IMG/VR virus record: IMGVR_UViG_3300021963_000600 | Coordinates: 1 to 25,345 of that record | Strand: one strand, 5' to 3' | From: a virus | DNA length: 25,345 nt | Shown: piece after piece, positions 1-25,345 of the stretch | How positions within the stretch are numbered: position 1 is the first letter of the stretch | How the letters are laid out: each line of letters opens with the position of its first letter | Notes under the pieces: model-generated | The model's input: the letters and a program-made list of their open reading frames with translations, nothing else | Databases searched by the model: none | Told to the model about the DNA's origin: nothing | Translations under genes and position numbers: made by a program

Positions 1-1
1 A

Positions 2-166
2 GGAGAGCCCATCCTCATGAACGGCCATCACAGGACAGTGGTGGCCCACGGAATCAACCCGCACATGGTGGTCCCCACCAACCTTGAGGACCCAAGGGCG
101 GGAGACAACCCTTATGGGTTCATGCAAGGGGTCAAGGTTGACCCCTCCTACTACAAGAAGAGTTGA
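2..166 (+). CDS. ParB-like domain protein, C-terminal fragment
   Basis: The reading frame is open from the left edge and ends at TGA 164-166, so only the last 54 residues are present. The visible part carries MNGHHRTVVAHG, the GHHR signature of ParB/sulfiredoxin-like folds, in which the motif lines a nucleotide-binding pocket. It ends in a short basic tail (YYKKS). The protein at 3333 carries the same motif (SGHHRATSALL) and may be a paralogue. What it acts on cannot be read from the fragment. Its stop codon directly abuts the minus-strand tRNA-Thr gene. Confidence 0.6.
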   Translation, partial: GEPILMNGHHRTVVAHGINPHMVVPTNLEDPRAGDNPYGFMQGVKVDPSYYKKS

Positions 167-237
167 GCCCGAGGCAGGGATTGAACCTGCGACCTAGCGC
201 TTACAAGGCGCTCGCACTACCACTGTGCTACTCGGGC
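167..237 (-). tRNA. tRNA-Thr (anticodon TGT)
   Basis: The reverse complement folds as a full cloverleaf. The 7-bp acceptor is GCCCGAG/CTCGGGC, the D stem GCAC/GTGC, the anticodon stem AGCGC/GCGCT with loop CTTGTAA (anticodon TGT, reading ACA), and the T arm GCAGG-TTCAATC-CCTGC. No CCA is encoded. It lies opposite to all protein genes and abuts the upstream stop codon. Confidence 0.93.
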
Positions 238-239
238 GT

Positions 240-293
240 AAAACCTAGCCCACTAACCGTTAGAGATAGTTACTATGAGGTGGGCTAGGTTTT
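240..293. terminator. 14-bp perfect inverted repeat between two tRNAs (terminator-like)
   Basis: AAAACCTAGCCCAC at 240-253 and GTGGGCTAGGTTTT at 280-293 are perfect reverse complements around a 26-base loop. Because the outer bases are A4/T4, the hairpin ends in a short U run on either strand, which suits a bidirectional intrinsic terminator. The large loop is atypical. It sits between tRNA-Pro and tRNA-Thr on the minus strand, so it could instead act in tRNA processing. Confidence 0.55.
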
Positions 294-294
294 G

Positions 295-368
295 TCCGAA
301 TGGCAGGATTTGAACCTGCGACCCCCTGCTCCCAAAGCAGGTGCGCTACCAAACTGCGCTACATTCGG
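295..368 (-). tRNA. tRNA-Pro (anticodon TGG)
   Basis: The reverse complement gives acceptor CCGAATG/CATTCGG, D arm GCGC...GCGC, anticodon stem CCTGC/GCAGG with loop TTTGGGA (anticodon TGG, reading CCA), and T arm GCAGG-TTCAAAT-CCTGC. The discriminator is A and no CCA is encoded. It is upstream of the hairpin and tRNA-Thr in the minus-strand direction. Confidence 0.93.
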
Positions 369-378
369 TTGTCACCTC

Positions 379-384
379 AATTTA
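379..384 (-). promoter_or_regulatory. Possible -10 element for the minus-strand tRNAs
   Basis: TAAATT on the minus strand lies 10 bases upstream of the tRNA-Pro 5' end and fits TANNNT. It is back to back with the + strand element at 395, giving a divergent promoter region of about 30 bases. No convincing -35 is seen. Confidence 0.35.
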
Positions 385-394
385 GCAGGTGAAG

Positions 395-400
395 TACAAT
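395..400 (+). promoter_or_regulatory. TACAAT -10 element, leaderless-type promoter
   Basis: TACAAT is followed by six bases and then ATG 407. This is the first case of a pattern recurring through the window and it decides the start of the following gene. TTGTCA at 369-374 could be a -35, but its 20-base spacer is long. Confidence 0.6.
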
Positions 401-406
401 AGGTCA

Positions 407-1048
407 ATGCCTAAGCCAGACGGACCTCAGTGGACCCGTGTCTACCACTCATCGTGGGAGGACACCCCTGTCCACTTGCAGAAGCCGTTGTCCCGCCACA
501 TGTGGACCCCTGATTCAAACTTCCATCCAGATGTCATCCACACGGGCTCCCTTCAATCAACCCTGGACATCATGGGTGAGCATAGGCCGTTCGTGCACGC
601 CTACGACATTGACATGTCACATCCCTCCGTTTCCCCTGTGGTGTGGGGTGAGGAGAACCAGATTCTTGAGGAAGACAACGCCATCATGGACAGGGTCCGC
701 AAAGGGACCATTGGTGAGTTGCTGAGTCAGCCGTCCACCAGATTGGCCAGCAGTGGCAAAACACTTATTCAGAAGCAGGTTGAACTGGCACAGGAGTTCA
801 ACGACAAAATGGCTGGTGTGCAACCAGGTTTGTGGGAGGAGACCCCAGCAGACGCCAAGGAGGCCGCAGAGACCAGGACTGTTCTCCCGTACCGCAACAG
901 GCGTGAGGACATCGGCTCCGTGTCTTTCATCATCCCCAAGAAGGCCATTGGTGCAAACGGGCCTGTCAGGTTCGTGGGTGTCCAGACCAGGGAGCAGGCA
1001 GTAAGCGACGACCTTGATGCAAAGGTGTCAGAAAGGAAAAAGTCATGA
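407..1048 (+). CDS. Phage accessory protein of unknown function
   Basis: Encodes 213 residues. An in-frame GTG at 389 is rejected as the start because a TACAAT element (395-400) would then lie inside the coding region; ATG 407 sits six bases after it. No family is recognised with confidence. The N-terminal half has an HSS...HTGS arrangement (WTRVYHSSWED, then VIHTGSLQS) and the C-terminal third has YRNRREDIGSVSFIIP. That layout loosely recalls ADP-ribosyltransferase-like folds with R, S-T-S and E motifs, but this is weak inference. The last 20 residues are charged. Its stop overlaps the next start (ATGA at 1045), so it is translationally coupled to the membrane protein downstream. Confidence 0.8.
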   Translation: MPKPDGPQWTRVYHSSWEDTPVHLQKPLSRHMWTPDSNFHPDVIHTGSLQSTLDIMGEHRPFVHAYDIDMSHPSVSPVVWGEENQILEEDNAIMDRVRKGTIGELLSQPSTRLASSGKTLIQKQVELAQEFNDKMAGVQPGLWEETPADAKEAAETRTVLPYRNRREDIGSVSFIIPKKAIGANGPVRFVGVQTREQAVSDDLDAKVSERKKS

Positions 1049-1278
1049 AACTCATTTTTCTCCGAATACTCGCCACATTTGCCGCTACTGGCCTGTCTGT
1101 GGTCGGCGCAGGCGCCATTGCTGGAGTTCCCTTGTGGAAGGCCGTCCTCATGGCAGGCATCGGCGGAGTGTCGTTCGTGGTGGAGGGTCTGGCCCGTGCC
1201 TTCATGGACGATGGAAAGTTGACTGTTGAAGAGATAAATGATGTCTTTAACAAGGTTGAGAAAAAGGGCGCCAAGTAA
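1045..1278 (+). CDS. Small two-helix membrane protein, holin candidate
   Basis: Encodes 77 residues with two hydrophobic stretches: roughly residues 4-28 (rich in Ala, Gly and Val) and 31-53. A short acidic-then-basic cytosolic tail follows (DDGKLTVEE...KKGAK). Length, two helices and a charged C-terminus match small phage holins, but no specific holin family is recognised. An AAGGA Shine-Dalgarno lies at 1033-1037, seven bases before ATG 1045. It overlaps the previous gene by four bases and shares one base with the next (TAATG). Several other small membrane proteins in the window compete for the holin role. Confidence 0.8.
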   Translation: MKLIFLRILATFAATGLSVVGAGAIAGVPLWKAVLMAGIGGVSFVVEGLARAFMDDGKLTVEEINDVFNKVEKKGAK

Positions 1279-2120
1279 TGAGCAGAATTAGGTACTTCCG
1301 TACCGACCCAGATGAAAGTGGGCATCAAGAATTTTTTGCTTTAAGTGGCACCGAGCATCCTAAACAACGCCACAAACTTGCATCGTTAACCACACACCTA
1401 AGCGCACAATTTATCCCACATTTTTCAACAAGTGAAGCGGACTATCAGGGTCATCCGATGGGAACTGTATCTAAACAACTAGGTACTGGTCTACACCCTG
1501 ATTATATACAGAATATAGCCAATGAAGCGAAGAAAGACCCACAACAACATTCTTTTGAACGGGACTTGTATCTTTTGGGAAGAAATGACACAAACCCTAG
1601 TCTGCGTTCTTATTTGGTAGAACAATTACAGGAAGAACCAAAACTTTTTCCAGACAAATTGTTTACTGAAAAAAAACAACTCACTATTACTGGTTTGTTT
1701 TCGCACCCTAAAATGACAGCACATGCTATGACTCTTGGTGCTATTGCCATGAACCAACATGGAGTAGCACAAATTACGCCTCACGCTGACCTATCCCGAT
1801 ACAGCAGTAAACTGGCCCAGCATGCTCACCAACTTGGAATTATTTCCCCCAACCCAAATAATCCCAACATGGAAGCCACTAACGAAACCGATTTCTCCAC
1901 CAATAAAATGACAATTAGTCAAAAAGAAGTTAGGCGTATGGAGGCTGGGACTAGCACGGAACTACCCATTCATGTCAATGAAATACCTCCCCATGAGGTG
2001 GCTCAGGCACGGCAAACCATGAGGCAAATCCTCCGTGGCAACCGCCCCGCCCCTGCTCCCAAGAAAAACCTGAGCCCACAGTTTGACCACCCCAAACTCC
2101 CTGGCCTAGAGGACTTCTGA
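1278..2120 (+). CDS. AT-rich gene, unknown function
   Basis: Encodes 280 residues and no family is recognised. The protein is polar, with many Gln, His and Asn residues, and has no membrane segment. Its C-terminal 60 residues are Pro- and basic-rich and end in LPGLEDF. Base and codon use differ sharply from the neighbours up to about position 1950. One 60-base line at 1501 is 33% GC, whereas one in the terminase (17041) is 57%. Codons ending in A or T dominate (8 CAA to 3 CAG among the first ~135 codons). The last ~170 bases return to the high-GC pattern. The gene starts on TAATG overlapping the upstream stop. Recent acquisition or a chimeric origin is inferred. Confidence 0.78.
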   Translation: MSRIRYFRTDPDESGHQEFFALSGTEHPKQRHKLASLTTHLSAQFIPHFSTSEADYQGHPMGTVSKQLGTGLHPDYIQNIANEAKKDPQQHSFERDLYLLGRNDTNPSLRSYLVEQLQEEPKLFPDKLFTEKKQLTITGLFSHPKMTAHAMTLGAIAMNQHGVAQITPHADLSRYSSKLAQHAHQLGIISPNPNNPNMEATNETDFSTNKMTISQKEVRRMEAGTSTELPIHVNEIPPHEVAQARQTMRQILRGNRPAPAPKKNLSPQFDHPKLPGLEDF

Positions 2121-2127
2121 GATGAGG

Positions 2128-2133
2128 TACAAT
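2128..2133 (+). promoter_or_regulatory. TACAAT -10 element, leaderless-type promoter
   Basis: TACAAT, six bases, then ATG 2140. It lies within 20 bases after the previous stop codon. No -35 is visible. Confidence 0.6.
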
Positions 2134-2139
2134 TAGTCT

Positions 2140-2400
2140 ATGGCAAAAAAGAGAACCCCAGCCCCCGATAGCAAGCAAGATTCTGAAGATTCTGGGCAAG
2201 AAGCCATTCCAGGCTACAAGCCAGGTAGGCTCGGCGCAGGTGGTGTCCAGACTCTGAGCCCTGGTCAGATGCGCCAGGTGGCATTCATTCATGGCATCAC
2301 CAGCCAGCGTTGTCAGTGTGGCGATGTGGAGTCTTGCCGTGACTGCAACACCACTGAGACCATGAAGCAACTGGCTGGTCAGCATCTCGGGTACTTCTGA
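2140..2400 (+). CDS. Small Cys-rich protein, possible zinc finger
   Basis: Encodes 86 residues. The first ~25 are charged and probably disordered. A central helix-like segment begins LSPGQM. Near the C-terminus CQCGDVESCRDC gives four cysteines in a CxC-x5-CxxC arrangement, which could bind one zinc ion. It ends in LGYF, an aromatic C-terminus shared with several neighbours. It has its own TACAAT promoter six bases upstream of the ATG. No known family is recognised; a role in protein or nucleic-acid binding is only inferred from the cysteines. Confidence 0.75.
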   Translation: MAKKRTPAPDSKQDSEDSGQEAIPGYKPGRLGAGGVQTLSPGQMRQVAFIHGITSQRCQCGDVESCRDCNTTETMKQLAGQHLGYF

Positions 2401-2429
2401 GAATTCACAGATTATTTCTGTGGTAAATC

Positions 2430-2585
2430 ATGTATGTCACTTACCAGGTAAACACGCTTCTGATATCAGACGCCATGAAGATTGCCATAAACCTGGCCCG
2501 TGCAAGCGGTTACAAGAGGGTCACAGTCTCTAAGACCATCCAGACAGGTGCAGGCTCCTGGGATGTCATTCTGGTGGTGTCGTAA
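2430..2585 (+). CDS. Small conserved-looking phage protein
   Basis: Encodes 51 residues. It opens ATG TAT GTC ACT and shows an alternating pattern: helix (ISDAMKIAINLARASGY), then strand (KRVTVSKTIQ), then strand (SWDVILVVS), which suggests a compact alpha-beta-beta fold. It stops on TAATG overlapping the next gene, a typical coupled arrangement that supports it being real. There is neither a clear Shine-Dalgarno nor a TANNNT element at the usual distance. Function is unknown. Confidence 0.65.
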   Translation: MYVTYQVNTLLISDAMKIAINLARASGYKRVTVSKTIQTGAGSWDVILVVS

Positions 2586-3328
2586 TGGATAAACAGCCCC
2601 TTCTTCCAGGTATGGAAAACTACATGGAGACAGATAGGCGCTTTGCTCCCCCTGTCCCCACTCTAGCCGAAGGCGCCGCTAGGTATGCCGAGCGCATCGG
2701 GAAAACACACAATGCTGACCAATTCAAGGGTGTCGGCGTTGGTCCTGGTTACCATTCCCTGTTCCCCATTGTTCAACGCCAGATTCAATCTGGTGGTGCC
2801 GAGATGACACCAGAACTGGCGGATAGTTACGAGGCTCTCCGCAAGGAAACTCGGGACCAGTTCAATTATTTGACTTCACCAAAAGACAAGGGTGGCCTGG
2901 GAATCCGTGTTGAAGTGACCCAGGACAACCCCTATGACAGACCTGAAGACCTTCATGCCGATGTCATGAAGAACAACCGTCTCAAGGTGCTCTCTACGGC
3001 GGCTACGGGTGGCCACGGCGTGTTCACCGACGAGGAGAACGACATGTTCCGTGCCGTGCACGATGCGTTCGGACACATGGCCATTGGTCGCAACTTCTCC
3101 CGTGAGGGCGAGGAGGCCGCATACGGAAGCCACTCCCGCATGTTCAGCGACAAGGCTCTCAAGGCGTTGACCTCGGAGACACGGGCACAGAACTCGTATC
3201 TCATCAACGCTGGGGATTTCACTCCTAATGTGGCGTTTGACATCCCTGACTGGGCACAATCACTCCAGGGTTCTCCGCAACAAAAACCCAGCAGGAAGCG
3301 TCCACCAGCCCAACCCACGCTATTCTAA
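2585..3328 (+). CDS. FRAVHD/GEE/ETRxQNS-motif phage protein, unknown enzyme-like
   Basis: Encodes 247 residues. Three conserved-looking blocks stand out: FRAVHDAFGH (155-164), GEEAAYGSHSRMF (175-187) and ETRAQNS (198-204). From memory, this motif combination recurs in accessory or virion-associated phage proteins, sometimes inside large polyproteins; its biochemical role is not known to me. The clustered His, Asp and Glu residues could form a metal or catalytic site. The N-terminus has LLPGMEN and the C-terminus is a Pro/Arg/Lys-rich tail ending QPTLF, which resembles a sliding-clamp-binding pentapeptide. It is coupled to the preceding small gene by TAATG. Confidence 0.85.
   Translation: MDKQPLLPGMENYMETDRRFAPPVPTLAEGAARYAERIGKTHNADQFKGVGVGPGYHSLFPIVQRQIQSGGAEMTPELADSYEALRKETRDQFNYLTSPKDKGGLGIRVEVTQDNPYDRPEDLHADVMKNNRLKVLSTAATGGHGVFTDEENDMFRAVHDAFGHMAIGRNFSREGEEAAYGSHSRMFSDKALKALTSETRAQNSYLINAGDFTPNVAFDIPDWAQSLQGSPQQKPSRKRPPAQPTLF
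3321..3326 (+). promoter_or_regulatory. TATTCT -10 element, leaderless-type promoter
   Basis: TATTCT overlaps the last codons of the upstream gene and is followed by six bases and ATG 3333. It moves the start of the next gene downstream of a longer in-frame ORF that opens at 3228. Confidence 0.55.
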
Positions 3329-3332
3329 CGGC

Positions 3333-3926
3333 ATGTCAACGCATCGCCTCAGTCCAAGCCAGATGGGTGAATACCTGGACATGGCTTATCTCAAGAACCC
3401 ACATTACTCGGATGTCACCTCACGAATCCAGCGTGCGCACGGCTCAAACAGTCTGTACTCAATCTTTGGCAAAGGTCCTGAGTATGACCCGAAAATCGTT
3501 GCCCACATACAAAAGAGGGACCCCAACTGGAGGCTGAGCCCATACCTGTCGCATGAGCCCGCCAGCCCCATAGCCGCCATTCCGTGGCAACAGGCATCCA
3601 GAAACTCGGCTGGGCAACAGTACGACCACGGTCAGGTGGCCCGAGCCGTCGCCATTGCGTCAGACGAGGACATTGCAGAGTTTGACCCACGGTACCTGCA
3701 CGGTAGCCAGCCGTCGGTGAAAAGCGAGGGCGTGCTTCATTATCTGGAGCATGGTCAGTCTGGCCCCCTGTTTGCTGACAAAGAGGACATCGGCAACCAG
3801 ATGCCATTTGTGTACATCCACCAAGGCACTGGACAAATGCGTCTCTTGAGTGGACACCACAGGGCCACCAGTGCTTTACTTAAGAAAGAGCCACTTGTTG
3901 CACGATACGCCTTAGGAGACTACTGA
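3333..3926 (+). CDS. ParB-like domain phage protein
   Basis: Encodes 197 residues from ATG 3333. An in-frame upstream ATG at 3228 would overlap the preceding gene by 101 bases and ignores the TATTCT element six bases before 3333. The C-terminal third reads like a ParB/sulfiredoxin fold: a strand PFVYIHQGTGQMRLL followed by SGHHRATSALL (173-183), whose GHHR is the nucleotide-pocket signature. The first ~140 residues match nothing I know. The fragment at 2-166 has the same motif, so the phage carries at least two such proteins. DNA binding, nuclease or nucleotide-dependent activity are all possible. The stop overlaps the next start (TGATG). Confidence 0.8.
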   Translation: MSTHRLSPSQMGEYLDMAYLKNPHYSDVTSRIQRAHGSNSLYSIFGKGPEYDPKIVAHIQKRDPNWRLSPYLSHEPASPIAAIPWQQASRNSAGQQYDHGQVARAVAIASDEDIAEFDPRYLHGSQPSVKSEGVLHYLEHGQSGPLFADKEDIGNQMPFVYIHQGTGQMRLLSGHHRATSALLKKEPLVARYALGDY

Positions 3927-4153
3927 TGCAGAAGATTATCCGCCCGTTCCTGAAACTGGACACCAACGCCCCCAAGACCCTGACGCCTGAGCAGGCCGTT
4001 GCCCTCATCAAGAAGTGCAATTGGGTCACCATGACCACCCGTGATGACATTGTCAAGACCATGCTCCTGCTCGGCTGGAGCCCTGACGAAATCGCCTACA
4101 GCGTCTCTTATGCCCTTCATGGAGCACCTCATGGAGCCAGCGTCTCCTTCTGA
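3926..4153 (+). CDS. Small protein of unknown function
   Basis: Encodes 75 residues. The segment LTPEQAVALIKKC followed by RDDIVKTMLLLGWSPDEIAYSVSYALHG looks like a compact all-helical domain of three or four helices. The region after GWSPDEI recalls helix-turn-helix or UBA-like packing, but no family is assigned. It begins on TGATG overlapping the ParB-like gene and its 3' end overlaps the likely start of the zinc-ribbon gene. It ends in SVSF. Confidence 0.7.
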   Translation: MQKIIRPFLKLDTNAPKTLTPEQAVALIKKCNWVTMTTRDDIVKTMLLLGWSPDEIAYSVSYALHGAPHGASVSF

Positions 4154-4274
4154 TGCTTCCCAGGATTGCTCTACCCAGTGTGTGTGGTGCGGCGGTCAGA
4201 TGGTACCTGAACACGCTCATTATCGGTGCGTCTCTTGTGGGAGCCGTGATGCTTGCTGTGAGGGGGTCTATTGA
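4119..4274 (+). CDS. Small zinc-ribbon-like protein
   Basis: Encodes about 51 residues, mostly a treble-clef or zinc-ribbon-like unit: CVWCGG, thirteen intervening residues, then CVSCGS. The paired CxxC knuckles can bind one zinc ion. A longer frame opens at 4041, but its first part is a shadow of the preceding gene, so ATG 4119 (or 4131) is preferred; the exact start is uncertain because neither has a strong Shine-Dalgarno. Its TGA overlaps the next start. It is too short for a catalytic role; nucleic-acid or protein binding is inferred. Confidence 0.6.
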   Translation: MEHLMEPASPSDASQDCSTQCVWCGGQMVPEHAHYRCVSCGSRDACCEGVY

Positions 4275-4705
4275 TGAGTACGAGTGAACACCTTAGTAAA
4301 TACCAATTTCTCCGACATGTGGCAGAGTTTAAGAAAACTCCTTTAACTGAGGTTGGATTTGAGGGGTACGGGACTCCTGATGAGGAGTTTTCTGAACCAC
4401 ATTGTGCGGAAGGAAATTGTAGTATTGCCCGTGCCGCCTTTCAACGGTTTCTAAGTTCCAAGAATGTTTCGCACGGAATGTCCGTTGGGTTCAATGACAC
4501 GGACGGCGATGATTTTGAGCACTATGCCAGCGAGCATAATGTTAGTGGTGTTCCACATATTGTGGACTTCACCTATCGCCAGTTGGACCCAAAATCAAAG
4601 TACCCCCTGATAGTTCCATCTACTCAGTACGACATTATGATGAAAGCGCACCGTCTACAAAAGACCGACCAGTGGGACCCCAAGGACACTGGTGAAGTGC
4701 GGTAA
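4274..4705 (+). CDS. AT-richer gene, unknown function
   Basis: Encodes 143 residues. The start is ATG 4274 in TGATG, rather than the in-frame TTG at 4271. No family is recognised. The protein is soluble and acidic, with GNCSIARAAFQRFLSS (a helix after a possible Cys motif, CAEGNC) and a hydrophobic core strand VPHIVDFTYRQL followed by P-rich segments. The FTYRQL...YPLIVP layout could suit a cysteine-peptidase or toxin-like fold, but this is a weak impression only. Codon use is AT-richer than in the structural genes, as in the gene at 1278. It is the last gene before a promoter-bearing gap. Confidence 0.72.
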   Translation: MSTSEHLSKYQFLRHVAEFKKTPLTEVGFEGYGTPDEEFSEPHCAEGNCSIARAAFQRFLSSKNVSHGMSVGFNDTDGDDFEHYASEHNVSGVPHIVDFTYRQLDPKSKYPLIVPSTQYDIMMKAHRLQKTDQWDPKDTGEVR

Positions 4706-4728
4706 TTCCCAATCATTCTCATTTTGTG

Positions 4729-4734
4729 TATAAT
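4729..4734 (+). promoter_or_regulatory. TATAAT -10 element of a leadered promoter
   Basis: A perfect TATAAT preceded by an AT-rich stretch, about 75 bases before ATG 4809. Transcription from here would make a leader containing the hairpins at 4752-4787. The -35 region (about 4706-4711, TTCCCA) is weak. Confidence 0.5.
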
Positions 4735-4751
4735 TATTGGTGAGGTCTTTA

Positions 4752-4787
4752 CCCACCGAGGGGGACTGCCTGCGGGTGGTCCCTCTT
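4752..4787 (+). promoter_or_regulatory. Leader with mutually exclusive hairpins
   Basis: Two hairpins compete. CCCACC (4752-4757) pairs with GGGTGG (4774-4779). GAGGGGGAC (4758-4766) pairs with GTCCCTCTT (4779-4787), with two G-U pairs. A third short option pairs GGTG (4739-4742) with the CACC of the first. The arrangement resembles an attenuator or RNA switch, but no known riboswitch class is recognised and no U run follows. Confidence 0.35.
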
Positions 4788-4796
4788 CGTGTCTAG

Positions 4797-4802
4797 TACA
4801 AT
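4797..4802 (+). promoter_or_regulatory. TACAAT -10 element, leaderless-type promoter
   Basis: TACAAT, six bases, then ATG 4809. It is a second promoter immediately after the structured leader region. Confidence 0.6.
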
Positions 4803-4808
4803 TGCTTG

Positions 4809-5927
4809 ATGCTTAAAACCCGAGTGCGGGTTACAAGTTGTTTTCTCTGGGTGGCTCTCACCCTGCTGGGGTTCTATTCGCCAAATCCCGCCAAAGCCGA
4901 AACTTACACCGCCACACAGGCCGAGCGTGATTTCTACTTCACATCGTCAGAGCAAATGACGATGACTATCCGTACATACGCATGGGAGTACGGAATTGAC
5001 TCCATGCTGTGGGTGTACAACGGCGAGCAATTGGTCACTGCAAATGATGACTATTTTGGTCTGGATTCCTATGTCAGTTTTTCCATGCAACCTGGCGTGA
5101 CTTACCGACTGAGGGCTGGGGTGTGCTGTGGTGACCCTGACCGCTGGTACGGAAATTCGTACCGCATTGAGCCGAGCATGGCTCCCCTCAACCCTCCTAC
5201 CACCACCACGCCAGAAACAAGCACCACAACAACAACGGTGCCAGAAACAACCACGACGACATCTACGACTACTACCTCAACGACGACAACTTCAACGACA
5301 ACCACTCTTGCGCCGACGACCACTTCAACTGTGCCCGCAACGACCACGACTCAACCTGCTCCGACCACCACAACCACTGAACCTGAACCGACTGTGGTGC
5401 CCACGACCACGACTTCTTCTTCGTCAACGACCACCACGACTCTCGCTCCCCCTGCGACAACGACGACCACCACGAGCCTGCCCCCGCAAACGACAGTATC
5501 CCCAACAACCAGTTCATCAGTTCTCCTTCCGACTACCACCACACTACCTCCTGTGGAGCCAGACATGCCACCCGAGCAGGCGTTGGCTTTGGCGACCTCA
5601 GCAGAAGCGCTCCAGGAACTGTCTGCTACACAGGCAGAAGAAGTGTTTGATGCCGTTGATGTGGAAGAACTGACCGACGAGCAGGCAGAGGCCCTCATTG
5701 AGGCGGTGCAGGATGCACCAGACGATGTCCGTGCCGCTTTTGAAAACGAAATCAATGTCTTCGGTGGAAAGTTTGAGACCTATGTCCCATTGGGTTCCAC
5801 CGTCAATGTGCGGACTCGCAAAGTCATCGTGGCCGCATCTGGAGTATTATTTATGGCACCAACAGTCTCTGTTTCCTCGTCTACCACCTCTTCTTCATCC
5901 ACCTCTGATTCCCGTAGGCGAAAGTAA
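4809..5927 (+). CDS. Secreted Thr-rich protein with host-like C-terminal domain
   Basis: Encodes 372 residues from ATG 4809, six bases after TACAAT (an in-frame TTG at 4806 is discarded). Residues 1-30 form a signal peptide: a basic start, hydrophobic core and AKA|E cleavage site. Residues 31-122 look like a beta-sandwich of the PPC type (DSMLWVYNG, QPGVTYRLRAG), with a CC pair. Residues ~130-245 are a low-complexity Thr/Pro linker. Residues ~250-345 carry an acidic helical region (LSATQAEEVFDAVD, DDVRAAFENEINVFGG) and a hydrophobic stretch (VIVAASGVLFMAP) that may anchor it. A Ser-rich tail ends in RRRK. From memory, this domain order resembles secreted proteins of Acidimicrobiia-type actinobacteria, suggesting host origin. 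A cell-surface role, possibly binding or exclusion, is inferred. Confidence 0.85.
   Translation: MLKTRVRVTSCFLWVALTLLGFYSPNPAKAETYTATQAERDFYFTSSEQMTMTIRTYAWEYGIDSMLWVYNGEQLVTANDDYFGLDSYVSFSMQPGVTYRLRAGVCCGDPDRWYGNSYRIEPSMAPLNPPTTTTPETSTTTTTVPETTTTTSTTTTSTTTTSTTTTLAPTTTSTVPATTTTQPAPTTTTTEPEPTVVPTTTTSSSSTTTTTLAPPATTTTTTSLPPQTTVSPTTSSSVLLPTTTTLPPVEPDMPPEQALALATSAEALQELSATQAEEVFDAVDVEELTDEQAEALIEAVQDAPDDVRAAFENEINVFGGKFETYVPLGSTVNVRTRKVIVAASGVLFMAPTVSVSSSTTSSSSTSDSRRRK
5197..5545 (+). repeat. Low-complexity ACN-codon tract (Thr-rich linker)
   Basis: Tandem Thr codons (ACC, ACG, ACA, ACT mixed) broken by Pro, Ser and Glu, all in the frame of the secreted protein. Codon choice is varied, so it is a protein-level repeat rather than a simple DNA microsatellite. 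It also creates long meaningless open frames on both strands. Confidence 0.85.
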
Positions 5928-6091
5928 TGCAAAGATTCCTTGAAGAACTCCAGGGCCTTGCCTGGACCCTGGCTGGCACTGGACTGGTGTTAATTACCCT
6001 GTCTGGCCAAATCCGCACCTACGGGTTGTGGATTAGCGGCGTAGCCTTGGTGACCCACATTGGGGCCGCTCTTCTCAAATCTGACGACTGA
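5927..6091 (+). CDS. Small membrane protein, holin-like
   Basis: Encodes 54 residues. Two hydrophobic segments, GLAWTLAGTGLVLITLSG (~residues 10-27) and GLWISGVALVTHIGAALL (~33-50), are joined by a short polar turn (QIRTY), with a charged end (KSDD). This hairpin membrane topology suits a small holin or a superinfection-exclusion protein. It begins on TAATG overlapping the secreted-protein gene, so the two are coupled and may act together at the envelope. It stops just before the promoter of the fibre cluster. Confidence 0.75.
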   Translation: MQRFLEELQGLAWTLAGTGLVLITLSGQIRTYGLWISGVALVTHIGAALLKSDD

Positions 6092-6093
6092 AG

Positions 6094-6099
6094 TACAAT
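6094..6099 (+). promoter_or_regulatory. TACAAT -10 element, leaderless-type promoter
   Basis: TACAAT, six bases, then ATG 6106. It starts the tail-fibre/baseplate cluster. Confidence 0.6.
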
Positions 6100-6105
6100 T
6101 ACTGT

Positions 6106-6825
6106 ATGCCACACGAATCCCAGACGGTCAATTATCGGCTCACCAAGGGTCTCCCATGGGAGCGCCTGCTCATCGTCAAAGATAGGCGCACACGCCGTCT
6201 GGTGCGCCCCACCTCAGCCCGTTGCTACATCAAAACAGGAGATTTGACCGTCAAGGAGGTCACGGTTGACCTGACCACCGAAAACGGCATCCTTTTGTCC
6301 TTGACAGGAGAAGAGACCCAAGACCTGCCCACGGGCATGCTCAACTACGATGTGATGGCGGTGATAGCCGATATTGAGCGCCCTGTCGCAAAGGGTACAA
6401 TTGAGGTGTCTGGTCTGGACAACATTACCCCTCTGGAGGACTCGCAAGCCATGGAAATCCGATTCAAGAAGTACACGGATTTCCGCCAGTCCTACACCTG
6501 GAAGGATGACAATGGGGTAACTATCCTGGTCACTGACGCCTTCATGCAAGCCAAGAACACCGCTGGAACCACTGTGCTGGACTTGCGTTGGTACGCCACG
6601 GCCCCTAACGAAGCCACAATTATTGGCCTCAGTCCAGCCAACAAGCGTGGCTACATCGCCCCCAAGACGGGGTACACATTGGAAATACACATTTCTGATA
6701 CCAATAGCATCTCCGCAGGGTCTTATCAATTTGATTTGTTTGTCAAGGACTCCGCTGGAGACTGGTCGTGTATTTCGTCTGGAAGCCTTGTTGTAGAGGC
6801 CGCTATCTCGGCACCACCTGTATGA
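6106..6825 (+). CDS. Baseplate/tail protein with two Ig-like (BppU-type) domains
   Basis: Encodes 239 residues, apparently two similar beta-sandwich halves. Residues 1-110 (NYRLTKGLPWERLLIVKD, then SLTGEETQDLPTG and YDVMAV) and 111-239 (FRQSYTWKDDNGVT, then YTLEIHISDTNSISAGSYQFDLFV) each follow the pattern 'ligand range, then type of polymer, then slope term' seen in N-terminal domains of phage baseplate upper proteins. This is family-level resemblance rather than a firm match. It is the first gene of the fibre cluster and overlaps the next by ATGA, consistent with a connector between baseplate and fibres. Confidence 0.75.
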   Translation: MPHESQTVNYRLTKGLPWERLLIVKDRRTRRLVRPTSARCYIKTGDLTVKEVTVDLTTENGILLSLTGEETQDLPTGMLNYDVMAVIADIERPVAKGTIEVSGLDNITPLEDSQAMEIRFKKYTDFRQSYTWKDDNGVTILVTDAFMQAKNTAGTTVLDLRWYATAPNEATIIGLSPANKRGYIAPKTGYTLEIHISDTNSISAGSYQFDLFVKDSAGDWSCISSGSLVVEAAISAPPV

Positions 6826-7226
6826 GCACCGTAATCGTCACCAAAAAACCCTATAAAACCGTTGTAGTAACTGATACGAAAACGGACACCGTTGAGGTCC
6901 ATGACCCAGGTGTTGCAGGTCCCCCCAACACGCTGTCCGTAGGGAGCGTTACATCCACCTCATCTGGTGTTCCTCAGGTGACCATTACAGGGACCGCCCC
7001 TGCGCAAACCCTTAATTTTGTGATTCCAGTGGGGGGTGTGTACACACACAACCAACTGTCGTCCGCATCTACCTGGACTATCACCCATAATCTGGGGTTT
7101 TTCCCGTCGGTTACAGTGATAGACAGCGGAAACAACACGGTCATCGGTAATGTAACATATATATCGGAAAACCAACTTTCTGTGTCGTTCAATGCCACTT
7201 TTGGTGGCAAAGCCTATTTATCGTGA
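6822..7226 (+). CDS. Tail fibre protein with C-terminal THNLG-type domain
   Basis: Encodes 134 residues from ATG 6822, which overlaps the previous stop; a longer frame from 6768 lies inside the upstream gene and is rejected. Residues 1-35 are strand-rich (VTVIVTKKP-like). A Gly/Pro stretch GVAGPPN follows. The last ~65 residues hold STWTITHNLGFFPSVTVID and NQLSVSFNATFGGKAYL, a widespread beta-rich tip domain of phage fibre and baseplate proteins. It is followed seven bases later by the large fibre gene. Confidence 0.82.
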   Translation: MSTVIVTKKPYKTVVVTDTKTDTVEVHDPGVAGPPNTLSVGSVTSTSSGVPQVTITGTAPAQTLNFVIPVGGVYTHNQLSSASTWTITHNLGFFPSVTVIDSGNNTVIGNVTYISENQLSVSFNATFGGKAYLS

Positions 7227-7232
7227 GGAATC

Positions 7233-8483
7233 ATGGCAAAGTTTCTAGTTAATATTGATGCCAGTGGCAATGAGGTTCAAAACTTTGCCATTCAAAATGC
7301 CACCACTCCTCCTACACCTGTTGCCACCAAAGAGGGTGGTATCTACTACGACAGCACCGCTGGTCAAAAGGTCCTCAAGTACTACGACGGCACTGCGTGG
7401 CAGACAATTACCTCTGGCGCTTCGGGGACATTCCAACCCTATGATGCCGACCTGTCGGCTATTGCGGCCCTTACGGGAACAGGGATTCTGACCAGAACAG
7501 GCGCCAACACCTGGTCACTTGACACCAACACCTATCTCACTTCTGCCACTGGTGTGGTGTCGGTAAATGGTTCGTCTGGTGTCATCACTGGTATTGCCGT
7601 CACTGGCACTGGTCTCAGCCAGTTTGCCGCCACATCGTCCGCTGACCTGGCAGGGGTCCTGTCCGACGAGACTGGTTATTCCTCTGGTGCAAAAGCAGTA
7701 TTCAGCATTTCGCCAGCAATTTCCACGAGCATCACGACTGCCAGCACCTCGTTTGACCTGCTGAACACCACTGCCACGACCATCAACTTCGGTGGTGCGG
7801 CTACATCTCTCAGCATCGGTAATGCCTCGGGCACGGTGACTATCGCTGGTGACCTGGTGGTCAACGGCACCACAACCACTATTTCCAGCACGACCATCAC
7901 GGTGGACGACAAGAACCTGGAACTGGGTGCTGTGGCCACCCCGACTAACACCACCGCCAACGGTGGTGGTATTACCCTCCTGGCAGGTGTGGACGGGGAT
8001 AAGACCTGGAACTGGGTCTCCAGCACCTCGTCGTGGACCTCGTCCGAGCACATTGACCTGGCGGCTGGAAAGGTCATCAAAGTTGCTGGTACTCAGGTCC
8101 TGTCGTCCACGCAGTACACGGGTAATGCCGCTACCGCCACCACGGCAACAAATGTGGCTGGTGGTCTGGCTGGCTCACTGGTGTACCAAAGCGCCCTGGA
8201 CACCACGACCACGCTCGGTATTGGTACATCTGGTTATGTGCTCACATCCAGTGGTACCGCACCACAGTGGACCAAGAAGAAGCACTCAGAGACACTGTCT
8301 ACCTCCAGCACCTCGTACTCAATTACCCACGGTCTGGGTACCGCAGATGTCGTGGTGGCGGTGTACACGGTTGCCACTGGCGAGGTGGTCTACGCTGATG
8401 TGGTCAACACAAGCACCACAACCACGCTGACCTTTGCTTCGGCACCAAGCGCCAACGCCTACCGAGTCGTCATCCTGGCCTGA
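7233..8483 (+). CDS. Long tail fibre protein
   Basis: Encodes 416 residues dominated by Thr, Ser, Gly and Val in alternating strands, typical of beta-helical trimeric fibres. Residues ~35-60 hold the module GGIYYDSTAGQ...YYDGTAWQ, also seen in four later genes. Around 205-235 lies DLVVNGTTTTISSTT then VTVDDKNLELG-like sequence (here TVDDKNLELG), a signature I know from many T4-like and cyanophage fibres. The C-terminal ~65 residues hold SYSITHGLG and end in YRVVILA, related to the tip domain of the preceding protein. GAGGA lies four bases before the ATG. It probably mediates host attachment. Confidence 0.85.
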   Translation: MAKFLVNIDASGNEVQNFAIQNATTPPTPVATKEGGIYYDSTAGQKVLKYYDGTAWQTITSGASGTFQPYDADLSAIAALTGTGILTRTGANTWSLDTNTYLTSATGVVSVNGSSGVITGIAVTGTGLSQFAATSSADLAGVLSDETGYSSGAKAVFSISPAISTSITTASTSFDLLNTTATTINFGGAATSLSIGNASGTVTIAGDLVVNGTTTTISSTTITVDDKNLELGAVATPTNTTANGGGITLLAGVDGDKTWNWVSSTSSWTSSEHIDLAAGKVIKVAGTQVLSSTQYTGNAATATTATNVAGGLAGSLVYQSALDTTTTLGIGTSGYVLTSSGTAPQWTKKKHSETLSTSSTSYSITHGLGTADVVVAVYTVATGEVVYADVVNTSTTTTLTFASAPSANAYRVVILA

Positions 8484-8503
8484 CACGGGGGCTAGTCCTC
8501 CAG

Positions 8504-8509
8504 TAAAGT
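8504..8509 (+). promoter_or_regulatory. TAAAGT -10 element, leaderless-type promoter
   Basis: TAAAGT, six bases, then ATG 8516. It lies in the 32-base gap after the long fibre gene. Confidence 0.5.
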
Positions 8510-8515
8510 AGAACC

Positions 8516-8827
8516 ATGGCTGATTTTCTCAAGTCCCTCAAAGTCAAAGGCGTTGAGATTGACACGGCTGGTGCGTCAAACGGTCAAGTGTTCCAGTACA
8601 ACGGAACCAAGTTCTTACCAGCAAATGCCGCTGGTGGAGCAACCATTTCTGACACCCCACCGTCCAGCCCGTCTGCTGGTCAGATTTGGTTTGAGTCCGA
8701 CACTGGAAAGACTTTCGTGTACTATGACTCTTTCTGGATTGAGATTGGTGGAGGTGGAGGTAGCAACTCCAACCCCATGAACGACAGCAAATTCACCGCT
8801 ATTATCACAATGGACATTGGAGTATAA
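8516..8827 (+). CDS. Short tail fibre-associated protein
   Basis: Encodes 103 residues. It opens with a strand segment (LKVKGVEIDTAG), then NGQVFQYNGTKF, then a Pro/Ser linker (TPPSSPSAG) and the shared fibre module QIWFESDTGKTFVYYDSFWIEI, followed by a GGGGGS hinge. These parts make a minimal version of the modules in the flanking fibre genes. It may be a collar, chaperone or short fibre; the sequence cannot decide. It stops on TAAATG, overlapping the next start. Confidence 0.75.
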   Translation: MADFLKSLKVKGVEIDTAGASNGQVFQYNGTKFLPANAAGGATISDTPPSSPSAGQIWFESDTGKTFVYYDSFWIEIGGGGGSNSNPMNDSKFTAIITMDIGV

Positions 8828-9163
8828 ATGGCTACTGGAGACAGAACAGAAAAGCGCCTAGTTGGACCTGTTGCTCTGACCACATCCAATGCGACCGTGG
8901 GTTCTGCCGTTGGTGCAAGCAGGCAATGGACACTAAAGCAGGTAATCTTGACCAACACCAATGGTGTGGAGGCACTCGTCTATCTTGCTATTGGGACAGC
9001 GGCCACCGCATCTAACAGGGTGTTATCGGCTCTTCCGATTGCGTCGTCTGATTCAATTGTGTGGGACACCGCCCTTGTGCTAGATGCCACTGAACAGTTG
9101 TACGGGTATTGTGACAGGACTGGTGTCAACATCACTGTTGTTGGCTGGGAAAAAGAACTGTAA
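8828..9163 (+). CDS. Tail fibre/tip protein of unknown fold
   Basis: Encodes 111 residues with no membrane segments and an alternating-strand pattern: VALTTSNATV, QWTLKQVILTNTNG, ALVYLAIGT, SIVWDTALVLDATEQLYGYC, GVNITVVGWE. This looks like a single beta-sandwich, often found as a decoration or tip domain. It starts immediately at the previous stop and shares one base with the following gene (TAATG), so it belongs to the fibre operon. No specific family is recognised. Confidence 0.72.
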   Translation: MATGDRTEKRLVGPVALTTSNATVGSAVGASRQWTLKQVILTNTNGVEALVYLAIGTAATASNRVLSALPIASSDSIVWDTALVLDATEQLYGYCDRTGVNITVVGWEKEL

Positions 9164-9696
9164 TGGGTATCTCCGCTGGTCTGGGCACTGATGCGTTGCT
9201 TCCTGGTTTGGTGCTGGTTGCCAGCAAAACTTTTACAACCACTTCGTCTGCTCAGCAGATAGACAACTGTTTCACTTCCCAATATGACAATTATCGGGTT
9301 ATATATAGCGGCCTCGGGTCCACGACCAGCAACGATTTTGTATACTGCCGCATGGTGAACGGCACCACAGCGGACACTGTTGCCAACTATTATGTCTGTG
9401 GTTATAACACATCCACTGGTGCCGCCGTTGCAACAACTTGGCTTGCGGCGCAAACGCAGATGCGGGTTGGCTGGATTGGGAATAACTATTCCGAGTTTGT
9501 AGCAGATTTTATTGCCCCGCAGTTAGCACAAAGAACTGTGGTCAATTCTCAGTCAACATCTAGTTCAGATGTTGATTTTCTTGTTGGCACATATGGTGAT
9601 TTGGTCAATAACAACACACAGTATGAGGGCCTGTATCTGTATCCTGGTTCTGGAACTTGGTCAGGCACTATTCGTGTGTACGGGTACAGGAACTAA
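9163..9696 (+). CDS. Tail fibre tip protein, YGYRN-type
   Basis: Encodes 177 residues. After a short lead (GISAGLGTDALLPGLVLVASK) comes a beta-rich domain that opens FTSQYDNYRVIYSGL and closes TWSGTIRVYGYRN at the C-terminus. The same opening and closing occur in the gene at 10295 (FSSEFDAYRIILSGG ... GTIRVYGYRN), so the two share one receptor-binding-type domain on different N-termini. It starts on TAATG and is followed two bases later by the next fibre gene. Confidence 0.8.
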   Translation: MGISAGLGTDALLPGLVLVASKTFTTTSSAQQIDNCFTSQYDNYRVIYSGLGSTTSNDFVYCRMVNGTTADTVANYYVCGYNTSTGAAVATTWLAAQTQMRVGWIGNNYSEFVADFIAPQLAQRTVVNSQSTSSSDVDFLVGTYGDLVNNNTQYEGLYLYPGSGTWSGTIRVYGYRN

Positions 9697-9698
9697 AC

Positions 9699-10295
9699 AT
9701 GAGTTTGTCCAATTACATTCCGTCGTCAAGACTCATCCAGCCTGGTGTTTGCACTAGTATGACTCGTCCTGCTTCCCCGTTTGAGGGGCAGTGCATCTAC
9801 GAAACCGACACCGACATGATGGCTATTTGGAACGGCACAGCATGGCGGTACATCACCGCAACCACCCCGACGCAAGGAACCGTGTTGCAGGTCGTCAATG
9901 CCACATATTCAACACAACTCGGTTCGTCATCGTCAACACCAGCAGACACAGGTTTGACAGCGACCATCACACCCAAGTCGTCTTCCAGCAAGATTCTTGT
10001 CAATGTGTGCCAAAACGGATGTTACAAAAACAACCTGAATGCAGAAAACCGTATGGGTCTTCGTCTTCTTAGGGACTCAACAGTGTTGTCCAACTTTTCA
10101 GGTGGTTTGTTTCTTTACACGGGTACAGCAATCAACATGGGGGCCGCGATTTCCACAACATATCTTGATTCTCCGACAACGACTTCTGCTGTGACATACA
10201 AGACTCAGTATTGGAATCCGAACAACACGAACGGGGTCAATGTCCAAACGGATAGTGCGTTGTCAATGATTACTTTGATGGAGTTGGCGGGATAA
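9699..10295 (+). CDS. Tail fibre tip protein, PGVCTS-type N-terminus
   Basis: Encodes 198 residues from ATG 9699; a longer frame from 9657 overlaps the previous gene and is rejected. Residues ~14-48 form the module QPGVCTSMTRPASPFEGQ...YETDT...NGTAW, shared with the next gene. The remainder (TGLTATITPKSSSSKILVNV, then an Asn-rich region and ALSMITLMELAG) is a different beta-rich domain often seen in phage and cyanophage tip proteins. The combination of a shared attachment module with an exchangeable tip fits a receptor-binding protein. It ends on TAATG. Confidence 0.8.
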   Translation: MSLSNYIPSSRLIQPGVCTSMTRPASPFEGQCIYETDTDMMAIWNGTAWRYITATTPTQGTVLQVVNATYSTQLGSSSSTPADTGLTATITPKSSSSKILVNVCQNGCYKNNLNAENRMGLRLLRDSTVLSNFSGGLFLYTGTAINMGAAISTTYLDSPTTTSAVTYKTQYWNPNNTNGVNVQTDSALSMITLMELAG

Positions 10296-10945
10296 TGCCT
10301 ATCTCATCTAACGCAACAGGTCTTCGCCCAGGTGTCTGTACCTCCACCACACGGCCAACAGCACCCTTCAACGGTCAAGTTATCTATGAGACTGACACAA
10401 AACAGACTCTTGTGTACAACGGTTCCACATGGGTCATGCTGACCGATGCCGACACCCCACCAGGAATGGTGCTGATAAAGACGCAAGAGGTCGGGTCAGG
10501 TGTTTCAAGCGTGACCGTGACGGGTGCGTTCAGTAGCGAGTTTGATGCGTACAGAATAATTCTTTCGGGTGGTGCCTCAAATTCGGGCGATTACGGTATA
10601 AATATGTATCTTGGTAGTACAAGAACTGGCTACTACTACACAGGCACTTACCTGACTTACGGAAACTCACCGTCTTGGATTGGTTCGGCAAACGCCGCAG
10701 AATATGGTGCGGCAGGTATTGCATCCATCAACACCCTTCATGCTGACATTTTTGTAAACGGTCCTTATCTTGCAAAAAACACCTTCTTCCAAAACACCTA
10801 CATCTATAATCACCCTGCTGGTGGTCGTGCAGATATGGCAGGGTATTTGGCTAACAGCACCCAGTACACAGATTTCACGCTATTTTGCGGAACAACTATT
10901 ACAGGAGGAACCATCCGTGTCTATGGATACAGAAACACCATCTGA
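10295..10945 (+). CDS. Tail fibre tip protein combining two shared modules
   Basis: Encodes 216 residues. The N-terminal ~48 residues (RPGVCTSTTRPTAPFNGQ, then YETDT and YNGSTWVML) match the N-terminus of the gene at 9699. The C-terminal ~140 residues (FSSEFDAYRIILSGG to GTIRVYGYRNTI) match the gene at 9163. It is therefore a chimera of its two upstream neighbours and direct evidence of module shuffling. It overlaps the next small gene by 23 bases. Confidence 0.82.
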   Translation: MPISSNATGLRPGVCTSTTRPTAPFNGQVIYETDTKQTLVYNGSTWVMLTDADTPPGMVLIKTQEVGSGVSSVTVTGAFSSEFDAYRIILSGGASNSGDYGINMYLGSTRTGYYYTGTYLTYGNSPSWIGSANAAEYGAAGIASINTLHADIFVNGPYLAKNTFFQNTYIYNHPAGGRADMAGYLANSTQYTDFTLFCGTTITGGTIRVYGYRNTI

Positions 10946-11063
10946 CGACCGACCCAACATCCAGATTGACGACCTGGTGCGCCCCATGACCGACGAGGAA
11001 TACGCCGAATGGCTCGCCCGACCCGCACCAGAACCATTTCCAGGTATGACTAATGGCGATTGA
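10923..11063 (+). CDS. Small acidic tail-associated protein
   Basis: Encodes 46 residues from ATG 10923, near the 3' end of the preceding fibre gene; a longer frame from 10770 is a shadow of that gene. The core VRPMTDEEYAEWLARP is a helix pattern often seen at the end of tail-fibre assembly or linker proteins in phages. The protein is acidic, Pro-rich and lacks any domain. It overlaps the next gene by 11 bases. A role as assembly helper for the fibres is inferred from position only. Confidence 0.6.
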   Translation: MDTETPSDDRPNIQIDDLVRPMTDEEYAEWLARPAPEPFPGMTNGD

Positions 11064-11679
11064 TTTCCCCAACTCCCCTACGACTAACCAGGTGTACACC
11101 GCCAATGGTCGTACTTGGATTTATGACGGTGAGAAGTGGGGTCTGCAAAGCGTGTCCAACAGCGTGGTTCTGGACGGTTTGTCGGATGTGACAACGCCCA
11201 GTCCCACATCAGGAGATTTCCTCAAGTGGAACGGCTCTGCGTGGGTTAACGACCCTATTGACTTGGGAACCGACACCGCTGGTAACTATGTGGCATCTCT
11301 CGTGGCAGGCACAGGTATTACTCTGACCAATAACTCTGGTGAAGGCGCTACTCCCACAGTGGCCGTGACAGGGGTGACCGCAAATGCTCAAACCGCCTCG
11401 TACACCCTGGCCTTGACCGACAACCAAAAAATGGTGGAGATGAATGTTGGCTCCGCCAATACCGTAACCATTCCGTTGAACTCCTCTGTGTCCTTTCCTA
11501 CGGGCGCAACCATTGACATCCTGCAAACGGGTGCTGGTAAGACTCAAATCGTAGGGACAGGGGGTGTCACGGTGAACACCGCCAACGGAGCGTACCTCAG
11601 GGCACAGTGGTCTGTGGCCACGGTTGTCAAGAGGGCAACAGACACATGGGTCCTCTTCGGTGACACCTCCACGACATGA
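11053..11679 (+). CDS. Tail fibre protein, MAIDFPNSPT-type
   Basis: Encodes 208 residues. The N-terminus (MAIDFPNSPTTNQVYTANG, then TWIYDGEKW) is a common opening of phage fibre proteins and a variant of the module found in the four preceding genes. A segment LDGLSDVTTPSPTSGDFLKW follows, then GTGITLTNNSGEG and a C-terminal beta domain (KMVEMNVGSANTVTIPL, then VATVVKRATDTWVLFG) that recurs in bacterial and phage tip proteins. It overlaps both neighbours (11 and 4 bases), so it is tightly coupled. Confidence 0.83.
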   Translation: MAIDFPNSPTTNQVYTANGRTWIYDGEKWGLQSVSNSVVLDGLSDVTTPSPTSGDFLKWNGSAWVNDPIDLGTDTAGNYVASLVAGTGITLTNNSGEGATPTVAVTGVTANAQTASYTLALTDNQKMVEMNVGSANTVTIPLNSSVSFPTGATIDILQTGAGKTQIVGTGGVTVNTANGAYLRAQWSVATVVKRATDTWVLFGDTSTT

Positions 11680-12692
11680 GGCTGAACGGAATCGTTGCGG
11701 CATCTGGTAAATTCACTGCCATAGCCCCCTCAGTGACGATTAACGCCGTCACAAACTTTAACCAGGACAGGGCGACCTTCAACGCCACGGTGAATCCCAA
11801 CGGGGCCACCACCAGCGTCAAGTTCCAGTACAGCACCAACGGCTCGTCATGGACTGACGGAAGCACCATTACTGGACTCACAGGTGGTAGCCAATCGGTT
11901 TATTCCAACCAGACTTCATTGTCTGTCGGCACCTTTTACTATGTCCGTGCTGTGGGCACTAACTCCGCTGGTTCCACTACTTCAGGTAACACCACTTTTA
12001 CTACTTGGTCGCTACAGACACTGGACAAGACCTCTGGAACTTTCACCTTCTATGTCCCGACCATTACGCCGACTGGCGGTAGCACCATAACACCTACTAT
12101 TTACTATGTCATGATGTTTGGAGGAGGGGGCGGAGGCTCAGATGGAGGCGGTGGTGGGGGTTCGTACTACCAAGTCAGTTCACTCACCGTGGGTGGCAAC
12201 GGCGGGGTGTATGTACAGGTTGGCGGAGGCGGACTCAACACGGGCGCAGGAGGGACCTCGTATTTACACGGATGGAATGGTGGTTCTTTGTCCACTGGAA
12301 ACTTGACCGTTGCTGGTGGGGGTGGCGGAGTGTTTTCGGTGGACGGAAGGACGGGTTATTCAGGAAACGGCAACCCTGGAGGTATCAGTCGTTTTAGCAA
12401 CGACAAAAATGGGACACGATACGGCTCAGGAGGTGGGGGTGGCGCAGGGGGCTGGGGCAACGACGGATATGCAGACGGAAATGTCGGATACGGTGGCAGT
12501 GGTGGTGCGGCAGTAACCCTGTCACAAGGAGGGGTAAGCAGAACAGGTGGTGCAGGAGGAGGAGGCACGGGTTCCCACGGGTGGGGCAGTACCCCCTCTT
12601 CCAGTTACGGCACTGGAGGCAGTGGTTACAATGTGTACGGCGGGGCTGGCATGGTGTACTTTAGGTACTACGCCGCAAGTGCATTGGCATAG
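11676..12692 (+). CDS. Glycine-rich tail adhesin with Fn3-like N-terminal domain
   Basis: Encodes 338 residues. Residues ~18-110 form an Fn3-like beta-sandwich (VNPNGATTSVKFQYSTNGSSW, then YYVRAVGTNSAG). Residues ~140-325 are extremely Gly-rich, with runs such as GGGGGGSDGGGGGG and GSGGGGGAGGWG spaced by aromatic- and Asn-containing loops. It ends GGAGMVYFRYY. This composition matches the polyglycine-sandwich adhesins known from T-even-type fibre tips, whose loops bind receptors, though actinophage versions are less well known to me. It is the last gene of the fibre cluster and starts on ATGA. Confidence 0.82.
   Translation: MRLNGIVAASGKFTAIAPSVTINAVTNFNQDRATFNATVNPNGATTSVKFQYSTNGSSWTDGSTITGLTGGSQSVYSNQTSLSVGTFYYVRAVGTNSAGSTTSGNTTFTTWSLQTLDKTSGTFTFYVPTITPTGGSTITPTIYYVMMFGGGGGGSDGGGGGGSYYQVSSLTVGGNGGVYVQVGGGGLNTGAGGTSYLHGWNGGSLSTGNLTVAGGGGGVFSVDGRTGYSGNGNPGGISRFSNDKNGTRYGSGGGGGAGGWGNDGYADGNVGYGGSGGAAVTLSQGGVSRTGGAGGGGTGSHGWGSTPSSSYGTGGSGYNVYGGAGMVYFRYYAASALA
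12115..12660 (+). repeat. Glycine-codon-rich imperfect repeat region
   Basis: Many GGN runs encode poly-Gly strands separated by short variable loops. The repeats are degenerate in DNA and conserved in protein, so they are a structural repeat and not a CRISPR or microsatellite. Confidence 0.8.
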
Positions 12693-12695
12693 GTT
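12690..12695 (+). promoter_or_regulatory. TAGGTT -10 element, leaderless-type promoter
   Basis: TAGGTT overlaps the upstream TAG stop and is followed by five bases and ATG 12701. Confidence 0.42.
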
Positions 12696-12700
12696 CTAAA

Positions 12701-13780
12701 ATGATTAACGATTTAGTTTCTACATACAAATGCTTTTACCTTTTGGGCAAACTGTCCTCAACAGGCAACTATTCAGTGAGTTCTATTGCTCCTGAAGGAA
12801 ACGACCCCGTTGATTTTGTTGATGTGGTTGAAGAGGGCGGGGCCCTCTTGGCCGTGTGGAAAGACCCTATTCAATTCCTGTCGTACCAGAATGTCGTAGT
12901 ATCTGATGGTCTTAGTGAACAAATAGTCAACCTCTCGTACATTGAGAGGGCAATTGACATTTATGACAGGCCACCGTCCTCGGACATCGGTACTTTTCTG
13001 TTTATGAAGTCAGCCCCTATTCCATCGCAAGATTGGCGGTGCGACCAGGGAAAGTACGGTGGCATGCTTTTCAATGTTCCAACCATCCCATATGGGGAGG
13101 CCGCAGAAATTAGGCACTACGAGGTGCTGTTGCCATTCAACGGATGCGCTCAGATTGCCTACAGCGAGGGGAAAACTCGCCAACCATTGTCGGATTACCT
13201 AGTGGACGGTGACGAGGTGCCGTCAACCACCAGGACCCTGGCAGAACTGCTCAGGCTGGTGTATGAGTGGTCAGAGGTTCATGATGACCCGTTTAACAAC
13301 ACAGACGAGGTGTCGCAAAGAGCGCACGACTTTGTTCAGTTTTTGGGCTTAACAGAAACCGAAGTGTCATTGCTTGAGGCCCAGACCCCAATGCAAGTCA
13401 GTAACTACTTGACAGGAAGCCTCAATGCACGGCAGAGGCCAGGGGAAACATCCCCTACTAGCGATGATTTCATGAAGTTACTATTCAAGAGGATGGCATG
13501 TTCGTCTCTTAGCGCACTGGTTCAACTTCACAGCCTGCCGTGGGACACGGAGGAATTGGTGTCCCTTGAGCGTCAGCAGTTGCTTGATGGGATTACCCGT
13601 TTCAAAAACTTCTACTTGATTGATGAGTCTGTGAATCTTCTTGATGAAGGAACCTGGCAGTCAGCAATTGAGTCGTCCAGGTTCGGCATTTCCGCCGAAT
13701 CGTTCATGTCAAACCAACTTCGCACTTTCAAGAACAAAAACACAGTTCTTGATTTAGTGCTGTCAGGAAAGTTTGGCTGA
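12701..13780 (+). CDS. Large soluble protein of unknown function, tail region
   Basis: Encodes 359 residues and no family is recognised. The N-terminal ~85 residues are mixed (YKCFYLLGKLSSTG, ALLAVWKDPIQFLSY). The middle (~95-160) is beta-rich (GTFLFMKSAPIP). From ~165 on it is helical and acidic (RTLAELLRLVYEWSEVHDD, MKLLFKRMACSSLSALVQL). No signal peptide or transmembrane segment is seen. Its position between the adhesin and the OB-fold baseplate gene, coupled to the latter by TGATG, suggests a baseplate or tail component. Confidence 0.78.
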   Translation: MINDLVSTYKCFYLLGKLSSTGNYSVSSIAPEGNDPVDFVDVVEEGGALLAVWKDPIQFLSYQNVVVSDGLSEQIVNLSYIERAIDIYDRPPSSDIGTFLFMKSAPIPSQDWRCDQGKYGGMLFNVPTIPYGEAAEIRHYEVLLPFNGCAQIAYSEGKTRQPLSDYLVDGDEVPSTTRTLAELLRLVYEWSEVHDDPFNNTDEVSQRAHDFVQFLGLTETEVSLLEAQTPMQVSNYLTGSLNARQRPGETSPTSDDFMKLLFKRMACSSLSALVQLHSLPWDTEELVSLERQQLLDGITRFKNFYLIDESVNLLDEGTWQSAIESSRFGISAESFMSNQLRTFKNKNTVLDLVLSGKFG

Positions 13781-14478
13781 TGTACTCAATTGTCCACAGG
13801 GCGCTGGTCACCTACGCCAATTCATCCACAGGTGAGATTCGGGTAAAGATTCCCGCCGTCACGGGACTGTCAGAGGTCCACATCTCCTACATTGGTAGGG
13901 CCAAGCAACACGGCGCATGGGTGGTCCCTGCCGTGGGTGAGCAAATCATCGTGTCCGCCGATGATGAGCACATGACCAACATCTTCTGGTTGCGCTCAGA
14001 TGCTTACATCGCACATGCCCTGACACCTGACTATGGCTCATTTTACGACACACAGATTCAAAACTCTGCTGGCATCAACCTAGCCAACACCATGAAGTTC
14101 AGGAACGAGGCAGAGGCTCATAATGTGTCCATTGTTTCTGATTCCAGAATTACGGTGGCATACGCAGGTGTGTACAACATCCAGTTCTCCGCCCAGTTGG
14201 ACAAGACGGATTCTGGGGAAGACCATGTGGATATTTGGTTGCGTTACAACGGGAATGATGTGCCGTGGTCCAATACACGCCTGACCATGGCAAAAAACAA
14301 CATCAAATTGGTGGCCGCATGGAATTTCGTCATGACCATGGACGCAGGGTCTTACGCTGAGATTGTGTGGTTGTCCGACGACGCCACTATGAGGCTGTAC
14401 GCAGAAACAGAGTCCTTGACTGCCCCAATCAAGCCTGGTATCCCATCCGTCATCCTGACGGTCACCAGAGCCGTTTAG
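13780..14478 (+). CDS. Baseplate OB-fold protein fused to a C1q/TNF-like jelly roll
   Basis: Encodes 232 residues. Residues 1-72 show the pattern of the OB-fold of baseplate spike proteins (gp5/gpV/VgrG type): ALVTYANSSTGEIRVKIPAV, GAWVVPAVGEQIIVSADDE and IFWLR. Residues ~85-232 form a second beta domain, with RITVAYAGVYNIQFSAQLDK, DIWLRYNG and SYAEIVWLSDDATMRLYAE, the ordering seen in C1q/TNF-like jelly rolls. The long beta-prism and lysozyme domain of classical spikes are absent, so the jelly roll may be a receptor- or sugar-binding tip. Confidence 0.8.
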   Translation: MYSIVHRALVTYANSSTGEIRVKIPAVTGLSEVHISYIGRAKQHGAWVVPAVGEQIIVSADDEHMTNIFWLRSDAYIAHALTPDYGSFYDTQIQNSAGINLANTMKFRNEAEAHNVSIVSDSRITVAYAGVYNIQFSAQLDKTDSGEDHVDIWLRYNGNDVPWSNTRLTMAKNNIKLVAAWNFVMTMDAGSYAEIVWLSDDATMRLYAETESLTAPIKPGIPSVILTVTRAV

Positions 14479-14480
14479 GC

Positions 14481-14486
14481 TACAAT
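14481..14486 (+). promoter_or_regulatory. TACAAT -10 element, leaderless-type promoter
   Basis: TACAAT, five bases, then ATG 14492. It starts two bases after the upstream stop and drives the endolysin gene. Confidence 0.55.
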
Positions 14487-14491
14487 AGGGC

Positions 14492-15025
14492 ATGGCAAAT
14501 CGCAAGTACCCCTATTACCCATCGTTTGACGGCAAGAAGGCCCAACCAGGCACAGAGAAACTGGTTGAACTGTGCGGAAAGCGTTGGAAGACCAAGAACC
14601 TGGGCATTTATGCCGCCAGACTGATGAGAAATTCCAAGACAGAGGGCAAGAAAATTGGTGACCCTGGCATGGAGAAATTCCTCAGTGTGCATGCCACTGG
14701 GGCGGCCTGCGATATTGGATATGACGACCGCAAGGTCGGCGTGGAGATGTGGGAGTGGTTCCTCAAGTACACCAAGGAATTGGGAATTGTGGAGATTCAC
14801 GACTACGCTTTTGATGCCAATGTCAAGGACGGCAAGCCTGGGTATGGCCGAGGTTTTCGCTGTTCCAGGGGCGAGGGGGCCGCTGGGGTAAAGCAGTTTA
14901 CCGAATCTGATAATGCAGGTTCATTTGGGGGCAAGTGGTTGCATTTAGAACTTGAACCAGAGATGGCCAAGGATGCCGCCAAGTTTGAGGCCGCATGGCG
15001 GGCTCTCCCCAAGCCAGGGGCCTGA
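14492..15025 (+). CDS. Endolysin, M15-type D,D-carboxypeptidase-like
   Basis: Encodes 177 residues. It has the zinc-peptidase signature SVHATGAACD (65-74), with H67 and D74 as metal ligands in the S-x-H-x2-G-x2-x-D pattern of M15/VanY-type enzymes. GKWLHLEL (148-155) supplies the third ligand, H151. An EIHDYAF segment (101-107) lies between. Such enzymes cut peptide stems of peptidoglycan at the end of infection. There is no signal peptide, so release would need a holin. The N-terminal 50 residues are basic and may bind the wall. It has its own TACAAT promoter. Confidence 0.82.
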   Translation: MANRKYPYYPSFDGKKAQPGTEKLVELCGKRWKTKNLGIYAARLMRNSKTEGKKIGDPGMEKFLSVHATGAACDIGYDDRKVGVEMWEWFLKYTKELGIVEIHDYAFDANVKDGKPGYGRGFRCSRGEGAAGVKQFTESDNAGSFGGKWLHLELEPEMAKDAAKFEAAWRALPKPGA

Positions 15026-15030
15026 TGCGC

Positions 15031-15036
15031 TAAGGT
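15031..15036 (+). promoter_or_regulatory. TAAGGT -10 element, leaderless-type promoter
   Basis: TAAGGT, six bases, then ATG 15043, within 20 bases after the endolysin stop. Confidence 0.5.
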
Positions 15037-15042
15037 ATCTAC

Positions 15043-15186
15043 ATGGATATCAACCCGCAAGAAGTCATCAAGCAACTGTCAAATGAAATCGCCCGCCTCA
15101 ACATTGAGGTGGCAATCCTGAAGTCCGCCCTAGAGCAGGTACAGAACAATGGCACCACGACCCCGATTGAGGCGCAACCTAACTGA
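15043..15186 (+). CDS. Short coiled-coil protein
   Basis: Encodes 47 residues. VIKQLSNEIARLNIEVAIL gives a strong heptad pattern with Ile, Leu and Val at the a/d positions, continued by KSALEQV, and a Thr/Pro tail ends AQPN. A TAAGGT element sits six bases before the ATG, supporting it as a real leaderless gene. It overlaps the next gene by 38 bases in another frame. It resembles small accessory lysis or DNA-associated phage proteins, but no family is assigned. Confidence 0.7.
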   Translation: MDINPQEVIKQLSNEIARLNIEVAILKSALEQVQNNGTTTPIEAQPN

Positions 15187-15679
15187 TTTATTTGCCGATA
15201 TTGAGGCAAACAAATCATTAGAAAACATCATCCCCCGTCCCACCTCGGACCCAGAGACACACGAGACTGGGCTCCCAGACGAATTCCAGTTAATCCCTGG
15301 TGCCAAGAGGGAGTACCGCACCACCTTCCCCGAGGTTCCCACAGAGTATGTGGAGGACGCCAAGCCGCCCAAAGACAACTACGGCCAGGGTCCCCGCCGT
15401 AGCACCAGAGTGGCGGTCCACAAGTTTGTTCCCAACAAACTGGAGCAGGCTGGCGTGGTCACCCCACAGACTCTCGGCACGGTGTATGTTAGGTTCCAAC
15501 CGCACATCAACGGCAAGCACGGCAACGATGTGTGGCGCTACAAGAATGTGCCGAAGACCGTCTACGACACATTCGCCAACAGCAACTCAAAGGGTCGCTT
15601 CATCAACACCCACCTCAACTCATATCCAAAAGGGAGAATAAGCAGTCGTGAAGACAGGTACCATACTGAAGACTTTTAA
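15149..15679 (+). CDS. KTSC-domain protein
   Basis: Encodes 176 residues. Residues ~1-85 are basic and probably disordered. Residues ~86-156 match the KTSC domain layout: a first strand (TRVAVHKF), a second (LGTVYVRF), then VWRYKNVPKTVYDTFANSNS and KGRFINTHL, close to the usual Y-R-Y-x-x-V-P-x-x-V-Y ... KGRFF-N pattern. The KTSC domain occurs alone and at the C-terminus of some lysyl-tRNA synthetases; its function is not well established. The gene overlaps both neighbours, and the protein ends in TEDF. Confidence 0.78.
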   Translation: MAPRPRLRRNLTDLFADIEANKSLENIIPRPTSDPETHETGLPDEFQLIPGAKREYRTTFPEVPTEYVEDAKPPKDNYGQGPRRSTRVAVHKFVPNKLEQAGVVTPQTLGTVYVRFQPHINGKHGNDVWRYKNVPKTVYDTFANSNSKGRFINTHLNSYPKGRISSREDRYHTEDF

Positions 15680-16109
15680 GAATGTCTTACTGACCATTCT
15701 TTTCTACCACGCCCACATCTTCATGGTTGTGTACGGCGTGATGGCGCTCACATTCCACCCGTTCTTCATCGTGCCGTTCGTGCTCTACGCATGGCGCTCG
15801 TTCAGCGGAACCTACGACCTCCTGTATGTGGTCGGGCCCGTCTACTGGATTCTGAAGAAGGACAACAGGTTCTTTTCTGTCGGCCTGGGAACCATGCACG
15901 AGGTGGCAGAGCCCTGGCGCCGTGGCAGAGGTGTGTACGCAGTGGTGGCCAAGCGTTGCCTCCAGATTGGTCTGTGCAGGACGCAGACACTTGACGAGAC
16001 AGAAGGTATCCTCTCCGCAGTCCAGGGAAGGTACCTGGACACTGAGCCACGGGAGATAGGCAACTGGCATGGTGTTCAAGAAGAAGACGCAAGAAAACTC
16101 ACGGCCTAA
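15648..16109 (+). CDS. Membrane protein of unknown function
   Basis: Encodes 153 residues from GTG 15648 (AGGGAG at 15631-15636 is a plausible but distant Shine-Dalgarno). Residues ~12-75 are hydrophobic and form two or three transmembrane segments (VLLTILFYHAHIFMVVYGVM, FFIVPFVLYAW and LLYVVGPVYWIL). Residues 76-153 are soluble and basic. It does not match a known holin and is longer than most. Its position after the endolysin allows a lysis-accessory or spanin-like role, but this is inference. It overlaps the next gene by 41 bases. Confidence 0.68.
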   Translation: MKTGTILKTFKNVLLTILFYHAHIFMVVYGVMALTFHPFFIVPFVLYAWRSFSGTYDLLYVVGPVYWILKKDNRFFSVGLGTMHEVAEPWRRGRGVYAVVAKRCLQIGLCRTQTLDETEGILSAVQGRYLDTEPREIGNWHGVQEEDARKLTA

Positions 16110-16281
16110 AAGAATCCAGAACATGTCCGACTCCGACTTGCGGGGTTGGCTCAATGCCTGCATGATGGAACTGGGGTCCACCTACGACAAGTGGCAGTTC
16201 CACCGAGGTGAGGCCGAAGAGGTCAGCAAAATCATCCGACTTGTCAACGACCTGTGGGACGAGATACAGTCACGCCCCTGA
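16069..16281 (+). CDS. Small helical protein of unknown function
   Basis: Encodes 70 residues if ATG 16069 is used, or 52 from ATG 16123 (MSDSDLRGWLNAC). The first 18 residues are very basic (KKKTQENSRPKR). The rest is predicted helical (DSDLRGWLNACMMELG, EAEEVSKIIRLVNDLWDEI). The basic leader could bind nucleic acid. It is the last gene before the tRNA cluster. Start choice is unsure because neither ATG has a strong Shine-Dalgarno. Confidence 0.6.
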   Translation: MVFKKKTQENSRPKRIQNMSDSDLRGWLNACMMELGSTYDKWQFHRGEAEEVSKIIRLVNDLWDEIQSRP

Positions 16282-16285
16282 ACAC

Positions 16286-16357
16286 TCGGGGATGGTGTAA
16301 TTGGCAACACAGCAGGTTTTGGTCCTGTTATTGAGGGTTCAAGTCCTTCTCCCCGAA
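16286..16357 (+). tRNA. tRNA-Gln (anticodon TTG)
   Basis: Acceptor TCGGGGA/TCCCCGA, anticodon stem GCAGG/CCTGT with loop TTTTGGT (anticodon TTG, reading CAA), and T arm GAGGG-TTCAAGT-CCTTC with one G-U pair. The discriminator is A. No CCA is encoded. It is the first of three + strand tRNAs upstream of the terminase. Confidence 0.9.
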
Positions 16358-16362
16358 CTTAT

Positions 16363-16439
16363 GGGTGCGTAGCCCAATCGGCAGAGGCAGGGGACTTAAA
16401 ATCCCCCAAGTGTGGGTTCAAGCCCCACCGCACCTACCA
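16363..16439 (+). tRNA. tRNA-Leu (anticodon TAA), short variable loop
   Basis: Acceptor GGGTGCG/CGCACCT with a terminal G-U pair, anticodon stem GGGGA/TCCCC with loop CTTAAAA (anticodon TAA, reading UUA), and T arm GTGGG-TTCAAGC-CCCAC. A CCA tail is encoded at 16437-16439, unlike the other tRNAs here. The variable region is only five bases, whereas cellular leucine tRNAs carry a long variable arm. Confidence 0.87.
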
Positions 16440-16440
16440 A

Positions 16441-16513
16441 CTCCCTCTAACTCAATTGGCAGAGTAACGGACTTTTAATCCGCAGGTTCTGGGTTCAAGC
16501 CCCAGGGGGGAGA
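16441..16513 (+). tRNA. tRNA-Lys (anticodon TTT)
   Basis: Acceptor CTCCCTC/GGGGGAG with one G-U pair, anticodon stem with CGGA/TCCG and an A-C mismatch at its base, loop CTTTTAA (anticodon TTT, reading AAA), and T arm CTGGG-TTCAAGC-CCCAG. The discriminator is A. No CCA is encoded. It ends eight bases before the terminase promoter. Confidence 0.88.
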
Positions 16514-16520
16514 CTGAGGA

Positions 16521-16526
16521 TATAAT
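16521..16526 (+). promoter_or_regulatory. TATAAT -10 element before the terminase
   Basis: A perfect TATAAT lies eight bases after tRNA-Lys. It is two bases before GTG 16529 and eight before GTG 16535, so a leaderless mRNA would favour the second GTG as start. Confidence 0.55.
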
Positions 16527-16528
16527 GT

Positions 16529-18100
16529 GTGACCGTGTCAATATCTGAAGAAGAACTTGTTGAATCCCTTGAGGACTTTGGTGACGCAGAGGAATTAGAC
16601 GAAACCTCTGCCGAATTCGTTGACCAGTTGGTCAAGCGCATCATCATCTTCACGGAAGAGTTCTGTGATGTGGAGTTTTTCCCCTACCAGATTCCGATTG
16701 CCTACCGCATCGTAGAGTCCACCGTTCTTGGTGATGGTGATTTGATGACCGTGGTCGCCACCCGTCAGTCAGGTAAATCAGAAGTTCTGTCAGCAGTCAT
16801 TGCTGGCATGATGGTCATCCTGCCCAAGTTGGCCCCCATCTACCCGACATGGTTGGGCAAGTTTGAGAAGGGTTTCTGGGTCGGCACCTTCGCCCCCACG
16901 GAGGAGCAGGCTGACACGGTGTTCGGGCGCATCGTCAGCAAACTGACCAGCGACCACGCCCTGGAGTTCCTCCTTGACCCCGAGATTGACGACAAGGCCA
17001 CTGGCGGTGGTACCCGTGGCCGTGGGCGCCTCATCACCCTCAAGAACTCGGGCTCCCTCTGCCGTATGCAGACCTGTAACCCCAAGGCCAAGATTGAGTC
17101 CAAGACCTACCACATGGTTCTTGTGGACGAGGCTCAGGAGGCCGACGAGGTCATGGTGACCAAGTCCATTGCTCCGATGCTGGCCTTCAACAACGGAACC
17201 ATGGTCCTCACGGGAACTGCCAACCGTTACAAGTCCTATTTCTACAAGATGATTCAGTACAACAAACGCCGTTCCGCCAACGGTGGGCGCAAGTTCCGTG
17301 AATCCCACTTTGAGTACGACTGGCGCACGGCTTCTAAATATAACCCTAACTACGCCAAATTCATTGCCAAGGAAAAGTTAAGGATTGGCGAGGACTCAGA
17401 TGAGTTCCAGATGTCGTACTGCAACAAGTTCATCCTTGAGAAGGGCATGTTCGTCACCGAGGAGCGCATGGAGCGCCTGTACGACCCCTCCATGCCCCTG
17501 GTCAAGGAGTGGTGGCGTACCCCGTGTGTGGCGGGTATAGATGTGGCCCGCTCCAACGACTCCACTGTCGTGACCGTGTGTTGGGTGGACTGGGACCATC
17601 CAGACCCGTTCGGGTTCTACGAGCATCGTGTCCTCAACTGGTTGGAAATCAACAACGAGGAGTGGGAATCCCAGTACTTTGAGATTATTGACTTTCTCCG
17701 CCACTACGACATCCTCCGTGTGGGGGTGGACGCACAGGGCGTCGGCGGAGCCGTGGCGGAGCGCCTCGCACTGCTGTTGCCCAACATTGATGTGCTTCCC
17801 GTGTCCTCGGATTCCAAGGCGCAGAACGAGCGGTGGGTCCACTTGACCGAACTCATCCAGAGAGAGCAGTTAATTCTTCCAGGACATTCCAAGGCCCGCA
17901 GGACACGCTCCTGGAAACGGTTCAACCAGCAGATGTCTGACCTTGAAAAGGTGTACAAGGGCCCCTATCTGTTAGCCGCCGCTCCTGACGAAAAGGGCGC
18001 ATTTGACGACTACCCTGACTCGTTGGCTATCGCCTGCTCCATGACCGTCATGGACACGATGCCCGAGATTCAGGCGTCCAACAGCCCCTTCTTCAGATAG
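16529..18100 (+). CDS. terL: Terminase large subunit
   Basis: Encodes 523 residues, the packaging motor ATPase and genome-cutting nuclease that docks on the portal. The ATPase domain has Walker A ATRQSGKS (77-84), Walker B MVLVDEAQE (196-204) and the coupling motif TGTAN (228-232). The RNase H-like nuclease has acidic residues in GIDVA (D338), VGVDAQG (D401) and FDDYPDSLA (about D494 and D497). Length is normal for TerL. The GTG at 16529 gives the longest form, but GTG 16535 fits the TATAAT element better; the difference is two residues. All 16 glutamines are CAG. No small terminase subunit is obvious nearby. Confidence 0.97.
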   Translation: MTVSISEEELVESLEDFGDAEELDETSAEFVDQLVKRIIIFTEEFCDVEFFPYQIPIAYRIVESTVLGDGDLMTVVATRQSGKSEVLSAVIAGMMVILPKLAPIYPTWLGKFEKGFWVGTFAPTEEQADTVFGRIVSKLTSDHALEFLLDPEIDDKATGGGTRGRGRLITLKNSGSLCRMQTCNPKAKIESKTYHMVLVDEAQEADEVMVTKSIAPMLAFNNGTMVLTGTANRYKSYFYKMIQYNKRRSANGGRKFRESHFEYDWRTASKYNPNYAKFIAKEKLRIGEDSDEFQMSYCNKFILEKGMFVTEERMERLYDPSMPLVKEWWRTPCVAGIDVARSNDSTVVTVCWVDWDHPDPFGFYEHRVLNWLEINNEEWESQYFEIIDFLRHYDILRVGVDAQGVGGAVAERLALLLPNIDVLPVSSDSKAQNERWVHLTELIQREQLILPGHSKARRTRSWKRFNQQMSDLEKVYKGPYLLAAAPDEKGAFDDYPDSLAIACSMTVMDTMPEIQASNSPFFR

Positions 18101-18116
18101 CCCCCCACAAAAATGG

Positions 18117-18122
18117 TATTCT
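18117..18122 (+). promoter_or_regulatory. TATTCT -10 element of a leadered promoter
   Basis: TATTCT lies about 36 bases before GTG 18158. The expected transcript would start near 18129 and include the strong AAGGAG ribosome site at 18147-18152, unlike the leaderless genes. Confidence 0.42.
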
Positions 18123-18157
18123 TGTAGAAAGTCACACACCCTCTCTAAGGAGTAATA

Positions 18158-18559
18158 GTGCCAGTTTCACCCGCCCCCATGTTCCCAGAGAAGTCCCCAA
18201 CCTTCTTTGAGCCAGCATTTGCCCCAAGCATCCCGATGAACAAGGGCCCCCTCCGTTTTGAGGAGGGTGTTGCCACCGACACCGATGTGCCACGGGACTT
18301 CGCCCAGGGCGCATACATGGACACGGCCCCGTCGCCACTTCGCATGAACCACAACAACCCAGAGATGTTCTACAAGCATCCTGAGCAGACCATGCAGGAG
18401 CGTGCCCATGTGGGTGCCGCAACCTGGATTGAGGCCCCAACGGTCCTCCGTGAGTTCGTGCAGGGCTCGGTTGCAGGCGATGCCATGCCATACTTTGAGT
18501 ACGAGTACAACACGGGTGGCCACATGAACCGCCCGAACCCAACCGTCGTCTCGGACTAA
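18158..18559 (+). CDS. Phage head-region protein of unknown function
   Basis: Encodes 133 residues from GTG 18158, five bases after AAGGAG (18147-18152), which fixes the start. The protein is Pro-, Met- and aromatic-rich with little clear secondary structure (FEPAFAPSIPMNKGP, PRDFAQGAYMDTAP, YFEYEYNTGGHMNRP). No domain, signal or membrane segment is seen. Its place between terminase and portal suggests a minor virion or head-completion protein. It is followed three bases later by another GTG-start gene. Confidence 0.75.
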   Translation: MPVSPAPMFPEKSPTFFEPAFAPSIPMNKGPLRFEEGVATDTDVPRDFAQGAYMDTAPSPLRMNHNNPEMFYKHPEQTMQERAHVGAATWIEAPTVLREFVQGSVAGDAMPYFEYEYNTGGHMNRPNPTVVSD

Positions 18560-18562
18560 CCC

Positions 18563-19006
18563 GTGGACGGGGAAGCGCCTTCCCCCGCAACACAGGGCGA
18601 ATCCGAAGGGCCGACCACGACCTCCGCTCTACCGATTGCTCCTGTGTTTGCAGGGGCATCGGCCATTTACGATTTCTCAGGGTACCTGAAGACTCGTAAA
18701 TCGCAGTTGATGAGCGAGCAGTTCTTCAAGGCCCCTGATGTGGGGACTGACTACACAAATCCCTATGTACCCAGGCCCAAGGGGCCTCAGGGAGGCATTG
18801 AGGTTCAACGCCACATGTCTGGTGTGGGTATTCCCTTCATGGACCCCCTGGACAACTTCAAGCCAGGTCGCCTGGAGATTGACAAGAAGCCGACCCCAGT
18901 GCGTCGTCCCAGCCGTCCTTCTGACCCTAACCGCATGCGCAAGAAGGGTGCGGCCGCTTACCGCAAGGCCAACAAGGACAATGTTGACTACGGGGAGCAG
19001 ATGTAA
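18563..19006 (+). CDS. Phage head-region protein, basic C-terminus
   Basis: Encodes 147 residues from GTG 18563. The N-terminus is acidic with Thr/Ser (PATQGESEGPTTTSALP), followed by ASAIYDFSGYLKTRKSQLMS, a Pro/Gly-rich middle and a basic C-terminal region (VRRPSRPSDPNRMRKKGAAAY). The charge switch from acidic to basic suggests an interaction or DNA-contacting tail. No family is recognised. It has no obvious Shine-Dalgarno and probably relies on coupling. It stops on TAATG overlapping the next gene. Confidence 0.72.
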   Translation: MDGEAPSPATQGESEGPTTTSALPIAPVFAGASAIYDFSGYLKTRKSQLMSEQFFKAPDVGTDYTNPYVPRPKGPQGGIEVQRHMSGVGIPFMDPLDNFKPGRLEIDKKPTPVRRPSRPSDPNRMRKKGAAAYRKANKDNVDYGEQM

Positions 19007-19866
19007 TGGCTTTTTTTGAAGTCAACCCCACAAAAAATCCTGAGAATTTTGCCCAGGCCAGGAACCGCCTGAAGAGCATGATGTTGGGCGCTACTGACCA
19101 CCAAGTTGAGCGTGGCCGTGCTTGGTATGACCTGGCGGAGGATTCGGCCCGCTCAGGGTCCGCAGATATCGGCGTGACACATTCTTCAGGGGCAGGAATG
19201 ATGTCGGCTGTATCTCCAGCCTTGGACTTTTCCGAGCACAATGTCCATGTGCTTCATGAGATGGGTGCTATGAGACCAGAGCACCATGCGATGGTTTTGG
19301 CGAGCCTGTCACACCAGAGAAAGGTGTCTGAGGCCAACCGCCTTCTCCGAGGAGAGGGGCACCCAACTCTGCGGTCTGGTCGGTTGCCAGAAGTAGAATC
19401 CATGCTGACTGAGTTGTACCCACACCTGTCTCGTGCCACTGACTTCAACATTGCTGATGCCATGCGCATTAGGGAGGGAGCAGAGCCAGGAGAGGTTCTC
19501 AACAGAAAAACACGGCCTAAGACAAACAGTTTTTGGCGCAATCTTGCTGGTGACAGGGATGTCGTGACAGTGGATTACCGTGCCGCTGATGTGGTGGCTA
19601 ATCAAATGAGGCCAGTGCGGGGACCACAGTCCAACAGAGGGATTAGTTCGGCGTTGAGTAGTCGTGGACCCACCAGGTACGAGGACTACGCCCATGTTAT
19701 TGCCTCATCTTCTGCTCTTCCCAGCGTTCAAAAAAGGATGCCTGGTCTCAAGCCTGCGGAAGCACAGGCACTTCAATGGGTTATCGCTAAAGACATGGAG
19801 TTGACCAACCCTGATGGTAGTCCCAGAGGCAAGGGCCCTGCGAGAAAAGGACAGCCCTATTTCTGA
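19006..19866 (+). CDS. DUF7178-like phage protein
   Basis: Encodes 286 residues. The order of motifs matches, from memory, a phage family annotated DUF7178: GMMSAVSPALDFSEHN (~64-79), KTNSFWRNL (172-180), VVTVDYRAADV (186-196) and YEDYAHVI ... AEAQALQWVI (225-260). The function is not known to me. The VTVD..AADV segment with its acidic residue and the W/Q-rich end recall helix-hairpin-helix nucleic-acid enzymes, but that is speculation. A basic tail ends GQPYF, similar to the C-terminus of the protein at 2585. It starts on TAATG and ends on TGATG. Confidence 0.78.
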   Translation: MAFFEVNPTKNPENFAQARNRLKSMMLGATDHQVERGRAWYDLAEDSARSGSADIGVTHSSGAGMMSAVSPALDFSEHNVHVLHEMGAMRPEHHAMVLASLSHQRKVSEANRLLRGEGHPTLRSGRLPEVESMLTELYPHLSRATDFNIADAMRIREGAEPGEVLNRKTRPKTNSFWRNLAGDRDVVTVDYRAADVVANQMRPVRGPQSNRGISSALSSRGPTRYEDYAHVIASSSALPSVQKRMPGLKPAEAQALQWVIAKDMELTNPDGSPRGKGPARKGQPYF

Positions 19867-20078
19867 TGGACCCAGCACTCGCAACCATTGTTGTCGCACT
19901 CATCACCACCGTGGGTGGTCTGCTCGGTGTGGCAATCAAAGAATTCAAATCAATGAAGAAGACCAACACTGATGACCACGGCAAGGTGATGGCTCGCCTG
20001 GAGAAAGTACAGGACAGCGTTGACCATGTTGCCGAGCGTCTTGATGACCACATTGATTGGCACTTGACGAAGAAGTAA
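19866..20078 (+). CDS. Small membrane protein with coiled coil
   Basis: Encodes 70 residues. One hydrophobic segment (ATIVVALITTVGGLLGVAI, ~residues 6-24) is followed by a basic stop-transfer KEFKSMKK and a coiled-coil tail (MARLEKVQDSVDHVAERL). This topology is common among phage lysis-associated proteins such as XhlA- or DUF2746-like types. It is coupled to the previous gene by TGATG. Role as holin partner or membrane anchor is inferred. Confidence 0.78.
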   Translation: MDPALATIVVALITTVGGLLGVAIKEFKSMKKTNTDDHGKVMARLEKVQDSVDHVAERLDDHIDWHLTKK

Positions 20079-20082
20079 GTGC

Positions 20083-20112
20083 TTTACAGCGTGGCGCAGT
20101 TCATGCTACGCT
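20083..20112 (+). promoter_or_regulatory. Promoter with -35 and -10 elements
   Basis: TTTACA (20083-20088), an 18-base spacer and TACGCT (20107-20112) make one of the few recognisable two-part promoters here. The expected start near 20119 gives a leader of about 40 bases before ATG 20160. Confidence 0.45.
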
Positions 20113-20119
20113 AGATGAT

Positions 20120-20144
20120 GGGGAAAGTCCCCTGTACATGTACA
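20120..20144 (+). promoter_or_regulatory. Structured leader: short hairpin plus 12-bp palindrome
   Basis: GGGGA (20120-20124) pairs with TCCCC (20128-20132) over a three-base loop. Right after it, TGTACATGTACA (20133-20144) is a perfect palindrome. The ribosome site AAGGAG follows at 20149-20154. The palindrome could be an operator for a dimeric repressor or an RNA element controlling the gene at 20160. Confidence 0.42.
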
Positions 20145-20159
20145 CCACAAGGAGAGACC

Positions 20160-20435
20160 ATGTCTGAGGACAAGAGGTCGTTGTTTGAGGATTTGATGAG
20201 TCCTCGCCCAGACAACAATAGTCAGTGCAAGGTGCACACCATCATGTCAGAGATGGACGACAAGGACCGTGAGGCATTTGCCAAGGCAATTGACATGGTC
20301 AAGGCCGACAAGGGACAGGGTCGGTCACGCACCTACAGCGCCTCCTGGCTGACCAGCGTGCTGAAAAAGCACGGGCACATCATCAGCACCAGCACGGTGC
20401 TCCGACATGTGACTGGAGCGTGCTCCTGTGAGTGA
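20160..20435 (+). CDS. Small HTH-like phage protein
   Basis: Encodes 91 residues from ATG 20160, five bases after AAGGAG; an earlier ATG at 20115 is in the leader and is rejected. The C-terminal half reads like a recognition helix-turn-helix: SASWLTSVLKKHGHIISTSTVLRHVTGACSC. A conserved Cys near the start (CKVHTIMSEMD) pairs with the terminal CSC. From memory, similar small proteins with the 'loop helix then RHxxGxCxC' ending are common in actinophages. It could regulate transcription or act as a small-terminase-like DNA binder. It overlaps the phosphoesterase gene by eight bases. Confidence 0.78.
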   Translation: MSEDKRSLFEDLMSPRPDNNSQCKVHTIMSEMDDKDREAFAKAIDMVKADKGQGRSRTYSASWLTSVLKKHGHIISTSTVLRHVTGACSCE

Positions 20436-21570
20436 CCTCGCATCAGACCTCGCCACCCCAGAACACAAGGCCAAGGCGCTCGGCAAACTCGTTGAGATGC
20501 TTGAGCGACAGAACATTGACCTGGCCGAGATTGGCTCCGTCAAGCGTGTCTCCCTGTATCAGTCTCTGACAAAAGATGAAGAGGGCGAAGCCCAGATTCA
20601 CGACCTGTCTGCCATCCAGTTTTCCCCCAAGTGGGCAGATGGTCCAGAGTGGAACCCAGTCAACCAGGGGCCAGCCATCAAGTTGCCAAAGACCACAGTC
20701 AAGACCAGCACAGCCGACTGGAAGACCTGTGTGGTCCTCCCAGACATTCAGGCAGGTTTTTTCAGAGCCACAGATGGCTCACTGGTGTCTACTCACGACC
20801 CACTTGCAATTGACTACGCCATTGCTGTGGTCAAAGCAGAGAAGCCTGATGTGGTGGCGCTCAACGGAGACAATGCGGATTTCCCCGAGTTCGGGAAGTA
20901 CCGCTTGACCCCAGCGTTCGCACTTACGACGCAGGCGACCATTGACTACCTGACCACTCTCTGCGCACGCCTCCGTGATGCGGCCCCACAGGCTCGTATC
21001 GTTTGGCTGGAGGGCAATCATGAGGCTCGTCTGACCAACTACATCCTGGATAACGCCAAGGCATCGTTTGGTCTTCGTCAGGGAAACACCCCTGAGTCGT
21101 GGCCTGTCCTGTCCATTCCGTTTCTTTGTCGGTTTGATGATTTCGGTGTGGAGTATCTCCCTGGCTACCCAGCGAGCCAGTTCTGGCTCAACAACCGCAT
21201 CAAGATAATCCATGGCACCAAGGTGGCGTCCAACGGCTCTACTGCTCATAAGTACCTCGCTACTGAGAAGGCGTCTGTCGTGTACGGACATATCCACAGG
21301 AGGGAATGGGCCGAGCGTACCCGCAACGACTGGGACGGCGCAAAGACTATTGCGGCCATCTCGTTCGGTTGTTTGGCCCGTGTGGACGGCATGGTCCCCT
21401 CCACCAAGGGTGGTTCGGACCTGGACGGTCGCCCCATCACCTGCGTGGAGGACTGGCAACAGGGTCTAGGCATCATCCGCTACAAGGAGGGTGACGGTCC
21501 GTTCCATCCCGAGATGCTCCCTATCCACGATGGGGTCATGTTCTACAAGGGCAAGGTGTACGGAGAGTGA
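20428..21570 (+). CDS. Calcineurin-like metallophosphoesterase
   Basis: Encodes 380 residues from GTG 20428. The C-terminal ~280 residues show the metallophosphoesterase motif order: LPDIQ (D106, with Gln108 where His is usual), GDNAD (147-151), GNHE (196-199), H262 in IIHGT and GHIH (287-290). These bind two metals and cleave phosphomonoesters or diesters, possibly nucleic-acid ends or nucleotides. The first ~95 residues are an extra helical region (KALGKLVEMLERQNIDL) unique to this protein; they may bind DNA. It is tightly coupled to the flanking HTH-like and protease genes. Confidence 0.9.
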   Translation: MSDLASDLATPEHKAKALGKLVEMLERQNIDLAEIGSVKRVSLYQSLTKDEEGEAQIHDLSAIQFSPKWADGPEWNPVNQGPAIKLPKTTVKTSTADWKTCVVLPDIQAGFFRATDGSLVSTHDPLAIDYAIAVVKAEKPDVVALNGDNADFPEFGKYRLTPAFALTTQATIDYLTTLCARLRDAAPQARIVWLEGNHEARLTNYILDNAKASFGLRQGNTPESWPVLSIPFLCRFDDFGVEYLPGYPASQFWLNNRIKIIHGTKVASNGSTAHKYLATEKASVVYGHIHRREWAERTRNDWDGAKTIAAISFGCLARVDGMVPSTKGGSDLDGRPITCVEDWQQGLGIIRYKEGDGPFHPEMLPIHDGVMFYKGKVYGE

Positions 21571-22184
21571 CCACGATTGTCGGTATTCAAGGGGACACCT
21601 ATGCTCTGGTGGCTACCGACAGTCGCATCTCGTCCATTGACGAATCTGGGTTTGCCTTCCAGATAACCACCCTCGGGTCAGGGACCTCCAAGGTGGCCAC
21701 CAACGGAAAGTACATCCTGGGGGCGGCTGGTGATGCCAGAGCCATAAACATCCTCCATCACGCCTTCATCCCCCCAGCGCCTCCCGCCCACTCCTACGGC
21801 AGGAAACTAGACCAGTTCATCACCAGACAGTTTATTCCTGCGTTGAGGCATGTGTTTGATGACCAGGGGTATTCACTGCCTTCTCGTGAAAGTTCTGACC
21901 ATATTGCGGAACATTCTTCAACGATTGTTGTTGTAGTCCACGGCACTTTATACATCATTGAAGGTGATTACTCATGGACATCGGATACTTCGGGCATTTA
22001 CTCAATTGGGACAGGGTCGTCGTATGCCCTTGGCGCCTTGCAGGCTTTAATTGGTGGTAAGAAACTGACCCCCCAGCAGGCCAAGACTGTGGCTACCAAG
22101 GCCCTGACCGTAGCCAGCAAGTTTGACCCCTACACGGGCTCCCCCTTCCAGACCTACCTGCAAGAACGAGAACCCAAAAAATAG
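21567..22184 (+). CDS. Proteasome/HslV-like Ntn-hydrolase, candidate prohead protease
   Basis: Encodes 205 residues from GTG 21567, which overlaps the upstream stop (GTGA). Removal of the initiator Met would expose the catalytic Thr (MTTIVGIQGD), as in HslV. The proteasome-type residues are all in place: mature Thr1, Asp17 (ATDSR), Lys41 in SKVATNGKYILGAAGD as the Lys33 equivalent, Ser in GTGSSYALGAL (~150-158, Ser129 equivalent), and D187-x-x-T190-G as the Asp166/Ser169 pair. There is no propeptide. HslU- or Mpa-like partners are not seen. It sits between terminase and portal genes, and no other prohead protease is visible, so head maturation is a plausible role. Anti-host protein turnover is an alternative. 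Confidence 0.88.
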   Translation: MTTIVGIQGDTYALVATDSRISSIDESGFAFQITTLGSGTSKVATNGKYILGAAGDARAINILHHAFIPPAPPAHSYGRKLDQFITRQFIPALRHVFDDQGYSLPSRESSDHIAEHSSTIVVVVHGTLYIIEGDYSWTSDTSGIYSIGTGSSYALGALQALIGGKKLTPQQAKTVATKALTVASKFDPYTGSPFQTYLQEREPKK

Positions 22185-22190
22185 TACAAT
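22185..22190 (+). promoter_or_regulatory. TACAAT -10 element, leaderless-type promoter
   Basis: TACAAT directly follows the upstream TAG stop (22182-22184) and precedes ATG 22197 by six bases. Confidence 0.6.
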
Positions 22191-22196
22191 TGGCGC

Positions 22197-22517
22197 ATGG
22201 CAGTTAACTCACAAGTCAAAGACCAGTCCATCAAAGGTCTCATTCTCGGCGCAGTCGCTTACTTCCTCGTCAAGTGGAATGTGGATGCCGAGGCCCAGGC
22301 TGGCATTATCACAGCCGTGACCGCTGGTCTGGCATACGCCAGCACCAAGGTTGGCGACAAGAATGTCGCCTCGTTCCTCGCCAAGGCCGCTAAGGAAGCG
22401 CCCAAGGTCGTGGCTGAGGTGGCTGTTGCTGTGGAGCAGGAGAAGAAGGCTGTGGCCAAGAAGGCTCCAGCAAAAAAGGCCCCCGCCAAAAAGGCCGCCC
22501 CCAAAACCTCCAAGTAA
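22197..22517 (+). CDS. Membrane protein with histone-H1-like tail
   Basis: Encodes 106 residues. A hydrophobic N-terminal part (~15-46: GLILGAVAYFLVKW and AGIITAVTAGLAYAS) forms one or two membrane helices. An amphipathic Ala/Lys/Glu segment follows, and the tail (KKAPAKKAPAKKAAPK) is a Lys/Ala/Pro repeat like histone H1 or bacterial HU tails, with strong DNA-binding potential. This fusion of membrane and nucleic-acid-like parts suits a holin with a basic tail or a protein that anchors DNA to the membrane. A leaderless TACAAT promoter precedes it. Confidence 0.78.
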   Translation: MAVNSQVKDQSIKGLILGAVAYFLVKWNVDAEAQAGIITAVTAGLAYASTKVGDKNVASFLAKAAKEAPKVVAEVAVAVEQEKKAVAKKAPAKKAPAKKAAPKTSK

Positions 22518-22524
22518 TTAGTAG

Positions 22525-22530
22525 TAGGAT
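22525..22530 (+). promoter_or_regulatory. TAGGAT -10 element, leaderless-type promoter
   Basis: TAGGAT, six bases, then ATG 22537 of the portal gene. It favours this ATG over a second ATG at 22543. Confidence 0.48.
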
Positions 22531-22536
22531 TCCTAC

Positions 22537-24228
22537 ATGGCAATGGATTTCTGGTCCCCTTCATACAGGGCGGCTTCATCTGACCTTACCGTTGCTATCT
22601 CACCCCTTGGACTCGTTGAACTTGCGGACGAAGAGTTTGAGGTCCATGGTCCACGGCTGAACCGTTATGCGGCCGCTTGGGCTTGGTACCTCGGCCACCA
22701 CTGGTCATACCGTCGTGAGATGGGCGAGTCCCAGTTCTACATGAACTATGTCCGCACCATGTCGGACTACATCACCAACTTCTGCTTCGGCAAGGGAATC
22801 CAGTTCCGCACGCCTGAGGCAAACGCCGCAATCATCCCCCGCCTCCTGGCAGATGTGTGGGAGGGGCACAACCACAAGCATTATGTACTGTGGGAGATGG
22901 GGCAGTTGGCATCGGTCACTGGTGACTGCTTTGTCAAGGTTGCTTACGAGGAGCCGTATGTGGACGCCGTGGGAATCCCTGTGGCTGGTCGTATCCGTGT
23001 CATTCCCCTGAACCCAGCACACTGCTTCCCTGAGTACCACCCACACGACAGGGACCGCCTCCTCAGGTTCAAACTTAAATACCGTTTCTGGGGCACCTCT
23101 CCTGAGGGTACACGGCAGGTGTACACCTTCACCGAGATTCTGTCGGATGACCTCATCCAACAGTTCATCAACGACGAACTTGTTGACGAGTACCCCAATG
23201 CGCTCGGTCAGATTCCAGTCGTGCATATCCCGAACACATCCATCTCCTCGTCACCATGGGGTCAGTCAGACATCTGGGACATCATCCCGCTGAACCGTGA
23301 ACTCAACGAGAAGATGCTTGAGGTCTCCGACATCATCAACTATCACGCCGCCCCCGTGACCATCATCACTGGAGCCAAGGCTTCCCAGTTGGAGCGTGGT
23401 CCCAAGAAGGTGTGGGCTGGTCTCCCCAAGGATGCCAGCGTGTTCAACCTTGAGTCCCGTGGTGAGATGTCGGGAGCCCTGGAGTACATCCAGTTCCTGA
23501 AGCGCACCATGCACGAAATCACTGGTGTCCCTGAGACTGCTCTCGGCCAGTTCCAGCCCGTGTCCAACACTTCTGGCGTGGCCCTGGCCATCCAGTACCA
23601 GCCAATGATGAACCGCTTCATGATGAAGAAGGTCCATTTCACCAAGGGTCTTGAGAAAGTAAACGAACTCATCATCCGCACAGCGGCTGTGTTTGAGCCA
23701 CAAATGCTGGTGTATGACCCATCCCGTTCGGCCATGCCAGAGCGTGACCAGTTGACCCAACTGGACCCCATGGACCCGAACACCTACAAGACCACCGTGC
23801 ACTGGCCCGAGCCACTGCCTGTGGATGTCCTCATCAAACTCAACGAGGTCCAGGCCAAGATGGGCCTCGGCCTGGAGTCCAAGCGTGGCGCCCTGCGCAT
23901 CCTTGGCGAGGAGTTCCCGAACGAGAAGATGGACGAAATCTTTGAGGAACTGCAAGACGACGCAATGGACCAGGGTGCCCTGGACATGATGCGTGCCCAA
24001 ATCCAGCAGGCCATCATGCTGGCAACGGGAATGGTCGCTGGCCCTGGTGGGCCAGAAATGGCGTCTGCTGGGGGTGCTAATGTGTCCCCAGCAAACGGTT
24101 CTCCAGAGGGCGGTCCACTGCCTGGTCCAGTGGTCGGTCCTATGGAGGAGCAAATGGTAAACCAACTTGTAGCAAAGGCTTACGGAGCCAGGTTCGCCCA
24201 ACGGCGGGTCCCTGGCGAAGAAGACTAA
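22537..24228 (+). CDS. Portal protein (SPP1 gp6-like)
   Basis: Encodes 563 residues, the dodecameric ring through which DNA enters the head. The family pattern is visible: an N-terminal region with RTMSDYITNFCFGKG, a core with VTGDCFVKVAY and IRVIPLNPAHCFPEYH, a stretch IWDIIPLNRELNEKMLEVSDIINYHAAP, and a conserved TGVPETALG ... NTSGVALAIQYQPMM motif typical of SPP1-type portals. The C-terminal 70 residues are Gly/Pro-rich and acidic (PGGPEMASAGG, GEED). Start at ATG 22537 follows TAGGAT by six bases. It is followed by the scaffold and capsid genes. Confidence 0.93.
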   Translation: MAMDFWSPSYRAASSDLTVAISPLGLVELADEEFEVHGPRLNRYAAAWAWYLGHHWSYRREMGESQFYMNYVRTMSDYITNFCFGKGIQFRTPEANAAIIPRLLADVWEGHNHKHYVLWEMGQLASVTGDCFVKVAYEEPYVDAVGIPVAGRIRVIPLNPAHCFPEYHPHDRDRLLRFKLKYRFWGTSPEGTRQVYTFTEILSDDLIQQFINDELVDEYPNALGQIPVVHIPNTSISSSPWGQSDIWDIIPLNRELNEKMLEVSDIINYHAAPVTIITGAKASQLERGPKKVWAGLPKDASVFNLESRGEMSGALEYIQFLKRTMHEITGVPETALGQFQPVSNTSGVALAIQYQPMMNRFMMKKVHFTKGLEKVNELIIRTAAVFEPQMLVYDPSRSAMPERDQLTQLDPMDPNTYKTTVHWPEPLPVDVLIKLNEVQAKMGLGLESKRGALRILGEEFPNEKMDEIFEELQDDAMDQGALDMMRAQIQQAIMLATGMVAGPGGPEMASAGGANVSPANGSPEGGPLPGPVVGPMEEQMVNQLVAKAYGARFAQRRVPGEED

Positions 24229-24289
24229 CGATTATTCAACTGACCCATTAACCAAGCCAACAACAGCCAAACCAACGAGGTAATTAATC

Positions 24290-25093
24290 ATGGCAAAGAA
24301 CACAGCCCCTGAAGGGGACATCATCAGCATCCCCAAGGATTCTCCGCAAGTGGAGCAGTTCGTGGATGATGCGCTGAAAAAGACAAGCACCAAGACCTTC
24401 ACTGAAGAGGATGTGGAAGCCATCCGCAAGCAGGAGAAGGACAAGATGTACAAGCGTCTTGAAGAGGCCGACCTCCGTGTGAAGAGCATGGAAGAGCAGA
24501 TGGCCATCATCGCTCAGGAGCGTGAGGCGGCCCGCAAAGAGGCCGAGGAGCGTGCGGCCAAGGAAGCAGACATCCTCCGCCAGCGTGAGATTGATGAAAT
24601 GAGCGCCAAGGAACTTCTCCTGAAGAAAGAGGACGAGTTCAACCAGCGCATCAACACCGTTGAGCAGGAGTGGCAGGAGCGCCTTGCCAGCATTGAGGCA
24701 CAGCGTCAGGCACAGGAGGCTCTCCTTGAGAAGGAGCGCCAACTCCAGGCACTGGACCACTACCGCAACCAGCGACTCCAGCAGGAGCAGGAGAACATCA
24801 TCCCCGAACTTCTGGACCTCATCACAGGTAACACGGAGGAGGAGATTGAAAACTCCATTTCCGTACTCAGGGAGCGTTCTTCTGCTATTATTGAGTCAAT
24901 CCAGCAGGCGACTGCGGCCACCCAAGGTCGTCTGAGGGGAGCGCCAGTTACGGCACCCCCCGTTGGGCCAATGGAAACTCAAACGGAATACCAGCAACTG
25001 TCGGCGGATGATATCCGCAATATGTCAATGGAACAGTACGCAAAAATGCGGGAACGGCTCCTGAATGCACGGTCTCCCCGAGGCCGTTTCTAA
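24290..25093 (+). CDS. Scaffold-like coiled-coil protein
   Basis: Encodes 267 residues. About residues 35-165 are nearly continuous charged helix (Glu, Lys, Arg, Ala and Gln, e.g. KEAEERAAKEADILRQREI, RLASIEAQRQAQEALLEKE), a long coiled coil. The C-terminal region has QQEQENIIPELLDLITGNTEEEI and a tail ending SPRGRF with a basic cluster that could bind capsid. Position between portal and capsid genes, composition and length match scaffolding proteins. GAGG at 24277-24280 serves as ribosome site. No protease domain is fused. Confidence 0.85.
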   Translation: MAKNTAPEGDIISIPKDSPQVEQFVDDALKKTSTKTFTEEDVEAIRKQEKDKMYKRLEEADLRVKSMEEQMAIIAQEREAARKEAEERAAKEADILRQREIDEMSAKELLLKKEDEFNQRINTVEQEWQERLASIEAQRQAQEALLEKERQLQALDHYRNQRLQQEQENIIPELLDLITGNTEEEIENSISVLRERSSAIIESIQQATAATQGRLRGAPVTAPPVGPMETQTEYQQLSADDIRNMSMEQYAKMRERLLNARSPRGRF

Positions 25094-25117
25094 CACAACC
25101 CACAATTCCTAATCACT

Positions 25118-25123
25118 AAGGAG
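25118..25123 (+). promoter_or_regulatory. Strong Shine-Dalgarno of the capsid gene
   Basis: AAGGAG seven bases before ATG 25131. Strong sites of this kind are seen here mainly on leadered genes (18158, 20160 and this one), fitting high expression of capsid protein. Confidence 0.75.
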
Positions 25124-25130
25124 AAACCCC

Positions 25131-25345
25131 ATGGCCTATCCAGGTCCCGCAGGCGGTGCGATTACCACCGCTGGAGCAACAACCGCTACAGGTTACTCGT
25201 CAGGCGAGTACCTTAGCCCAGCAATCCAGACAATCTGGTCCAAGGAGATTCTGTTCCAGGCGATGCCCGTGCTTCGCTTTGAGCAGTTCGCCGTGAAGAA
25301 GACGGAACTCGGTGTCATGCCAGGTCTCACCATCAACTTCATGCG
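25131..25345 (+). CDS. Major capsid protein, N-terminal part (cut by window edge)
   Basis: About 71 residues are visible before the right edge. After a Gly/Thr/Ala-rich start (YPGPAGGAITTAGATTATG) comes LSPAIQTIWSKEILFQAMPVLRFEQFAVKK then GLTINFMR, matching the N-terminal pattern of N4-gp56-type major capsid proteins (W-S-K..L...A.P.L...QF..K). It follows the scaffold gene and has a strong AAGGAG site. The rest of the gene lies beyond the window. Confidence 0.85.
   Translation, partial: MAYPGPAGGAITTAGATTATGYSSGEYLSPAIQTIWSKEILFQAMPVLRFEQFAVKKTELGVMPGLTINFM

Follow-up and report, generated by a model that had tools for sequence, protein, structure and literature searches.

Start-adjacent -10-like hexamers and predicted leaderless genes in a phage clade, with apparent repeated change between leaderless and Shine-Dalgarno-led orthologues

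The window analysed here, that is the whole stretch of DNA under study, is the 25,345-base IMG/VR virus fragment IMGVR_UViG_3300021963_000600, which has a G+C content of 53.6% and carries nearly all of its genes on the plus strand. Besides the terminase and portal genes (Table 1), it harbors genes for a metallophosphoesterase and an HslV/proteasome-type peptidase as well as five tRNAs. The peptidase gene (21567-22184; phrog_1040, PF00227) is located just ahead of gene 22197 and the portal gene, and its product shows a weak match to PDB 5ovs (BPH). The protein encoded by 14492-15025 contains the stretches SVHATGAACD and WLHLE, which resemble zinc-site motifs known from M15 peptidases; it gave no match in Pfam or PHROG and may be an endolysin.

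Relatives of the portal are encoded on at least 331 viral-contig stretches. Among cultured phages, the Streptomyces phages of the BRock group (BRock, LuckySocke and pSt2308) possess portal proteins with 52-53% and terminases with about 46% identity to those of the window. The gene whiB, by which a study of freshwater phages recognised actinobacterial hosts, is present in 12 of 23 relatives, a count which covers the relatives and not the window fragment, and may point to an actinobacterial host for this freshwater phage. A host search based on the portal returned a single contig, L139, which is binned in a MAG with the label Chloroflexi bacterium NP132; it is 16 kb long and encodes a 76% identical portal, and its binning may reflect either the host or a misbinning.

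A sequence-only reading of the window had proposed that eleven gene starts are preceded by a -10-like hexamer TANNNT at a fixed distance of six or five bases (N6 or N5) and that the corresponding mRNAs lack a leader. All eleven hexamers were found with the spacings claimed, nine at N6 and two at N5, and six of them have the core TACAAT. This core occurs only eight times on the plus strand of the 25 kb, six times at N5 or N6 ahead of a start. Over 41 window starts assigned by hand, TANNNT was counted ten times at N6 and twice at N5, while the mean for k=12-99 was 0.18 per offset. When the 40 nt ahead of each start were shuffled 5000 times with dinucleotides preserved, 0.98 sites (sd 0.98) were expected at N5 and N6 together against the 12 observed, and no shuffle reached 12; the enrichment over shuffled sequence on which the proposal depended is therefore present. 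For TACAAT at N5 or N6 the shuffles gave 0.02, and none of the 5000 reached six. The twelfth site, absent from the original list, is TAATGT-N6, overlapping TATAAT-N8, ahead of the terminase GTG at 16535. All 12 sites belong to starts that follow a gap of 4 nt or more, of which there are 19; the 22 coupled starts have none.

The first T of the hexamers is located about 12 nt before the start codon, as in leaderless genes of the actinobacterial type. The genes were also said to lack a good Shine-Dalgarno (SD) sequence. This is generally true, and at 407 and 2140 the purine runs are found upstream of the hexamer; between hexamer and start the absence is ambiguous at 15043 (AAGG within TAAGGT), 22537 (AGGA) and 12701 (AGGT). 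The strong SD sequences reported at 18158, 20160 and 25131 are present, and SD-like motifs are found in the orthologues of these genes as well. The hexamers share the properties of a -10 element of a housekeeping sigma factor, namely TANNNT with purines preferred in the middle, a purine at +1 and a pyrimidine at -1. No enrichment of -35 boxes was detected (18 promoter-like sites versus 13.1 in shuffles), which counts against promoters, and the pooled composition of the sites revealed no clear -35. Since a study in mycobacteria describes promoters by their -10 (PMC4633059), a missing -35 is still compatible with promoters of the housekeeping sigma factor.

Table 1. Positions of the reference genes, of the hexamers with their start codons and of one comparison promoter in the window, with the evidence from orthologues.
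Feature	Position	Strand	Evidence or remark
Terminase gene	16535-18100	+	GTG start
Portal gene	22537-24228	+	
TACAAT-N6-ATG, predicted leaderless promoter of gene 407-1048	395-409	+	Orthologues TATAAT-N6 (L117), TAAAAT-N6 (L112)
TACAAT-N6-ATG, predicted leaderless promoter of gene 2140-2400	2128-2142	+	Only orthologue found (L111, 44%): TATAAT-N6
TATTCT-N6-ATG ahead of gene 3333-3926, candidate	3321-3335	+	One orthologue (L111), TAAGGT-N7
TACAAT-N6-ATG, predicted leaderless promoter of gene 4809-5927	4797-4811	+	Four orthologues: TATAAT-N6 once, TAAACT-N6 three times
TACAAT-N6-ATG, predicted leaderless promoter of gene 6106-6825	6094-6108	+	7/7 distinct orthologues TAGAAT/TAAACT: six N6, one N7
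TAAAGT-N6-ATG ahead of gene 8516-8827, candidate	8504-8518	+	Divergent orthologue L101 (62%) TAAAGT-N6; three with AGAGG instead
TACAAT-N5-ATG, predicted leaderless promoter of gene 14492-15025	14481-14494	+	10 distinct leaderless upstreams versus 6 SD-led
TAAGGT-N6-ATG, predicted leaderless promoter of gene 15043-15186	15031-15045	+	7/8 upstreams (one near-identical)
TATAAT-N8-GTG (TAATGT-N6), predicted promoter of terminase gene	16521-16537	+	Orthologues TATGAT/TATTAT/TATGCT-N6-GTG, several relatives
TATTCT, likely promoter of SD-led gene 18158 (comparison case)	18117-18122	+	Upstream regions of relatives
TACAAT-N6-ATG, predicted leaderless promoter of gene 22197-22517	22185-22199	+	6 orthologue upstreams leaderless at N6, 31 SD

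Of the eleven listed starts, seven (407, 2140, 4809, 6106, 14492, 15043 and 22197) are confirmed by orthologues as predicted leaderless starts. Among orthologues T-A-x-x-x-T is kept and the remaining letters vary, most clearly at 15043, where six further hexamers (TAGTCT, TAAAGT, TATAGT, TAGAGT, TAGTAT and TAACAT, all at N6) have only this pattern in common with that of the window. The earlier reading had also moved two gene starts. The change to 407 agrees with two orthologues which start at the same residue, and that to 3333 is backed by one orthologue, at N7. Relatives of 407 and 2140 were absent from a direct scan of viral contigs and were found instead in longer relatives. The anatomy agrees with promoters at two sites: gene 407 follows a tRNA-Pro gene on the minus strand, whose end is separated by 26 nt from the hexamer and by 38 nt from the ATG, and gene 4809 follows a strong hairpin directly before its hexamer.

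Counting against the proposal, four of the eleven starts have no backing or weak backing from relatives. The starts at 3333 and 8516 are undecided promoter candidates, and those at 12701 and 22537 are not supported. TAGGTT-N5-ATG ahead of 12701 (12690-12703, plus strand) is probably due to chance; the preceding gene ends with this TAG, and the hexamer is common only to a near-identical copy (L086). TAGGAT-N6-ATG ahead of the portal gene (22525-22539, plus strand) is not conserved, and many relatives have an SD-like AAGGAGG or AAGGTG in its place.

Two structured regions are recorded here as separate observations. At 4729-4795 on the plus strand, in front of the hexamer of gene 4809, TATAAT is followed by about 55 nt with a strong fold of two hairpins (-31.6 kcal/mol, z -3.4), also present in relatives L111 and G014. 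In one relative, in which the following gene has only 40% identity, the sequence is conserved almost base for base, and the changes within the stem retain pairing. It belongs to no Rfam family and may represent a small RNA or act as a terminator. At 20107-20160, TACGCT is followed by the GGGGAAAGTCCCC hairpin, AAGGAG and the ATG at 20160, which resembles an SD-led promoter with a structured leader.

The spacing was then examined in about 150 fragments of related phages, where starts were taken without choice by motif as every ATG or GTG in the first 30% of ORFs. In this set of 3103 mechanically called ORFs in 775 families, from relatives which are not independent of one another, TANNNT showed a peak at N6: 219 sites were counted there, compared with 67 (sd 14) for other offsets, so that the same spacing recurs in related phages. 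For TANRVT-N6 the numbers were 160 against 23 (sd 7), and for gene families with TANNNT-N6 111 against 46.5 (sd 9). An excess was also seen at N7. Every long relative examined showed the N6 excess, with 3-21 sites versus 0.6-1.9 expected. A count of the fixed TACAAT-N-ATG in the relatives gave no N6 peak, because these use TATAAT, TAAAAT, TAGAAT and TAAACT. A G is located directly ahead of the hexamer in 54% of the N6 sites.

An origin by coincidence, favored by TAA and TAG stop codons and by A+T-rich gaps near starts, fits 12701 and perhaps 22537 and 3333, but it has virtually no probability for the whole set and is excluded there by the shuffles, by a clade-wide peak at one offset and by orthologues which keep TAxxxT while the other letters change.

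The base preceding the start codon bears on the point at which transcription may begin. It is a pyrimidine in 75% of the N6 sites versus 43% of SD starts (Fisher P=2.7e-12). Bacterial RNA polymerase usually prefers a pyrimidine at -1 and a purine at +1, and a C at -1 has been noted in mycobacteria (PMC4633059). The pyrimidine together with the purine of the codon thus provides indirect, independent evidence of transcription starting on the codon. Alternatively, the hexamers might be real promoters whose transcripts start a few bases off, with leaders of 1-10 nt or a start within the codon. The N5, N7 and N8 spacings are in line with this (14492, 16535 and the N7 excess in relatives), but the sharp N6 peak and the -1 pyrimidine indicate the start codon itself, and we regard such shifted starts as unlikely.

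The strongest evidence comes from genes whose orthologues differ in their mode of initiation. For 22197, six orthologue upstream regions are leaderless at N6 and 31 are SD-led, and none is both. Nearly all SD-led forms have TATCAT or TATAAT 24-32 nt before the start, often right after a TAG, and the TACAAT of the window likewise comes after the stop codon with which the preceding gene ends. For 14492, ten leaderless upstream regions (with the window included via L086) are opposed to six SD-led ones with a hexamer 26-41 nt upstream, again without any that is both. In quick maximum-likelihood trees, parsimony required at least four label changes for 22197 and at least five for 14492; well-supported branches alone force at least two. 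At the comparison gene 18158, GGTATTCTTG or its end is found upstream in close relatives and in L047, with orthologues carrying AAGGAG or GGAGG.

A hexamer which is located 24-41 nt upstream where an SD is present and at N5 or N6 where it is absent behaves as a promoter, while leaders come and go. The alternation would be difficult to account for if the hexamer were anything but a promoter, and it shows the leader to be the element that is gained or lost. It also bears on the possibility that the hexamer is recognised by the ribosome instead of RNA polymerase, as a translation signal other than an SD within long co-transcribed mRNAs. Such a signal would account for the fixed distance to the start codon and for the replacement of the SD by the hexamer. 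However, a like hexamer persists 24-41 nt upstream beside an SD, where its spacing cannot act on initiation, the coupled genes of the window never carry it, and the -1 pyrimidine fits a transcription start, which makes a translation signal very improbable. We consider it reasonably probable that the start-adjacent promoter is the conserved unit and the leaderless or SD-led mode the fast-evolving trait, single genes having repeatedly gained or lost a leader of about 18-35 nt with the promoter kept. The switching genes would, with similar probability, include the gene before the portal gene and the putative endolysin gene.

Taken together, the hexamers are very probably -10 elements of the host housekeeping polymerase, with transcription from the start codon and leaderless mRNA. 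For seven of the eleven starts and the terminase gene, the leaderless reading is supported as the best explanation by the fixed offset, the conservation of TAxxxT, the -1 pyrimidine and the shift of the hexamer with the SD. In the mechanism proposed, host housekeeping RNA polymerase would recognise the -10 hexamer in a short intergenic gap and start about seven bases downstream, on the first base of the start codon. The resulting leaderless mRNA would be translated directly, as is common in Actinobacteria; in mycobacteria an RTG at +1 suffices for leaderless translation (PMC4633059). About eight or nine genes of the window, mostly the first after a gap, would use this mode (407, 2140, 4809, 6106, 14492, 15043, the terminase gene 16535, 22197 and perhaps 8516), and coupled genes and a few SD-led ones would use ordinary initiation. 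Several times in the clade, an SD leader would have been inserted or lost between promoter and start codon. A phage-coded sigma factor or polymerase which reads these promoters as a late-gene signal is conceivable, as a sigma-70 factor is encoded by some phages of Nanopelagicales (PMC10202952), but it is quite improbable: no sigma-70 region 2 was found in the 23 relatives, many of them fragments, and the consensus is an ordinary -10 box.

These results suggest that leaderless promoters can be spread in large number over the gene array of a phage lineage. Gene-calling programs geared to SD motifs may assign wrong starts to such genes. Orthologues which differ in the presence of a leader but share a similar promoter form natural pairs in which the origins of leaderless genes and the benefit of a leader could be tested. 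Since the signal is absent in cultured Streptomyces relatives, start architecture may follow the host and could aid the host assignment of uncultured phages.

Among the Streptomyces phages related by portal and terminase, N6 sites occur at 1 of 65 annotated starts in LuckySocke and at 0 of 56 in pSt2308, and 66-70% of the annotated starts in these two phages have SD-like motifs. The N6 signal is likewise absent from Propionibacterium phage PA6 (1/44) and Corynebacterium phage BFK20 (0/52). The architecture is thus general neither to actinophages nor to the portal lineage. In phage lambda, the leaderless case is the cI mRNA transcribed from PRM. Leaderless initiation was first seen in this phage (cited in PMC3160421); there too a phage gene is leaderless, but it is a single repressor gene and the host is Gram-negative.

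Leaderless genes of Actinobacteria are marked by a TANNNT located about 12 bp ahead of the start (Zheng 2011, PMC3160421); in mycobacteria they make up about 14% of genes (PMC7148126). The genes described here are like these (PMC3160421; Shell et al. 2015, PMC4633059) in the core, the distance, the absence of an SD, the ATG or GTG at the predicted +1 and the restriction to a minority of genes; they differ in belonging to a phage fragment, where they occupy the gaps of a dense gene array and are predicted from sequence. The literature searched, which was not complete, contained no report of a phage clade with leaderless promoters at many genes or of orthologues which vary in the possession of a leader while retaining the promoter. 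Cluster O mycobacteriophages have SigA-like promoters (PL1, PR2 and PL2) with leaderless mRNAs by prediction (PMC4351075), likewise phage promoters with +1 on the first base of the start codon, but they have three such promoters per genome, compared with about eight predicted in 25 kb here and an N6 excess over many gene families. The mechanism is known from these systems, and its predicted clade-wide use and the apparent switching of leaders are new here.

Follow-up and report, generated by a model that had tools for sequence, protein, structure and literature searches.

The protease gene and its neighbours

The stretch of DNA analysed here, called the window below, is a virus record of 25,345 nucleotides (25.3 kb). 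It is a fragment, which ends inside the capsid gene. The region running from the large terminase gene to the capsid gene contains the features listed here, with residue counts referring to distinct viral sequences.

16529..18100, + strand: large terminase (TerL; PF17289, phrog_2)
19866..20078, + strand: 70-aa protein with a hydrophobic N-terminus followed by a charged helix, putatively holin-like from its sequence and position
20115..20435, + strand: small protein, putatively HTH-like from its sequence and position (weak matches to phrog_3979/phrog_1738)
20428..21570, + strand: calcineurin-type metallophosphoesterase, MPE (PF00149, 1.1e-4; phrog_20266, 7.7e-78)
21567..22184, + strand: proteasome/HslV-type Ntn threonine peptidase, 205 aa, GTG start (PF00227, phrog_1040, AlphaFold2 fold)
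21570..21572, + strand: codon of the predicted catalytic Thr1 (residue 2 counting Met), T in 75/75
21618..21620, + strand: codon of the Asp17 equivalent (D18), D in 75/75
21690..21692, + strand: codon of the Lys33 equivalent (K42), K in 75/75; profile alignment with HslV ARKV/KKV
22011..22013, + strand: codon of Thr149, which stands where HslV/20S have the GSG 'Ser'; 40 of the 75 sequences have T here and 35 have S
22125..22139, + strand: DxxTG element, D-P-Y-T-G (D187, T190, G191), with D, T and G in 75/75
22197..22517, + strand: small membrane-protein-like ORF (DUF4226; PF10774, 5.4e-5, and sequence)
22537..24228, + strand: portal, SPP1 gp6-like (PF05133, 3.8e-29)
24290..25093, + strand: scaffold-like coiled-coil protein, assigned from sequence and from its position before the capsid gene; no family hit
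25131..25345, + strand: major capsid protein, truncated where the window ends (phrog_1357, 8.5e-6; full-length homologue, 1.6e-64)

The stop of the MPE gene overlaps the start of the protease gene by 4 nt (21567-21570). An earlier note on this DNA had placed the protease between the terminase and portal genes. The order was right, but the gene does not lie beside the terminase, as five ORFs intervene: an unknown ORF, a gene for a DUF7178 protein, and the holin-like, HTH-like and MPE genes. Relatives additionally carry a VanY-type putative endolysin gene in the stretch from TerL to portal, and in loci L118, L076 and L167 homologues of the 70-aa holin-like protein adjoin such an endolysin. The L118 homologue of the HTH-like protein gave a weak match to HTH_Tnp_Tc3_2, below the cut-off. 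Pfam and PHROG profile searches found no protease domain in the scaffold-like protein, and a scan for promoters and terminators returned signals near chance level. The MPE gene was seen next to the protease gene in several differing contexts, including ones devoid of head genes, and is retained where the protease is absent.

Family, active site and predicted fold

The product of 21567-22184 scored above the curated cut-off of the Pfam Proteasome family (PF00227: 35.3 bits for a cut-off of 22.4, 1.2e-8), and matched phrog_1040, the 'peptidase HslV family', at 3.5e-26. It fell far under the cut-offs of both HslV equivalog models (TIGR03692, 31.5 of 157.75 bits; NF003964, 33.3 of 137 bits), and also missed that of the actinobacterial 20S proteasome beta subunit (TIGR03690, 16.4 of 191.9 bits). 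The profile search that the earlier note had proposed as a check thus left the protein inside PF00227, with HslV (33.3 bits) ahead of the archaeal beta subunit (27.1 bits) and of 20S_bact_beta (16.4 bits). Among solved structures, the bacterial enzyme BPH came out as the top sequence match (2.4e-4). Entries for alphaRep that a profile search of solved structures returned were discarded as repeat artefacts.

Relatives were collected by scanning viral contigs with the protease; 80 of the 171 found were retained. Across 75 distinct viral sequences, Thr2, Thr3, Asp18, Lys42, the Gly55 region, Asp187, Thr190 and Gly191 were invariant. K42 was taken as the Lys33 equivalent because the profile alignment with HslV supports it: K42 aligns with HslV Lys33 inside 'KV..NGK.L.G.AG', about 8 extra residues preceding it. 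The Thr after the initiator Met, the Asp17 and Lys33 equivalents and the DxxTG pair, all described earlier, are therefore not only present in the window but kept throughout the 75 sequences, as is the oxyanion Gly. The GSG-type Ser of the same description has to be corrected, as the window has Thr149 instead (I-G-T-G-S), at a position shared by the two residues among relatives. At the aligned start, M/V-T-T was found in every one of the 82 loci from the first scan, certain ORFs having further in-frame start codons upstream, and this bears out the lack of a propeptide claimed before.

An AlphaFold2 model of the protease, computed from an alignment of 47 sequences that omitted one row from a named phage record, reached a pLDDT of 90.4 and a pTM of 0.87. 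Foldseek placed BPH first (E 3e-11, TM about 0.7), followed by HslV and 20S beta subunits, and listed 37 viral proteins at E < 0.001, some of which are phage proteins that had been annotated as HslV or as a proteasome subunit. The model thereby supports an Ntn fold, which settles in the affirmative, at the level of prediction, a question that the earlier note had left to structure prediction. Helix H2 is present in it, at residues 78-99, and between strands 3 and 4 it has only a longer hairpin. Given the PF00227 score, the phrog_1040 match and the residues invariant in 75 sequences, the combination of family match and active site is more than chance. We conclude that sequence and model support membership of the proteasome/HslV Ntn superfamily, with a predicted complete catalytic set.

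Among solved structures, BPH of Thiobacillus denitrificans (5OVS/5OVT) gives the best match in both fold and sequence, and the pore-loop stretch aligns without gaps, but identity to the window protein is only about 18-19% and BPH is a bacterial enzyme. HslV, the peptidase of HslVU, shares the TT N-terminus, the fold and the active site; the window protein differs from it by its low score against the HslV model, and no AAA_2 unfoldase was found in window-type phages. In phages, group-I proteasome homologues (PPH, AAH and CPH) were described by Fuchs et al. in 2021 (PMC8665760), whose survey found neither a functional context nor an AAA+ partner for them, and AAH in no Actinobacteria-specific phage. 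A literature search returned nothing on the function of phage proteasome homologues beyond that paper. The window protein resembles PPH, AAH and CPH as a group-I homologue of Caudoviricetes with a Thr1/Asp17/Lys33 site, no propeptide and no dedicated AAA+ partner identified. PPH differs in being about 140 aa long and in missing helix H2 (PMC8665760), so the 205 aa of the window protein and its H2 rule out that identity.

Head modules with and without the protease

A portal-based scan gave 80 loci. The junction between MPE and portal was intact in 79 loci, 63 with the protease gene and 16 without it; some of these loci share a contig, and their distinct portals number 53. In the latter, the slot is filled by an ORF of 98 aa that has no protease match, and the two genes were mutually exclusive in 16/16 records, one of 94.5 kb. 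No copy of the protease gene was detected elsewhere in the longer protease-less records, up to 94.5 kb (about as long as related contigs), these records being 'linear' contigs of IMG/VR whose completeness is unproven. The 98-aa protein belongs to phrog_25889 and is encoded at L084:8668-8964; it occupies the slot likewise in L083, L095-L098, L100-L103, L111, L112, L115, L135 and L136. Its structure model was unusable (pLDDT 43).

Portal, scaffold and capsid proteins of the protease-less loci were up to 93, 85 and 91% identical, respectively, to the references (for the capsid, the protein of locus L007). On the portal tree, presence or absence of the protease changed 4 times (3-4 in bootstraps), at least 2 of these changes being forced by well-supported branches. 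Scaffold and capsid aligned colinearly in loci with and without the protease, and no long N-terminal extension of the capsid protein was visible in the alignment of both classes.

Profile searches of window-type records, with or without the gene and up to 94.9 kb long, turned up neither an S78 nor a ClpP-type protease, and a scan of the structural genes in one protease-less record found no protease; the S77 profile is left out of account, as it matched no control genome. The absence of a classical prohead protease, claimed earlier, therefore holds in the window, itself a fragment, and, for the S78 and ClpP profiles, in relatives up to 94.9 kb. The earlier note had named a different prohead protease, encoded downstream of the capsid gene, as evidence that would speak against its proposal; none was found in the window's phage group. 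The window protein itself matches none of the known prohead protease families S78, S14 and S77 in Pfam, and has a predicted Ntn fold instead. Head assembly is not known to require a protease in phages that, like SPP1 itself, combine an SPP1-type portal with a separate scaffold. Comparison of the two classes of loci shows, as judged from their gene content, that the protease is dispensable for building a window-type head, which is most simply read as a head that can do without a protease and would assemble in an SPP1-like manner.

Among 67 portal-sharing loci, 43 have a protease less than 65% identical to that of the window; conversely, 23 of the 65 loci without that portal nearby have a protease that is at least 65% identical to it. 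Portal and protease identities still correlated across loci (Spearman 0.72), which is expected within lineages. In a quick protease tree, several branches of which are long, the proteins of head loci were polyphyletic, with 5 changes, of which at least 2 were forced. Divergent proteases on a shared portal, close ones without the portal, and the polyphyly of the head-locus proteases together show, at the sequence level, that the gene has been exchanged at its slot independently of the head genes.

Elsewhere the protease gene had MPE and WhiB genes, or ThyX and a holin-like gene, close by, or was one of the small genes of giant phages; its recurring neighbours were MPE, WhiB, ThyX and lysis-type genes. 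Relatives annotated 'protease' are gene 81 of Arthrobacter phage Hum25 and gene 135 of Microbacterium phage Pumpernickel, which lie away from the head genes or adjoin ThyX. The protein WJZ48484.1 of phage DSL-LC01 belongs to the same phrog_1040 family and is 47% identical to that of the window, but its gene adjoins WhiB, about 5.4 kb upstream of TerL. Four more distant carriers with other head modules (G025, G027, G028 and DSL-LC01) encode an S78-type protease in addition to the proteasome-like protein, and in the first three it follows the portal. S78 prohead proteases are, like the present one, tailed-phage proteases encoded near head genes, but their fold and catalytic class are unrelated, and the two coexist in these four carriers. 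At L164:2728-4815 the S78 prohead protease is part of a 695-aa fusion that also includes DUF6321 and a domain resembling ferritin/Dps, and at L165:5917-12000 an S78 domain is N-terminal in a very long ORF (open frame of 3988 aa).

A search with the AAA_2 profile for an unfoldase gave no match in 12 window-type records, up to 94.9 kb, the window itself being a fragment. Giant carriers (loci L158-L162, records G022, G020, G019, G024 and G021) have a gene for an AAA+ protein whose D2-small domain is of ClpB type (family test in L158); this gene lies near recA in at least three of them, and is not adjacent to the protease gene. An HslVU system with a phage-encoded unfoldase was rejected for window-type phages, as AAA_2 with the ClpB-type D2-small domain occurs only in some giant carriers.

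Origin and possible roles

WhiB genes were present in 16 of 19 related records; among 14 control genomes they were found only in Corynebacterium. The hosts are therefore very probably Actinobacteria, of freshwater, in line with the actinobacterial host suggested earlier. The further suggestion that the phage took the gene from its host's proteasome did not stand. Such hosts could have supplied a 20S beta subunit, but 20S_bact_beta scores lowest of the three profiles, the nearest structures are BPH and HslV, a search of 84,980 species genomes returned a single match, on a phage-looking contig, and a plasmid search with the protease returned none. Profile scores and structure lead us to reject capture from a host 20S proteasome, to which we leave only a very slight chance. 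The contig with the single match (L167), in a MAG labelled Gammaproteobacteria, carries endolysin, holin-like, MPE, protease and WhiB genes; the simplest explanation, and a probable one, is that phage DNA was binned into this MAG by error.

We favour, with a probability of about 0.6, the view that the window encodes a phage-borne group-I proteasome homologue of BPH/HslV type, an exchangeable accessory gene whose product likely turns over proteins of the host or of the phage inside infected cells. Removal of the initiator Met would expose Thr1, which is expected to form the catalytic site together with Asp17 and Lys33; these residues are observed, and the chemistry would be that of the superfamily. 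If BPH and HslV are a guide, the protein probably forms a ring in which the active sites are enclosed. Since no dedicated unfoldase was found in the window's phage group, it may act unaided on small or unfolded proteins, or else rely on a host unfoldase.

The earlier note had offered two functions, maturation of the head and degradation of host proteins, and the latter appears the more likely. As a prohead maturation protease, the enzyme would cut scaffold and/or capsid inside the procapsid. The location of its gene between terminase and portal, the scaffold-like protein encoded downstream, and the lack of any S78 or ClpP-type protease in the window's phage group, or of any protease among the scanned structural genes of a relative, are what one would expect in that case. 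In 16 of 79 loci, nevertheless, the same portal, scaffold and capsid genes occur without the protease and the 98-aa ORF fills its slot, so that a role in head maturation is left unsupported; the colinear capsid and scaffold, the capsid's lack of a visible long N-terminal extension, the independent exchange of the gene, the separate S78 protease of other carriers and the SPP1-like head organisation argue against it as well, and we regard it as improbable. As the protease is encoded among late genes in the window group, it may still have a useful but non-essential role in the virion.

A narrower version of the accessory protease favoured above, which we consider possible but doubtful, would make the ring an effector of host takeover or counter-defence that removes a particular host regulator or defence protein. 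The 98-aa protein would then be the alternative occupant of the slot. Swapping at a single slot, repeated exchange, and the WhiB and ThyX neighbours in other phages are in keeping with it; against this, no function is known for the 98-aa protein, whose structure model is of no use. An Ntn enzyme that is not hydrolytic, a protein ligase or transpeptidase, is also conceivable, as the superfamily includes the ligase connectase, but what defines connectase is an insertion of two helices between strands 3 and 4 (PMC8665760), where the model has only its hairpin, and we think this unlikely.

Phage proteasome homologues as such have been known since 2021 (PPH, AAH and CPH); what is new is a well-populated actinophage branch, large and, to judge from its conserved residues, apparently active, with 171 viral stretches in the first scan and WhiB-carrying phages among its bearers. 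The tempting reading as a proteasome-type head maturation protease is removed. We put forward, tentatively, that a mini-proteasome, self-compartmentalised and independent of an unfoldase, may serve phages of aquatic Actinobacteria as an exchangeable effector of host takeover or counter-defence, its slot between terminase and portal being filled in others of the group by a small protein whose function is possibly equivalent. Phages that share a head module but differ in having the protease form natural pairs, in which its role can be tested directly.
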